Of a stretch of DNA of 64,000 bases, positions 1-64,000 are shown in pieces. Position 1 is the first letter of the stretch. Each line of letters opens with the position of its first letter. Position numbers and translations under genes: made by a program. The notes under the pieces are model-generated. The model saw only the letters and a list, made by a program, of their open reading frames with translations. It had not been told where the DNA came from and did no database searches. Source of the stretch: Gracilaria domingensis (Eukaryota; Rhodophyta; Florideophyceae; Gracilariales; Gracilariaceae); assembly GCA_022539475.1 (NCBI GenBank), contig VCMS01000050.1, positions 144,932 through 208,931 of the forward strand, read 5' to 3'.

Positions 1-1
1 T

Positions 2-2329
2 TTCTTGGTTCTTTGCGATGCTTTGGCAAACAGCGATGGAGGCCCTGATCGGCCACGGGACGTGGGGTTTAGAGGGTTAATAGAGTTCTGCGCCGAGAAC
101 TATAAGGATATTCCGGAGGCAAGGAAGATGTTTGAGGAGGCCACTAACTCCAAGAACCTGCAGAACTTGACACTGCAACAGCTGCGAAAGAGTGTTGTGA
201 ATAACAAACCTGTGGAACAGCGATATCTTGTAACGAAGCTTCTTGACAAGAAGGACGGGGATGAGGACCAGAGACTGCGCGATTTTTTCCTTCTCTCTAT
301 GGATATGGGTATATACCTACCGGTGCGATGCCTGGTTGGTTATTTCATGACCAGGAGAAAGCAGGTTCTGAAGACGACAGTGTTCATCCCACCAACAGCT
401 GTGAACCCATTTGAGGTCGTTATATACTTATCATACCTCGGCCACATAATGGGAGAGAACGACAACATCCGAATGATGAAGAAGAAACAACCGAAAAAGA
501 AACGAAAAGTGAACCATGCACCAGCTGTGTACATACCCACTTTTACGTCGTTCTCCAAAGACAACTGTGATCGACTGGGATTCGGTATCAGTGAGGTCGT
601 ATGGGCATGGAGTTGTTTTGCGGCTCATCTTGGATACACGAACGTTCAGCACATGGTGAAACCATACATTTACATGAATATGCAGACGTTGAAGTATACA
701 GCGCTAGAGACACGGGAGTCTGGTTATGCCCCGCCGAGCCAGAGTACTCGATTCAACACAAAGGATGTGCCACAGAGCAGTACTAGTGGATCGGTGGAGA
801 CCTTGAGTGATGAATGCGATACAAACCTGCGAATACTGGCTAAGGAGTTTTTGACAGACCTCGAAACCATATGCACCCACGATAGCCTCTATAGCTTACG
901 GGTTGATCAGATGAGGAACTGGATAGAGTTTTCGGAGATACGGATGGATACCGTATCTAGCTCTGACTCCGGTGAGTTGCCTGCTCGATTTCAGAAGTTT
1001 TCGGAGTTGCTATGGAAACCGATACAGGATATGCGTCATGCGGCAGGGTTCCATGTCGGCATTCACGCGAAACCTGATATTGAACTGACGAAAACCCCTA
1101 AAACTTCCGGTAATGCCGAACCTTCTTCGACCAAGTCTGCCCCACCCCCACCTCGTCGAGAGTATATGAACCTCGTGAGCTCCGATAGCGACGAGTTCGA
1201 GAAGCCGGTGAATCTTGCGGAGCATGAATCTCGGGTTGCTGGTTACAACATCCAAAAGACTGGTATTGAGCCGCCCATGAAGGGGATATCCAGTCTCCTT
1301 CGAATGAATATGGACAAGGTGTGGAAGGGGATGAGAAAGTCACACTTTGTAGCGTACAACTGTGACATGAAGGACCTGAGGCACACACACGAAACGTTTG
1401 TGAATCAGAGTGAGATTTTATGGGGTGAGGCACAGCTTGTCCTAACAGACCCTCCCTTTAACACTCGAAGGAAGAGGAACAAACGGAATAGTGGTCACGA
1501 TGTCTTCAGTGAGGAAGACATGATCCGTACGGCTGACTTAATAAGTTCCGCGCTTCGGTCAGGTGGGCACTTCATTATATTCTGTGCCATGGCACAGTTT
1601 CATGTGTGGCACAGGATACTTTCGGAAACGGCGAGTACGAAAGATGAAGCTGGAAGCGAAGGTAAACCAGAACTCATGCCTTCGTTTAAAGTGGATGCGA
1701 ATCCACTGGTGTTCATCCGGGATCGCAGTAATGTTGGAGGGAATCCACGGAAGTTTGGGATACAGCCCGTAACGGAGTACGCCGTTCATGGGGTGAAGCG
1801 TGGATTGCGACCATCGGAGGAAGCCAGTCTTACTCCATTTGAGGAGAACAATTTCATTCCTTCCACTTTCCCGGCTAACAGGAATGTAATTGACCGGGTG
1901 CCCAAACCGAGGGCGGGGGAGTGGTTGACATGGAAGGTACATGAGCCAGGTAGCTCAGTACCAGGTGGGCAGTACATGAGACCGGAGCAGAAGTCGAGGG
2001 AGTTGATGAAGGAGTTGATATGTCGCTTCACAAGACCGGGTGATCTTGTCATGGACATGTTCGCGGGAACTTTTTCTACGGGTATGGCGTGCCTATCGCT
2101 GACAAAGCATAGGAAGTTCTTGGGGTGCGAGAAGAATAGGCCATGTTTCAGCCATGCGAAGCACCATCTAACGACTCTTATGGCCGAAGTTATTCGGGGG
2201 GGAAGAATGACATCCTGGTTGAACAGGAGGTGGTGGATGCGGCTTCAACGACCTATGAACGGGTTCCACATCGGGACCGAGGTCGGCTTGAATGGGAGGC
2301 TCCATTTGGTTACCCCCAGTACCAAGTGA
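2..2329 (+). CDS. Beta-class DNA amino-methyltransferase (5' partial), MTase half of a probable MTase-SET protein
   Basis: The frame is open to the left window edge and its first codon is TTG, so the true start is probably upstream. Predicted role: methylation of adenine-N6 or cytosine-N4 in DNA using S-adenosylmethionine. Seen (numbering from base 5): a lysine-rich nuclear-localisation-like stretch containing PKKKRKV at 163-169; a Ser/Pro-rich linker near 375-395; catalytic motif IV DPPF at 482-485; a hydrophobic GGHFIIF strand near 520; SAM-binding motif I DMFAGTFSTG at 684-693, followed by the GCEKN strand. Motif IV before motif I is the beta-class order, as in bacterial and phage enzymes, unlike METTL/MT-A70. 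The first ~450 residues are unrecognised. After residue ~731 the frame leaves conserved-looking sequence at a run of seven G, while the +1-shifted frame runs on into a SET domain. Its last bases overlap a TGATG with an in-frame ATG of the SET ORF. DNA versus RNA substrate is inferred from the class. Confidence 0.72.
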   Translation, partial: FLVLCDALANSDGGPDRPRDVGFRGLIEFCAENYKDIPEARKMFEEATNSKNLQNLTLQQLRKSVVNNKPVEQRYLVTKLLDKKDGDEDQRLRDFFLLSMDMGIYLPVRCLVGYFMTRRKQVLKTTVFIPPTAVNPFEVVIYLSYLGHIMGENDNIRMMKKKQPKKKRKVNHAPAVYIPTFTSFSKDNCDRLGFGISEVVWAWSCFAAHLGYTNVQHMVKPYIYMNMQTLKYTALETRESGYAPPSQSTRFNTKDVPQSSTSGSVETLSDECDTNLRILAKEFLTDLETICTHDSLYSLRVDQMRNWIEFSEIRMDTVSSSDSGELPARFQKFSELLWKPIQDMRHAAGFHVGIHAKPDIELTKTPKTSGNAEPSSTKSAPPPPRREYMNLVSSDSDEFEKPVNLAEHESRVAGYNIQKTGIEPPMKGISSLLRMNMDKVWKGMRKSHFVAYNCDMKDLRHTHETFVNQSEILWGEAQLVLTDPPFNTRRKRNKRNSGHDVFSEEDMIRTADLISSALRSGGHFIIFCAMAQFHVWHRILSETASTKDEAGSEGKPELMPSFKVDANPLVFIRDRSNVGGNPRKFGIQPVTEYAVHGVKRGLRPSEEASLTPFEENNFIPSTFPANRNVIDRVPKPRAGEWLTWKVHEPGSSVPGGQYMRPEQKSRELMKELICRFTRPGDLVMDMFAGTFSTGMACLSLTKHRKFLGCEKNRPCFSHAKHHLTTLMAEVIRGGRMTSWLNRRWWMRLQRPMNGFHIGTEVGLNGRLHLVTPSTK

Positions 2330-3054
2330 TGCCTGGACATATTACTCAGTTCCTAGGAAGATACTGGAAGGACTGGGACTTTGTCGACAAGTGTGGAGAG
2401 CGTACTGTAGATCTTTGGGAGGAGAAGTACCGAGGAGCTCTGAATCTTATGGATATGCATATGCTGTTGACTGTTGAAGCCAATCGATATCGCTTACATA
2501 TAGCATCTTCTAAGATCCGACATCCCCGTGCTGGTATGGGGGTGTTCACGGAACATAAGATATTGGCTGGGGAAACTATCTGTCATTTCTATGGAACTTT
2601 GGTATACACGGATCTGACGAACCGGAAGGAAAGACACTTAACGTATGGAAGTGGCTGTCTCGGAGCAACTCCAGTGCGGTACAAGTTGTTTTCTATGATG
2701 GTCACTGTGACTGGTACGGAGTTTCTGCACCTGAGGAACAGACCAGGACAGGCTCAGGATAGAAAGGAGAGCGAAGTCTACATTGTCCCGGCGCCTTTTT
2801 GTATCGGGGGCTACATTAACGACGCCGGATATCATGCCGGGGATCCCGATTTATCGGAGCCCCGGTCAAACAGGACTCGAAGTGCCAATGTGCAGGTGGT
2901 GGAAGCGAAGTCCGTGATACAGTTCAAGTCAGACCTTTCTAACTATGCTCTACTTCGTTGTAGAGCAGTAAGAGATATTGAGAGGGGCGAAGAGTTGTAT
3001 TTCGACTACGGAGAGCAGTACGCCTGGGACTGGGCTCTGACATTGGAGCAATAG
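2143..3054 (+). CDS. SET-domain protein-lysine methyltransferase
   Basis: Encodes a SET domain, the SAM-dependent lysine methyltransferase fold acting mainly on histones. Seen (numbering from the ATG at 2143): SET-N block around 123-155 with GMGVF and GETICHFYG; a modified SET-C block near 221-250, where the usual NH..PN core appears as YINDAGYHAGDP followed by SANVQ; and the terminal GEELYFDYG with a following W at 282-295, which matches the catalytic-tyrosine motif. There are no cysteine-rich pre-SET or post-SET modules, so it is a minimal SET as in some viral and protist enzymes. The first ~60 codons overlap the methyltransferase ORF in another frame. Residues from about 20 onward look like a natural continuation of the MTase across the G7 tract, while an in-frame ATG at 2329-2331 overlaps the MTase stop as TGATG. 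Fusion or coupled translation are both possible. Confidence 0.75.
   Translation: MFQPCEAPSNDSYGRSYSGGKNDILVEQEVVDAASTTYERVPHRDRGRLEWEAPFGYPQYQVMPGHITQFLGRYWKDWDFVDKCGERTVDLWEEKYRGALNLMDMHMLLTVEANRYRLHIASSKIRHPRAGMGVFTEHKILAGETICHFYGTLVYTDLTNRKERHLTYGSGCLGATPVRYKLFSMMVTVTGTEFLHLRNRPGQAQDRKESEVYIVPAPFCIGGYINDAGYHAGDPDLSEPRSNRTRSANVQVVEAKSVIQFKSDLSNYALLRCRAVRDIERGEELYFDYGEQYAWDWALTLEQ
2196..2202 (+). other. Seven-G run at the MTase/SET frame change
   Basis: A run of seven G sits where the conserved MTase frame stops making sense and the SET frame takes over. One base gained or lost here would place both enzymes in one polypeptide. A sequencing error, a mutation or programmed slippage would look the same in this sequence. 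Confidence 0.55.
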
Positions 3055-3302
3055 ATGAGTTCAGTAGCGAATACAAAGTAAATATGCTTGTGAGTGTTGC
3101 AGCTGCCTGCAATACGCGTTGTTGTACATGTACACTGGAGCTCTTCATCTGTAACGGCGATATTTGCGACCCATTGGGCACCTCAAATTCCTAAAAAGCA
3201 GGAACTGCGGAGTCTCCCGGAATATCTGAACCATGCACCCCCCCCCCACCCCCTCCCCCCTCCCCAACAATTTCGTTTCATTACCCTGTTTATCTCCACA
3301 GC
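3055..3302 (+). other. Intergenic spacer with C-rich tract
   Basis: A 248-bp non-coding spacer between the SET ORF and the coiled-coil ORF. A C-rich stretch (about 3233-3268) lies 35 bp before the next start codon, with CACAG directly before the ATG at 3303. A pyrimidine tract followed by CAG resembles a 3' splice site, so splicing from an upstream exon is conceivable, but no donor can be chosen. Confidence 0.3.
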
Positions 3303-5699
3303 ATGGGTATAACGCCGAGAAAGCGAAATAGTACGCAGCGGAACAAGAGTGGACAGAAGAAGAGAAGAGCATCGGATGATACGAATCAGGCTACAAGCAC
3401 CGCACTTCCTAAACGGAAGTCGTCCTCGACGAAGGAGAGAGTCAGTGGGCGTCCTTCTACAGGACTCTCTCGCCCATCTCGCAGCGGAGCGTCTTCCGGG
3501 ATTGCGTCAAGAATTCGTGGATCAGCGAACGATGTCGTGCCGTCAACTGCCGATAATGCAAATCGTGCATCTGTCTCTGCTCCTCAAGAAGATGAGGTAA
3601 CTCGGCCAAGCGGGTCAGGACAGGAGGGCATGACAACTGGAACCGAAGAGGTTCGTATGACACCAAAACCTTCATGTCCCCGGCCGATATCGAAGACCGG
3701 AGCTACTGGGGCGCGGGTTACGCCGCCCAGTGGATCTGGACAACAAGGGACAATGACGAGAAGTCGTGAGAGTCCTAGTATATTAAGATCGTCACGTCCA
3801 TCCCTCTCTTCTAGAACTGGGGCCGCTATGAATCGTATCATGCCTCGCAATGGGTCCGGACAAGGGAGAAACACAATAAGAAATCGAGAGACAACTGATA
3901 GACGAGTTACTTTTCGACCTTCCCCTCTTTCCAGAACGGGGGCCGTTGCAGCTCGTACGAGGCCCAATTCATCTGATATACCATGCCATGGAGGAGGACA
4001 TACACGGGAGTTGGAGCTCGGAGCCGTGCCAAGGGTGGACACAGAACGCCTGCAGCCTCTCGTGGCTAAGGCTATGGCACATGAGGATAGTTCCGATAAC
4101 GAAATAACACCGAATCCTGCGGCATTACCGGGGCCTGTCGCCGAAGAAGCTAGGGAAATAACGGAAGATATCCAAACTGGTGTGAATTCAAGCTCTATGA
4201 ACAGACCTGATCTTTTAAATGAACTGAATTGCTTGAAAGAAAAGGTTAAGACGCTACAAGAGGACTTGATGGTTCGGGGAATTCTAGTGAAGGTCGCCCA
4301 AGAGCAGAGTACGGCTTTGAAAAAGAGGCTTGAAGAGAAGGATCTAGTCATTGAAGGGCTAAGAGGGGCACTGAAACAGGAGGGAGATAGGAGTACACGT
4401 GCTGGTGAACCTGGGCAGACAGGTCGAAAGAAGCATAAAATTGAGGTGTGCGACGAGTTTCGAGGGGTTGCTCGAGCAGTGTATCACAACATGCTGACGT
4501 GGGCAAGGAGAGAAACAAGTGAGCTATGGCTCGAAGGTGAGTCGCTCACCCGAAATTGGGGTAACCGTGCCGAGAAGGTGGAAGACGCAACTGAGAGTGG
4601 GGAAGGGCTTATTGAGCCGGAGGAAGGTGGTTCATACATGGTTCCTAAAAACCCCGTGGAGCTCTTGGGCAGTTTTGGCATGTTCACACCGTCGGTAGAG
4701 GGGGGGCCAGATGCTTTGCTGAAGAAAATGGTTGAAAGCGAGTTGAAGGAGTTGAGCTGGGAAGGTATTAGAAAAGCATCTCTTACCGACAGGTGTATAC
4801 TGGAACTTTGTGCAGATATGTGCCTTAGGCAGAGAATGCGGCAGACCATGAGTGACGTCGTGGGCGTTCGTAAGAGAAATACGAGGGATAAACTATTTCT
4901 GCTCCTGGGGTACGATCTGATTTGGAGAAGAACAAAGCTGGTAGAAGAGAATGCTGACGAACTCACAATGCAGTTGAAGGAAGCGCAGGAGAACATACTG
5001 CGTTTTGACGAAAATGGTGTACCGAACACTTCATGGTGGAGAAAAGCCCCATTTGTTCGTCTAAAGTACTCCAATGCGGACAATGTCGAGGATATGCCGA
5101 CGGAAGATCAAGACTTGTTCTTCCGAAACCGTGTCGGGGTACAAGTGCTGAAGGAGTTTATTGGGTATGATGTGGAAGACAAGGATACGGGCACCTTTTT
5201 AGATGGCACAATACTGTTGCTCGCACGTTTGGACGCTTGGGTGTTGACGGTTGTGAGCCTTCTAAGTACGGATGTGTCAAGGGGTGGCCAGAGACAGAAA
5301 CTGTTTACAAAGAAGTTTGCTGAACTGCTACCTCTGTGTTTAAAGAATGTTCTGGGGGATGTTAGGCAACATGTCTTGAGGACCAATTCCAGCGAGTTTC
5401 ATAATTTTGGAACGACAACGGAAGATTGGACTAAGGTTCTTGGTAATGACATGAGAGAGGCTACATTTGGATATCGAATGCCGTCGAACGGAAGACTTTA
5501 CCTCACTGTGAAAGAACAATTTTTTATTGACAGTGTGAGCCGAAGATTGGGGTCTATTAGCGATTGCTTCGTTGGTGAATGCGAGGAAGGGGATATGGAG
5601 TTCAAGGAAATGGACATGAACGATTTCGGAATTAACACAGGATCACAAGAAAAGGCACCACAAGGTGAACATGTAGAAGATGGAGCCCTTAATGTTTAA
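3303..5699 (+). CDS. Unrecognised 798-aa protein with basic repeat region and coiled coil
   Basis: Not recognised. The N-terminal ~60 residues are Lys/Arg/Ser-rich and NLS-like. Residues ~95-225 hold three imperfect ~40-aa repeats, each with a GSGQ-like turn, then Arg/Thr-rich sequence, then a RPS..SRTGA-like block. Residues ~300-365 are a heptad-patterned Leu/Glu/Lys stretch predicted to form a coiled coil. The remaining ~400 residues are mixed and globular-looking with no motif I can name. The start ATG follows a C-rich/CACAG stretch. The TAA stop overlaps the TAA stop of the transposase on the other strand within a TTAA, so this gene and the transposase are convergent with no spacer, which argues for one compact element. 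A DNA-binding or complex-scaffolding accessory protein is a guess from composition only. Confidence 0.6.
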   Translation: MGITPRKRNSTQRNKSGQKKRRASDDTNQATSTALPKRKSSSTKERVSGRPSTGLSRPSRSGASSGIASRIRGSANDVVPSTADNANRASVSAPQEDEVTRPSGSGQEGMTTGTEEVRMTPKPSCPRPISKTGATGARVTPPSGSGQQGTMTRSRESPSILRSSRPSLSSRTGAAMNRIMPRNGSGQGRNTIRNRETTDRRVTFRPSPLSRTGAVAARTRPNSSDIPCHGGGHTRELELGAVPRVDTERLQPLVAKAMAHEDSSDNEITPNPAALPGPVAEEAREITEDIQTGVNSSSMNRPDLLNELNCLKEKVKTLQEDLMVRGILVKVAQEQSTALKKRLEEKDLVIEGLRGALKQEGDRSTRAGEPGQTGRKKHKIEVCDEFRGVARAVYHNMLTWARRETSELWLEGESLTRNWGNRAEKVEDATESGEGLIEPEEGGSYMVPKNPVELLGSFGMFTPSVEGGPDALLKKMVESELKELSWEGIRKASLTDRCILELCADMCLRQRMRQTMSDVVGVRKRNTRDKLFLLLGYDLIWRRTKLVEENADELTMQLKEAQENILRFDENGVPNTSWWRKAPFVRLKYSNADNVEDMPTEDQDLFFRNRVGVQVLKEFIGYDVEDKDTGTFLDGTILLLARLDAWVLTVVSLLSTDVSRGGQRQKLFTKKFAELLPLCLKNVLGDVRQHVLRTNSSEFHNFGTTTEDWTKVLGNDMREATFGYRMPSNGRLYLTVKEQFFIDSVSRRLGSISDCFVGECEEGDMEFKEMDMNDFGINTGSQEKAPQGEHVEDGALNV

Positions 5700-8600
5700 G
5701 GCTGTACAAGATCAACGTGCTCAGTTGGTCCTTCATCTGAATCATGATAGAATCGATTGATGTAGAATCGGTGTTGGAACCATTGAAGTGGAGGACAAAA
5801 AGGTGGAGCAGGGTAGTTTGATCGAACAACATGGACAGTTCCCTGTAGTGCAGAAGCCGGAACCATCCCGTACCAAGGAGTTAACTCTACGATAGTCTCC
5901 GCTTTGGAATGACGAGGGAACGGAAGAGTGTGGTTCTTTTCATCGTTTGTAGCCCACCGTAAAGATATGCATTTCAATATGTGGTCGATGTTTGTTGCGG
6001 GGGGTAAAACCTCGAAATACCGGACGAATGCCACCTCTGGTGCGGTAAGTGCAGAATCAAGGAGAGATATTCGAATCAGAGCGACTACCTGGGCAACCCA
6101 AGTCTCTGAATCTTCTCCGCTTACCAATACAGTGGAAAACTTTGGCTTTCTACTGGGACCAAATGCTGGAGAAGCGAAGACACGTTGGATGATGGGGTAT
6201 TTGGGTCGTCCCAGCTTAAGTGCCTTAGAAGACGAATCGAAGTGTTCAAGAGTCGGAACGAAACCGCCTTTCACGACGGCCGAATTCACCAGAGTTATCC
6301 TTGTCTTTTCTGGGAAGTATGTAATAGAGTGCTCATCCAGTGTTTCTTTCACGAGACTGAGGAAAGGAGGAAGGGCCTGTTGACCAATTTGATCAAGAAT
6401 CGACCTTGTGTCCGTACTTGAGAACATTTCTCTAACAGCAGTCCATGTTTTTGAACTGGACATACTTGAAACACAATGTTGAAGAGCTCGTAAAGTGAAA
6501 GAACGCCCTCTCATTGCAAACCGAGGAAGCTGTGTGGAAGTTCCTGGTAAACCTGGATTACGCTGGTAAGGAGTATTGCCATTCCATTGCTTTCTAACAT
6601 GTCCGTGCTCAATGGAGCGAATAGTCTCCTCCACAGCCGTTGCTGTTCTTCTGGACGTCTTTTTGTAGTGTCTTTTAAATAGCAGGTGTGCATGTTCGTA
6701 TATGCCTGCGTCGTAATACTTGATACTTCCCAGACGGCGAATATCGTCCACGAGATGATCGAGAAGATGAAACTTCAGAGTTCCCAGTCTGGAGGGATGA
6801 AAATCCGCCAGAGTCTTTGTTGCGGAACGCTTGAAGGCTTCAATCTCCGAACTAAGACACAGGAGAGAGCTTTCAGTCCAATACGGGTCACGATTGTATC
6901 TGAATAAGGTCGAGAGCAAGTCCGAATACTGAGAGAAAACGGTTGTGATTGGGGCAACGTCCTGTTCTCCACAGCATATGTCAAAGAATGCTCCTATGAA
7001 GGGAAAGACCATGTCAAGTGCTTTGTAGTTTTTGGCCTCCAGCATTCCACGGAGACCGTCTTTCGTGAAGATACCATTCAAAGATTTGCCTTTCTCCTGC
7101 GTGGAGAAATCGATATGTAAACCTTTGGCAGGAGAATCGCGTTCTATGGCAGCTAGAATTGCGTTTGCATGGTTGAGGAGTTGGGTGCGTATCGTTCGAA
7201 ATGAACGCGATGCAGATGTTCCTAATGTGGTGCACAGGGTGTCTGACTGCAGTCTCTCGATTGTGGCCGTTTTTATCAACTTTGAGATGCCGAGATGCAA
7301 GTTGTGTAATGGTTCGAATGAGAACAGACTGTATGGAGACAATCCCGGGATCATTCCAAGGCTTACGGAAGTTTCGAGGAACGAAGGAATGAGAGATATG
7401 GAATTTGAACGCATCAGAGTATCCGCTTGAGATCTCCTCTCCCTCGCACGACGTGGACGTCTTTCCGCCTCGTCTTTTTGTGCATGTTGCAAGATAGCTG
7501 TGTATGTCTTTCGGATGCTTTTCGTGTGCTTTTGAGAACGTCCGTTGAATGAGGTGGGAATAGGACTGCATAAAGATGAGCGAGGGGCTTTGCATCTATG
7601 ACACGGGCTTTCCGTTTTGGTGCCATGAAGAATAGACAGAATGTCCTTAGCCTCAGGAATATCCGCACAATAACTTGCAAGCAGAGGATGGCACACTCGA
7701 CTTAGTTTGTCTTCGCCGATGAACTGAAAACCTTTCTGCGTGAGATTTAGAATGGGCTCCAGGACTTGACGAAGAGATTCTTGAAGGATTTGCATCCTGG
7801 ACTCGCGTAGAGACTTGCTAGAAACAAATGGCATTGCGTCTGCTTCAGATGCGGAAACCTCGATCAGTGTGGTAGGGAAGTATGCCACTACTGTGAGGTC
7901 ATCACGGATACACTTACGGCGAAGCTGGTCGGAGAAGTTGAGAAATATGAGGTGAAGAGGATAGGCGGTAACCGATGTTTGCTTTAGAGTTGTTGAAGAC
8001 TTATCGGTGTATACCTGCAGAAGACCTACGAAAGATTCACTGTAACTTATTTCTTGGGAGTACCACACTATTCTACTATCCAAAGAGCCCATGACCATTT
8101 CCTTAAGTTTTGAGGTGGCGTCTCTTGCGAGAGAGCCGGACATGGGGTGAGATATTTTCGTGGAGTGGGTCTGAGGTATAGGGTGGAAGAATGTGTTTTC
8201 GTTGTTAGCCAACTGGAGCTGTTTCACAAGTGTCTGAACGGGGTCTCTCGTGTAGAGGGTGGCGCTGAACTTACATCCTTCTGGCGAGACAGTTCTGCGA
8301 TTGAAACCGTCCTTTGAGGCGTATCGTTCGAAAATGGCCTTCTTCAGTTCTGTACAGCGCTTGGAACTTGTTATGGTCTCGTTGAATCGCTTTTGCGAGA
8401 ATCGCGGGTCCCGAAGTAGCCCAATTAGCTCGTCCGCCTCACGATGACCAAGGTTGGAAGCTACTGAAGCCAGACAAACCGTGAGATAATCCATATGCAA
8501 ATCACCGAGGGCCTCCTCAGAAGGCACTGGGCGGGAACTGCTTCCGTGTTCTCGCTCTAATGACGCGGGAGCCGGGGAAGGAGAAACACAATGCAAAGTG

Positions 8601-8874
8601 TCCGGAATGGGAGGGGCGCACGGAGTGGGGTCGACGATGTCCTCGGACACTGGAGGCTCGGGAAGGCGACAAGGGGCAGTGACCGTTTCGGAAGATGCGG
8701 GCGCGGGTGCGGAAAGCTTGAGACGCTTGCTTCTCCGAATGGGCCGGCTATTGTCGTCTTCCAGCGCTGCTTTCAGACGAAACGGGCAATGGTTGACATG
8801 CTGTTGAAGGGATAAGACTCCTCGGCGAGTAACGAAGGGCACCCACGCTTCTTATGTGTACAGTAGTAGACCAT
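5696..8874 (-). CDS. EnSpm/Plavaka-like transposase
   Basis: Large transposase predicted to cut and paste the element. The main open frame (8842-5696, 1048 codons) opens with GTG, not ATG. Seen (numbering from 8842): a truncated zinc-finger half near 14-22; a Pro/Ser-rich linker to ~105; the block with YTDK at ~278-281 followed by a YP..L..L.N....RRK pattern at ~294-310, typical of the Plavaka/CACTA-like RNase H core; a Cys pair ESPCHRCK near 411-418; and EPLHNLHLGISK at 510-521, a hallmark of this transposase group. An upstream ATG at 8874-8872 in another frame encodes the missing zinc-finger half (YYCTHKKRGC), so a 1-nt shift near 8843-8850 separates start and body. The gene may therefore be frameshifted or contain a sequence error. 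It converges on the coiled-coil gene with interlocked stops. Confidence 0.68.
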
Positions 8875-9242
8875 GGGAAGAAGAACTGAACGAGAAACGA
8901 CGACAAAGACTGCAAGGGAAGGGCGTCCGAAGGGAGAAGGAGGTCGAGCGACAGTCAATATCGACGTGTTGCTCAGAACGGAGAATATATTTTGAGTTTA
9001 AATCACGTGCTTTCGTTCAAAAAGGAACGTAGGTACACGTCGACCTCAACACAAGGGTGTACTTCTCGTATTATCTACCACTAGTTATAAACCTGTGGTT
9101 TCCCAACGTTGTACGCTGTACACTTGTCCAATCTCGCACAGAAAAATAAATCTCTTCCCTTCGCCGCCGCCGCCGCGCCTCCGACGTCCGAACTTCCGTT
9201 ACCGTCGTGAGCCATGCCATCGATATCATCGCGTTATACTCC
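8875..9242. other. Upstream region of the transposase
   Basis: No convincing ORF. This would hold the minus-strand promoter of the transposase and possibly the right part of the DNA element. I could not identify a terminal inverted repeat because the left end of the element lies outside the window. Confidence 0.3.
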
Positions 9243-9319
9243 GCTCCGTCGTACTTTTTCCCGCCCTCCACTTTATGGAGGCTCCATAAAGTAGAGGGCG
9301 GAAGAAAGTAGGACGGAGT
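9243..9319. repeat. Long imperfect palindrome (about 37-bp arms)
   Basis: The left arm at 9243-9279 and right arm at 9283-9319 are reverse complements with a few mismatches around a 3-nt loop. The arms contain CGCCCTC.ACTTTATGGA. It could be a MITE core, a subterminal element of the adjoining transposon, or a hairpin precursor. Confidence 0.75.
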
Positions 9320-9597
9320 CATCCGTATCTCAGGGATGTATTCCGTGCAGTCTTTTCGTACGTTCTCCCATATCCTTCCACGTATCTTTGCTCTAAACTA
9401 ACCAATCCTCACCGCGTTTCTTCGCGCTCTGCGACATGGAAACGGCAGGAAATAAGCTAATCACCCTCAACTTCTTCTATTTGTTCAAGATATAGAACGA
9501 GTTGAAGGGTGAAAACGGGAACCCGGTAACCCAAACCGACGACTGTAAGTACGCGACCAATAGTTCATTTCGTTGCGCCATAGGCTCTAGCTCTGCC

Positions 9598-10346
9598 TGT
9601 TCGGGATAGGCGATTCTGGTACTTGGTTGAGACATAGGTTTCTGTCTCGTTTATCGCATCTTGCGGTATGTTTGCTGCATGGGCATTCTCGGTGTCGTTG
9701 CTTGTGAGTTCTTGCTTCGAGACCTTTCGCGTTTTACGATGAATGGTGGGCTGGTAATCTAACCGATCACTTTCCTTCTTCTTCTTCCTTTTGCGAGTTA
9801 CTAGGTCCCTCGACTTTTCTAGCGCAACGTTTCTGTTTTGCTTTATCAATGGTACGTTCCATCGCAATTCAAATGTTTCCAACGGAGCATTGACTAACCT
9901 ATGGATACTTTCTGCTTGCGTATACAGGTAAACGACCAATTTTATTTCATCTCTCCAGATCCATCATCGATCTTGAGAGACAAAATGAAATTGGTCGTTT
10001 TACTGTCTGACTGTTCGGGATAGGCGATTCTGGTACTTGTTTGGGATATAGGCTAGATTCTCGTTTATCGCGTCTTGCGGTATGTTTGCTGCATGGGCAT
10101 TCTCGGTGTCCTTGGTTGTGAGTTCTCGCTTCGACACCTTTCGCGGTTTACGATGATATGGTCGGCTGGTAATCTAACCGATCCCTTTCCTGCTTCTTCT
10201 TCCGTATGCGAGTTACCAGGTCCCTCGACTTTTCTAGCGCAACGTTTCTGTTTCGTTTTATCAATGGTACGTTCATCGCATTTCAAATGTATCTAACGGA
10301 TCATTGACTAACTTATGGATACTTTCTGCTTGCGTATACAGGTAAA
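9598..10346. repeat. Direct duplication of a ~335-bp unit with a palindromic joint
   Basis: Copy A (9598-9932) and copy B (10012-10346) share long near-identical stretches. Both begin TGTTCGGGATAGGCGATTCT and end at TGCGTATACAGGTAAA. The 79-bp spacer carries an inverted repeat: 9930-9955 (AAACGACCAATTT...) against 9975-10000. Short antisense ORFs in both copies share the RDLVTRKRKK-like frame but are not convincing genes. Origin unknown. Confidence 0.8.
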
Positions 10347-10390
10347 TGACTTTTGATGCGGACGTAGCTCACGAGTTGCAGGTGCAGGTT

Positions 10391-10553
10391 CCTCAAGTAG
10401 GGAACCATGCATCTGGGCATGGTTCCCTACATGAGGAACGGAGAGGATGAGGCGCTTCGCGCCTCATCCTCTCGGAGTGCGTATGTGTTCTACCGATCCA
10501 GCACTATGGTGAAGGTGCAGTCTGCGGCATCTGCCGCAGATTGCGCCTACACC
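10391..10553. repeat. Three consecutive hairpins
   Basis: Hairpin 1 pairs 10391-10410 with 10417-10436 (20-bp arms, one mismatch). Hairpin 2 pairs 10441-10455 with 10459-10473 (15 bp perfect, loop TTC). Hairpin 3 pairs 10508-10529 with 10532-10553 (22 bp, three mismatches, 2-nt loop). They are almost end to end. Very small loops and mismatched rather than decayed arms suggest recent or maintained palindromes. Confidence 0.85.
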
Positions 10554-10948
10554 CGCTCCATTATGGGGAAATGGTACCTGTAATATAGCGAAGTAGTGGT
10601 TAGCAAAAGCGGTCGATAGAAGAATAGATACGAATAAAACGGTATGATTTCATAATGGGGATCATCTGTACTAGCACTAGTATTCCATGCGTTGCAGGGT
10701 ATCATTCCGCAGAAGGTATCGTGTAATGTGCACCTCAATGGAAACTGAACCTAGACTTCGCGAAATACGGTTCAGGTAGCCCTCGACTAAAGAACTAGCA
10801 CGAGTGGAAAACCCCCCAGTATTTACTCCACAGAGATTCTGGACGACCCAAGCAATTATCTGCAAATTTTGAAATAATTGATCTCGATATTTTTTCAAAA
10901 AATTTACTGGACGACCCTTGCCAATTTCTGGACGACCCTCGCCAAAAA
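10554..10948. other. Non-coding stretch with TGGACGACCC repeats
   Basis: No gene seen. Three copies of CTGGACGACCC lie within about 100 bp (near 10837, 10909 and 10929), spaced by AT-rich sequence. This is where the integrase and 3' LTR of GYP-A would be expected, but neither is recognisable, so GYP-A is truncated here. Confidence 0.4.
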
Positions 10949-12973
10949 CTAGCATCTGCAAGAGACAGACGCTTGTACTCGAAGTGCTTTCAAAGTAGGA
11001 TGGCATTCGTACAGTCTACTCAAAGCATCAGCCGCTGTATTCTTCGAGCCTTTGATGTGTTCTACCTGGAACGTGTAGCACTGCAGTTCATCAAGCCATC
11101 TCATCTGTCTTCCTGAAAGCTTCGACTTCGTCTGCAAATATATGATGGGCTCATGATCCGTGCGTATTATGAATGGTCTATCTCTCAGATATACGGACCA
11201 TTCTCGTAACGCGATCATGATTGCAAGCAATTCTTGGTCTCCGGTGTCCCACCTGGTCTCTGCTTCCGATAATCGATGGGACAGAAACGACACCGGTTGT
11301 CCGTTTTGTTCCAAGGTGGCGCCTACCGCGTACTTCGAGGCATCAGTAGTTACTACGAACACTTCATCTGATGATGGGTGTCTTAATACTGGTGCTGATG
11401 TTAGCCTTTGTTTCAATTCTAGAAATGCAGAATTCTGTTCTTCCTTCCATTGCAAGTTCTAATTACGCAGCAAGTCGGTTATTGGTCGTGCAATTCGTGC
11501 AAAACCCTTCATGAACCGTCTATAGAAGTTTGCAATCCCCATGAACTTCTGCACATCTTTCACTGAAGACGGCGTGGGCCAATTCTCTACTGCTTCAACG
11601 AGTCTCTGCTGCGTGTGAACCCCTTTTGAATTGATTTTGAAGCCAAGGTAGTCCACCTCTGTCGCACCGAAGTTGCATTTGCTTGGTCTGATATAGAGCT
11701 TATGCTTCCTGAGAATCTGAAAGAGCTTCCGTAAATGTCGTCTGTGCTCTTCTAGGTTCTGGCTGTAGATGAGAATATCATCTAAGTGTCAAACCATGCA
11801 TTCTCCATGCATCTCGCGAAAGACGTGTGCTAATAAGCGAGACAATGCTGCGGGAGCATTCGTCAATCCAAAGCACAAAACCCTCCATTCAAATGATCCA
11901 TATCGGGTGCGTATAGCTGTCTTATGACAGTCTTCTTCTCTAAGGCTCATCTGATGGTAGCCCCAGATCAAACCAATCTGTGAAAATATCTGGGCTCCTG
12001 CTACCTGATCAATTGTTTCGTTGATCAACGGAATAGGGCTGGCATCTGGAATGTTTATCTTATTCAGTGCCGTGTAGTCACAAACCATTCGAAGGTCACC
12101 ATTCTTCTTTTTAATGAAGAAAACTGGTGCCCCATAGGGTGATGAAGATGGTCGAAGGAGCCCTTTCCCTAAATACTTCTGTAGCTGACGCTTCAATTCC
12201 TGTAGTTCGTGAGGTGAAAGTCTAATTACAGGTCGGACAGGAGGTTTTGAACCAAGTATGAGATTGATTTCGAATTCCATTCCGCGTGGCGGAGGTAACT
12301 CATCTGGCAATTCCTCTCTAAAAATGTCATTAAACTCTGTTAGCACATCACGAAGTTCAGGTGCGCACTTTGTCTCTGAAAGTATTGACTCTTGTTCCTT
12401 CGTCATTTTGACGGCGAAAAGTTCGCAATCTCCTTTCTTGATCTCTTCACACATCTTCTTCAGTGATATTTGTTTGAAACAAGTATCGTTTGAAATCGCC
12501 CTCCCTCGTCCTCTAGGTTTTATCGTCACAATAGTTCCATTATCTCGTTTGATCCTGATGAGGTTTGTCTTCCAATGAATGGAAGGGTTGTGTTCCTTAA
12601 GCCAGGGTCTCCCCAATATGAGAAGCGGAACACCAATGTCTTCCTTCATATTGATGACAAAAATTTGTTCCTGACTTAAGAATCCGTTCATGTTCAACAT
12701 TGCAGTTGTTTCGCCTAGCACTGTTGTTTTTGATGAATCCCCCAGTTCTACGTCAACCCCTGTGACTTCTTTTAAAACCAAATTCAGTCTCTTGGCGTTC
12801 TCAAGAGACATAAAGTTGTGTGACGCATATAAATCCACAACTGTCTTCACTGGACGTCCTGATAGTGTACCATCATACATCCAGTTATCTTCCTCTGCAA
12901 AATACAATGCAGAGAGAAAAGGCAACTCGTTTTCAGATTTGCCTTCTGGAGCCGCACTGGTGCGCGGCGTCAC
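10949..12973 (-). pseudogene. pol: GYP-A Ty3/gypsy pol remnant (protease, RT, RNase H; no integrase)
   Basis: Decayed gypsy polyprotein. In order along the minus strand: aspartic-protease region with DLYASH in place of the D-S/T-G triad; RT fingers VRPVIRLSP and FFIKKKNGDLRMVCDYTALN; the LDDILIYS catalytic box; then RNase H with TTDASKYAVG and a terminal ADALSRL block. The reading frame is intact except for a TGA (11789-11791) just before LDD and a TAG (11459-11461) between RT and RNase H. The first protease Asp is retained but the triad is altered. The frame ends 10 residues after a CHPTLKALR segment with no integrase, so the 3' half is missing. The gag lies upstream in another frame. Confidence 0.85.
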
Positions 12974-13106
12974 TGGTTTTTTGAGTGATTGGCGGCCCTG
13001 TTGTCATTCTTCTCATTTCGGCATGAGTGCTTCGGGTCGCTCCATTCTTTCTTTCCGCACTTAACACACCTATCATTTTTTCTGTACAAGAAAGCTTCTC
13101 CTCGCT

Positions 13107-13979
13107 TCATTGGACCCCAGCAAATGGCATCATTATCCTTGGTAATTTCTCTGTTGTCCTTAGACGATTTACCACTCTTTGAGCCATTTCCAGCCTTGGT
13201 GTTCTTCTTTGAACCCTGCGAATCTTTCTGTGATTGTTCTGTAACTCACCTGCTAGTTTAAAAGAAAGCTCAAATGTTCTCGCGTAATCATACGCTGGTT
13301 GCATAGAAGAATTACCCACGCAATCAACTGGATGCGAGGTTGGAAACTTTTCTGTGAATTTTCCTTTGTACATCTTCGGCAGGCTGTTGAAAAAATAGAT
13401 GTATGCTTCATTACTACTTGTGCCACACAACATGATTAAATCTTCAAATCGAGCAATGTGGTCATCCATGGACCCATTCCCCTTTAAACGCAAGTCCATA
13501 AGCTTGACTCTGGCTGTTGCCAATTCATTTGCTGGGACAAATTCTGCAATCATGGCTTTCTCCAATTCTTCCAGAGTAGAGGGCTTATTGTTTTCTCTCT
13601 CAAGACCCAACATCCATGAGGCAGCTCTATCCTGAAAATGACACTCGGCTAAGTCAAGCATCTTTTGTTCAGAATAATTGTAAAGCTTGCCGTACTTCTT
13701 GATAGAATAGAAGAAACTATTCACCTTTTCCGTTGTTCTGTCTGATGCTTTTCCAGTAAACGAAGCTACTGGCAGAGCTTTAATCGAGTTCGACGGAACA
13801 GATGCCTGTCTGTGGTTGCTTTGCTGCAATTGCGACTGTAGTGTCTGAATAGTAAGACTCTGCGTTTGGACCGTGTCTCGTAGAGCTTGGAGCTCGTCGG
13901 TCAAATTTTGTAGCTGTGATGCCTCATTCACGCTACCTTCATCTTGTGGCACACTCTGGTCCCTGGACGGACGAACCAT
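13107..13979 (-). pseudogene. gag: GYP-A gag
   Basis: A 290-codon frame starting at an ATG 47 bp inside the 5' LTR edge. Seen: an N-terminal Gln/Leu coiled-coil segment (residues ~22-55), then the retrotransposon Gag helical core (ASWMLGLERENN, TARVKLMDLRLKGNGSMDDHIARF). After its stop, a different frame encodes RCVKCGKKEWSDPKHSC, a decayed zinc knuckle, so the nucleocapsid part is frameshifted before the protease frame begins at 12973. Gag would form the cytoplasmic particle; this copy is probably inactive. Confidence 0.8.
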
Positions 13980-14025
13980 TGTTCAAAAATGTTTCTCCTG
14001 CGAACGTACCTTAGATGCTACCAAA

Positions 14026-14231
14026 TGTAAGAGTAGGCTCTTACCGAATCACTTTACTCACGCTAGGCTGAGTACTGAGGCCTAGCTTCTCGCTCTACGT
14101 CGAATGTTCTAAAGGTTCGACTTATATACAACTCTAACGTCCGTTAAGAATGTTTGAATTTAGATTCAAGCATTCCATGACAACTGTTTGTTTCAATACA
14201 AACGGGTGTGATAGTCAGTAATTCTATTACA
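14026..14231 (-). repeat. GYP-A 5' LTR (206 bp) and primer site
   Basis: The segment has the perfect end pair TGTAA...TTACA and lies just upstream of gag in the minus orientation. Directly inside it, TGGTAGCA (minus strand, 14023-14016) matches the start of an initiator-Met-type primer-binding site after a 2-nt spacer. No matching 3' LTR was found. Confidence 0.55.
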
Positions 14232-15202
14232 CTCTGATCAAATTTGAGACGACCGAATACGATGCGTACCGCACCAAGGTAGATGACGTCAACAAGGGTC
14301 GCGATGTTGCTTCCAAACTCTCTCTCGTGTCTATCAAAGACTGGGAAGTGCGGGAAAAAGCACTTTTGTCACTTCGTATCGTACAAATAGGTTTTAAGTA
14401 TTTGGAGCATGTCACGTACACCACTACGTGACATTAAATTGTAAGCGTTTTAACAATAATGTGGCGCCGGTGTAAACAAATAATGATTTCAGTCATGTTT
14501 TTGACACGGATGTGCGGACAATGCAGTTATTGTTAGTGAAAGAAAACGCACCAGATGTCATCAAGATGACTTCATGGCTGACGGCTTGTTACAATTTTGT
14601 GCAGCCATAATCTCTCTCATTGACAGAAGAGGTTGCCATGTTTTGCCATAACTATATTGGTCATATTCAGATCAACACATGTAGGTAAGTTTGGTAGGAA
14701 AAGAACGCTAAGAAAGACAAATTTATGGCATAAAGCAATCCTGATTTTTGAGAAAAAATGCTATTTTCGGCATGTATATGAGCCATAAATTTCGAATTAA
14801 TGCCGTACTTTGCCACATTCTGTTTTTTGTTTCACTAGGAAGAGGCCACATAACATCTTTATTGTACCAGTTTAGTAATTGGCCCCACTTGCTAGAAGTT
14901 TACGCCATAATACTTTAGTCATCTCAAGTCATCTGTAAGTCATCTCCAGATTACTTGAGATGACTATACACGGGTTAAAGTTGTTCGTGAGACATATGTC
15001 AGAAGTATAGTGCTACATCTGCCTACACGAGTAAAACGATTCCACGTATACCCTTGTCTATACAAGATGTAAGAACAAAAACACTAATGCCAGCTCTATT
15101 TTAGCACTCCTGTGTTTTACATGGAAAGACGTACATAACGCTCTTGTTGCCTTTTCCCGCACTTCCCGCGTAGACGCCCCAACACTTCACGCTCTCTGTA
15201 TT
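14232..15202. other. Non-coding AT-rich region
   Basis: No supportable gene. Contains a perfect 13-bp inverted repeat (14916-14928 with 14954-14966) enclosing repeated AGTCATCT motifs. The right part must include the 5' leader or LTR of GYP-B, but I cannot find an LTR pair to delimit it. Confidence 0.4.
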
Positions 15203-15829
15203 ATGGGAGAAATTGAAGGGGCAACTACTGTCAAAGAGGCCACTGATGACATGGTCAAGTCTTGGTTTGACAAGGCATCTCTTTCAATCCCAAAAGACCT
15301 TTCAGAGCGCATCGATTCTACGCTTCGTTCCGTTTCTTACACACCGAACAAAGAGGATCCCGCCGGGGGTGTCGCTAATTTCATTATTGAAGTTATCACG
15401 GCCTTGGATCAAAACAACGCTTCGGAAGTTTAGAAGGACGTCGACATGGCAAAGTAGTTTATTGATCGCCTTGTCAACACGTTCAAGCCTGACGTGCTTC
15501 AAAAGCGTATCAAGATGTTGCGAAGAGGTTGGAAGAAGGACCAGCTGGTCAACATCAAGCTCTTCAAAGATGAAGTCTCGAACATTGCACTCGAAACTTC
15601 TCTGACTGAGGCCGCCCTTTCTCCGCTTAACCCTTCAAAATCCCGTAGCCTACGCAACAACGCGCGTGGTGACAGGGTTCAGAAGAAATCATCTGGCTCT
15701 GACAGTAGGCCTTCTTGCCAAACCACCAAGCAGACCCAGCATTCCGGCAAGCAGAAGCAGACTGAGTGGAACCAACCTTGTCTAAACGAAGACTGCGACG
15801 GCATTCATCGTCTCAAAGGGACCCCCTAA
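15203..15829 (+). pseudogene. gag: GYP-B gag remnant
   Basis: One frame holds a Gag-like sequence ending in a zinc-finger-like CLNEDCDGIHRLKG, typical of the gypsy group whose Gag ends in a C-x4-C-x3-H motif. In-frame TAG codons at 15431-15433 and 15455-15457 interrupt it, and a further frameshift follows the zinc finger before the protease frame. Residues VLQKRIK and FKDEVSNIALE fit a Gag capsid C-terminus. Inactive. Confidence 0.7.
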
Positions 15830-15921
15830 ACACTTTGACGAATAGGAAGAAAGAACTCTTCGAGAAGCATTACGTCAAGAAGGAGACAAAAAAAGCAAAG
15901 GCCATGAAGCAGTCAACTTGA

Positions 15922-17024
15922 ATGGTCACTGCCGCTCCTAGCAAGTCTTCTGGACGCTTCCGTGTGGCAATCGAGAATGCAGTGTTTGAAACTCTACTTG
16001 GGGACTCTGGGGCTGACTTTAGCGCAATCAACGAAACCCTGTTCACCAAGGTAACAAACGCTGTACAGGGTTTCTCTATACGGACGTTGCAGAAACCTGT
16101 CGCACTCGCTGGAGCTTTCCAAACCGATGGAGATACTTCCGTTTTCGCCTCACGAACTGTCGTGCTGACAATCACGATATATCTCCCTGGTACTAACATC
16201 CCAGTTCGGGTACGGGGTTTCGAGTTATACGTTGTCGGTCAACCGATGGATGAGATCCTTCTGGGGCGCCCATTCTTGGATTCGATTGGGTTCAACCTCC
16301 AAGATCACCTTATTCGCGTCAGAGAGGACATTCACAACCAGGACGTCAACGACCTCAACCCAGCACAGTTCAAATTTGTTCCCGCAAAGTATCAAGGTCT
16401 GTCCTACACGGACACGGATGACGACTCGATAGAGTTGCCCGAATGTTTGGCGGGGGGCATCGGAGCCGACAGCAAGAAGTCTATCGACAACGCGTTCGAG
16501 CGGATCGTGAACGAAGCTCGCAGCAACGGCATTTCAGAGAAAGGTATTGATCGAGTGTCCTCACTCCTCGAAGATTACCGGGACGTCTTCCGCATTAAGC
16601 TGGGGCAAGATCCACCAGTCGACGTTCCACCTCTCCAAATCACACCCGTCGAGAACTCGAAACCATATAGGTCTCCTCAACGACGTTATGCTTCGCAACA
16701 GAGGGACTTTATCGTGCAGACTATTCGAGAACTCGAGGCTGTCGGAGCCATCTACAAGAATCCATGGGCTCGGTGGGCCTCGCCGGCCCTCATTGTTCCG
16801 AAACCAGGATCATCGAAGCTTCGCTTCACAGTAGACCTCTGCGGACCCAACGCACGCACAGTTCCAGGCCAATCGGCTATGCCAGACCTCGAATCTAACT
16901 TCCAAGACGTGGCAGGAAGCACTTTCTTTGCAAATGTCGACCTCGCGCATGGGTACTGGCAATTCCCATAGGCACCGCAATCACAGGAAATGATGTCCAT
17001 ACAGACACCAATCGCAGTTTACTG
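15922..17024 (+). pseudogene. pol: GYP-B protease and 5' half of RT, cut by the E1 insertion
   Basis: Aspartic protease with LLGDSGADFSAI near residue 32 and LLGRPFL near residue 112, then RT fingers (SPALIVPKPGSSKLRFTVDL) and the ANVDLAHGYWQFP block. A TAG (16969-16971) ends the open frame, but RT homology continues in the same frame to 17024. There the 12-kb element E1 begins, and the sequence resumes at 29047. The 5-bp TACTG at 17020-17024 is duplicated at 29047-29051. Removing E1 and one TACTG puts the two RT halves in one frame. Confidence 0.85.
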
Positions 17025-17093
17025 TGTGGGGTTTCACTCTTCCGAGTTTGCCCCACAATGTCCTTAGTTCGATTCTAAGTCGGGAGACCACTT
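17025..17093. other. Aberrant E1 end: inverted LTR tip plus captured primer-tRNA 3' half
   Basis: Outside the 3' LTR, three pieces follow each other. 17025-17057 is an inverted copy of the LTR tip (compare 17094-17123). 17058-17090 reads as nucleotides ~44-76 of a tRNA: 5-nt variable loop, T stem CTTAG, T loop TTCGATT, T stem CTAAG, acceptor strand TCGGGAG, discriminator A, CCA. 17091-17093 is the CTT spacer seen between LTR and PBS. The T-stem halves pair perfectly. The normal PBS at the other end contains only the last 18 nt of this tRNA. Confidence 0.85.
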
Positions 17094-18067
17094 TGTGGGG
17101 CAAACTCGGAAGAGTGAAACCCACCAGACTGTCCGAAGGTCCGCTCTCGTGAGAGATGGCAGACCAGTGACAGAGCCCTCTGTACCACCGTAACTCGGTT
17201 GTAAGGCCGAAGTGGCAACTGGCTATACCTACAGAGGTGCTAGGCCACGTGGTGAGGAAACGATGAGAAACTCCAGAGATGGGGTGGTATCGGCAACGAT
17301 GAAACACGACCAACGACAGGTGTAGTCCCGAGAGGGAAAGCAACAGCAAACAACAACCAAACAACACCCACACGCGACGGGTAGGGCCTCCTCGGCACTG
17401 TGCCCGGAGCGGGGCGAGATCCTCCAACGGTAATGCACGGGTTTCCGTAAACACGGCAAAACTCTATACAGAGTCGGATCACTTCGTAATCTAGTCCTAT
17501 ACCTCCTCGGTACGACCCTCAGGTCCCGACATCAACGACAGATGTTCCTCAAAGGTACCGAGAGGGTAGGACCACCGTAACCAGACGTGGCTATACTCGC
17601 GAGAGTGATAACCCACGTAGGCGGTTGGCGCCGGAGCCTCACTCGTGTAGAGTCCACTCAGGAGAGCGCTACTCGACAAAGAGTTCACTTAGAAGTGCTC
17701 GGGTTGACTTTACAAAGGTGCTCGCGACGACGAGGTCGAGCTCACCTAAGTAGGTCTAAACTAAATATGTACACGTGGTGCACACCCGCAGGGGTCCGTA
17801 CACGTGGCTAGCCCAGTGTCAGGCACCTCAGGTGCACTACCTATTGTCCCGTAATATGCACACACACGGTGGTGTAGTACACGCGTCCACCTAGCGGTAT
17901 TGGCCAGAATTGGCAACCCTGATTACAGGTAACTGTGGGAAAGCCATTCCAAACGTAACCGCCAAAATTGGGTCCAACTCATAACTCTTCGAGTGCATCC
18001 TCGTATCACTCCCCTGAGTATATGAGGCGAATCATCCTGATAACCACGCAAAATGCGTTGCTCTACA
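17094..18067 (-). repeat. E1 3' LTR
   Basis: 974 bp, TGTAGAGC...CCCCACA on the minus strand, matching 28073-29046 with about seven substitutions. Short ORFs inside are shared by both LTRs and are not genes. Confidence 0.95.
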
Positions 18068-18080
18068 TCTCCCCCTCCTT
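18068..18080 (-). other. E1 polypurine tract
   Basis: The minus strand reads AAGGAGGGGGAGA immediately before the 3' LTR, the expected primer for plus-strand DNA synthesis. E2 has the close counterpart GAGAAGGGGGAGA. Confidence 0.85.
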
Positions 18081-18146
18081 AAAGCCGAGAACGACTTCGA
18101 GGCTGAAGTTTTGTGCGAAACGCAAGTACGTAAATACGTCACAATC

Positions 18147-19877
18147 ATGAGCGGTACCAACTCCTCGGTTTCTATACCTCGCAAGCGCGATACACACTCA
18201 AGCGAACAGAGTATTCAAGTATCGGAACTCGATCACAGTACATCATCTGTCATTCCGATGAACCCGAATCAGTTTCCTCATCACCCGACGGGTCAGGCGA
18301 GCGCGTCGAACTACCCTCAGCCGGGTTCTGGGACGGCTCCACTGCCTCAGTCTCAACCGATGGTCTCGGTGAACGTTCCGTTATGGAATTCGGCGCAAGC
18401 GATGCCGCTGATGGCGAACCAAGCTGGTTGGATATCGAAGGAATCTCTCGCAGTACGCGATCCACTCCGTGATGGGTTTGCGTTCAGCCGTGCACCGTGG
18501 TTTCATCCGGTAGCTGTTAACGATGACACTCTCCTGGAGTCGTATGCCAAAAACGGCTTCCTACCGGGCGGTCTGCCGTTAGCGGTAGTGCAATCCCCAG
18601 AATGGAAAGTTCGTATAGCGATCGACCCGATGCTCCTCCGGTACGATACCCGCGAGGGTGAGAACCTGAACACCGCGCGCGCGGAACACGCGAAGTTGGC
18701 GTACAAGAGACTCAGTCGAGTGCACCTCGAGCACCTGGTTCCACCGTCATATGGGTTCGATACTCCGTTCTACCGTACTTTCGGTGAAGTCCGATATGGA
18801 GACAACTTGGCGACGTTCGACCATGCGCGGTACGCTGGCGATGGCCCGACCACATCGAGGTTGATGTTGTGCTGGAATCGGCCCATACTCCGAGCGGAGT
18901 TCCGTTATCTTCGCAAGAACGCTTCCCAGGGTGGGTTCGTCAACCGCATTCGGTTTGAGCGGAAAGCTCGTTCCCGTCATGGGTATCTGATTCCGTACCC
19001 GAATATCGAGACCGAGAGGTACAGACCGCAGGCCTTTGTTGGACGGTTCCCTCCTCTACCAGATTGGTGGCGTGATATGGAGGTACCCAAAGGGTGTTTT
19101 GCAGAACTGCCTCCGTGCTTGAGTTACATCGGCTCCCGATTGATCAACGATCCGCGTTCAGGATGGTGGGGTCTCGTAGCCGGCGAGTGGGCGGCACGCG
19201 TAGCAGCGTTTCTCCTCTGGGAGGCTTACGACAACTACCGTGTTTGGTATATTCCGCCGATGCTTCGCAGCATTATCCGCTCGCTGGATTTGCACACTCC
19301 CTTGGGGTCCGAAGAGAACGTGGATGAGATCCATTACATCTTGGATGTTATCGATGGAGTCGATTGGGAAACGGTGCCCCGTTCGCAACGCGGGAAAGGT
19401 CCTCGTCGTCACTACGAGCGCTCACCCGGTAGGAGACATCCCACAGCAGGAGATTTCGTGTATTACGACCCATGGGAGGGTACGATGACGACTAGCGCGT
19501 ATGCCGAGTGGGCAGCGAACCAGCCACGGTCGATTCCAGACAGTCACCCCGTTGGGTTCATGTTCAGTGACAACTGGGTCGCCCCAGTAGATCTGGATGA
19601 TCCGAACATGGATACTGGTGGAGAGGCGGCTGGAGCACTCGTCGAGATGGACCAGGAGTTTGTGAACGACCTACCGGCGGCGAATCAGGTGTTGCACGCC
19701 AGCAGCGGGGTATCCCAGGCTCCTGTGGGTTGGAATGTTCCGACTCAAGCGAGTGTTCCGGTGGTGGGTCCGGCCCCTGTAGCGGCTACCGTTCCTTCGG
19801 TCCTTCCGGCCCCGACAGCTCCCTTCGCTCCGGGAGATTCTCCGGCGAACATCGCGATGTTGCGCGCCAGTCTCTAG
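18147..19877 (+). CDS. E1 antisense ORF, conserved protein of unknown function
   Basis: 576 codons from the first ATG (18147; the frame opens at 18111 with TTG), opposite in direction to gag-pol and lying between pol and the 3' LTR. I recognise no domain. The N-terminal ~90 and C-terminal ~100 residues are Ser/Pro/Ala-rich and probably disordered. The central ~380 are Trp/Tyr/Arg-rich and aligned throughout with the antisense ORF of E2. Shared blocks include LPGGLP, YRTFGEV.YGD, PILRAEFR.LR, ELPPCL.YIGS, RVAAFLL.EAYD.YRVW and AGDFVY.DPW. There is no signal peptide or clear membrane anchor, so an envelope protein is unlikely. A weak TATA-like TATATGAG lies in the LTR near 18019, about 130 bp before the ATG. 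Its transcript would overlap the gag-pol RNA in antisense, so it could act as RNA, protein or both. Confidence 0.8.
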   Translation: MSGTNSSVSIPRKRDTHSSEQSIQVSELDHSTSSVIPMNPNQFPHHPTGQASASNYPQPGSGTAPLPQSQPMVSVNVPLWNSAQAMPLMANQAGWISKESLAVRDPLRDGFAFSRAPWFHPVAVNDDTLLESYAKNGFLPGGLPLAVVQSPEWKVRIAIDPMLLRYDTREGENLNTARAEHAKLAYKRLSRVHLEHLVPPSYGFDTPFYRTFGEVRYGDNLATFDHARYAGDGPTTSRLMLCWNRPILRAEFRYLRKNASQGGFVNRIRFERKARSRHGYLIPYPNIETERYRPQAFVGRFPPLPDWWRDMEVPKGCFAELPPCLSYIGSRLINDPRSGWWGLVAGEWAARVAAFLLWEAYDNYRVWYIPPMLRSIIRSLDLHTPLGSEENVDEIHYILDVIDGVDWETVPRSQRGKGPRRHYERSPGRRHPTAGDFVYYDPWEGTMTTSAYAEWAANQPRSIPDSHPVGFMFSDNWVAPVDLDDPNMDTGGEAAGALVEMDQEFVNDLPAANQVLHASSGVSQAPVGWNVPTQASVPVVGPAPVAATVPSVLPAPTAPFAPGDSPANIAMLRASL

Positions 19878-20369
19878 AACGCTGGAATTATCGTGCCCGA
19901 TCATCTCACCACTATGGCAGGGATACTGGCTTACGCCGTTCCGCACCCTTCGCAGGGTCCCTCCGGTAGCGGCGGTGCCGGTCCCTCATCGGGGGTGTAA
20001 GATGACCAGCAGGGCTGGAGGACTTGGTCCTTAGTATAAGATAGAAACAGTAAAACCATCTAGTGGTAACTTTCCCTTCCCCCTTTTGCCTGTTCTCCAC
20101 GAACTTGATCGATCTTCGATTACTTCTTCACTCACACTGTGTTCAAGTGTACTTCACTTCTTTGGTGCTTCTTCTACTCTAACCGTTTTAAATCGGTACA
20201 ACCGGCATTTCGGTATGGTCTTCTTTCTTTCTTCTCACTTCCTCTAGTTCAGTCTTCACCGCTTCATTGGTCTTCTTCCTTCATTCATCCCCACACAGGA
20301 GGGGTCAACTCTCCATTCTGAGTCTTCCGCATCGCGGTATAGTTGAAAGCTCCTCACCGGGAACGGTTC
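19878..20369. other. Convergent spacer between antisense ORF and pol end
   Basis: 492 bp with no supportable gene, where the sense pol transcript and the antisense ORF transcript converge. The left half is GC-rich, the right half pyrimidine-rich. The E2 counterpart carries a cluster of short hairpins; here I see no comparable set. Confidence 0.4.
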
Positions 20370-20723
20370 TTATCCCACCTGGGCTTGGTCCAGGTTGGAC
20401 GGCAAGGCTGACCGAGTGCGACGGTGGTATGAAACGATCTTCGACCTAGGTAGGTGCTCGACCGGCTCCATGGTGTCCTCCTCGGCGGAGTAGCCATACC
20501 ATCGCACTTGGTACAGTACCGTCCCATCGGGGTCTACAACATGACGTACGATACGTTCGATCACGTATTCCTGCGGGTACACCACGGTGTTTGACTGCTC
20601 TCCTTCACCCATTGTGGTTTCGTACCTTCGAGGGTGGCGAGGTGGTGGCCGGCTAACCTCTAGAGGGGTTCCTCTTGGACTTAACCAGTCACGACTCACT
20701 AGGAGTTCCTCGCTGCGCGACAA
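20370..20723 (-). pseudogene. E1 chromodomain fragment detached from pol
   Basis: Residues ~52-100 form a chromodomain: EYVIERIVRH..., YQVRWYGYSAEEDTMEPVEHL. The aromatic and WYGY.EEDT.EP positions match chromodomains at the C-terminus of integrase, which bind modified histones and can steer integration. In E2 the same sequence is the in-frame end of pol. Here it is in another frame, with the linker 20724-21304 broken, so E1 integrase probably lacks its chromodomain. Confidence 0.85.
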
Positions 20724-21304
20724 CTACAACTTACGCCAGGAGCGTCCAATCTTCAACCTGAAAGGTTCTTCTTGAAATAATCTCCTTCTTGAGTCTGACG
20801 AGCTTCGGCTCGTTTTGGTTGAGCTTCCGACCGTCCAACGGTAGCTTCGGGATTCTGAGCTCCCTCTTGCTATCCAGAAGGATCGTCCGTGCGACGGAGA
20901 ACGGGCAGGGTCTCGCTCGTGCGCCATGGAGGCGGATTGACCAATCACGGTGCATATCGCGGCCTTCTGGTTGGCCAGGCGGTGGCACGTGTGAGCCACG
21001 AGTTACCCTAACAGGTGTCCGTTCGCCTACGGTTGGCGACCGTACATCGTGCACCGTGCACGTGTGGTACTCGCCACGCGACTTACTGTCAGCAGTTCCC
21101 CGCGTCGGCGGTGCTTTCCATACGTCACCACGTCACACAACGTGTTACTCTCCACTTGGGTGTGTCATGAGTCCTCTGCCACGCGGCGTGGGTGCACCAT
21201 CGACGGTTTCCAAACTCGTACTTCGTACTTCACCTTTCCAAGGTTGTTTTCCCAAATAATACGCGGGTAAGTACGACTTCTCGTTTCCTCATACCACGGC
21301 GTGG
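20724..21304 (-). pseudogene. Decayed E1 integrase-chromodomain linker
   Basis: Between the pol TAA (21305-21307) and the chromodomain no single frame stays open. In E2 the equivalent region is a long Glu/Arg/Ser-rich linker in frame. Several short minus-strand ORFs here have a similar basic composition but are not assignable residue by residue. Confidence 0.5.
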
Positions 21305-24300
21305 TTAACACCGGTCGGTAACATTGAGCTGATCTACCGCTTGCGGTTCTGCGTTCTCCGGAAAGCCCGGGTCTACAGATACTGTCTTCTCCGCTCTGCG
21401 GGTGGTGACCTCACTCAGTTGTGGCGTTCCCGACGGGGTTACGTTATCCACAGCGGTGTGTACCCCCTGGGTGGGTCGTGTCGTTTCCAGCGCATTGCTC
21501 AACGAATTTGACGGAGTATCACCACGAGGTACAGCGCCTCGGCGCACCACAACGCTATCGGTAGAGACCGCGAAATTGGTTGCGGTACCTTGCGACAGAG
21601 TGTGACCGTGCGACGCCGGTGTAACGGGTTCCGTACTTTCCTCCCCCTCTTTAGGCGGTGGCACGGGAGCCACGACGTCCGGTGGGGGGTCAACTATAGT
21701 TGAGTTTTCCTCTTCGTCTCCCGCAACGGGTTGTGCTACCCGCGTGGGTGATTCTGACTTCGGTAGATCCGATAAGCCGCGATCAGGGCGGAGAGTCGCA
21801 GGGCGCGAAGATACGACCTGTTCGTCCCCTGTAGCTTCACCCAGTTGGGTGTTAACGTGAACGTAGGGTGGTGGGGCCAGCGCGACACGGTCTAACGATA
21901 TCCGTTCGTGGAGATTATTGATATCCAATACTACGGTATCGTCCGTGACGGAAATAACCTTGTAGGGTCCTTCCGCGATAGGCGAGAGCTTGTGGCGGCG
22001 TTCCTTCTCCGGATTATAGTATTCTTTGCGGAGAAATACCATATCGTCTGGTTTGACCTTTGGTAATGGGGTCTCAACCTTCGCATCGAAGTTGCGCTTA
22101 TAAGCGGCCTGCGCCTTATCCATCGCTGTGCGAGCGACCGGTACCATTTTGGTTAACCAATCCTTCCAAGCGTTCCTGTATAACCCAACAGACGGGTACG
22201 TAGAAAGCGTTTCTTGAGCCTCGATTGCAACCGGTGGCGGTACTCTTGACAATACCAACTCAAAAGGTGCTAGCTTCGTTACCCGGTGGACTTGGGTGTT
22301 GTACGCATACGTAATAGCGTCCGTATACAAATCCCAATCCTTAGGATGATCTGCCACATAAGATCTTAATGCATTCAGCATGGTATGGTTAAATCGTTCT
22401 ACCTGACCATTTGTTTGGGGGTGGTAGGTGGTCGTAAATAGATTCTTGACACTCAAGATCCGACAGACGTCCTGGAAAAACTTCGACGTGAACTGTGAAC
22501 CGTTATCTGATAATAGATGAACCGGTGGACCGTACACAAAGACCCAGTGGGTGACAAAAGCTTGTGCAACCACCGTGGCCGTAATCCGTTTCAGCGGGAC
22601 TGTCCGTACCAACTTAGAGAACCGATCGGTGATAACCAGAAGGTATCGATTACCTCTTGCGGTTCTGATCAATTCACCTAAGATATCGATAGCGATAAAC
22701 TCCAAAGGAGACCGTGCTGGGAACAGCATTAACTTCTTCGAGTACTTACGAAGTTTCACGTTATTCTTAGCGCACTCGGTGCAAGAGCGTCGTACTGCGT
22801 AGCAGTCCAATGCCATTGACGGCCAGTAAAAATCCCTACGCAGGGTCAAGTATAGTTTTCGACCTCCTGGGTGGGCTCCTACCTTCACATAGTGTGTCAT
22901 GACCAACACACGGTTTTGCAGCGAGTATGGGACCACAATTTGGGTATGCGCTTCGACCAACCTAACCAGGTACCCCTGATCGTTAACCTGAAAAGGTATA
23001 CGATCTCCTCCATTGAGACGAGCGCGAATTCGCGTACAAAACTCATCCGTTTGCTGTTCTCGGATCATATCCTCGGGAGTGATGGGTACAAAAGATCCAG
23101 TCAAGGGATCCAACTTCTCAGAAGTGAGCAGGATGTCGTCACAGATGTCATCCGACAAAGATTCGACCCAACCTGCTTGTTCTTCCACCATAAAGCATGG
23201 TATGTCCAGATCGTCAACTGGTGCCGCTTCTGCATTTGTTCCCAAGCGGGAGAGTGCATCTGCCTGCAGATTCAACGTTCCTTTTTTGTACGTAACTGTG
23301 AAATCGAACTCCGATAACCTCAAGCGCCAACGCATCAAGCGTTCTGATGGTTCCGAGATTTCCATGAGCCATCGGAGAGATGAGTGGTCCGTATGTACCG
23401 TAAAATGGTTGCCCATAAGATATGGCCTCAGTGTAGTTAGAGCCCATACAACGGCTAAGCACTCTTTCTCCGAAACTGAGTAGTTACGTTCGTGTACGTT
23501 CAAGGATCGCGACCAGTATCCAATTGGATGTCTCACGCCGTCTTCCGTGACCTGAAACAGGGCGCAACCAACCTGGTGTGCACTGGCGTCAGTGTCTACT
23601 TCGAATGGAAGTCCTAGCTTAGGCAAAGCCAAGATTGGCGGTGACGTTACTGCGTCAATTAATGCCGAAAAGGCAGACGCTTCCGCGTCGCCTAGGGGTT
23701 CCAGTTGAACTGGTTGACCTTTTCTCAAAAGGTGGTTAAGGGGGGTCGCAATATCTGCGAAGTTCGGGACAAAACGCCGATATACATTACAAAGACCCAG
23801 AAAACTGCGGAGTTCCGTTCGTGTCGTAGGGTGTTTCGCTTCCTTCAGCGACTTCACGCGAACTGCGTCAACTGAGAGCTGTCCAGGTCGAATGATATGC
23901 CCTAGGTATTTGACAGAATCTGTGAAGAACTCGCACTTCTTGAGTTTCAGCGTAATGCCCGCGTCCCTGAGGACTCTCATGACGTCCCGGACGTGTGTTA
24001 AGTGGTCATCAAAGTTATCGGAGAACACGATGATATCGTCAAGATACACCAAGCAGGTCTTCCACTTGAATCGAGCCAAGAGGATATCGATAGCACGTTG
24101 AAACGTAGCCGGTGCGTTGGTTAATCCGAACGGCATTCGTTTAAACCGGTACAAACCTTGGTGGCACACAAAAGCAGTTTTGTCCTTATCCTTTTCGCGG
24201 ATCGGAACTTGCCAGTATCCCCAATTGGCATCCAAGGCGGTGAACACTGTAGCACTCCCAAGCGAGTCAATGTATTCGTCCATCCTGGGTATGGGATAAA

Positions 24301-25762
24301 CGTCTTTGACGGCGACCGAATTTAGACGACGGTAATCAATACAGAATCGCCATGATCCGTCCGCTTTTGGAACTAGCACCACGGGTGAGGCCCAAGCGGA
24401 TTGAGCCGCCTCTATGACGCCAGCGCGTAACATCTTCTCAACCTGAGATTGCTCTTCTTCCCTAGCTTTGGGACCAGCCCGGTATGGGTGTTGGGAAATG
24501 GGGCTAGTACCTGGAAGTAGGTCAATACGGTGTTCCGTGATTCCAATTGTCCCGAGGGATCCATCCCACATGGGTGTGAACTCCCTCAACATTTCTCTTA
24601 GCTTACCTCTATGAGATTCAGGTACATGATCAAAATTCAACTGTTCCAGATCCTTGACAGGGTCTGTATCTTCCGTTCCTGGTGGCAACGCTTTACCCTC
24701 GGTGGGTGCCAGCGATTCGGTAACTTCGCTCGCCGGGGTAACCGATGCGGTAAAAGCGGTTTCCGCTGATCCCTCCCCCTCCTTAGCATCGGTTATACCG
24801 AGAACATCCGCAACGGGTATCTTCGTCGGTAGGATAGCAGCAGGGTGTGGGAGAGTGGTACCAAGGATTTGGTTTTTAGCTAACCACTGTCGGGTTGTGC
24901 CAAAGTTGGCGACCAAAACTCTGAATGGTTTGTCGGGTTCCACCGAGATTACTCCATTCGCCAAAGCGAGTTGCTTCTGATCATACAATGATGGCAATGG
25001 TTGTACCACACGTAGACCAGACTGCTTAGTAGTTATGGTGACCCAAACTTGGGATTGCGCAGGGATTGCGATGGCATGAGCCACATGGAGCTTAGATGAT
25101 ACCGGGTCGACGGTTGGAACTTCCTGTGCAGCAGGGAGCGGGACGCGCTTGCGTGTAGCTCTCTTTAGCGGTTTCCTTACAATCGGTACTTCGGAACCAT
25201 CATCCATGGTAACAACTCGAGCTCGAGGTCGAATCGCTTCAACAAAACGATCACAAAAGTCACAACCGAGTATCACCGGTGCGGCAATGCTTTTGCAAAC
25301 CATGAAATCCACTTTAACTATACAGGTTCCTAATCGTACCATGAGAGGTATGTACCCAAGAGTACGCAACGGGTTATTGTTGGCATCCGCGATATCCAAA
25401 CCTGGACCATGACGAATTTCATCCCGTAGCGCGGGTGGCACCAACTCAAGGTGAATCAGGTTCGGTGCAGCTCCTGTATCCAACACAGACAACTGTCGAA
25501 CCATGAACTGGTTAGACAAGCCAAGAACGGCATAAACTTTGTAGTTTCTCTTGGCCATCACAAGAACTCTTTCCGGAATACGGAGATTACGGGACCGTAT
25601 CCACGGATGACGTAGAACCGAAAGGTGTTCTGAGCTCACGTCAGTTGTAGCCGCTATCCTTGAAAGGATTCTAACAGCTGGGGAGCGAAGCTGTGACGCC
25701 TCGGGCGCCTTTAACTTCGGCTCAGAAGGCGCCCCTCCCGTAGGGGAAACTCCCGAAGTCAG
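21305..25762 (-). CDS. pol: E1 pol: protease, RT, RNase H, integrase
   Basis: Replication polyprotein. The frame opens upstream in gag and has no ATG before MAKRNYKVY (25558), so it is made by -1 frameshifting at the gag stop or by starting there. Numbering from 25639: protease DTGA at 54-57; RT block FCIDYRRLN near 433-441 and YLDD at 533-536; RNase H DTDAS near 690; integrase zinc-binding H-H-C-C ending in CTEC; then the D,D35E core with AIDILGEL, SDNGSQF and GQVERFN; then the GPY-like PIAEGPYKV module. The frame ends at TAA 21305 after a Pro/Ser/Thr-rich tail, before reaching the chromodomain. All catalytic residues I can check are present, so the enzyme core may be active. Confidence 0.93.
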   Translation of the reverse strand: MTSGVSPTGGAPSEPKLKAPEASQLRSPAVRILSRIAATTDVSSEHLSVLRHPWIRSRNLRIPERVLVMAKRNYKVYAVLGLSNQFMVRQLSVLDTGAAPNLIHLELVPPALRDEIRHGPGLDIADANNNPLRTLGYIPLMVRLGTCIVKVDFMVCKSIAAPVILGCDFCDRFVEAIRPRARVVTMDDGSEVPIVRKPLKRATRKRVPLPAAQEVPTVDPVSSKLHVAHAIAIPAQSQVWVTITTKQSGLRVVQPLPSLYDQKQLALANGVISVEPDKPFRVLVANFGTTRQWLAKNQILGTTLPHPAAILPTKIPVADVLGITDAKEGEGSAETAFTASVTPASEVTESLAPTEGKALPPGTEDTDPVKDLEQLNFDHVPESHRGKLREMLREFTPMWDGSLGTIGITEHRIDLLPGTSPISQHPYRAGPKAREEEQSQVEKMLRAGVIEAAQSAWASPVVLVPKADGSWRFCIDYRRLNSVAVKDVYPIPRMDEYIDSLGSATVFTALDANWGYWQVPIREKDKDKTAFVCHQGLYRFKRMPFGLTNAPATFQRAIDILLARFKWKTCLVYLDDIIVFSDNFDDHLTHVRDVMRVLRDAGITLKLKKCEFFTDSVKYLGHIIRPGQLSVDAVRVKSLKEAKHPTTRTELRSFLGLCNVYRRFVPNFADIATPLNHLLRKGQPVQLEPLGDAEASAFSALIDAVTSPPILALPKLGLPFEVDTDASAHQVGCALFQVTEDGVRHPIGYWSRSLNVHERNYSVSEKECLAVVWALTTLRPYLMGNHFTVHTDHSSLRWLMEISEPSERLMRWRLRLSEFDFTVTYKKGTLNLQADALSRLGTNAEAAPVDDLDIPCFMVEEQAGWVESLSDDICDDILLTSEKLDPLTGSFVPITPEDMIREQQTDEFCTRIRARLNGGDRIPFQVNDQGYLVRLVEAHTQIVVPYSLQNRVLVMTHYVKVGAHPGGRKLYLTLRRDFYWPSMALDCYAVRRSCTECAKNNVKLRKYSKKLMLFPARSPLEFIAIDILGELIRTARGNRYLLVITDRFSKLVRTVPLKRITATVVAQAFVTHWVFVYGPPVHLLSDNGSQFTSKFFQDVCRILSVKNLFTTTYHPQTNGQVERFNHTMLNALRSYVADHPKDWDLYTDAITYAYNTQVHRVTKLAPFELVLSRVPPPVAIEAQETLSTYPSVGLYRNAWKDWLTKMVPVARTAMDKAQAAYKRNFDAKVETPLPKVKPDDMVFLRKEYYNPEKERRHKLSPIAEGPYKVISVTDDTVVLDINNLHERISLDRVALAPPPYVHVNTQLGEATGDEQVVSSRPATLRPDRGLSDLPKSESPTRVAQPVAGDEEENSTIVDPPPDVVAPVPPPKEGEESTEPVTPASHGHTLSQGTATNFAVSTDSVVVRRGAVPRGDTPSNSLSNALETTRPTQGVHTAVDNVTPSGTPQLSEVTTRRAEKTVSVDPGFPENAEPQAVDQLNVTDRC

Positions 25763-25770
25763 TTTTTCTG
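25759..25770 (-). promoter_or_regulatory. Putative -1 frameshift site at the E1 gag stop
   Basis: The minus strand reads CAG AAA AAC TGA at the end of gag, identical to E2 (42077-42088). Slipping back one base on AAA AAC enters the open pol frame. The heptamer GAAAAAC differs from canonical AAAAAAC in its first base. A 9-bp perfect stem (25726-25734 with 25703-25711) lies ~25 nt downstream, farther than usual for a stimulator. Confidence 0.55.
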
Positions 25771-27828
25771 AACGGGGCTCACCGAATTCGGTGCGTGAAC
25801 TCCGTTCGGGGGGCCTAACTGAACCCCATGCGTGGGTACTTCGCCTTGAACCTGGTTCGAAGGTGCCTGTGCCGGAACGGAGGGCTGAGCATAAACCGGA
25901 ACCGGTAATCCCAGTTCAGCTCTGGCCTTATCATATTCCTTTCGTGGAACACATTCCTTTTCCTCGGGCGTGAGGGCGTCGTAATACGCAATGATTTTCG
26001 GCCTGTGCAACGGCGGAAATACGCACTGCGTCGATACGTGACCTGGAAGGTAGCACTGGTAACATATGACCGAGGCCGGTTTGTCGCGAGGGCGATTGTC
26101 CACTCGACGTTGTGGTGCTGTGTCCTTCCACCCTGGACGGTTCAGACGCGACGAATTGTTAGCGTAAGGCAGCGGGGCTGCAGGCACCCGGACACCTTGG
26201 GCATACAATGCGGGGTCTTCTTCCGTGCTCGGAATCGAGGTTGACGGCAGGTCCGTATATCCGTAAGAATCGGGGTTACTTCCGATGAAGTGGACGTTAT
26301 CAGCATCACCGACAGCGGTTTCACGTCGCAAAACCGACATCGATGGTGACGAACTCTCCGCGAGTAGCGCTTTCGAGCGGCGCTGCCCCGGGTTGCGGGC
26401 TCGATACGTCTCTCCTTCCGCCTGGGCGTAATTAACCAACTCTAGGTACGTCATTCGGCGTTTTTCCTCGCGTCGGCGAGCGACCAACGACCGAATGGTG
26501 GGGTCCAAACCATCAACAAACATGGTACACCGCTCCTGTGCGGAATACACATTACCACATCGGTGAAACGCTTTGTTCAACCGCGTTGAATAAACCGTTT
26601 CAGATTCTCCACTCTTCTGTCTAGTGTCGCGAACAGCAAGAGTAGCACTGTAAATCGCGTTGGAAGTCGCGTACGACCTGAGAAGGTAGTTCACGGCTTC
26701 CGGCCAACAGGTGACTCCTCCTTCCGAGGCTCTCGAGGTTCCTCGAACTGAGTTGTACTGATCTTCCGCAGTCCCTGTTAGGAAGTACGGCAGTGCCACA
26801 TATGCCTGTGCTTCACTCATACCGAGTATATCGGCCTCCTGGACGAACCTGGCAAGGAAATCCAAGATAAGGATAGGATCTGTCCCCGAGAACTTCCTTG
26901 TTTCAAGGGTAACATTCAACCTTCGAATGTAGTCCTTCACCTTACCGGTTCCTCGCGAGGAGCGATTCGAAGTAACATCTTCCAACCGATAATAGCGGTA
27001 CGACAACAGCTTTGTGTAGAGCGGGTCCGTCGGCTTTAACTCTTTGAGTCCCAAGTGGCGCCGTCCTTTCACGCGTGATCTCATCACTGCCTGAGTAGAC
27101 TGCATCGCTTTCGACCGTGTCGAACGTGACCTATGACGGTTGTCATCACTATCAGATGAATCTGACGAACTGTCTTCAGTCATGCCGCTCGAGTCAGAGC
27201 GCGATGAATCCGAATCATAGTGAACTCGTTTTGGGTGTCGACGTTTCTGCTTCACCGAACGATGGTCTTCATCCGCAGATGGATTTCCTTGAGGAACCTG
27301 TGCGTCCACAGCTTCATCCATACGGATTGTATCCTCCAGCGTTTCCAAGCGCGAACGAATTCGACCGATATCGGTGCGCATTTCCTCGACAAATGCCCGG
27401 TACTCCGTGACGAAGACGTCTGGGGTACCCAGATTTTCCATAATGGAATTCACGTCCTTTCTCAGAAGACGTAAGTCTCCTGAGACATCCCTCACCTGGG
27501 TATTATCAACCTGCGTCCTCAACGAGGTAACATCCTGTAGGAGTTCCACGTGAGCAGCGTGATTAATATCCAAGCGGGATTCCAACCTAGCCAACTCGGC
27601 TACGGTAGCAGCGTTAGGGTTAACCATGGGTGGTGTCTCAACGACGGGTTGAGCAGAACCCACGTTTTCCTTAGGTGCTTCCGTAACTGAGCGCGTTCTC
27701 CGGGGGCGGGGTACGACCTCAAGAGGTTGCGCCTCATCTGGGATAGACCGGGACGTCGGTGCAACGGGTGGAACCGCAGCTGACGACCGCGCTGAACCAG
27801 CTCGAGAACCTCGAGGCGGTTGCGGCAT
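25759..27828 (-). CDS. gag: E1 Gag
   Basis: 689 codons from the first ATG (27828; upstream in-frame codons open with TTG). Forms the capsid and nucleocapsid of the cytoplasmic particle. Seen: Pro/Arg/Ser-rich N-terminus; a coiled-coil stretch beginning around NPNATVAELARLESRL; an acidic/serine run; a Lys/Arg stretch ending in RRHLGLKELKPTDPLY; the Gag helical core (ILDFLARFVQEAD, EAQAYVALPYFLTGTAEDQ); and one zinc knuckle C-x2-C-x4-H-x4-C (CYQCYLPGHVSTQC) about 100 residues before the end. The frame is intact, unlike that of E2, whose Gag is otherwise closely similar. Confidence 0.9.
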   Translation of the reverse strand: MPQPPRGSRAGSARSSAAVPPVAPTSRSIPDEAQPLEVVPRPRRTRSVTEAPKENVGSAQPVVETPPMVNPNAATVAELARLESRLDINHAAHVELLQDVTSLRTQVDNTQVRDVSGDLRLLRKDVNSIMENLGTPDVFVTEYRAFVEEMRTDIGRIRSRLETLEDTIRMDEAVDAQVPQGNPSADEDHRSVKQKRRHPKRVHYDSDSSRSDSSGMTEDSSSDSSDSDDNRHRSRSTRSKAMQSTQAVMRSRVKGRRHLGLKELKPTDPLYTKLLSYRYYRLEDVTSNRSSRGTGKVKDYIRRLNVTLETRKFSGTDPILILDFLARFVQEADILGMSEAQAYVALPYFLTGTAEDQYNSVRGTSRASEGGVTCWPEAVNYLLRSYATSNAIYSATLAVRDTRQKSGESETVYSTRLNKAFHRCGNVYSAQERCTMFVDGLDPTIRSLVARRREEKRRMTYLELVNYAQAEGETYRARNPGQRRSKALLAESSSPSMSVLRRETAVGDADNVHFIGSNPDSYGYTDLPSTSIPSTEEDPALYAQGVRVPAAPLPYANNSSRLNRPGWKDTAPQRRVDNRPRDKPASVICYQCYLPGHVSTQCVFPPLHRPKIIAYYDALTPEEKECVPRKEYDKARAELGLPVPVYAQPSVPAQAPSNQVQGEVPTHGVQLGPPNGVHAPNSVSPVQKN

Positions 27829-28051
27829 ACTGAAAACCAGTAAGCAATCTGATCCAGATGATCCAGTTAAACTCGTACACGAGTCTCCAAAGAACAAGAA
27901 AACTCAATAAACCTTCTCGGTAAACCACCACGTCAGCGGTTCACGTTCAAAAGTTGTCAACCTCCAAAACTCTAAAGAGTCCTCTGATCGTTGTCAGAAA
28001 ACGGTGATCCGTCAACAATCAAGTCAATTCCACGACAGTGACCTAAAACGG

Positions 28052-28069
28052 TTCTAAGTCGGGAGACCA
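28052..28069 (-). other. E1 primer-binding site
   Basis: The minus strand reads TGGTCTCCCGACTTAGAA, complementary to a tRNA ending TTCTAAGTCGGGAGACCA, three bases (AAG) inside the 5' LTR. The match is exactly 18 nt. The untranslated leader 27829-28051 shows no ORF. Confidence 0.88.
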
Positions 28070-28072
28070 CTT

Positions 28073-29046
28073 TGTGGGGCAAACTCGGAAGAGTGAAACC
28101 CACCAGACTGTCCTAAGGTCCGCTCTCGTGAGAGATGGCAGACCAGTGACAGAGCCCTCTGTACCACCGTAACTCGGTTGTAAGGCCGAAGTGGCAACTG
28201 GCTATACCTACAGAGGTGCTAGGCCACGTGGTGAGGAAACGATGAGAAACTCCAGAGATGGGGTGGTATCGGCAACGATGAAACACGACCAACGACAGGT
28301 GTAGTCCCGAGAGGGAAAGCAACAGCAAACAACAACCAAACAACACCCACACGCGACGGGTAGGGCCTCCTCGGCACTGTGCCCGGAGCGGGGCGAGATC
28401 CTCCAACGGTAATGCACGGGTTTCCGTAAACACGGCAAAACTCTATACAGAGTCGGATCACTTCGTAATCTAGTCCTATACCTCCTCGGTACGACCCTCA
28501 GGTCCCGACATCAACGACAGATGTTCCTCAAAGGTACCGAGAGGGTAGGACCACCGTAACCAGACGTGGCTATACTCGCGAGAGTGATAACCCACGTAGG
28601 CGGTTGGCGCCAGAGCCTCACTCGTGTAGAGTCCACTCAGGAGAGCGCTACTCGACAAAGAGTTCACTTAGAAGTGCTCGGGTTGACTTTACAAAGGTGC
28701 TCGCGACGACGAGGTCGAGCTCACCTAAGTAGGTCTAAACTAACTATGTACACGTGGTGCACACCCGCAGGGGTCCGTACACGTGGCTAGCCCAGTGTCA
28801 GGCACCTCAGGTGCACTACCTATTGTCCCGTAATATGCACACACACGGTGGTGTAGTACACGCGTCCACCTAGCGGTATTGGCCAGCAATGGCAACCCTG
28901 ATTACAGGTAACTGTGGGAAAGCCATTCCAAAAGTAACCGCCAAAATTGGGTCCAACTCATAACTCTTCGAGTGCATCCTCGTATCACTCCCCTGAGTAT
29001 ATGAGGCGCATCATCCTGATAACCACGCAAAATGCGTTGCTCTACA
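28073..29046 (-). repeat. E1 5' LTR
   Basis: 974 bp, TGTAGAGC...CCCCACA on the minus strand. It abuts the duplicated target TACTG (29047-29051), after which GYP-B RT sequence resumes. Confidence 0.95.
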
Positions 29047-30141
29047 TACTGTACCAAACTCCTACTCCAAGGCGGGAGTGACTCCGGTAATCACTTTCAA
29101 GCGGTACTTGCACACAAATTCGAAGGTCGGGTCGACAAATTCCTAAAGTGGATTGATGACTTCCTCTTCTACGCCAAGAAAGAAAGGGAGTTAATGGACA
29201 ACATTGAATCATTGCTACTGGTTTGCAAAAAGGTGGGAGTCAAGGTACACGCCGAGAAAACGACATTTTTCGCACGCGAAGTTCAATTTTGCGGACGCAC
29301 TGTGACAGTAGAAGGAGTTCAGTATCATCCTCGACACTACGATTCACAGGTCTCGATGAGAACTCCGACTCTGGCCAATGAGCTGCAACAATTCGTTTGC
29401 GCTTCCAACTGGATGAAGAACAGTATTCCAGCATACTCCGAACGCATTGCTCCGCTGCATAAACTACTTGAAGAATGCTGTTCAAAAGTAGGCAAGCGAA
29501 CTAAACGGACTCTTCGAAACCTCTCCCTCGGCAACCTATGGGGCGCCAATCATGAATTCGCTTTCACGGATATCAAGCAACAACTAGCTGCATCATTCGA
29601 ACTCGCTCATCTCGAGAGTGATCATCAGCTTTGTCTTTTCACTGATGCGTCCGAGACACACTGGGCTGCTGTACTGACCCAAGTACCCAACAAAGACCGA
29701 CGCAAACCCTTCGCTGAACAGAAGCATGAGCCTCTCTGTTTTCTTTCTAGTAGCTTTTCGGGGTCAGCAGCCAACTGCTCCGTGCCAGAGAAGAAAGGCT
29801 ACTCTATCATAGAGGCTATGTGCCGACTCGATTATCTTGTGTATGGACGAGAGGTGAACATCTTCACAGACCACACCAACCTCGTGTATCTGTATGACCC
29901 ATATGGAAGGAGTCCTGGCATCCCGAAGCATACAGCAAGTAAGCTGATGAGATGGGCTCTCAAGCTCAGTGCTTTTCGCTACGTTGTGGAGCACTTGCCG
30001 GTCGAGGGGAACGTTTGGGCCACCATGCTAACTCGATGGGGTGTCAACCCTGCACGGGAAGTGAGAGAGAGAAGCAGCGCTTCTCAGGGCGAAAACTCTC
30101 ATGGTCGCTCCGATCGACCCTGGCTCGGATACAAAATTTAA
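29047..30141 (+). pseudogene. pol: GYP-B RT 3' half and RNase H
   Basis: Continuation of the RT interrupted at 17024. Seen: GGSDSGNHFQAV, the catalytic box as WIDDFLFYA (tryptophan at the usual tyrosine), thumb region, then RNase H with FTDASETHWAAVL and FTDHTNLVYLYDP. The RNase H frame runs into integrase sequence but changes frame near 30090-30110, where the ATG-led integrase frame takes over. Long open stretches despite other breaks suggest moderate age. Confidence 0.85.
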
Positions 30142-31195
30142 TTGGCCCACACTGGAGGAGATCAAAGAAGAGCAGTCATCAGCGTCGGATACACCACCGT
30201 GTGGGTTCAACGACGGCCCCGACGGAGTTCGGAATGATCGTGTTGTCATGTGGATACCAGGGGACAGCAGCCTAATGAAGCTCAGGACTATTGTTGCCGC
30301 CCACACCGGGCACGGTGTTCACAGAAGTGCAAACGTAAAACTCGTAACCACGAAAGCACACTTTTATTGGAAAGATATGGACAGGGACTTAAATTCTTTC
30401 GTCAGCACCTGTCTGCACTGTCTCTCCACCGATTCGGGAAAGTCCATCCCACGTCTACTTGGCCATGCCCTACACGCTGACCGCCCGAATGAGCTTCTTC
30501 ACTTGGATTTCTGTTACATTTCTCGTGCAGAAAACGATTTTCTTTACGTACTTGTGCTCAAGGATGACCACAGTGGGTACGTGTGGTTATTGCCGACTAC
30601 GGAAACTACTACTGAAGACGTCGCAGAAACTGTTATCAAGTGGTTTGCAGCGTTCGGTGTCGTGCGACAGTGGGTCTCCGACCGCGGCTCACATTTCAAG
30701 AATGAAGTCGTAAGGATTCTCCGCGAACGCACCAAGTCTGCTCATCATTTCACTCTCGCGTACTGTCTTTGGTCGAACGGAACCGTCGAGGTAGTATGTC
30801 GAGAGCTTCTTCGAGCCACCCGCGCCCTACTATCGGAAAATCAACTGCCGCACAACTGCTGGCAAAGGATAATGCCAGTCGTGCAGTCTGTGCTCAACAA
30901 TTCTCTACTTGCACGCCTGGGTGATCCTTGTCCTATAACAGTGTTCACTGGACACGAGCAGGACACACCACTCGCTGCTATCACACGCAAAGTAGGCGAT
31001 GACACGAAAGTCTTTGAGCTAGCCGAAATCAGGGCCACACAGTTGCGAAACATCGAGAATGTACAGAGCGCTCTCGAACGCAGGTACAAAGACGTGGCCT
31101 TGCGTGCCGCAAAGAAGCGGCGACAGGCAGTGGAGTCTCATAATCGGAAGACAAATGTGCGTCCGATCAATTTTACTGTCGGAGACTTTGTACTG
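30101..31195 (+). pseudogene. pol: GYP-B integrase
   Basis: Integrase with zinc-binding HTGHGVHRS...CLHC, then the catalytic core: HLDFCYIS (first Asp), VSDRGSHF (second Asp) and NGTVEVVCRE (Glu), which is the D,D35E pattern. The coding sequence is cut at GDFVL by insertion of the small LTR element at 31196. The remainder resumes after 32135. Confidence 0.85.
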
Positions 31196-32135
31196 TGTCA
31201 GTAGTACTGTACATTAGGTGGCACCCATTTACATAGATTAGCACCCGTTTAAGCATCTGTTTCTTTCACTATTAAAGCAGTGCTGAGGAGAACCGGACAC
31301 ACAGTCTTGTTCTCCAACGCCTCACTACTCATTCGCTCTCACAGGTTAATGGGCCTAAGGGCACGCTGTCCTCACATCTGCGATGTTTTTATTGTATTCT
31401 AGTCATTGCACAGAGTACATTTTCATGCCGAATCTTTCTTTTTCGCACCTTTCATATCCGTAGCCGCAATTTAAGCACATCTTTTTCTTCTTTTCTCGTG
31501 CTGGACTTTATCAAAAGGAGCGGCACTACTTAAGATGGCAGTCGGTTTCTGACAAATTAATATAGAAATGATGCCGGAGGCTGGGATAGTAGGAGATTTG
31601 GTTTCTTTAACTGAATGGATAACTACCGCGACAAATTACGTGGACACCATTAAAGCTTTTCAACTGCCTTTAATGCGGTACTTATTGAAATCGCTTTCAA
31701 TGCGAACTAAAGAAGATTGTGTTGAGCGACGCACTAAATATTTACACCAGGCCATAAGGAACTGGGCGGGGTGAACAAAGCACAGCATATATATTCCTTA
31801 TGGTGGAACAGAAGTATCACTGTAACCACTATATTTATTTTGCTGGATTACTTCAATGATTGTAATTCTTGGCCTATTTCTTAACACTGAACAGAAAAGT
31901 TCAAATATGGAGCACATCTATTGTAGATTTCGACCGCCAACAGCTTCATAGTGCTACGACTTTAAACCCGTACCGATCGAGGGGGGTTGTCAGTAGTACT
32001 CTACATTAGGTGGCACCCATTCACATAGATTAGCACCCGTTTAAGCATCTGTTTCTTTCACTATTAAAGCAGTGGTGAGGAGAACCAGATACACAGTCTT
32101 GTTCTCCAACGCCTCACTACTCATTCCCTCTCACA
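31196..32135 (+). mobile_element. Small non-autonomous copia-type LTR element (TRIM-like)
   Basis: 940 bp between 148-bp LTRs (31196-31343 and 31988-32135, TGTCAG...TCTCACA, ~95% alike). Right after the left LTR is GGTTAATGGGCCT, close to the internal half-initiator-tRNA primer site known from Ty1/copia elements and almost the same as that of the copia piece at 62279. A G-rich PPT (GAGGGGGGT) precedes the right LTR. Flanks are TACTG and TACTA, a 5-bp duplication with one change. The ~640-bp interior codes for no recognisable protein. It interrupts GYP-B between integrase and chromodomain. Confidence 0.85.
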
Positions 32136-32525
32136 TACTAAGAGGAGCGCACGCGCAAACCATCTTTGAAATGGATGAAGCCATACCGTGTTTTAGAATG
32201 CCGCTAGGAATACCTATTCCTGATTAAAGATTTGTTCGACGGCTCGAAGCAAGAAGTGCATCGCCGCAGGTTGAAGATGTTTCGTAGGAAGGACTTTCAC
32301 GTCACCGAAGAACTACGAAATTATTTTCCCCATCAGCAAGGAGAGTTGCTTTTGATCGACCGCTTCGATAATATTCGCCGCAAGGAGGTACGCATCGAGC
32401 TTCAGGTGAAATGGCGCGGATTCTCTGCAGAAGAGATGGACTCGGTCAGCCTTGAATCCTTGCAACAAGATGTCCCTAAGTTGATTCAGGAATACTTGGA
32501 GAACGTGAGGAAGTTGGGTACTTAG
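32136..32525 (+). pseudogene. pol: GYP-B pol C-terminus with chromodomain
   Basis: Resumes after the TRIM-like element: a GPY-like stretch (KWMKPYRVLECR) with a TAG in frame near 32208, then an open frame with EVHRRRLKMFRRKDFHVTEEL, a chromodomain (LLIDRFDNIRRKEV...VKWRGF) and a final SLESLQQDVPKLIQEYL. This tail organisation is characteristic of a chromodomain gypsy clade common in oomycetes. The usual acidic/aromatic DEENDW segment is shortened to AEEMDS. Confidence 0.8.
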
Positions 32526-33110
32526 CGCCAACGTAATTTCGCTGCTTCTCTCTGAGTGATCTTCTACAGTTTGCACCTAGAACATTACGGGGCGCTGTTG
32601 TATAATGTCAGCAGCTCTATTGAGCAGGCGTGCAAATGCGCGTGTACATTTGCGCATTTGCTCTGCTACTCTGTACTCGTGTGAAGTGCACTGTATTTAA
32701 AGCTTTAGTGATAGTCTTGCGCGATGAACGTATTGCGTCTCTACGCCCTGACGCAAGTTTCTGTCGTGAGATAGCAATCACTTGTTGACTCAGCAGACAA
32801 CTGAGTCAACAAGGGGCAAACATAAAAGCTCCCACTTCGTGGGGACAACACGAAAAAGATCAAGGCAAGATCTGATGGTTGTGCCCTCCACGATCCTGTG
32901 TGAGTCTTTCGCTGCGCGATTCAGCTGTGTCCAACACTGAACAACACCATTCCATTAAATTCAGTACTACGTTACAACAAGAAAGGTTTGAAAAGCGCCT
33001 AGGGCATTGTTACTGCACCACTAGAGTTTTGGCGGTATATAAGATACTACACCACTAGAATTCCATTGCTTAACTTACTGCTTCCAGTACAACCATGTAA
33101 ATGATGTTAG
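32526..33110. other. Probable GYP-B 3' end region with hairpins and TATA
   Basis: Follows the GYP-B stop and should hold its 3' LTR, though no second copy was found. Contains a hairpin of 10-bp arms (32632-32641 with 32652-32661), a perfect 13-bp hairpin (32781-32793 with 32801-32813), and TATATAAG at 33036-33043 flanked by two CACCACTAGA repeats. Confidence 0.4.
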
Positions 33111-34814
33111 TTTCTCATTATGCTAAATCTTTGACGTTCTACCATGCAGTGAGCCGGTATAGAGTATGAAGCTGACAAGGTTTTTTTAAATTGCAGCGGA
33201 ACCTTCACCAATTACTGGAGAGTATGTACTAAGACCCTAACTGTTTAAGACGTCCGCACTTTGGTGTGGATGACTTTGAAGAACTTTTCTCTCATATCGT
33301 TGGCAAGAAGGTCTATAAAGACGCTGGTATATTTGAACTCTATGCTGGTTACCTAATGGCATCAATATGATCTCACAATCTGCATTCTGCCATCTCTGAC
33401 ACAAAATCCCGGTTTTTGGGAACCACTACCACCGAGAGAAGGGTGAAGTCAGATTCCTGTTTTTGTATTATATGCAAAAGTCGCGTTTACGTTTCTCCGC
33501 ATTTGATATTTTATCAAGCTTCCAAGTTCTTTAGAACTACGGAAGCGATTCTGACGCAAAAACTACCACCTGGCATATCTACTCCGACCCTGAAACCCGT
33601 GCTTGCGCCGTACGTCAAGGACCCCTCCGCTACCGCTCCATACTCGAAAATTTGTTGCTCTTGTACTTCTAGTGCAGACATAGTCCTAGAACGCCCGTAG
33701 AAGAAGTAATAAGACTCTAGCACATGTTATTATACACCTCCGTTATCTGCAGCGGTTGTTTGAATCAGCTTCGCGCGCAATCAGAGTAACCCGGACGGTA
33801 CCAAAAATAGAGAAAAGTACTAAGGTTCGAACTCCTTCAGACAGAGATCAATCTGCGCACGCTTCGTGCATGCCTCAGTACACAAGATGTAGGCTAGAAT
33901 ACAACTGTAGGGGTGAAAAAAGGAGTGTTATGGAAGATGGATGCGAAGGATGGCTTTGCGAGAATGTGTGACGTAAATAGTAGTACTTTATACTGTTCTC
34001 TGCGCCAAAACAGGTATCGAATGTATTACATATCAGAACCGAGTAAATAATTTACTTATTTTCGGAAAAAGCCTGCACTCGTGGCAGGTATTGAATTTCG
34101 TATTCAAGTCAGAGTTCAAAGTCGTTTCAATAGATATTGAAGTCGAAACTTCCCACCTCGTGGCAGTTGTCGCTGCAGCAGACGACATAGGCATTGAAGT
34201 AAATTCAAAGCAATGAAGCCTGAATAGCGTTGCAATCAGAGATACTTTGGAGGATAAGAAAAGAAAAAACTGTCCAAGAAAGAAGTATTGGTTGAAATGA
34301 GAGCACAGTACATGCGATGCTGTCGTGGCATTTGAAAAAAGCAGAAAGGTGGACCTGTCGCTGTTATGACTGTATGAAAAACTGTTTATTTCGCACTAGT
34401 GACACCAAGAAAGAAAAAGATCGCCCATGAAATTGGCACGCAGCGATGGCAGTCGATTGAGACATACGTAGTTAAAGTGAATGCCAAAACCTGATTTGAA
34501 CATGTGCATTTCCAATAAAATATCACCTATCTGTAAGGCAAGCACTTAAGAGAAAGTCGTAAAGCTCCGTTAAAATTTTGGATTATGTCTCATATTCAGA
34601 ATTTCAGTTACGATCCAAAGCTCCTACTCCTACTGGCAATATCTTAATGAAAATTAGATTTAATCTTATGAGAGATAAAAGGCTTAAAAAGACTAGCCTA
34701 TGAGTATGATTGTTTGTCGTATTTTGCCCAAAACGTACCTAGTTCGGTTGTCAGGATCGTTCAATAAATCTTCTGGCTCTTACAACTCGTATATGGCGTA
34801 GCCGTCTCGGCTTT
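33111..34814. other. AT-rich region without recognisable genes
   Basis: No ORF with coding character was found; those present are short and without motifs. Polyadenylation-like AATAAA signals and old repeat traces may be present, but nothing can be assigned. Confidence 0.4.
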
Positions 34815-34874
34815 TTGTATCATCATCCTCCCATTCCTCTGCAGCCGCTATCCTACACAATCCTCTCAGTCAAA

Positions 34875-35309
34875 ATGCCTTCACCACAACAAGCACTGGC
34901 GTCTGTCGCTCATGATGACACTGATCTCTCAGACATTACTCGCGGGCGGTCGACCGCTGCCATAGAATCCGAAGCGATGGAGGTCTCTGAAGAAACATTT
35001 AAAGCGGAGGACGCCGAGAAAGTCGAGAATGAAGATGAAAATGAAATCGAAGAACGTGTGAAAGCGGAGGTCGGCACATATGAAGATACGCTGCGCGAGG
35101 TGCTCTGCGGGAGGGATATGCCAGTTGAAAAGCTGAAAACGGAGATGCGGAAGCTACCCGCAAGTTTTGTTCGTGGGGTCAATGTGGGTATGGACTCATC
35201 AATGATGTCTCGTAGGTCCGTTGCGCGCTCCAAAGCGCTTCGAAATATTTATCGAGCTGTTCGAGACGTTTCGAATATGTATAATTTTGCCTTGCAGTAC
35301 CACGCATGA
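34875..35309 (+). CDS. Small acidic protein, unknown
   Basis: 144 codons from an ATG in good context (CAAAATGCC); an in-frame ATG 60 bp upstream (34815) is less likely. The N-terminal two thirds is Glu/Asp/Ser-rich with short helices (EEIERVKAE-like), and the C-terminal third is basic (SRRSVARSKALRNIYRAVRD). No domain is recognised. It lies outside the identified mobile elements, has an AATAAA-like upstream flank and a pyrimidine-rich leader, and could be a host gene, an exon, or a fragment of another transposon protein. Confidence 0.4.
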   Translation: MPSPQQALASVAHDDTDLSDITRGRSTAAIESEAMEVSEETFKAEDAEKVENEDENEIEERVKAEVGTYEDTLREVLCGRDMPVEKLKTEMRKLPASFVRGVNVGMDSSMMSRRSVARSKALRNIYRAVRDVSNMYNFALQYHA

Positions 35310-36614
35310 ATGGTAAACCTGTGCTTATTCATGCCTCGCGTTTCGTTCTTTACTGCCTTGCGTTTCATCTTAGTACCTTCGTGAACAGATATCATGCACT
35401 GTCCGATTCCGTGTCAAGTTGTAGTCATGATACAGCTAGAATTATGCCTAATCTGCTTTAAATGCGAGCACGTAGCAGGATTTTCACCAATGTTTGGCGT
35501 CCAGCACTCAAAGCAGCATCAGTGTCTATATCAGCAGTAGACACAGTATCCCGAAGTATCCAGAATCTAGTATTCATCAACGTTTATTGTCCAGTATGAC
35601 TACCGCCAAAATCCAGGGTAGTGGGGACCGTCAAGTGTCGAATGTGGTCATCACAAGTATGCAGTGCAGTCCCCAAAATCTCTTGCGAGAACGCACACGT
35701 GGCGCATGACCTAAAGCGCGGTAGGAGTAGCCCGAGGGTTGTAGCGTGGGTTGTGGCGCGACGCGCAACGATGGGGCCCGCAGGCGGCCCAGGAAGCAGA
35801 AGCCCACGGTGGTGGTGAGGATGAGTGGGGTGAATCGCAGATAGCGGGCATGCTGAAAAACCCAGCGAAACGGTGGAAGCTGGAGGGATTTGCCTTGCGC
35901 TAGTTCATTGGCTTGCTTCTGAGTAATTCTATTCGTAGTTCCCACAATTGGGCGGGGAGTATACCATTTCATTCTAATCGTTCCTGGTACCAATAGAATA
36001 AAATGGTATACGTCACAATTCCAAACAATTTATTTTTGTGAAAACGCTTGTATACTTGGAATAAAAACCTGTATGAAAGAAGAGCATTATTTCTGATCGA
36101 TAGATTTAGGTTATATGATTTTGAAAAAAGAATAGTTTTATGGGAGCTTTGCGCCTCCTACTTTGAGAAGTTCGCCTCCCAAAGCGCTGAGAGCCAGGCT
36201 CCTACAGAGATGGCAAACGCTTTAGTCAAATCAAAATGCAAAGCTAACTTGTCCGAATCAAATAATTTGCAAGCCTAAAGCACAGTTTTGACTGCCTATT
36301 GGCAGCGTTCTGTTCTTTTCAGAACCTCCCGCTTATAAAATGGATTAGGCTAAAAGTTTTCAAACAAGCAACGATAAAACTATGCTTTCAGTTATAAATA
36401 TGCGCTGTGTTACACTGTGCAATGTTTATGGTTTTTGGAGAAACCCTCCAAAACATATTAACTTACGCCAACAAATTAAAATTCAGGAAAATCAAATTTC
36501 TGGTAAGCATGTACTTTGCAAGCACACGTCTTTCCCATTTCAGTACTTGACTTGTAGCATAAATGATTGTTACGACGGATACTAAAACTTGGGAGCAATG
36601 GTTCAATGGAGTTC
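35310..36614. other. Intergenic region with one palindrome
   Basis: Contains an inverted repeat of 18-bp arms with one mismatch (35959-35976 with 35994-36011, GTATACCATTT...). A 120-codon minus-strand ORF (35993-35631) starts in it but has no recognisable content. The rest is AT-rich and featureless. Confidence 0.45.
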
Positions 36615-37010
36615 AAAAGTGTAGAGCAAAACCCCATTGATGGGATCGTCTCTCAAGGCGTTCGAGTCCTTGCCCTCTAGACGAGGTGAACTCAGAGGTG
36701 AGCTTTCCGAACACGGATAGTGCGGATGTAAGAGCACCCGTGGTACGGGATATACCTACGGAGGTTGAGAGGTGAACGGGCCTGATCCAGGAATCCGGCG
36801 AGAAGTGACGGAATAGTCAAAAGAAAGGGTAGCGTAGAGCGGTGTAAGCCCTATGCAAAAGGCGGAAAACGAAGGGAAAACCAATGGAGGAAAGGAGAGG
36901 AATCCCGCGGCGGGACGTGCGGCAAGCGGCAACAGACCCGGCGCCAAGAGACGACGATTTGTATTAAGCCCACGAGGCACAACTCTATACAGAGACGGAA
37001 ACGCTACCAA

Positions 37011-37804
37011 TTGTGGTGAAAGCAGTACAACTGCACGGTAAAAGAAACAGAAAGTCCGAAGAAACGGAATAAGTAAGCCCGAAGGCAAGGCCACAATGGT
37101 CAGTATTGCCTGAGTGATACCGAGGGATGAATCCAGTCCGTACCGTACGCGGTGACCCTCCGGCTGGAGTTGTACACTTCGCGATGGCGAACTAGTTCAG
37201 AGCCGAACTCGGTTACACTTTACTGAAGGAGAAGGTGACTAGGAGGTCACCTTTTATATCGTAACCGATAAATTAGTTAAGCTAAATTGTGGTGAAAGCA
37301 GTACAAGTGCACAGTAAAAGAAACAGAAAGTCCGAAGACACGGAATAAATAAGCCCGAGGGCAAGGCCACAATGGTCAGTATTGCCTGAGTGATACCGAG
37401 GGATGAATCCAGTCCGTACCGTACCCCAGGCGGAAATACTGGAGTGCTTCTGTCATTAAGATTTCATTTACGGTTCAAGAGGAATCCTTTAGGAACTCTG
37501 TTAATTGAAGAAAACGGTAACATATTGAATTTCTATTGAGAGATGGCAAGCCAAAAAAATTTGACATGTAATTGCCATTGAAAAGATATTGGAGTACTAA
37601 GAAAATATTGGCACATATGGGAATCGGATTGAAAAGCTAATGACAGATAGTTTCGCCTGGGTACGCGGTGACCCTCTTGAGGGAGTTGTACAATTCGCGC
37701 AGGCGAACTTGGTTCAGAGCCGGACTCGGTTACCGTTTACTGAAGGAGGAGGTGACCGGGAGGTCACCTCTTATATCGTAACCGATAAATTAGTTAAACT
37801 AAAT
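37011..37804. repeat. Tandem duplication (~276-bp unit) inside the solo LTR
   Basis: Unit 1 is 37011-37286; unit 2 is 37287-37424 plus 37665-37804, split by the MITE. Units share TTGTGGTGAAAGCAGTACAA, the GCGGTGACC block and an AGGTGACC/GGTCACCT inverted repeat. Confidence 0.88.
37425..37661. mobile_element. 237-bp MITE with 3-bp TSD
   Basis: Terminal inverted repeats CCCAGGCGGAA / TTTCGCCTGGG, flanked by TAC on both sides (37422-37424 and 37662-37664). The uninterrupted copy of the same sequence in unit 1 shows the empty site, which fixes the boundaries. No coding capacity. A 3-bp duplication fits the PIF/Harbinger type but the autonomous partner is unknown. Confidence 0.85.
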
Positions 37805-38210
37805 TAAATAATCTAATGCACATCTAGGCAGGTCCATACAGGTGGTCCACGTGACAACCCACGGCAGCGGCCAGTAAAATATCCAACAATCATAACAAGA
37901 CATGTGTGAACACACCCATTCCTACACACGCGTACACGCGACCAACACTCATCTGCGCCACGTCATGGCCGACCCCTCAGGGTGCCATACCTCAATACTG
38001 CCAAAAAGTAACCCATCCGTGGGCCAATACTCATACCTTTCGAGTATCCGGAATCATCCTTACCAGGGGTTTATGAAATCCTTCCCCGTATACCGGGCGA
38101 GCACGTTTTGCTCTACAAAAAGAGGGAAAACTATGCTCTTATTTAAAGTATTATAAACAATAAGACCCTCCATACCAGCAATTGTAATTGTTAAGGTATG
38201 TTAGATTACA

Positions 38211-38380
38211 TCAGCGCTTTGAGAAGTAAACTTCTCAAAGTAAAAGACGCAAAGCTGCTCTAGAAATTATCTTTCGACACATGATTATTTTTCTTTAAGC
38301 GTTTCATCAAGCGAAAACAACTTTTTTCCTTTATATATTAGTCTTCATATAATTAGCATATTGAAAAGCTTTTCTTCCGT
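38211..38380 (-). mobile_element. Helitron 3'-end copy
   Basis: About 165 bp closely matching the 3' end of the Helitron at 55159-55325. It has the same terminal CTGA (minus strand) followed by T, and the same 9-bp hairpin made by CTTTGAGAA and TTCTCAAAG. Homology fades near 38380, so this is a truncated or non-autonomous relative. Confidence 0.75.
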
Positions 38381-39052
38381 TAGTGGACAAAATGTAGCTC
38401 TGCTTTATATTTTATGTAGCATGAGGCAATTCTTTAATATACAATATAATTTAGTTAAATATTGTTCTTGCCCTGGAAAGGACTCAGTTGGTTCGAAAAG
38501 CTACTTCAAAACTCTGACAGACCTGATAGTCAGCCATTGACACGTGAGAATTATTGAAAGATAGATAGAGTGTTTGTGAAAAGTACTCGGTACGAAGCGG
38601 CTTATTTGATGAAGAATCAATACTTTGACACCTTAGCTTTTAATTAGATATTTTTAACTTAACATAAAAAACAAAAGTTCTCGTACTGAACATAAACTAT
38701 TACAGAATAGAACCTCTACACAAATTTGAATTTAAATGTTGTACTGTAACACATAGAGCTGGAGAAAGGTAACAAACAAAACAATACAAAGCAGTACAGT
38801 GTTTTTGTTTTGGCTGTTTTTAAACGATATGTAGTGATACCTAGATATTTGGAGGTAATATGAGAAGAACCATCTACATTTTCCTTGTACAGAACCTTGC
38901 TTTTTGGATATCACCTAAGATACATTTTCCAAATGTGTGCGTGGAAAAAAACGTTTTTCTTCAAGAGCTCATTTGGGGAGCAATCCACTTCAATTACTCC
39001 ATATGGTCAATCTTGGTGTCATGAAGTTATGTACATGGCTGGAATGCTGATA
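38381..39052. other. AT-rich region without genes
   Basis: No ORF with coding features. It may be the interior of the non-autonomous Helitron that ends at 38211. Confidence 0.35.
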
Positions 39053-39057
39053 TGAAC

Positions 39058-39914
39058 TGTAGAGCAAAACGCCCTTTGTGGGGATGCACCGAAGTGTTTT
39101 TCATAGTTTGTTGATCCGTTACCGGCTTCGACACCTCAGGTTATGAGCGGCTACTGGGGTAGGGCCCCTATTTTGGGGTATGCCTAGGAAGGGTGGTGTT
39201 TCTGCACACGTGTGCCAAGTTGGCCCGATCGCGCGGGCGCCGTGGCAAGCCTGCCACGGGGGCACACCTGTAGTGTATTGGCCGGCCGCGCCGGATAGTT
39301 AGATATTTTAATCGATATTTTCAAGTGCCGTATATAAGTGGCGGCACTTGCCGCCACTGTACGGGAAGTAAACCTCAACGAGGCCTTTGGCTCTGATCTT
39401 CTTGCCGCTTGCGCACGGTCACCAGCCCCATCCTGGGGAATACCGCCGCAATTCCGGGCTGATCAACCAACCTCCGTCCCTGAGGAGTACTAATCCGTCG
39501 TCACGGCACTTTTCTTATCTATTTTATTGTTTTCATTTCCGTCTTACGGCTTTCGCTACTCTGCCCTACATTGTAGGTTTGTTTTATTTGTCTCGGGAGT
39601 TTTCCCGCTTATCGCGAGTCAGTGCTCTGCAGTGCGGCTCGTTTGTTGATCTTTTGTCGTCCCATACCGTTGGGCTGGATACCCCCACTCGCTGTGGCTC
39701 GCCGGAACCATCCGGATACCTACGCCGATTCTACCCCTTCTACCTCCGACTGCACGCCCAGATCGGGGCCACCCGGATTTACACCCGGCTCGTGTTGGCC
39801 CTATCGGAGGGTTCTGCCGCTCGACTGCCCTTCACAGGGAGCAGGGCCTGAACACCCTGAGGTGCTCGTCCGCGACGCGGTTTGTTGTTTTCCCGTCGAG
39901 GGTTTTGCACCACA
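39058..39914 (+). repeat. E2 5' LTR
   Basis: 857 bp, TGTAGAGC...CACCACA, matching 49984-50839. A TATA box TATATAAG lies at 39331-39338, inside a GC-rich hairpin-prone context (GGCGGCACTTGCCGCC). A 154-codon ORF occurs in both LTRs and is taken as chance. Confidence 0.95.
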
Positions 39915-39917
39915 AAC

Positions 39918-39935
39918 TGGTCTCCCGACCTAGAA
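39918..39935 (+). other. E2 primer-binding site
   Basis: TGGTCTCCCGACCTAGAA, three bases (AAC) after the LTR. It differs from the E1 site by one base and points to the same tRNA or an isodecoder. The leader to the gag ATG (40079) is 143 bp. Confidence 0.88.
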
Positions 39936-40078
39936 TCGGCTTTATTGGCCAACAATCGTTGGAGCTGGTTGGTTTGTTTGGAGCCCAGATAGTTGGGAAT
40001 ATCCGTTCTTACGGTTCTCTCATTGTCCGTTTTCGGAAGTTGTTTTGGTTGCCAATTGGCCGACTGTGTCGGTGAACG

Positions 40079-42088
40079 ATGTCGTCCCGTCGCAGGAGTA
40101 GCGCGCCACGTGCCGCTTCTGTGCCAGGTTCGTCCGGCTTGCCGGCAAGTTTGCCTCCGTTGCCGAAGGACGCACTGGAGGTCCCAGGCAATGGCGACCC
40201 GAAACCGGCTTCCCGGGGCCGCCGTTCCGATAACGGGACCCCACCCACTCGTGGGTCAACTGAAACCGCACCTGCGGCTGATGCCGCCGCAGCAGTTGAC
40301 GTTATGTCGTCGCGGTCCGACGAGTATACCCTCCGCGAATTAGAGGCTCAGGTTCGCATCCTGCAGAACTCCCAAGTGGGCCTCATCCGGGATATTACGA
40401 AACTCCGGCAACGGCTCGATGAAGCCGGTGTCCAGGACGTTTCGAGCGACGTCCGTGTTTTACGGTCTGATGTCAACCAGATTATGGAACACCGATAGGT
40501 GTCGGCTGGTCTGCACGAGCAGGCTGCCGCACGCCTGGACCGCCTGGCTACCCGTCTGGAGACGGTCGAGCAAATCATCGTATCTGATGCTGTTGCGCCG
40601 GGAGCCCCGGTTTCTGAGGGTTCTCAGCACTCGCGCCGTTCCCGGGACCGTCCGGCAAAGAAGAAGGTCAAGGTTGAGTCTGACTCGTCTTCTTCATCCT
40701 CCTCTGATGAGGAGGGCCCCAAAAAGGGGTCGTCTACCGACTCTTCGGACAGCGCGGAAGAGCGCTCTCGCTATCGTGCATCCCGTTCGCGGGCTACTGA
40801 AGCCACTTCTGGTGTTGCACGAGGCCGTACGAAAGGACGGAGACACCTCGGATTGAAGGAGTTGAAGCCGACAAACTTACTGTATCGGAAGCTACTATCC
40901 TACCGATATTATCGGCTTGATGACACGACGCCACAGAGGACCCCACGTGGGACTGGCAAAGTGCGAAATCATCTCCGACAAATGGAGCTCACGCTAAAGC
41001 CCCACAAGTTCTCTGGGGAAGATCCCATTCTTGTCTTGGATTTTCTTAGCCGCTTCGTAGCGGAAGCCGATGTACTTCGGATGAGTGAGGCACAGGCCTA
41101 CATCGCGCTGCCGTACTTTTTGACGGGTGTAGCTGAAGATCAATTCAATTCGGTTCGTGGGTCGTCTCGCGCCTCCGAAGGAGGAGTTACGTGCTGGCCG
41201 GAAGCGGTACAATAACTCCTGCGCTCTTACGCGACAGGCAATGCGATACAAGGTGCTATACTCGCGCTACGAGACACGAAGCAAGGAGCCGAAGAGTCGG
41301 AAACCGTTTATTCGACCCGCCTCAATAAGGCTTTCCACAGATGTGGCAACGTGTTCTCCGCAGCCGAGCGGTGTACGATGTTTGTTGATGGACTGGACCG
41401 ATCAATTCGGACGTTGGTAGCCCATTATCGGGAGCACAAACGGCGGATTACTTATCTGGAACTCGTTCAATTTGCCCAAGCGGAGGGAGATGCAGCTCGA
41501 GCACGCACTGGTATCAAGACGCGCACGCGCCGACTCCTTCATGTAGAAGGCCGAGACTCCTCACTGCCTCACTCGCGAGGTTCTGTTCAAGGGGGTTATG
41601 ATAACCTGCACCTGTTACAGGACGATGGTTCAATGCCGAGTTCGGAATTGCCGTCGACGACGGAGCAGTCTACAGTGGACGCAGACCCCGCTCTGTACGA
41701 CGGACGTCAAGTCCCGGCATTGCCCGTGCCGCACTCTGGCGGATATCGAAGCCAACGCCCTGGATGGAGGGACCCGTACCCTCCTCGACAGGAGCGCCGG
41801 CCGCCCAACGCGGATCTTCTTCGTCACCTTATTTGTCATACCTGTTACAGGCCAGGGCACATCGCTCCGAATTGTTTAATGCCCATACGGGATATGGCAA
41901 AGATAGTGCCCCAGTATGAGTCGTTGACGCCGGCCGAGCGGGAACGTGTTCCCGACAAATCGTACCTTCGTGCGAAGGCGGAGACTCAGCCTGGAAACCA
42001 GGAAACGGTGCCATCGAATGGTGGAACTGTAGCCGCACCTGCGGAATCACAACCTCCGCAGATTGGCGGCGACGCTCAGAAAAACTGA
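40079..42088 (+). pseudogene. gag: E2 gag interrupted by two stop codons
   Basis: One continuous frame from the ATG at 40079 to TGA at 42086-42088, broken only by TAG at 40496-40498 and TAA at 41213-41215. Content parallels E1 Gag: basic N-terminus, coiled coil, acidic serine run, RRHLGLKELKPTN, Gag core (ILVLDFLSRFVAEAD, EAQAYIALPYFLTGVAEDQ), and a zinc knuckle CHTCYRPGHIAPNC. The TAA replaces the residue that is N-terminal to LLRSYA in E1. Without readthrough this copy cannot make a full Gag. Confidence 0.88.
42077..42088 (+). promoter_or_regulatory. Putative -1 frameshift site at the E2 gag stop
   Basis: CAGAAAAACTGA, identical to E1 although surrounding DNA has diverged. A -1 slip enters the pol frame, which runs open until a TAG at 42241-42243 (a TGG Trp codon in E1). 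A possible stem GCCTCCA / TGGAGAGGC follows about 10 nt downstream. Confidence 0.55.
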
Positions 42089-42285
42089 GCAAGGGAGCCT
42101 CCAGCAATGGAGAGGCGCCCCCAGCGACGGGGTTTAGTGCGCCTGAGGCTGAGAAGCCTCGCTCCCCGGTCACAATCCTTTCGAGGAAACTGGCCACTAC
42201 AGACGTGCACTCTGAGCACCTTGGTGTCTTGCGTCGCCCGTAGATACGGTCTAAGAACAGCCGGTTCCCGGATAGAGTCCTGGTC

Positions 42286-45200
42286 ATGGCGAAACGTAAC
42301 TACAAAGTTTACGCCGACCTGGGTGTTTCCGACCAGTACATGGTTCGGCAGTTGTCCGTGCTCGATACAGGAGCTGGGCCAAATTTCTTGGTTGAATCGA
42401 TGATTCCGCCGCACTTGCGGTCTCGCGTTCGTGCGGCGCCGCAGATTGATATAGCGGATGCGAACAATCGGCCACTCTCGACTGTGGGAGTAATAGACCT
42501 GCTCTTCAGGCTTGGCCGCTACGTGGCGAAGCTCGATTTCTTGGTTTGCAAGCAACTCGCTGCGCCGGTTATCCTCGGCTGCGACTTCTGTGACCGCTTC
42601 GTCGATGCAATTCGACCGCGGAAGCGAACCATCGAAATGGAAGATGGGACTACTGTACCGATCGTTCGGCGTCCCCTACGCCGGGCTCTGAAGAAGCAAG
42701 TCCCTTTGCCTGCGGCACAGAAGCCTACAGCCGATGAACGGAAGTCTACAAAGCTCCGAGTAGCTCGGCCCATTTCCATCCGGCCTGAATCACAGGTCTG
42801 GGTTACTGTGACGTCCCCACAATGTGGCTTACAAACGGTACAACCGTTGCCTGCGTTACAGGAGAAGCATCAGCTTGCCCTCGCTAATGGGATTGTTTTC
42901 GTCGAACCCGAGCAGCCCTTTCAGGTGCTGGTTGCGAACTTCAGCCGTTTTCCTCAACGATTGGTTAGGAGCCAAGTTATTGGTTCGTTGCTTCCGCACC
43001 CTGCGGCTATAGTGCCTACTCAGGTTTCTATTGCCGAGGTTCTCGGAATCCTCGAAGCTGAGGAGGGGGAGGCGGAACGGAACAATTCCGAAACGAATAC
43101 TGGACCGAACAGTTCGTCGGAAGATGCTACGCCGACTTCGTCGGATGCAAATAACCGCACCCTGTCGAAGGAGGCAATGCCGACCTCGTCGGACAGTAAT
43201 GATACGGACCTGAGTGCTGCTGACACGAAGGATAAGGCAGTACAGGAACTGGAGTCTCTGGATCTTGAACATGTCCCAGAGACTCACCGCGATAAATTGC
43301 GGCACATGCTTGAGGAGTTCACGCCCATGTGGGATGGCACACTGGGTAAGATTGGTATTACCGAACATCGGATTGATTTGCTACCGAATACTCGGCCCAT
43401 TTCGCAACACCCTTACAGGGCGGGACCGACAGCTCGGCAGGAGGAGAAAGCTCAAGTTGAGAAGATGCTCCGCGCTGGAGTTATCGAGCCGGCCCAGTCA
43501 CCTTGGGCATCGCCGGTGGTGCTCGCGCCCAAAGCTGATGGGTGTTGGCGATTTTGCATCGATTACCGCAAGCTAAACGCGGCTACAGTCAAGGATGTAT
43601 ATCCTATCCCACGAATGGATGAATGCATCGATTCGTTGGGCGACGCGAAAGTGTTCACAACACTAGATGCGAATTGGGGCTATTGGCAAGTTCCCGTGAG
43701 GGCTGAGGATCGTGACAAGACAGCCTTCGTTTGTCATGAAGGATTGTACCGATTTAATCGGATGCCCTTTGGGTTAACGAACGCGCCAGCCACCTTTCAA
43801 CGAGCCGTGGATATTTTGCTAGCCCGCTTTAAGTGGAAGACTTGCCTGGTATACCTGGATGACATCATTGTCTACTCCAGCAACCTGGACCAGCACTTGA
43901 CCCACGTACGGGATGTGATGCGAGTCCTACGCGATGCAGGCATTACGCTCAAGCTCAAGAAGTGTGAGTTTTTTACCGAAACCGTCAGGTATCTCGGCCA
44001 TGTTATCCGTCCAGGACGGCTTTCGATTGACGAAGTACGCGTGAAATCCCTCAAAGAGGCTAAGCATCCGAGGACGCAGACGGAACTCCGATCCTTTCTC
44101 GGCTTGTGCAATGTGTATCGCCGCTTCATTCCGAACTTCGCGGATATCGCCGCACCTCTGAACGAGCTTCTTCGCAAAGGACAGCCAGTCGATCTGGAAG
44201 AATTCGACGACCGCAAGGTCGCGGCTTTCTCGTCGCTCGTGAACGCGGTGACATCGCCACCTGTTTTATCTCTGCCTAGGGCTGGTTTGCCATATGCAGT
44301 AGATACGGATGCGAGCGACTACCAAGTCGGCTGTGCCCTATTCCAGACCACCAATGATGGCGAGCGATTGCCAATTGGGTATTGGTCAAGGAGCCTCAAC
44401 GTTCACGAGAGGAATTACTCGGTATCCGAGAAGGAGTGCTTGGCGGTTGTCTGGGCGTTACAGACACTGCGGCCCTATCTTATGGGGACCCGCTTCATTG
44501 TTCATACCGATCATTCGGCATTACGCTGGCTACTCTCTATAGCAGAGCCATCTGGCCGCTTGATGCGGTGGAGACTTCGCTTGTCGGAATTCGACTTCGA
44601 AATCCGTTACAAGAAAGGACTCCTGAACACTCAGGCTGATGCACTGTCCCGCTTGGAAACAGCGGCTGAAGCTGCGCCAGTCGATGATCTGGAGATACCG
44701 TGCTTCCTGGTGGAAGACGGCTCGAGCGATGCCGATGAAGAATCGGAAGGATGGGACATCTACGATGCTGTTTTAGCCGTGTCAGACACGCAACCCGAAC
44801 CGGGCTCTTTCGTACCGATCAAGCCGGAGGAACTCATCCGGGAGCAGCACACCGACCGTTTTTGTACGGAGATTCGTAGTCGTCTAAACGGTGGAGCACA
44901 GTTGCCTTTCGTCGAGAACGACCAAGGATTTCTAATCCGAACTGTCGGAAACAGGCCACAGATTGTGGTTCCGCACTCACTTCAGTCACGAGTACTGCAT
45001 TTGTCGCACTATGCGAAGTTGTCAGCCCACCCTGGTGGCAGGAAGTTGTACTACACCTTACGGAAGGACTTTTACTGGCCAGCAATGGCTTTCGACGCGT
45101 ATGCCACTGTTCGTGGATGTTCTGACTGCGCGAAGAACCGCGTCAAGCTCCATAAGTATTCCAAGAAGTTGGCAATATTCCCTGCTAGGGCTCCACTGGA

Positions 45201-47622
45201 GTTTGTGGCGATCGATCTACTCGGCGAGTTTATTCGCACCCGCCGGGGAAACCGGTTTTTGCTTGTTATCACCGACCGCTTTTCTAAGCTGGTACGGACT
45301 GTGCCTTTAAAGAAGGTTACTGCTAGTGCGGTCGCCCAAGCTTTCGTTACTCACTGGGTTTTTGTCTACGGACCGCCGATTGACTTACTATCGGATAATG
45401 GACCGCAGTTCACGGCTAAGTTCTTTCAGGACGTATGCCGCATCTTGCGGATCCAAAACTGGTTTACGACAACATATCATCCCCAGAGTAATGGGCAGGT
45501 TGAGCGTTTTAACCGCACGATGCTCAACGCATTGCGGACGTTTGTTGCCGAGCATCCGTCGGAATGGGATCAGTACACCGATGCGGTGACTTATGTCTAC
45601 AATACGCAGGTTCATCGCACGACTCAGATCTCGCCGTTCGAGCTTGTGCTATCACGCGTCCCACCTTCGGTGGCTATCGAGCCACAGCCAACTTTGGATA
45701 AGTTCCCGTCGCCCCGTCTACACAGGGACGCCTGGAAGGGCTGGCTTAAGAACATTATCCCCACAGTTGGGCAGAATATCGCTAAGGCCCAGGCCGCTTA
45801 CAAGCGGAATTTCGACGCTAGAGTGCGTAAGAATGCCCCTCAGATCAGGGAAGGTAGCTTTGCCTTCGTACGGAAGGAGTACTACAACCCTGAAAAGGAG
45901 AAGCGCCACAAGCTTTCTCCTATCGCGGACGGCCCGTTCCCGGTTATTGCTGTCACCGACACAACGGCTGTCCTTGATATCAAGGGAGAGCACGAGCGTT
46001 TGTCGCTAGATCGCGTAACGCCTGCGCCAAAGCCTGTTTCGCAGGATTCGCTACCGTCATCGTCGGCCCCTACCGCACCCACTGTGGAAACAGCCGTCGG
46101 AACGGAAACAGGCGCCGCGGTGGGTACTCGCACTCAACCGTCTGTGTTGCCGCATCCGGATCGCGGACTTGCTCATTTGCCTGCTAAGCCGGAATCTGAC
46201 CGGTCGGCCTCCAATGCCGCACATGTGCACACGCGGATAGGGGCCCCTATGGGGATACTCGCCGCCACCCCCGACACTCCCACTGAGGAGGGGGAGGAAG
46301 CAGGTCGTTCTTTTTCGTTGTCGCCGTCGTCGACGGAGTCGCCTTCGCAGGCCTCTGTATCGCACCCAAGTCGTGATGAAGGCACGTCAACGCGCGACAC
46401 ACAGCCGGAGAGCCGGAAAGAAGAGAACGACGCGCAGCTACCTTGGAAGCCTCAAGAAGAGGAAGATCACTCTCGCTCACCACCGCCGTCGCGAACGGAG
46501 TTACGCTTGCAGGCCCAAGAACGGGAACACAGTACCGATGTGGTACGTGATTTGCAGCCGGAAAGCCGGAGAGATCGCACAGTTTCGCGGAGGCCTTCTG
46601 GGAAGGACGCCATCTCGGTGACGATTGCAGCCGGAAGACCGGAAGAGAAGGACGCACCGTTACCACGGAAGGCTGAGGTGGGAGGCACCACTATGGTGAA
46701 TCGCAAAGCCGGAAGTACGGAGAAAGAAGAGTTAGTTCGAAAAAACCGTGCTGTTACGGCAGACCCGACTTCGGGAGATCTTCGTGCAGCACCGAGTGCC
46801 AAAGCCGTCAAAAAGACGGAACCAACCACCAGTGTGGCGAACAGTCAAGCCACAGCAAGTGGGCAGCACTCAAGTGCTGACGACGCGTGCACGTCGCACC
46901 AAGTGTCGAGCCCCGTGGGAGATCCGCCTCCAACCGAGGATTACAGTGCGCAAGCCGGGCACGTGCCAGCCACAGACCTGGCGCCGTCTAAAAACGGTTC
47001 AAAAAATTCCGAATTTGAATCGGCTCTTGACGGCCATGCAAAGGCGCAGGTGTCGCAAACCGCAGCGCGCGGCGAACCGCCGCCACGGCACGTGCCAGAA
47101 CACCACTCGCTGGCTCACCGCTCTGCGGACCGTTCACCGTCGCAACGGGAGATTGTGCCGGAACGCCGGAAGCTCGCTATTCGAGAAGACCGAAGCACGG
47201 TCACAGCCCAGCAGCATGGGGAGAAGAACCAGGAATCTGGAAGCATGATGGTCAGGAAAGTACCATGGTCACGAAGACCAAAGCCTGGCGTACAGGATGT
47301 ACTGCCGTCAGGACGGAAGCCGATCACGAACGACGATGCCCACGACGGGAGAACCGACGACTACGCCTCGAAAGAGGATTTTTCAAGCAAGCCGCACACA
47401 GAGCGGAGTGTTCTCGATGAGGAATATGTCATTGACCGTCTGGTAAGTCACGGCTACGCCCCTGACGGGGAACCACTGTATCGAGTCCGTTGGTACGGCT
47501 ACGCCTCTTCAGAGGATACGCACGAGCCCATTGAGCACTTGCCTCGCTCGAAGGTCTTGCAGTACCACCGTCGCACACGGACACCGATACCGGCTACGCT
47601 GGACAAGGCCCAAGTGGGTTGA
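42286..47622 (+). CDS. pol: E2 pol: protease, RT, RNase H, integrase, linker, chromodomain
   Basis: 1778 codons, complete. Protease DTGA at 27-30; RT YLDD at 523-526; RNase H DTDAS near 675; integrase zinc module from about 908 (H..H..CSDC); catalytic core with AIDLLGEF, SDNGPQF (Asp 1037) and GQVERFN; GPY-like PIADGPFPV. Then ~480 residues of Glu/Arg/Ser/Pro-rich linker with loosely repeated PESRR/EEKDAPLPRK phrases, and a chromodomain at ~1712-1765 (YVIDRLVSH..., YRVRWYGYASSEDT.EP) predicted to bind modified chromatin. The first ATG matches MAKRNYKVY of E1. In the upstream extension a TAG (42241) would stop a Gag-Pol frameshift product, so this copy needs internal initiation or is defective. 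Confidence 0.94.
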   Translation: MAKRNYKVYADLGVSDQYMVRQLSVLDTGAGPNFLVESMIPPHLRSRVRAAPQIDIADANNRPLSTVGVIDLLFRLGRYVAKLDFLVCKQLAAPVILGCDFCDRFVDAIRPRKRTIEMEDGTTVPIVRRPLRRALKKQVPLPAAQKPTADERKSTKLRVARPISIRPESQVWVTVTSPQCGLQTVQPLPALQEKHQLALANGIVFVEPEQPFQVLVANFSRFPQRLVRSQVIGSLLPHPAAIVPTQVSIAEVLGILEAEEGEAERNNSETNTGPNSSSEDATPTSSDANNRTLSKEAMPTSSDSNDTDLSAADTKDKAVQELESLDLEHVPETHRDKLRHMLEEFTPMWDGTLGKIGITEHRIDLLPNTRPISQHPYRAGPTARQEEKAQVEKMLRAGVIEPAQSPWASPVVLAPKADGCWRFCIDYRKLNAATVKDVYPIPRMDECIDSLGDAKVFTTLDANWGYWQVPVRAEDRDKTAFVCHEGLYRFNRMPFGLTNAPATFQRAVDILLARFKWKTCLVYLDDIIVYSSNLDQHLTHVRDVMRVLRDAGITLKLKKCEFFTETVRYLGHVIRPGRLSIDEVRVKSLKEAKHPRTQTELRSFLGLCNVYRRFIPNFADIAAPLNELLRKGQPVDLEEFDDRKVAAFSSLVNAVTSPPVLSLPRAGLPYAVDTDASDYQVGCALFQTTNDGERLPIGYWSRSLNVHERNYSVSEKECLAVVWALQTLRPYLMGTRFIVHTDHSALRWLLSIAEPSGRLMRWRLRLSEFDFEIRYKKGLLNTQADALSRLETAAEAAPVDDLEIPCFLVEDGSSDADEESEGWDIYDAVLAVSDTQPEPGSFVPIKPEELIREQHTDRFCTEIRSRLNGGAQLPFVENDQGFLIRTVGNRPQIVVPHSLQSRVLHLSHYAKLSAHPGGRKLYYTLRKDFYWPAMAFDAYATVRGCSDCAKNRVKLHKYSKKLAIFPARAPLEFVAIDLLGEFIRTRRGNRFLLVITDRFSKLVRTVPLKKVTASAVAQAFVTHWVFVYGPPIDLLSDNGPQFTAKFFQDVCRILRIQNWFTTTYHPQSNGQVERFNRTMLNALRTFVAEHPSEWDQYTDAVTYVYNTQVHRTTQISPFELVLSRVPPSVAIEPQPTLDKFPSPRLHRDAWKGWLKNIIPTVGQNIAKAQAAYKRNFDARVRKNAPQIREGSFAFVRKEYYNPEKEKRHKLSPIADGPFPVIAVTDTTAVLDIKGEHERLSLDRVTPAPKPVSQDSLPSSSAPTAPTVETAVGTETGAAVGTRTQPSVLPHPDRGLAHLPAKPESDRSASNAAHVHTRIGAPMGILAATPDTPTEEGEEAGRSFSLSPSSTESPSQASVSHPSRDEGTSTRDTQPESRKEENDAQLPWKPQEEEDHSRSPPPSRTELRLQAQEREHSTDVVRDLQPESRRDRTVSRRPSGKDAISVTIAAGRPEEKDAPLPRKAEVGGTTMVNRKAGSTEKEELVRKNRAVTADPTSGDLRAAPSAKAVKKTEPTTSVANSQATASGQHSSADDACTSHQVSSPVGDPPPTEDYSAQAGHVPATDLAPSKNGSKNSEFESALDGHAKAQVSQTAARGEPPPRHVPEHHSLAHRSADRSPSQREIVPERRKLAIREDRSTVTAQQHGEKNQESGSMMVRKVPWSRRPKPGVQDVLPSGRKPITNDDAHDGRTDDYASKEDFSSKPHTERSVLDEEYVIDRLVSHGYAPDGEPLYRVRWYGYASSEDTHEPIEHLPRSKVLQYHRRTRTPIPATLDKAQVG

Positions 47623-47659
47623 CCACCCACGTCTCTATTGAGCACAGCCTTCTCAGACG

Positions 47660-47820
47660 GAATATGCCGCCTCATGCGGACAGTATTGCATTACGCAAGA
47701 ATACGCCGCGTCAAGCGGATACAACTAAGTTAACTTGAGACCACTTAGCCGCCTCAGGCGGACCAGGCCGCTCTAAGCGGACAGCTTTTTGATGAACAAA
47801 CATGCCGCGAAATGCGGAAG
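47660..47820 (+). repeat. Five short GCCGC...GCGGA hairpins downstream of E2 pol
   Basis: Five copies of a 13-15-bp hairpin, CCGC-N5-GCGG, centred near 47673, 47712, 47755, 47774 and 47811. Loop sequences are mostly CTCA/TCTA-like. They lie in the convergent spacer after the pol stop (47622). The rest of 47821-48130 is a purine-rich stretch without a gene. Confidence 0.75.
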
Positions 47821-48130
47821 CCACTTACAGTGGAGAAGAAGATAAAGAAGAAAGAAGCCTAAGAAGAAGGAGAAGAAGCCAGGACACTGGAAGGAAGACT
47901 AAGAAGTTTTATCGCTACAGACGCTTGTGCGGAAAAGTTACCCCTCTCCTGTGGGCCATTCGCAACAGCCTCAAACGAGGTATTGCCCACTGAGAAGGGG
48001 GAGAGCAAGACGAAGAGTTTGAGCCAAGCCAGCACGGCTGGAGAAGTTTTCCTCTAACTATTGAGTCGCCCCTCATCATCGGGGTCTATCGCGGACTACC
48101 GTAGCCCGTCGGGGATCGCGAGCCGGGGAA

Positions 48131-49822
48131 TTACGCGCCGGACGGTCCAGCACCTGGGGTGCCCCCACTACCGGGAGCCCCGGAGAAGCGCTGTGCCGCT
48201 ATTGTTTGCAACTCCGACTCGTCGGTCACCGTATCGGGAACGGCCACTCCCACGCCTCGAAGGAAGTCGCGAATGACCGCCGCTCGCGGAGTGAGAGAAG
48301 AACTGCCGCCCACGGCGGATGCTACATCCTGAGCCCACGGGCCGGTCGGAGCGGGAGCCGCTACAGCGGGTGGGTCAACAATCACGACTTCGTCGTCACC
48401 TCCCGTAGCTTCGGGCTCCGAGGCAACCCCCACTGGGCTCCCCTCATCCATGGGACTTCCTCCCTCTGCAGGGTCATCACCGTCATCGTCGACGTATACG
48501 AACCCACGCGGGTGCTCTTCCGGGATATATCGCTCCTCTCGGCGCCGACCAGCCGCCTCAGCGGGACCAATTACCTCCCAAATCCATGGGTCAAAGTATA
48601 CGAAGTCGCCGGCGTTGACGTTCCGTCCGGGAGAACGGTCCGACTGCCGACGGACCCCGTCGGAAACCTGACTAGCAGGCACCTCATTCCAGTCAATCTG
48701 GTCAATGACGTCCACCAACGCGGTGGCTTCGCGCGCATTACGGACCGAGCCGAGCACTTCGGAGAGATCTAACGCTCGGATCGCTTGCCGGATGAGTTCC
48801 GGGATGAACCAAACTCGGTACGAATCATATGCCTCGATGAGGAGGAAAGCCGCAACGCGGACGGTCCATTCTGTTGCCAGGATGCTCCACAGGCCGCGAG
48901 GCGGATCGTTCATGAAGTACGAGCCTATGTAAGTTAGGCAGGGCGGTAGCTCTACGTGACACCCTCGTGGGACTTCGACCGCAGGCCAGAATGACGGCAG
49001 CGGCAGGTATCGCCCAGTATGGGAGTGACGCGCAATGCGTTCCACCTCCGTACACTGGTACGGCACCAGTACCCCGAAGCGGGAACGCCATTTCCTCTCG
49101 AATCGGAGGCCTTCATGAAATTGAGACCGTCCAGGACGGCGAAGGAACCGGAATTCGGCGCGAAGGATCGGCCGCGCCCACAGGATCAACTCCTGCTGCG
49201 GTTGGACGGTGTCCGAATATCGGTCAATTTCGTCCAACGCGTTGGCTAGATGGTCGCCGTAGCCGACCTCGCCGAAAGTTCGGTAACGTGCCACATCGTA
49301 CTGGTACTGTGCCGGCACCGGATGTTCGTTCGGAGCTCGGAAGTGTCGCGCGTACCCAATGCGGGCCATCTCATTGCGAGCGAATTGTCTCGTCTCGTTT
49401 CGACCTACAAACAGGCAGCTCGGTATAACCGCAACGCGGGCGATCCAGTCCCACGAACGGGTAACGTCAGCAGGAAGCCCACCAGGGAGTTGACCGTCGA
49501 CAGCGTACGAGTCGACGAGCTCTGTATCCCGAACGGCTTCGGCGTCAAACCAGGGAGCCTGGGCAAAAAGGAAACTGTGCCGGTGCGGATCCCGGATGCG
49601 TAACGCGCCTGCGGTAGGCCATCCACCCAGCGTAGCTGGCATCTCTGCGTTGAACCAATCCCATACGGGCGCGGGACCAGCCTGAGCTGGAGCGTGATCT
49701 TGTCCGGAAGAACCCGGCTGGGAGGCAGCCGCCGACTGCGGGAGAGGTACCGACCGGAACGGCGGGTTGGACACTTGCATGCGTGCCGTCGAGGACGGAG
49801 GGCCGTTCGGTGCGTTGGACAT
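48131..49822 (-). CDS. E2 antisense ORF, conserved protein of unknown function
   Basis: 564 codons from the ATG at 49822. The frame has an earlier ATG at 49930, but a minus-strand TATA box lies inside that extension, so the later start is preferred. No domain recognised. Layout matches the E1 ORF: Ser/Pro/Ala-rich N-terminus, Trp/Tyr/Arg-rich core of ~380 residues, acidic then Gly/Pro/Ala-rich tail. Shared blocks include LPGGLP, YRTFGEVGYGD, PILRAEFRFLR, ELPPCLTYIGS, RVAAFLLIEAYD and NAGDFVYFDPW. It does not overlap pol, so conservation is not a by-product of pol coding. Both copies are uninterrupted even though E2 gag is broken. Antisense genes between pol and the 3' LTR are known from some plant gypsy elements (for example Grande), but I do not recognise this family. 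Confidence 0.82.
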   Translation of the reverse strand: MSNAPNGPPSSTARMQVSNPPFRSVPLPQSAAASQPGSSGQDHAPAQAGPAPVWDWFNAEMPATLGGWPTAGALRIRDPHRHSFLFAQAPWFDAEAVRDTELVDSYAVDGQLPGGLPADVTRSWDWIARVAVIPSCLFVGRNETRQFARNEMARIGYARHFRAPNEHPVPAQYQYDVARYRTFGEVGYGDHLANALDEIDRYSDTVQPQQELILWARPILRAEFRFLRRPGRSQFHEGLRFERKWRSRFGVLVPYQCTEVERIARHSHTGRYLPLPSFWPAVEVPRGCHVELPPCLTYIGSYFMNDPPRGLWSILATEWTVRVAAFLLIEAYDSYRVWFIPELIRQAIRALDLSEVLGSVRNAREATALVDVIDQIDWNEVPASQVSDGVRRQSDRSPGRNVNAGDFVYFDPWIWEVIGPAEAAGRRREERYIPEEHPRGFVYVDDDGDDPAEGGSPMDEGSPVGVASEPEATGGDDEVVIVDPPAVAAPAPTGPWAQDVASAVGGSSSLTPRAAVIRDFLRGVGVAVPDTVTDESELQTIAAQRFSGAPGSGGTPGAGPSGA

Positions 49823-49915
49823 CGCGGAAGGGCTCGAGGTGACGAGATTCGCTACTGACGCCGGAGGTGTTGGTGGCTCCGAACAGTTCTCGGCAGACCC
49901 GTCTTGGGAGACTTC

Positions 49916-49923
49916 CTTATATA
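49916..49923 (-). promoter_or_regulatory. TATA box for the E2 antisense ORF
   Basis: Minus-strand TATATAAG, the same core as in the sense LTR promoter, 101 bp before the ATG at 49822 and 60 bp inside the 3' LTR junction. This would place transcription start near 49890. Confidence 0.5.
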
Positions 49924-49970
49924 CCTCCATCGCGAGGCGTATCGAGCCGACGGAGTCGGTGTCTCAGCGT

Positions 49971-49983
49971 GAGAAGGGGGAGA
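49971..49983 (+). other. E2 polypurine tract
   Basis: GAGAAGGGGGAGA directly before the 3' LTR, the expected plus-strand primer. Confidence 0.88.
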
Positions 49984-50839
49984 TGTAGAGCAAAACGCCC
50001 TTTGTGGGGATGCACCGAAGTGTTTTTCATAGTTTGTTGATCCGTTACCGGCTTCGACACCTCAGGTTATGAGCGGCTACTGGGGTAGGGCCCCTATTTT
50101 GGGGTATGCCTAGGAAGGGTGGTGTTTCTGCACACGTGTGCCAAGTTGGCCCGATCGCGCGGGCGCCGTGGCAAGCCTGCCACGGGGGCACACCTGTAGT
50201 GTATTGGCCGGCCGCGCCGGATAGTTAGATATTTTAATCGATATTTTCAAGTGCCGTATATAAGGCGGCACTTGCCGCCACTGTACGGGAAGTAAAACCT
50301 CAACGAGGCCTTTGGCTCTGATCTTCTTGCCGCTTGCGCACGGTCACCAGCCCCATCCTGGGGAATACCGCCGCAATTCCGGGCTGATCAACCAACCTCC
50401 GTCCCTGAGGAGTACTAATCCGTCGTCACGGCACTTTTCTTATCTATTTTATTGTTTTCATTTCCGTCTTACGGCTTTCGCTACTCTGCCCTACATTGTA
50501 GGTTTGTTTTATTTGTCTCGGGAGTTTTCCCGCTTATCGCGAGTCAGTGCTCCGCAGTGCGGCTCGTTTGTTGATCTTTTGTCGTCCCATACCGTTGGGC
50601 TGGATACCCCCACTCGCTGTGGCTCGCCGGAACCATCCGGATACCTACGCCGATTCTACCCCTTCTACCTCCGACTGCACGCCCAGATCGGGGCCACCCG
50701 GATTTACACCCGGCTCGTGTTGGCCCTATCGGAGGGTTCTGCCGCTCGACTGCCCTTCACACGGAGCAGGGCCTGAACACCCTGAGGTGCTCGTCCGCGA
50801 CGCGGTTTGTTGTTTTCCCGTCGAGGGTTTTGCACCACA
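49984..50839 (+). repeat. E2 3' LTR
   Basis: 856 bp, near-identical to the 5' LTR. TATATAAG at 50257-50264. Ends cleanly at CACCACA followed by target duplicate TGAAC. Confidence 0.95.
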
Positions 50840-50844
50840 TGAAC

Positions 50845-51733
50845 TGCTGTCAATTGATGTCAATAAGACATCGTCGGTTTTTCTGGACACAGAATAGAGC
50901 AAACCCCAATGTCAACGCATCCAGAACGTTCTATAAGTAAAACTACTTCGTTTCGAAGAAACAAAGCAAAAGCTTTTTCATCGCATCTCCACCTGGCTTC
51001 TGCGACCAATTCGGTCCGCAATCAGACTATGGAGGAGTTGCATTTGCTGTGCCACAGCAAAGCCTTCCAATTCAATGACCTTTGCGCTTCTTCTCAGCCC
51101 CAGTATGACGCTTACAACGGCAACGGAGGAGCAGACCAAGAAGGGCGCGTACTGGAACAACAGCAGTTCTACAACTGCGAAAATAGCGGGGCTAATTGGC
51201 GTGCTGACGTTGTTTCTCTATCTCGGTAATGCGACTTGGAATTTGAATTCTGTAAACTGTACTTAAAAGCTCATGGAAGATTCTCAAAGTTCGGTTCTAG
51301 GGTCCAAAAGGTCCAAAATGGAGCATTTGTGCCGTTTCTTCGGTTCCGTTGTTTGACCATATGGAGTTTTTGAAATGGATTGCACCTCATTTGTTGGCAT
51401 AAAAGTGATCGAATCACAGCAATGTTCGAAAAAAGGCGTTAAATGCGCCGTGTGATACGGCGCATATTTTTAAATACTTTTATTAGAATATGACTGATAC
51501 TTTGAAAAAAAGAGATCATTCTATATATAAGCGGGCACTTTTCGTCAGTGTACCAACAACCTTAAAAGATTACCAAAACTACTGTTAGCGGTAGTAGTTA
51601 TTCTATTTTCGCTAAAATTGGCTTTACATTTTGAGCTGATTACCGATTGTCCACCCCAGTAGGAGCTTTGCAATAAAAAAGTATCATGTTCTATTTAAGA
51701 AACAAAAGCAAACCATAACCCATATTTCAGTTT
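50845..51733. other. Non-coding flank of E2
   Basis: Only short ORFs without recognisable content (for example 50909-51229 +). AT-rich with TATA-like sequence near 51523-51530. Nothing further can be supported. Confidence 0.35.
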
Positions 51734-51995
51734 AAAACTGTAACGGCCCCACACGTTGTAATATGTGTGAAGCAGTGTAAAGAACGTGAAAGCGTTTATT
51801 CAAGCAGACGGGCCTCTAGGCCACGAATGCAACGACGAAGACATGACGAAGGTTGAGAAGAGTTGGCGCTGGCCGAAATGACTGCGAGATTGTTCTGAGA
51901 TATCGCTTTAATATACACGTGCAACCAAGTTCTACCGAGAGTGACGAGACATCACGCAAGTCGCCGTGCAACCTCGAGTGCAGACACGGGACTAT

Positions 51996-52126
51996 GCACT
52001 CTCAGCAACGGTAAGCACGGTAAGCATTCTCAGCAACGGTAAGCATGGTAAGCACTCTCAGCAACGGTAAGCACGGTAAGCACTCTCAGCAACGGTAAGC
52101 ACGGTAAGCACTCTCAGCACGGTAAG
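51996..52126. repeat. 28-bp minisatellite
   Basis: Four full units starting GCACTCTCAGCAACGGTAAG at 51996, 52024, 52052 and 52080, plus a partial unit with an internal deletion. Units differ at two or three positions. Inside the probable solo LTR. Confidence 0.92.
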
Positions 52127-52840
52127 CAGAACGGACAATGCAACTGGTGAAGACGGAGCAATGCAACGCAAGCAATATGTAGAAATAACGGAAATATTGC
52201 GTAGAAATGTCTGATGCTTCGAGAACACTCCGAAAAGAATCCTAATTGCACGAAAAAATTATTTTTCTCTCAGATTCTCTTGAGATCGATCTGGGGAAAA
52301 TATCTCGGGGCTCGCGATGTGGAGAAATTGTCTGAAACCTTCTAAACAGCTCCTTGGAAGGCTTTGAATGTCTAGAAACGCCAGAGAAGGAAGTAGTAAG
52401 GCAATCGTAAGGCGACAAAATGTTTAGAATTAATCTTGTGATAAAGTAGAAATTATAAATGCGAAGAAATGGTTTCTACGATTTGCTACCCTCAAAGAAA
52501 AGCTAGAATTGAGGGTAGCAATAGTCTATATAAGCAGGATGGCATTCGAGTTGACCCTTCTTCGGTCCTCTCCAACCACCCACCACCCACCACATCCCGA
52601 CATAAACAGCAACATCTGCTTGTCAACCTTCCCCTCAACTTTTCCTTTCTTCTCCCCTTTCAGTGGGGTAGGCTTCCCTCAATTGTTATCTACTCCCCCT
52701 TTTGGCCACTTGGTGGTTCTGGCCTTTCCTTTTTCCTCTTTTTCTTATTCTTCTCGTACCCCTGGGGATTGGCTCCCATTATTTATTTTTATTTTTTCGA
52801 GTCCGCGTTTGAAGTTTGACACGGACTTTTGCCGAGTGAA

Positions 52841-53018
52841 GTCGAATTTGTGCCTGGAGTTTGACGCATATTTTAGCCGAATTATTTCAAGTCCTCGTCT
52901 AAAGTTGGCGTGGGCTTTAGCCGTTTGGTGTCGAATTTGTGTCTGGAGTTTGACTCAGATTTTAGCCGAATTATTTCGAGTTCTCGTCTGAAGTTGGCGT
53001 GGGCTTTAGTTGTTTTAG
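52841..53018. repeat. 89-bp tandem repeat, two copies
   Basis: Copies at 52841-52929 and 52930-53018 begin GTCGAATTTGTG and share the TTTTAGCCGAATTATTTC and AAGTTGGCGTGGGCTTTAG blocks with a few substitutions. Confidence 0.88.
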
Positions 53019-53123
53019 TTTGTTGTTTATTTTATTGTGCCTATCTGCACATTGTCATTGATTTGGCTGGTACCCCCTGGAACTTCCGTTAGATTTGTCA
53101 CCACCCGCGTCATTCTGTTACAA

Positions 53124-55158
53124 AAAGGACGTCCACAATATGCCCCGTTTCCGAAAAAGACGTTCTCAGTTTTCAATTTTTGCAATCCAAAATTTTCTTA
53201 CAACAATGTTGCCTATGCAAACCAGGCAGCATACAGTGCTGAGCAACGAATTTGTGAACCGATTCTCCACATACATGTATCGAATTTTGCGTCCTATCAC
53301 ATAAGTATTTACTTTCTATTTTTGTAATTGTCTAAGAATTTCATATCATTCAAAATGAGCACTCCACTTGGGAGCAATGCCTTTAAGTTGGCATAAAATA
53401 ACATGAATTATAACTGCTTTTCGAATTTTTCTTGGGAAGCTTGCTTCTCAAAACGTTGATAGTTTACATTGCTGTATAAGCACGTCTGCTGGAATTGAAT
53501 TTCTGCTTAGGTTGTACCTAACTGATCTGGAAAGATGGACGAGGCGATGCTCTGGCAATGCTTTTGTGCATCTCAATAATCACCTTAACTCTTTTCACAC
53601 TAAAAGTTCTTATGCCTAGTATAATAGGTATAAGCGCAAGCCAATGAGCTTGCAAAGAAGAGCTAATAAACATTGAAGTGATCCAGATTGATCATTCTCT
53701 AGGGCATATTGATTTCTGTGAACGGCACTCACTGGCTTGCTATTTCGTCAAAATTCCGGAGAGTAAATGATAGCCCACGGCGCATGCAGTTACGTAAAAT
53801 ATGCATAATAAATGCTTATGTCTAGTATATTAGATACAAGCAAATTCCCCATATGGCAGACTCACCACCAATTGCTTTGGTTCGAGTGCAATCATAGTTG
53901 TTTCTTATGTCTATTATAGAATACGTAAGGTTTCAGTCTCAGAAGGGTTAACTACCACACCCTTACATGCTGCAATGTTGATCTTAGTGTTTGAGAGCTA
54001 CAGAAATTGTTCTGGAAGAGCACATTGGTGTCAATCAGCGTCAAAGCTTGCAATTCTGCTTCTCAATTTTCGGCCACTCTCTGTAAATTGTTCTTGCTGT
54101 ACAAAGACATATCGTCAGCGTAGATGGTTTTGTACTGCGCTGGGACGGATTTTTGAGAACAAGGGTCACACAAAGGGGTAAGTAATTGTCACCCGAGAGC
54201 TTTTTCTTTTGTTTGCTGAATCTGAACGACGGAAAAGACTTCTTCCAAGGTAAACGAAATTGCGCATATATTTTGCGTACTCGAAACGCGAAGTTCATAA
54301 TACTACATTGGTTTGAAAAAAGCTATTTGTGCGACTTCTATTCTGGTTGAAGTGTCAGCAAGCTGCAGCTGCCCTAATCTACTGAAGTGGCAAAAATTGT
54401 CCTCCCGTGAAGATCAAAACACGTTTATTGAATTGGAGGGCTAAAGACGTCTGTCGAAACATAAGTTCCACTCAAAGAAAGACCGCTTCAAGAAAACTGC
54501 AGAAACAATGGACAAAGAGATATAGAAATGTTGACGATAAGGTCGCAATGCGCGGCTGGGCGAAAAAAGAGAAATAGACATGCCGATTGGAGGAGACGGG
54601 CAACGCGCAGGTTGAGCTTTCATTGGTAGGAGCCCACAGCGCCTGGTCATCGGGACGGTCGGCATTCTGATTGCTAACATCAGACGCTCCCTACTTCTCG
54701 AGAGATCTTCATCGCTATAAACTAGAGTACACTTCCGTGAAGAAAACCGAAAGGCGTTGGAGATGAACTATGCGTTGTGGCGCATATGTCCAAAGAACCA
54801 ATGAGAAGTGGCTGTGACATCAATGTGCGAATCAAATGAAATCGGAATCATATTCTCAGCGACCCAGTCCATGCGTTGCATTCTCCAAACTCATTAGAAA
54901 TATAAAGAAAACAACTCCTTGAAGCCACAGATTCGTGGACTATAAAAGCCACAGTAGCAATTTGCCGGCGCTTGTACTCCCAACTGGCGGAGGACAGTGT
55001 CAACGGCGATAGATAGAGGCATTGGCCCCGATGGGCCGTGAGGAAAGAACTCGTTCAATGGTCGTATGGAACACCATTTGCGCAGCAGCGCAAGTGGTGA
55101 GGTCGTTTGATCCCATACAGGGAGATGCAGGTTTGAACTTCCGCAACGTGTAATGTAA
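53124..55158. other. AT-rich intergenic region with repeated palindromes
   Basis: No supportable gene. Three ~26-bp palindromes of one family lie at 53609-53634, 53815-53840 and 53904-53929 (CTTATRYCTA...TAAG). A GC-richer stretch ends in a 12-bp hairpin (55072-55083 with 55088-55099) just outside the Helitron end. Confidence 0.5.
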
Positions 55159-55188
55159 TCAGCGCTTTGAGAAGTAAATTTCTCAAAG
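55159..55188 (-). terminator. Helitron 3' terminal hairpin and CTGA end
   Basis: A 9-bp perfect stem (55165-55173 with 55180-55188, 6-nt loop) lies a few bases from the terminal CTGA (CTRR consensus), followed by T in the flank. The rolling-circle replicon end signal; a second copy occurs at 38211. Confidence 0.8.
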
Positions 55189-55371
55189 TAAAAGACGCAA
55201 AGCTCCTCTAGAAATTATCTTTTGATACATAAGTATTTTCGTTTAAGCGTTTCGTCATGCGAAAACAACTTTTTTATTTTATATATTAATATTCATATAA
55301 TTAGCACATTGACAAATGTATTTCTCAAGAAAATGTATCATTTTATATACAATGAGAGAGAAGACTTTTAT

Positions 55372-57414
55372 TCAATAGATGTTCGAAACATTATCTTCAA
55401 GACGTCTCATAAAGCTTACAAACACTTCTAGAGATAATGAAAGACCTAGAATGTTTTCCAAACGATGTAAAACAATATTAATCTGAGAGCTGAACTTGTT
55501 CACAATCTGAGTAGAAACAGGAGACAGTAATGAAATGTTTTCCAGGCATGGAGATCGAGAAACGGCCACGTAAATTGCACCCATACAAAAGGTTTCCGCT
55601 GGATCAATAATGCAGTAAGGCAAAGTTAAAGATTGACTTTTGTGCATGGTAATAGAATAAGCTGGAACAATCGGTAGTCCTTTCACTCTTTCCAAAATTT
55701 GTGGTTCAATCAGAACTGTCTGATTCCTTTTAACCTGTTCCTTTGACGAGCCTTGTAAAAGTTGTGCTCAAATGAATCCTTGGTATGAGTTTGGAAATTG
55801 GACAAGCACTGAGGGAACATCTGTGTTACCATTTACGCATCGTTGCACAATGCCCTTCTCTGATTCGTGCGGTTCAATGTTCTTTCGTAATAAAATCGCT
55901 TTTAAAGACCCAATCGATCCGTTGGAAAGTCCTACTGAAGGGCAAATATTAGTTCGTAACATAATCGGCATCCCAGGGTATAAGTCAAGTTTTGGCATTG
56001 GTGAAAAGCGAGATGCATATGCTGGAGCCATATTTTTCTTTTTCGTAGAGTAAAAGCATTTTGCTGCTCTTACACGGTCATCCTTACCGACTGCCTTCGT
56101 GAGAAGTGGAATACTGTGAATATGAAATGTACCATATTGCTCACCAATGGCGGATATGGGAGCCCTGTTGAACCGATCGGCACTGCGATTTCGCGACGTC
56201 AAAATTGGAGCTTTCTGCAACTTCTTAAGCTTTTCCTTATCCTTCGGAAAGCGAGGTATATATTGTTGATTTAGAATATCGATATCCTCTTCAGTGCATC
56301 ATGCTTTTCGCATTCGAAGTAGTATTTCTGAAAATCTTGAATCCTTCTCTTGCCTCATCGACTTCGATAATTTCAGAAAGAAGACAGCATGCGACAAATG
56401 TTCGTATATATCATTGAAGACTAACGGAATTGTCCCTGACAAAGACAAGAGACTTTTTGACCTCACTACTTGTAGTTGTAAGCAATCTCCAGTTAAAATA
56501 GTGACAAGACCACCAAACCAGACGTTGGAGTATGCGGGACGAACCATACGTGTTATTTTGTCGAGGTAGGGCAACAAGAGAAGAGAAGCCATAGAATATT
56601 CTTCAACGACAATTACAGAAACTTCAAGATAATCATTTTGCAAAGTAGAAAGAATCTCGTCAGATGGACTTTTCTGAAGTTGATCAAAAGATATGTTTGA
56701 TGTTCGGAGTCCATTCTGAAATATAAATCCTTGGGAATTTCCGGCTGCTACTCCAGAGGGCCCAAAAACAGCGACCCTCCCAAGTCGGCTCCCTGTATGT
56801 TTCAACGGTAGGGATGAGAAAAAGTTAGAATTCTCACGGTTTGGAGCCCAAATAGGCTGTGCGTATGGTGAGATGCACTTTGACGTAAACTGTTTTATAT
56901 GTTCCAAAACCCATGACTTTACACAGCCTCCAGGGGCTTCTGTAAAAATTGGATGGTTTGCTTTGCATATGGTTTTCAAGCATTCCGGAACTGTTGAAGG
57001 CTTTGGAAAGTAATAAACGTAAAGATAAGAAAGAACAGATTCCAGCCACATCTGCTGCTCTTGAGATCTACATTTTGATATTAACTGGTTCTTGTAGTCA
57101 CAAGCTTCGCTTTCGTTTAAGGTTCTGTTCAGATGTAACCTTTCTGCAGCTTCTGGTAACCCATCAGTATTTTGTTCCATGCGTAGATCAGATATGTTGC
57201 ATTGGATAAGAAGTCGAGCATTTCTTTCCGCTTGTCTTAGCCCAAGAGTTCGACAATCCTTAAGGTATGATCTAAATATACCAAATTGGGAAACATCTTC
57301 TGAATGTTGAAATTCTGAAATACTATGTACTTCTCCATTCCAGTGCTTCGAAATCGATGAGATGTTCGTAGAACTTTTCATTGTTATTGCTTCGAGTTGT
57401 AATAGAGGATTCAT
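55372..57414 (-). pseudogene. Helitron Pif1-like helicase domain
   Basis: Three minus-strand ORFs (57414-56299, 56220-55768, 55695-55372) carry one helicase in order. The Walker A loop is decayed to APGGCVKS (normally GGTGKS). Walker B reads VIVVEEYSM. Motif III is GDCLQLQVV. Motifs GMPIMLRTN and the C-terminal AYSITMHKSQSLTL...AIYVAVSRS are superfamily 1B. Frameshifts separate the ORFs. The unwinding activity would have driven rolling-circle transposition; this copy is dead. Confidence 0.88.
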
Positions 57415-58224
57415 GTCGTCTCACAAACTCAACATCTGAGTTTTGTAAATCTGGTTCTTCTGTGTAAGAACTGTTTCAATTATTTTCCAATCTTTTATCA
57501 TTCGCATTTGAAAATCGTGGAGGAGATATTGAAAGAGCAGAAGACAATTCGTGACTGTTATTGACATACTCATTCAATCTGGGTTACTTCCGGGATTCTA
57601 AAAGGTCTGCTAAATTTTCTGTCAATGTCTGACCATTAAGTAGGTCTGAGACAGAAGGAAATGGAAGGTTTAGAACAAGTGCGGATGCTGCGAACCGTGG
57701 TGATTGATCGTTGGCAGTACCTCTTGAAGGGACATTGAGAATGTGTTAAATGTGGACTTCATTTTTTCTTCTCTTTAACGGTTGAACTTCTTCTGCACTG
57801 GAGGAAGTATTACCTCCCATAATATAAGAGTCACAGTCTGCAGGATTTTTCAAAAGCATCTCGGGATCATAATTCACAGCGAAGTGACTCAATTTTCTAG
57901 TAGTATATAACTCGTGAAACTGCGAAGCTGAAAACATTTCCAGTGAGTTTGGCCGACGAATGTAGTTTACATTTAGTTTTGAATGAACTTGTCGGACTTC
58001 CGGTGCAATAGTGACTTTTCAACGTTTTCATTGCCATTATGTTTGTTGTAGAGAGCTGGTTGTTCATCTGCGTCCAATTGAGGCAGTACATTCTTTCCAT
58101 TTGGTGTTGTGTTAATGCTTAGTTCCTCAGATTTCTTCTGTTCCGGAGATAGGGCTCCATTAAATCTTGTGATGAAATCGGTGTTAATGTTTTGTATTGA
58201 AGCGGAACTGAACGTTATAGGATT
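57415..58224 (-). pseudogene. Decayed Helitron Rep-helicase linker
   Basis: Short minus-strand frames only (for example LYTTRKLSHFAVNYDPEMLLKNPADCDSY split by frameshifts). Position between Rep and helicase suggests the usual variable linker. Individual motifs cannot be assigned. Confidence 0.45.
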
Positions 58225-58665
58225 TTACAGGAGGTAATCCACTACCTCTTGAGCACCAATTGCTCTAGATCCGGCGGAATTGCGAGCAATAGATCCAAGT
58301 AGTTTTCGATTTTTCGTTTCGCTTTCTAATTGTCTTATTCTCCTTAAGCATTTAGTATCAAAAAGTGTATTCTTGTCCGATTTCACTGCATAACTACAGA
58401 CATACATATATTGCGGAATAGAATTTCCAATTATGACAGTAACATCTGTGTTTGTATGTGCCATATTCGTTAGCATGGGATGAGTAGCGTTCAAGAACGT
58501 TGAAGATCTGGGGGCAAGAGATATGAACCGTTTCTCACCTTCAAAAGTACTCCGATAAGAGACACTTCCTCTTGGCTGTAGACAAAATGGAAACATAAAT
58601 CTGCAGGAATTGTTCTCTCCAGTGCAATAGTGTCGAGGGTCAAGGATGGAGGGGACTCCAGACAT
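58225..58665 (-). pseudogene. Helitron Rep tyrosine domain fragment
   Basis: 147 codons ending the Rep module. Seen: HYCTGENNSCRFMFPF (Cys-rich block that follows HUH in Helitron Rep), HPMLTNMAHTNTDV, and QYMYVCSYAVKSDK, whose tyrosines three apart followed by Lys fit the catalytic Y2 motif. Separated from the HUH part by about 1.8 kb of inserted DNA. Confidence 0.75.
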
Positions 58666-59085
58666 CCTGCGCCGTGTTCGACGACGGCGGCTAAAGCGCT
58701 GGATGCGCCGTTGTCGACGGTCGCGCTAGCCGCCGCCGCCGGCGCAGTAGTACTTAGATCTGAATCGGTAGAAGTCCTGTTTAGTCTAGTGGTAACTATT
58801 CTACCGTATCTATCTACAACTCAGTAAACTACAGCTTTACGACGTTCCTTGACCGAGCGCGACGCAGCCCTACGCAGGGCCGTAAGTCCGCAAGCGCTAC
58901 GCAGCTCCCCGCAGGAGCCGTAAGTTGCGTTGCACATGCAGCCCACCGGCGGGCCGCCACTGTGCCTCTCAGCTCTGTCCGTCCGAACAGCCCACCCGCG
59001 GGCCGCGACACCGGACTGTGCTGTTTCTGCCTAGTCCCCCTCCGGGACCAGAGCGGATCTAGCGATAGATCTCAACAAATAGTAG
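58666..59085. other. GC-rich insertion in the Helitron, possible copia solo LTR
   Basis: A ~410-bp island of much higher GC than its flanks, limited by TGCGCC (58667) and CTCAACA (59076), i.e. TG...CA. It shares a CTACAA-CT-AGTAAA stretch with the copia LTR at 62200. No target duplication is visible, so the solo-LTR reading is tentative. Confidence 0.3.
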
Positions 59086-60500
59086 TTGCATTTGTGGAAC
59101 TGAGTAGCAAGAAACGGCTTTCGAAGTTCTTGATTGCTCTCTTTGCTACCATCAAGGCCCAAAGGGTTGCATGGACTGGAAAGGATATCATATCGTTCTC
59201 CTGAAGACAGGGGATTAAAAATAATTTTCTGATGTGTTGCAAGAGAGACATGCTCACGAGGCGGAATAGATTGAGATGGGAATTGCGGGAAATGAAGAAA
59301 ATCTTAGGAGTTGAAAATAAGACGTCTATTTTTTAAAGAAGTAAACTCAGCGCTAAAATACAATTTCCATCGAGGCAATGTGGCAATATAAGTTACAACA
59401 ATTCTGACGTTACGAAATAGGAAAATGTGCACAATACAGTAAACGTCCAAAAGGAAAATGACCTTGACAATCCCATTAGTTTCACTTTAATGATAACTAC
59501 CAAGTTATCACAAGATTACATCAAAGTTATCATGTTATGTTGTGGTGATAAGTTGGATAACCTCAATGTTTGGGGGCCGGAGCTTCAGGGCTAGAAGTGG
59601 AGACAGTCTTAGATACCTCACTTACTTGTTTGGCATTTCCGGGAACCGGGAAGAATATTTATTGGAATTTGGGGAGCAGCGCTTTGGATCTTTGCTGGAG
59701 CAGCTTGTCGCTAAAAGCGTAACTACGGTAGCTTGGCAAGTGACGCCTTGGCGGCAAGCATTCTGCACTCGACGATTGTCGATCCTTCGCCTTCCACTTT
59801 GGTTTTACCTTTTGTTGAGATCCGTTCTTTTCACCCACCCATCCACACCCAATGGACATTTTGCAGCTTCAAGGTGCTCATGGAGCTGGAATACTATATA
59901 ATCCAGTGGTTTTTGCAGTGTTAACTGCCGCACTTTCCTCCCACCAAAACAGTAAAGATCGCTCCTAAGAGCTGTGATACACATAGACAATAAAATCTAA
60001 TGAAGTTCTTCCATGAGCTTCACAATCTAAGGTCCTAACATGAAGCAAATTTGAAGCTCTAGAGTTACAAAACTGAAAATTTTGGGCTTTTCCTGCAAAC
60101 TTAGCAGGGTGAGACGTTAAGTATCTTTTACTCAGCACTTTAAATTTATTAGTGTATACAAACAAAACAATCTCATAGACATATTCTAGCTTCATTTCAA
60201 GTTTGAACCGGAATAGAGTTCTACTTCTATGTTCAAACGAAGTTGAAATTAGATATCAAACCCATCATTACACACATCATGATGTGATGCATGATGTGTT
60301 CATGAAGACAATAATGTCATCAACTGGTACTGTAGTTCAGATATGTGAGACAATGTGTCTCCAACGTAAGGGAGATGTGCCCCGTTTCGCTACAAGTGAA
60401 ATTCTTACAAAGGGTTTCTCTTACACCATAACATAATTCTGTTTCTTATGAAATGTTCGCACTCTTGCTAAGAGAACCAAAGCGTAAATGTGTTACAATT
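59086..60500. other. Unassigned insertion between Rep HUH and tyrosine domains
   Basis: No Helitron protein homology visible, AT-rich, with repeated AGTTATCA motifs near 59490-59560. A 119-codon plus ORF (59542-59901) is not recognised. Likely one or more further insertions. Confidence 0.35.
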
Positions 60501-61969
60501 TTAGACTTTTATGCTTTCCCCGCACTTCCATGGGTACGGAACAAGTGATTGTGGTGCCGATATATCTTCAAGAACAAGGGCAGTGTAGAAACGTTCCACA
60601 AAGTTGTCAATATCGATGAGAGACACTCCTGTAGCTTGCAGAACATTAGGAAATTTCTTTTCCAGCCATATCAATAGATGAAGATGAGGAGAGAAGCGAG
60701 CTTGTTGTTCTATTCTTCCAAGATAGGCCACAATATCTCCGAACGGTTTAGTTCTTCCAAGTAAAAAGTTGTTGATGAAGGAATTAACACGTCTTTGAAA
60801 TACTGTGACTGCTGCAACAGGGTTCGACGCTAATATATCGGCACGCTCTGTAGCTGTCAGATCTCTTGCCCTTTCAATTGAAAGTGAATCGTCAGCTTCG
60901 CAGTAGACATGTGGATCTTTTACATCTGCTGCACTCATAGTAACAAAGAGTTGACACGGACCAAATCTTGTTAAGTAGGCCCAGGATTTTCTTTTCAGAC
61001 AAGCCCAGAAAGCGGGAGAGCCTCGTAGCGCTTCAAAAGATGCACTTAACGTTCCAGAGCGGACGAGGGAGTCGATTCTTCTTGCAATAACTGTAGATGG
61101 AAGCGAACTTGAAAGAAGTTCTCTCACTTCCATAAGTGCATGATTGGAACCACCTCGGAGAGGAGCATGTGTGCATAGCCCAGTAATTCTCTTTCGCTTT
61201 AGAACAGAGTGTATGAAAAAGATGAATTCAAGATCATTAACGAATCGTGAGCGATAAACAGAAAGGACAACTTTCGTCCATAGTCCAAGGTGACAGCCTA
61301 TTGTTTTAGGACCTCCTCTCCCATAAGGAAAGAGTACAGGAAAGTAGGATTCCAAATGTTCTGAAGCGTCATATGAGGGAAGAACATGATTTCTTCTATG
61401 CGAAAAAGGTCGAAGCATGTGATGTACCAGTAATCGGCAATGATGGGCGTTTTCGCTGTCATCGATTCCAGTTGTTACCCGCTTTGAGAGCTCTTCGATA
61501 GTTTCAATATCTATAGAACCCTGCCGTTCTTTCCTGAGTTCGTCAGCATCAACCCTAGCTTCGGTGACAGATGTTGAACTTTTGTATGGGCTCTCAAGTG
61601 CTTCACCTGGGACCACGGTTTTGAAAGAAGAGCCAGGATCATTTGCAGAATTTAGCTTATCTATATCTTCAAATGCATCTTCCTCTAGTTCTATATCTTT
61701 GTATAGAGGATTCTTTTGCTGCAACCAAAACAAAACGTTTCGAACGCTTTTTGAACTAATTTCAATTGTTGTCGCACTTTCTATCAAGAATTTGAAGACC
61801 ATTCTTCCATGACGTGGAAGTTTTTTGGCTAAGTCAGAAACTGGATTTGAAAACGAAACGTGAGCTCCTTTGCTTGCTGTTTGACCGAATCCACCTTGTG
61901 ATCTGTAAACGAATATAGATGGAAGCCGCAAGCAAATAGGTTGTGTTGCGAGATAAAAACGGATCGGTC
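60501..61969 (-). pseudogene. Helitron Rep N-terminal and HUH domain
   Basis: A long minus-strand frame. From its start: KGAHVSFSNPVSDLAKKLPR and LFWLQQKNPLYKDIEL (the region upstream of Rep in many Helitrons), HHCRLLVHHMLRPFSHR, FPYGRGGP, the Rep core with LFVTMSAADVKDPHVY, and the HUH nickase motif FSPHLHLLIW near 60686. HUH enzymes nick single strands and carry the DNA end on tyrosine. The frame continues antisense through the copia LTR to 62111, which is fortuitous. It ends at 60501 where the insertion zone begins. Confidence 0.85.
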
Positions 61970-62278
61970 TGTCCGTCCGACGTGGCGCCGCAGATTTGTT
62001 CGAGTAAGCAACTCGAACGACCTGTGCGAACCACTGTGGGCGACAGATCATCATGATACGTTGTGCGCACAGAAAAAGCGTTCCAAAACGTTCGACACGG
62101 CAAAGCTCCAAACATCAATTTGGAGCTAGGACAGTCACAAGAATACAAACATTTAGAGTATTCTGTGACTGTTCTAGACTAGACACGAGCACTACAAGTA
62201 GTCTACAAACTGAGTAAAGATCTAGAGAACGGGGTAGCTCTCTAACGTTGTTGACCCCCAGTCCACTATCCTTCAACA
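61970..62278 (+). repeat. Copia 5' LTR inside the Helitron
   Basis: 309 bp, TGTCCGTCC...TTCAACA, followed at once by GGTTATCGGGCCC (62279-62291), the half-initiator-tRNA-Met primer site known for Ty1/copia. The left boundary is where Helitron homology stops. No 3' LTR follows. Confidence 0.6.
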
Positions 62279-62371
62279 GGTTATCGGGCCCTTAAGCGCA
62301 CTACTACTTTGTTGAGAACGTTAATCATCTGGATTACTCCTTTGTTCATTCTTTCGTGACGCAACGCGAAC

Positions 62372-63019
62372 ATGTCGGACTCGTTGTTTGATGCTGCGCG
62401 ACTGCGCATACCTCTGTTGAAAGCCGACAACTACTTTATGTGGTCACACAAGATCGAACTTGTGTTGCGATCCAAAGGAGTTTGGCAGCTGGTAACGGGT
62501 TCTGAGACGAAACCCGAAGAAGCAGAAGCAAAGCTGAAGTATGAGACAAGATGTGACACTGCACTCTCGTGCATCTTACTTTCGGTGCATGAGTCGTGCG
62601 TTGCGCCGGTGATGAAGATGAGGAATCCTGCAGAAGTTTGGGACACTTTGAAGACAAACTTTGAACTAGTTTCGCAGGCCAGCGTAGACGCACTACTCGA
62701 AAGGTACCAAGACATGAGGATGGACGCATCCGAAAATGTCTTGGATCACATCAACCGATTGGCAGTGCTCGAGATGAAACTTAGTGGTATTGGTCATACT
62801 GTTGACGATGCGGAAAAGCTACGGGCGATACTCAGAGGACTTACGAAGGACTTTGAAGTCACTGCTGAAGTAATCAGCCAGACTGGGGCAAGCCTGAAGG
62901 ACGCTATACCACGGTTGATTGCCAGAGAGGGACAACTGGAAAAGCAGAAGCGGGGATCAAGTGCTGAGTTAGGTCATACTTTGAAAGAATGGAAAGAACG
63001 GTTGGGACAAAATCCATAA
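62372..63019 (+). pseudogene. gag: Ty1/copia Gag N-terminal fragment
   Basis: 215 codons from ATG, 80 bp after the primer site. Typical copia Gag start: IPLLKADNYFMWSHKIELVL, then the UBN2-like helical region (EVWDTLKTNFE, LLERYQDMRM, HINRLAVLEMKLSGIGH, LRGLTKDFEV). It stops before a zinc knuckle, protease, integrase or RT. Helitron sequence in the opposite direction begins immediately after 63019, so the copia element is 3' truncated. Confidence 0.85.
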
Positions 63020-63653
63020 ATGGCCATCCGTGTTTACGTGCTTCAATTGGAGCTCTTCCTTGTCGCAATGCGTTTGAGCAATGAAAACAAAAAAGGAAAG
63101 TATCTGAATTATTCTCATCAGGATAGGAACATCTGCCTATAATACGCATCCATTTCTCGAAAGTTGTTTCCCCAGGAGCAGTGAATGACCCTCTTAGTAC
63201 ATGCCGTCTACATGCTCGACAAACAATGTAGTTATCAGGCTCAATGACATGCTTGTGATTAAGAAAATCTGTTTTCATTTGTTCTCTTATTAGTTTCATA
63301 CATTCAGCAATTGTTTTGTTCCAGGGACAAGAAGGAAGTGGCTTTGCTCTGTTGTGAACAATATTTCTTAATTACTCTTCTCGGACTGATTCAGCAAATG
63401 TTTGTGAAGTAGTTGTTCCTGGAGGCGTTTCAGAATGAATGCGGTGTTGCAGTACTGTACGCTGATAACGAGATTTCTTTGCCCTGCCAGAGTTCTGTTT
63501 CGCTCTTTGCGAACGTTTCCGAGCAGCAGACAAAGCGCTTATGGGAACCATGATTTTTGTAGATTCCCATATGGTTGTAGAGTCGGAGAAAGGGTGAATG
63601 CAGAAGTGTTCTGATCTGATGACTAAAAATCTTCCATAGTGGGTTAGTTTCAA
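63020..63653 (-). pseudogene. Helitron N-terminal Cys-rich region
   Basis: Minus-strand frame with a likely start at an internal Met (MVPISALSAARKRSQR), a basic segment, one in-frame TAA (63372-63374), then YIVCRACRRHVLRGSF and FLFCFHCSNALRQGRAPIEARKHGW. The CxxC pairs and ARKxGW phrase are typical of the region preceding Rep in Helitron proteins. Cut at 63020 by the copia fragment. Confidence 0.75.
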
Positions 63654-64000
63654 ATAGAGATCGAGTGCTCGAAACAGAATGGATAATGTGTAACGAGGAA
63701 CTGAATTTGGGGTACAACTGATTCGGACTGGGCAACTTCTGTATAACCAAAATGTGCGATAAGCGTCAGGAACAAGTTAACAAATGGAGATTAGTGACGT
63801 TTTCTGGATCGAGTTGATTGGAAGGGATTAAACCATAAGAATTGTTGCCTTGAGGGTAATGAACTGAGAAGTGTTGTAATTTGTTTCTTGTTGATTCCAC
63901 TCAAATATGACTGGGAGAAGCGGGAAATAGGCTTTATTTGAAAAAGACTAACTTATTAAAACCTTTTCTGATTGACAGCTCTTGCAGTATTTTCGAGTGT
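63654..64000. other. Non-coding end of window
   Basis: No ORF or motif I can support. It should contain the Helitron 5' leader; no clear 5' TC terminus was identified. Confidence 0.3.

What the first reader, a model, noticed from the sequence alone, without database searches (positions are those of the whole stretch)
18147..49822. Conserved antisense gene in two diverged Ty3/gypsy elements
E1 (18147-19877, +) and E2 (48131-49822, -) each carry one uninterrupted 560-580-codon ORF antisense to gag-pol, between pol and the 3' LTR. The two proteins align over ~380 residues with many shared Trp/Tyr/Arg blocks, and neither overlaps pol. I recognise no domain. E2 keeps this ORF open while its gag has two stops. 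This suggests a selected function, such as copy control, Gag interaction or silencing defence.
Basis: partly seen in the sequence, partly recalled or inferred. Interest (0 to 1): 0.9.

Follow-up and report, generated by a model that had tools for sequence, protein, structure and literature searches.

The report
Antisense gene in red-algal retrotransposons
Jumping genes in a genome whose nearest named relatives are red seaweeds carry a conserved extra gene on their opposite strand; it may have its own promoter and makes a protein with no known relative, which offers a way to ask what such backward genes do for retrotransposons.

Summary
Ty3/gypsy elements E1 (minus strand) and E2 (plus strand) each carry one long ORF antisense to gag-pol, between pol and the 3' LTR; the proteins are 42% identical over 533 residues. 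The gene belongs to the elements. The host genome (nearest named relatives: red algae) holds at least five families, two with at least 76 and 77 copies. Of 32 E1-type pol copies listed, 30 were checked and all 30 have it. Variants shared by three or more copies show purifying selection, clear in E2, moderate in E1. Pol and antisense-gene trees agree. A TATA-like box lies 51-54 nt past the polypurine tract in the 6 sequences that could be scored, suggesting an own promoter. The predicted helical core matches no solved or viral fold and no credible Pfam family. Antisense genes in this position are known in plant Retand/Grande and fungal Boty elements: a new variant of a known kind. Function is unproven; a nuclear regulator helping the element is most likely. 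E1's copy is truncated.

The parts
18147..19877 (+). E1 antisense ORF (576 aa), truncated at its 3' end by a premature stop relative to sibling copies; likely true start at the Met about 18258
18131..18138 (+). weak TATA-like element 54 nt past the PPT of E1 (antisense-gene strand)
   Evidence: score 2.9, the weakest of six
18068..18078 (-). polypurine tract of E1, next to the 3' LTR
   Evidence: read by eye
17070..18068 (-). E1 3' LTR (BLAST repeat match; includes about 20 nt of PBS-like sequence at its outer end)
28049..29047 (-). E1 5' LTR (BLAST repeat match)
21305..25639 (-). E1 pol ORF (RT, RNase H, integrase)
25759..27897 (-). E1 gag ORF (712 aa)
48131..49822 (-). E2 antisense ORF (563 aa); the frame is open from an upstream ATG at 49930
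49916..49923 (-). TATA-like box TATATAAG, 51 nt past the PPT of E2
49973..49983 (+). polypurine tract of E2, next to the 3' LTR
   Evidence: read by eye
49984..50846 (+). E2 3' LTR (BLAST repeat match)
39058..39919 (+). E2 5' LTR (BLAST repeat match)
42286..47622 (+). E2 pol ORF (RT, RNase H, integrase, C-terminal chromodomain)
40079..42088 (+). E2 gag region with two in-frame stops

Best explanation
A clade of red-algal chromovirus-type Ty3/gypsy elements carries an accessory gene on the strand opposite gag-pol, between pol and the 3' LTR. SHOWN by sequence: one protein family in five element families, found beside pol in every copy examined and kept by selection among the copies that replicate. 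SUGGESTED: it has its own core promoter, a TATA-like box 51-54 nt past the polypurine tract pointing away from the 3' LTR, so it can be made independently of gag-pol; an antisense promoter inside the LTR is not excluded. PREDICTED: a disordered N-terminus with a recurring PLPQ motif, a helical core of about 375 residues with no fold relative found, a conserved SPGR loop, a disordered linker and a C-terminal helical hairpin. INFERRED (about 40% by itself): the protein is a nuclear regulator that helps its own element, by countering silencing or aiding expression or export of the genomic RNA. Because the two transcripts would converge, the element may switch between an antisense (accessory protein) phase and a sense (gag-pol, replication) phase. 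Not shown: transcription, protein, localisation.
For: 42% identity E1-E2. At least five families in the genome, E1 and E2 types with at least 76 and 77 copies. Of the 32 best-scoring E1 pol copies, 23 have a listed antisense ORF beside them (22 about 1.4-1.5 kb away, one 0.3 kb); 7 of the remaining 9 were fetched and all 7 have it; 2 were not examined. Private versus shared (three or more) variants: pN/pS 0.50 to 0.25 (E1, 19 rows) and 0.63 to 0.08 (E2, 36 rows). Omega 0.27 F3a-F3b and 0.21 F4a-F4c; 0.18-0.25 for L048 and L054-L059 against the window copies. Same five-family topology for pol and the antisense gene. TATA-like box at one offset in 6 of 6 scorable sequences (8 were given), 0 of 20000 shuffles, best unrelated window -2.9 against 8.5, while the spacer is only 9-19 of 40 identical. 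Core model pLDDT 88.4, pTM 0.88. Literature: a plant protein in the same position is nuclear and has a promoter upstream of its gene (PMC7264820).
Against: No RNA or protein data. The mechanism rests on analogy: no domain, no fold match, no tested localisation. E1's box is weak (2.9); on the same strand its LTR holds a better one (7.2, about 300 nt upstream), as E2 and F5 hold others in the LTR (6.8, 7.8), and on the opposite strand E1 has one of 7.9; in E2, F4 and F5 the same spot also scores on the sense strand (4.3, 5.4, 7.1). No AATAAA follows the ORF within 700-800 nt in five families; F5 has one ATTAAA. Many copies have a broken ORF (22 of 76, 21 of 77), including the window's E1 (73), so the protein is not needed from each copy. 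10 of 12 E1 pairs have omega 0.45-2.0 (57) and close F3 pairs 0.45-0.72 (29): this fits decay after insertion, not selection on every copy. E1's drop in pN/pS is moderate (shared by three or more: 17 synonymous, 13 not), and one stop is shared by two copies (57). The tree has only five tips; agreement by chance is 1 in 15 before weighing support.
Confidence: 0.5

Rival explanations
1. The protein is a particle or Gag partner: an accessory component in the position of env that joins virus-like particles or assists assembly, not a gene regulator.
For: It occupies the env position; disordered tails with a recurring PLPQ motif and a helical hairpin look like binding parts; it evolves faster than pol (40-50% against 72-82% identity).
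Against: No transmembrane-like segment (highest 19-residue hydropathy 1.4-1.5 in E1 and E2). A particle protein would be expected from the sense RNA, not from a separate antisense promoter (inference).
Confidence: 0.2
2. It limits copy number: a self-restriction factor made from resident copies.
Against: The families hold at least 76 and 77 copies and E1 and E2 have 99.2% identical LTRs, so restriction is not strict. Selection on lineages that spread favours a gene that helps its carrier.
Confidence: 0.1
3. The antisense RNA itself is the functional product (double-stranded RNA, interference with sense transcription) and the ORF is incidental.
For: Convergent transcription would overlap the 3' part of the genomic RNA; antisense non-coding RNAs are described in other retroelements (PMC7264820 section 8).
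Against: Purifying selection on the amino-acid sequence, a conserved protein with a confident predicted fold, and insertions and deletions in multiples of three in the low-ranked subfamily copies L051 and L054-L057.
Confidence: 0.04
4. A captured or domesticated host gene whose conservation reflects host function.
For: The origin is unknown; the three relatives with a named organism are all red algae.
Against: 30 of 30 checked E1 pol copies carry it beside pol; the trees agree with pol (72); no single-copy host relative was seen, although the searches list only the best-scoring copies, so one is not excluded.
Confidence: 0.05

Closest known systems
Antisense ORF of plant Retand-lineage Ty3/gypsy elements (TRP28, Transposase_28, PF04195)
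   Same: Antisense to gag-pol, between pol and the 3' LTR; present in nearly all recently active clusters of the lineage; function unknown (PMC11963269, abstract and passages).
   Different: No PF04195 match in any of 16 members. TRP28 appears to be present only in flowering plants, in a non-chromovirus lineage (same paper); E2 here has a chromodomain.
Grande gene23 (maize) and other plant aORF-3R
   Same: Same position and orientation; transcribed in antisense from a promoter upstream of the gene; nuclear product (PMC7264820, passages and sections 5 and 8).
   Different: No sequence relation could be tested; the sequences were not on hand.
brtn of Boty elements (Botrytis cinerea)
   Same: Antisense additional gene in a fungal gypsy element (PMC7264820 section 5; PMC8365987, passages).
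   Different: Not compared by sequence; whether it is related is unknown.
HTLV-1 HBZ
   Same: Antisense-strand regulatory protein of a retrovirus (PMC11963269, passages).
   Different: The HTLV antisense promoter is inside the 3' LTR (PMC7264820 section 8); here the TATA-like box at fixed spacing lies between the PPT and the gene. No sequence comparison was made.
CERV of C. elegans Cer1
   Same: A novel accessory protein of an LTR retrotransposon, needed for genomic RNA export (PMC10309623, abstract).
   Different: CERV is encoded by a spliced Cer1 mRNA, not described there as an antisense gene.

Membership tests
Antisense additional ORF between pol and 3' LTR (aORF-3R) | ORF antisense to gag-pol located between pol and the 3' LTR | tested here: met
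   E1 and E2 with both LTRs; F3, F4, F5 with pol on the other strand and the PPT/LTR edge before the ORF
Antisense additional ORF between pol and 3' LTR (aORF-3R) | Present in most copies of the element family | tested here: met
   30 of 30 E1-type pol copies examined, of 32 listed; not counted for the other families
Antisense additional ORF between pol and 3' LTR (aORF-3R) | Antisense transcript from its own promoter (reported for Grande gene23) | not testable with these tools
   Only a TATA-like box at fixed spacing; no RNA data
Retand TRP28 protein (PF04195) | Transposase_28 domain | tested here: not met
   0 of 16 members match at E up to 1; the genome search was empty too, but its control was silent
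Retand TRP28 protein (PF04195) | Carried by a non-chromovirus lineage | tested here: not met
   E2 pol ends in a chromodomain (PF00385, E 1e-6); a similar segment with RWYGY was read in E1, F3 and F4
Chromovirus | Chromodomain after integrase | tested here: met
   E2 by Pfam; E1, F3, F4 by reading only; in E1 it lies beyond the pol stop; not established for F5
Chromovirus | RT phylogenetic placement among chromoviruses | not tested
   no reference RT set was used
Env-like gene | Sense orientation, transmembrane segment | tested here: not met
   antisense; maximum 19-residue hydropathy 1.4-1.5

The most novel reading that the evidence does not exclude
The core is a fold not yet solved, and the gene is a dedicated counter-silencing factor that red-algal chromoviruses evolved on the antisense strand, independently of plant TRP28. 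Its own TATA promoter would let dormant copies make the factor before, or instead of, gag-pol, giving a two-phase life cycle built into one retrotransposon.
Probability: 0.15. Interest if true: 0.85.

Novelty: new variant of a known kind. Interest (0 to 1): 0.62.

Why it matters
What antisense genes do in LTR retrotransposons is open; the two papers on plant elements of which I saw passages call their role unknown (PMC7264820, PMC11963269). This adds red algae to the flowering plants and fungi named there, in chromovirus-type elements, with a protein for which no known family or fold was found. It also gives what makes the question testable: many copies, measured selection, a promoter-like box at fixed spacing, and a compact core that can be expressed and solved. 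The three relatives with a named organism are only 'hypothetical' or 'unnamed' in databases. By title and abstract start, none of the papers listed in the searches made here reports this gene in red algae; these searches cover open-licence papers only.
Full report
Observation. The two ORFs exist at the stated coordinates and encode related proteins, 42% identical over 533 residues. E1 lies on the minus strand between LTR matches 28049-29047 and 17070-18068 (99.2% identical); E2 lies on the plus strand between 39058-39919 and 49984-50846 (99.2%). By Pfam, E1 pol has RT, RNase H and integrase; E2 pol has these plus a chromodomain. In both elements the extra ORF points away from the 3' LTR, towards the end of pol, and ends before it: convergent genes.

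Corrections. E1's copy of the gene ends early. The four sibling copies read with it (L002-L005) continue 41 codons further before their stop. The frame is 619 codons long in E1's copy and 660 in 53 of the 76 copies scored. E2 gag does have two in-frame stops, but that is weak evidence for the antisense gene: 22 of 76 E1-type and 21 of 77 E2-type antisense ORFs scored also carry stops, and those lists hold the best-scoring copies only.

Distribution. The genome holding the window is 77.9 Mb in 680 contigs. Besides E1 and E2 types it holds at least three further families, called here F3 (frame about 651 codons), F4 (about 721) and F5 (about 703); one locus of each with pol was fetched (L039, L040, L060) and shows the antisense ORF facing pol. 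Of the 32 best-scoring E1-type pol copies, 23 have a listed antisense ORF beside them, 22 at about 1.4-1.5 kb and one at 0.3 kb. Seven of the other nine were fetched and all seven have it, several broken or mosaic; two were not examined. Three protein searches found 16 relatives: two hypothetical proteins of Gracilariopsis chorda, one partial protein of Agarophyton chilense, and 13 with no organism given. One G. chorda protein is 72% identical to E2's in the alignment, against 42% for E1's, which suggests (inference) that the E1 and E2 lineages parted before these algae did. The window's genome is probably a Gracilaria-like red alga; its size fits the 78 Mb given for G. domingensis in PMC10388701 (passages), which is consistent but no proof. 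Profile scans of viral contigs and of bacterial and archaeal contigs confirmed no relative.

Selection. Between families synonymous sites are saturated, so E1-E2 dN/dS (nominal 0.17) is not a usable number. Three other tests are usable. (a) Unsaturated subfamily pairs: omega 0.27 (F3a-F3b, dS 0.78) and 0.21 (F4a-F4c, dS 0.22); three close F3 pairs, by contrast, give 0.45-0.72 and one close F4 pair 0.33. (b) Six low-ranked E2 copies of the 77 give 0.18-0.25 at dS 0.05-0.15. Of 12 E1 copies in the same table, the most diverged gives 0.25, one other 0.22, and ten 0.45-2.0. (c) Private variants, which mostly arise after insertion, have pN/pS 0.50 (E1, 19 rows) and 0.63 (E2, 36 rows); variants shared by two copies 0.29 and 0.18; variants shared by three or more 0.25 and 0.08. 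Stops: 6 and 5 among private variants, 1 and 0 among those shared by two, none among those shared by three or more. That is the pattern expected if copies decay freely once inserted while lineages that spread keep the protein; it is clear in E2 and moderate in E1. The copies were ranked hits, not a random sample. One opposite-strand frame also tends to low omega because it shares the third-position register, but that frame holds 12-28 stops in the five families.

Co-inheritance. Identity between families is 72-82% for pol (881 columns) and 40-50% for the antisense protein (475 columns). Both give the tree ((E1,F5),E2,(F3,F4)): of 200 bootstraps the pairs E1-F5 and F3-F4 appear in 190 and 200 for pol and in 200 and 159 for the antisense gene. 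With five tips this is modest evidence for inheritance together.

Promoter. Eight sequences were given; in the six with a recognisable polypurine tract (five families) the best TATA-like octamer within 200 nt on the antisense-gene strand lies at offset 51-54. The mean score in that offset window is 8.5; 0 of 20000 mononucleotide shuffles reach it, and the best unrelated common window over 1500 nt scores -2.9. The spacer between tract and box is only 9-19 of 40 identical between families, so the box is kept while its surroundings are not. Caveats: the motif was seen before it was tested and the matrix is my own; E1's box is weak (2.9), and E1, E2 and F5 also have TATA-like octamers on the same strand inside the LTR (7.2, 6.8, 7.8, about 275-317 nt upstream); in E2, F4 and F5 the spot also scores on the sense strand, and E1 has 7.9 there at another offset. 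If the box is used, transcription starts past the first in-frame ATG of E1, F4 and F5, and a downstream Met followed by an Asn/Pro-rich stretch is the likely start. No AATAAA was found in the 700-800 nt after the ORF in the five families; F5 has one ATTAAA.

What it most likely does. The position, the probable separate promoter, the lack of a membrane segment and the literature on proteins in the same place point to a regulatory protein. The review PMC7264820 reports that Grande gene23 is transcribed from its own upstream promoter and that its product is nuclear; PMC11963269 suggests a regulatory role for TRP28 proteins. By analogy the red-algal protein most likely acts in the nucleus for its own element. 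This last step is inference, at about 40%. Particle partner, copy control, RNA-only function and host-gene function are the rivals; the RNA-only reading is largely excluded by the selection on amino acids.

Compared with what is known. It works like an aORF-3R and meets that definition by position and, in the E1 family, by presence in every copy examined. It is not a TRP28 protein by the test available (no PF04195 match in 16 members), and its elements are chromovirus-type, unlike Retand. Relatedness to gene23 or brtn could not be tested. Hence: new variant of a known kind.

Noticed in passing
17029-17069: Outside E1's 3' LTR there is an inverted copy (33 nt, 97%) of the LTR end plus a stretch resembling the 3' half of the primer tRNA, between the LTR and the target: possibly an unfinished reverse-transcription end that was integrated (read by eye).
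   Followed up: partly
16880-17030 and 29032-31204: E1 is inserted inside the RT of another Ty3/gypsy-like element (RT-like reading on both sides, by eye; RT, RNase H and integrase by Pfam at 29032-31204); no ORF of 150 aa or more lies on the opposite strand between 31204 and 38000.
   Followed up: partly
20370-20725 (E1) and L001-L008: In the E1 family the chromodomain sits in a separate open stretch of 117 codons (7 of 8 loci; 73 in the other) beyond the pol stop, in 7 of 8 loci in pol's own frame but separated by stops: intron, lost linker or read-through.
   Followed up: partly
5-8842: ORFs with an N6/N4 DNA methylase domain, a SET domain and a Plavaka transposase lie side by side: possibly one large DNA transposon with chromatin-modifying cargo.
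   Followed up: no
60501-62111: Helitron helicase-like N-terminal domain with DUF6570.
   Followed up: no
L062 and L064: Antisense ORFs that look mosaic or diverged: part about 97% and part 61-66% identical to E1's (L062), or 72% overall (L064), suggesting recombination between subfamilies.
   Followed up: no
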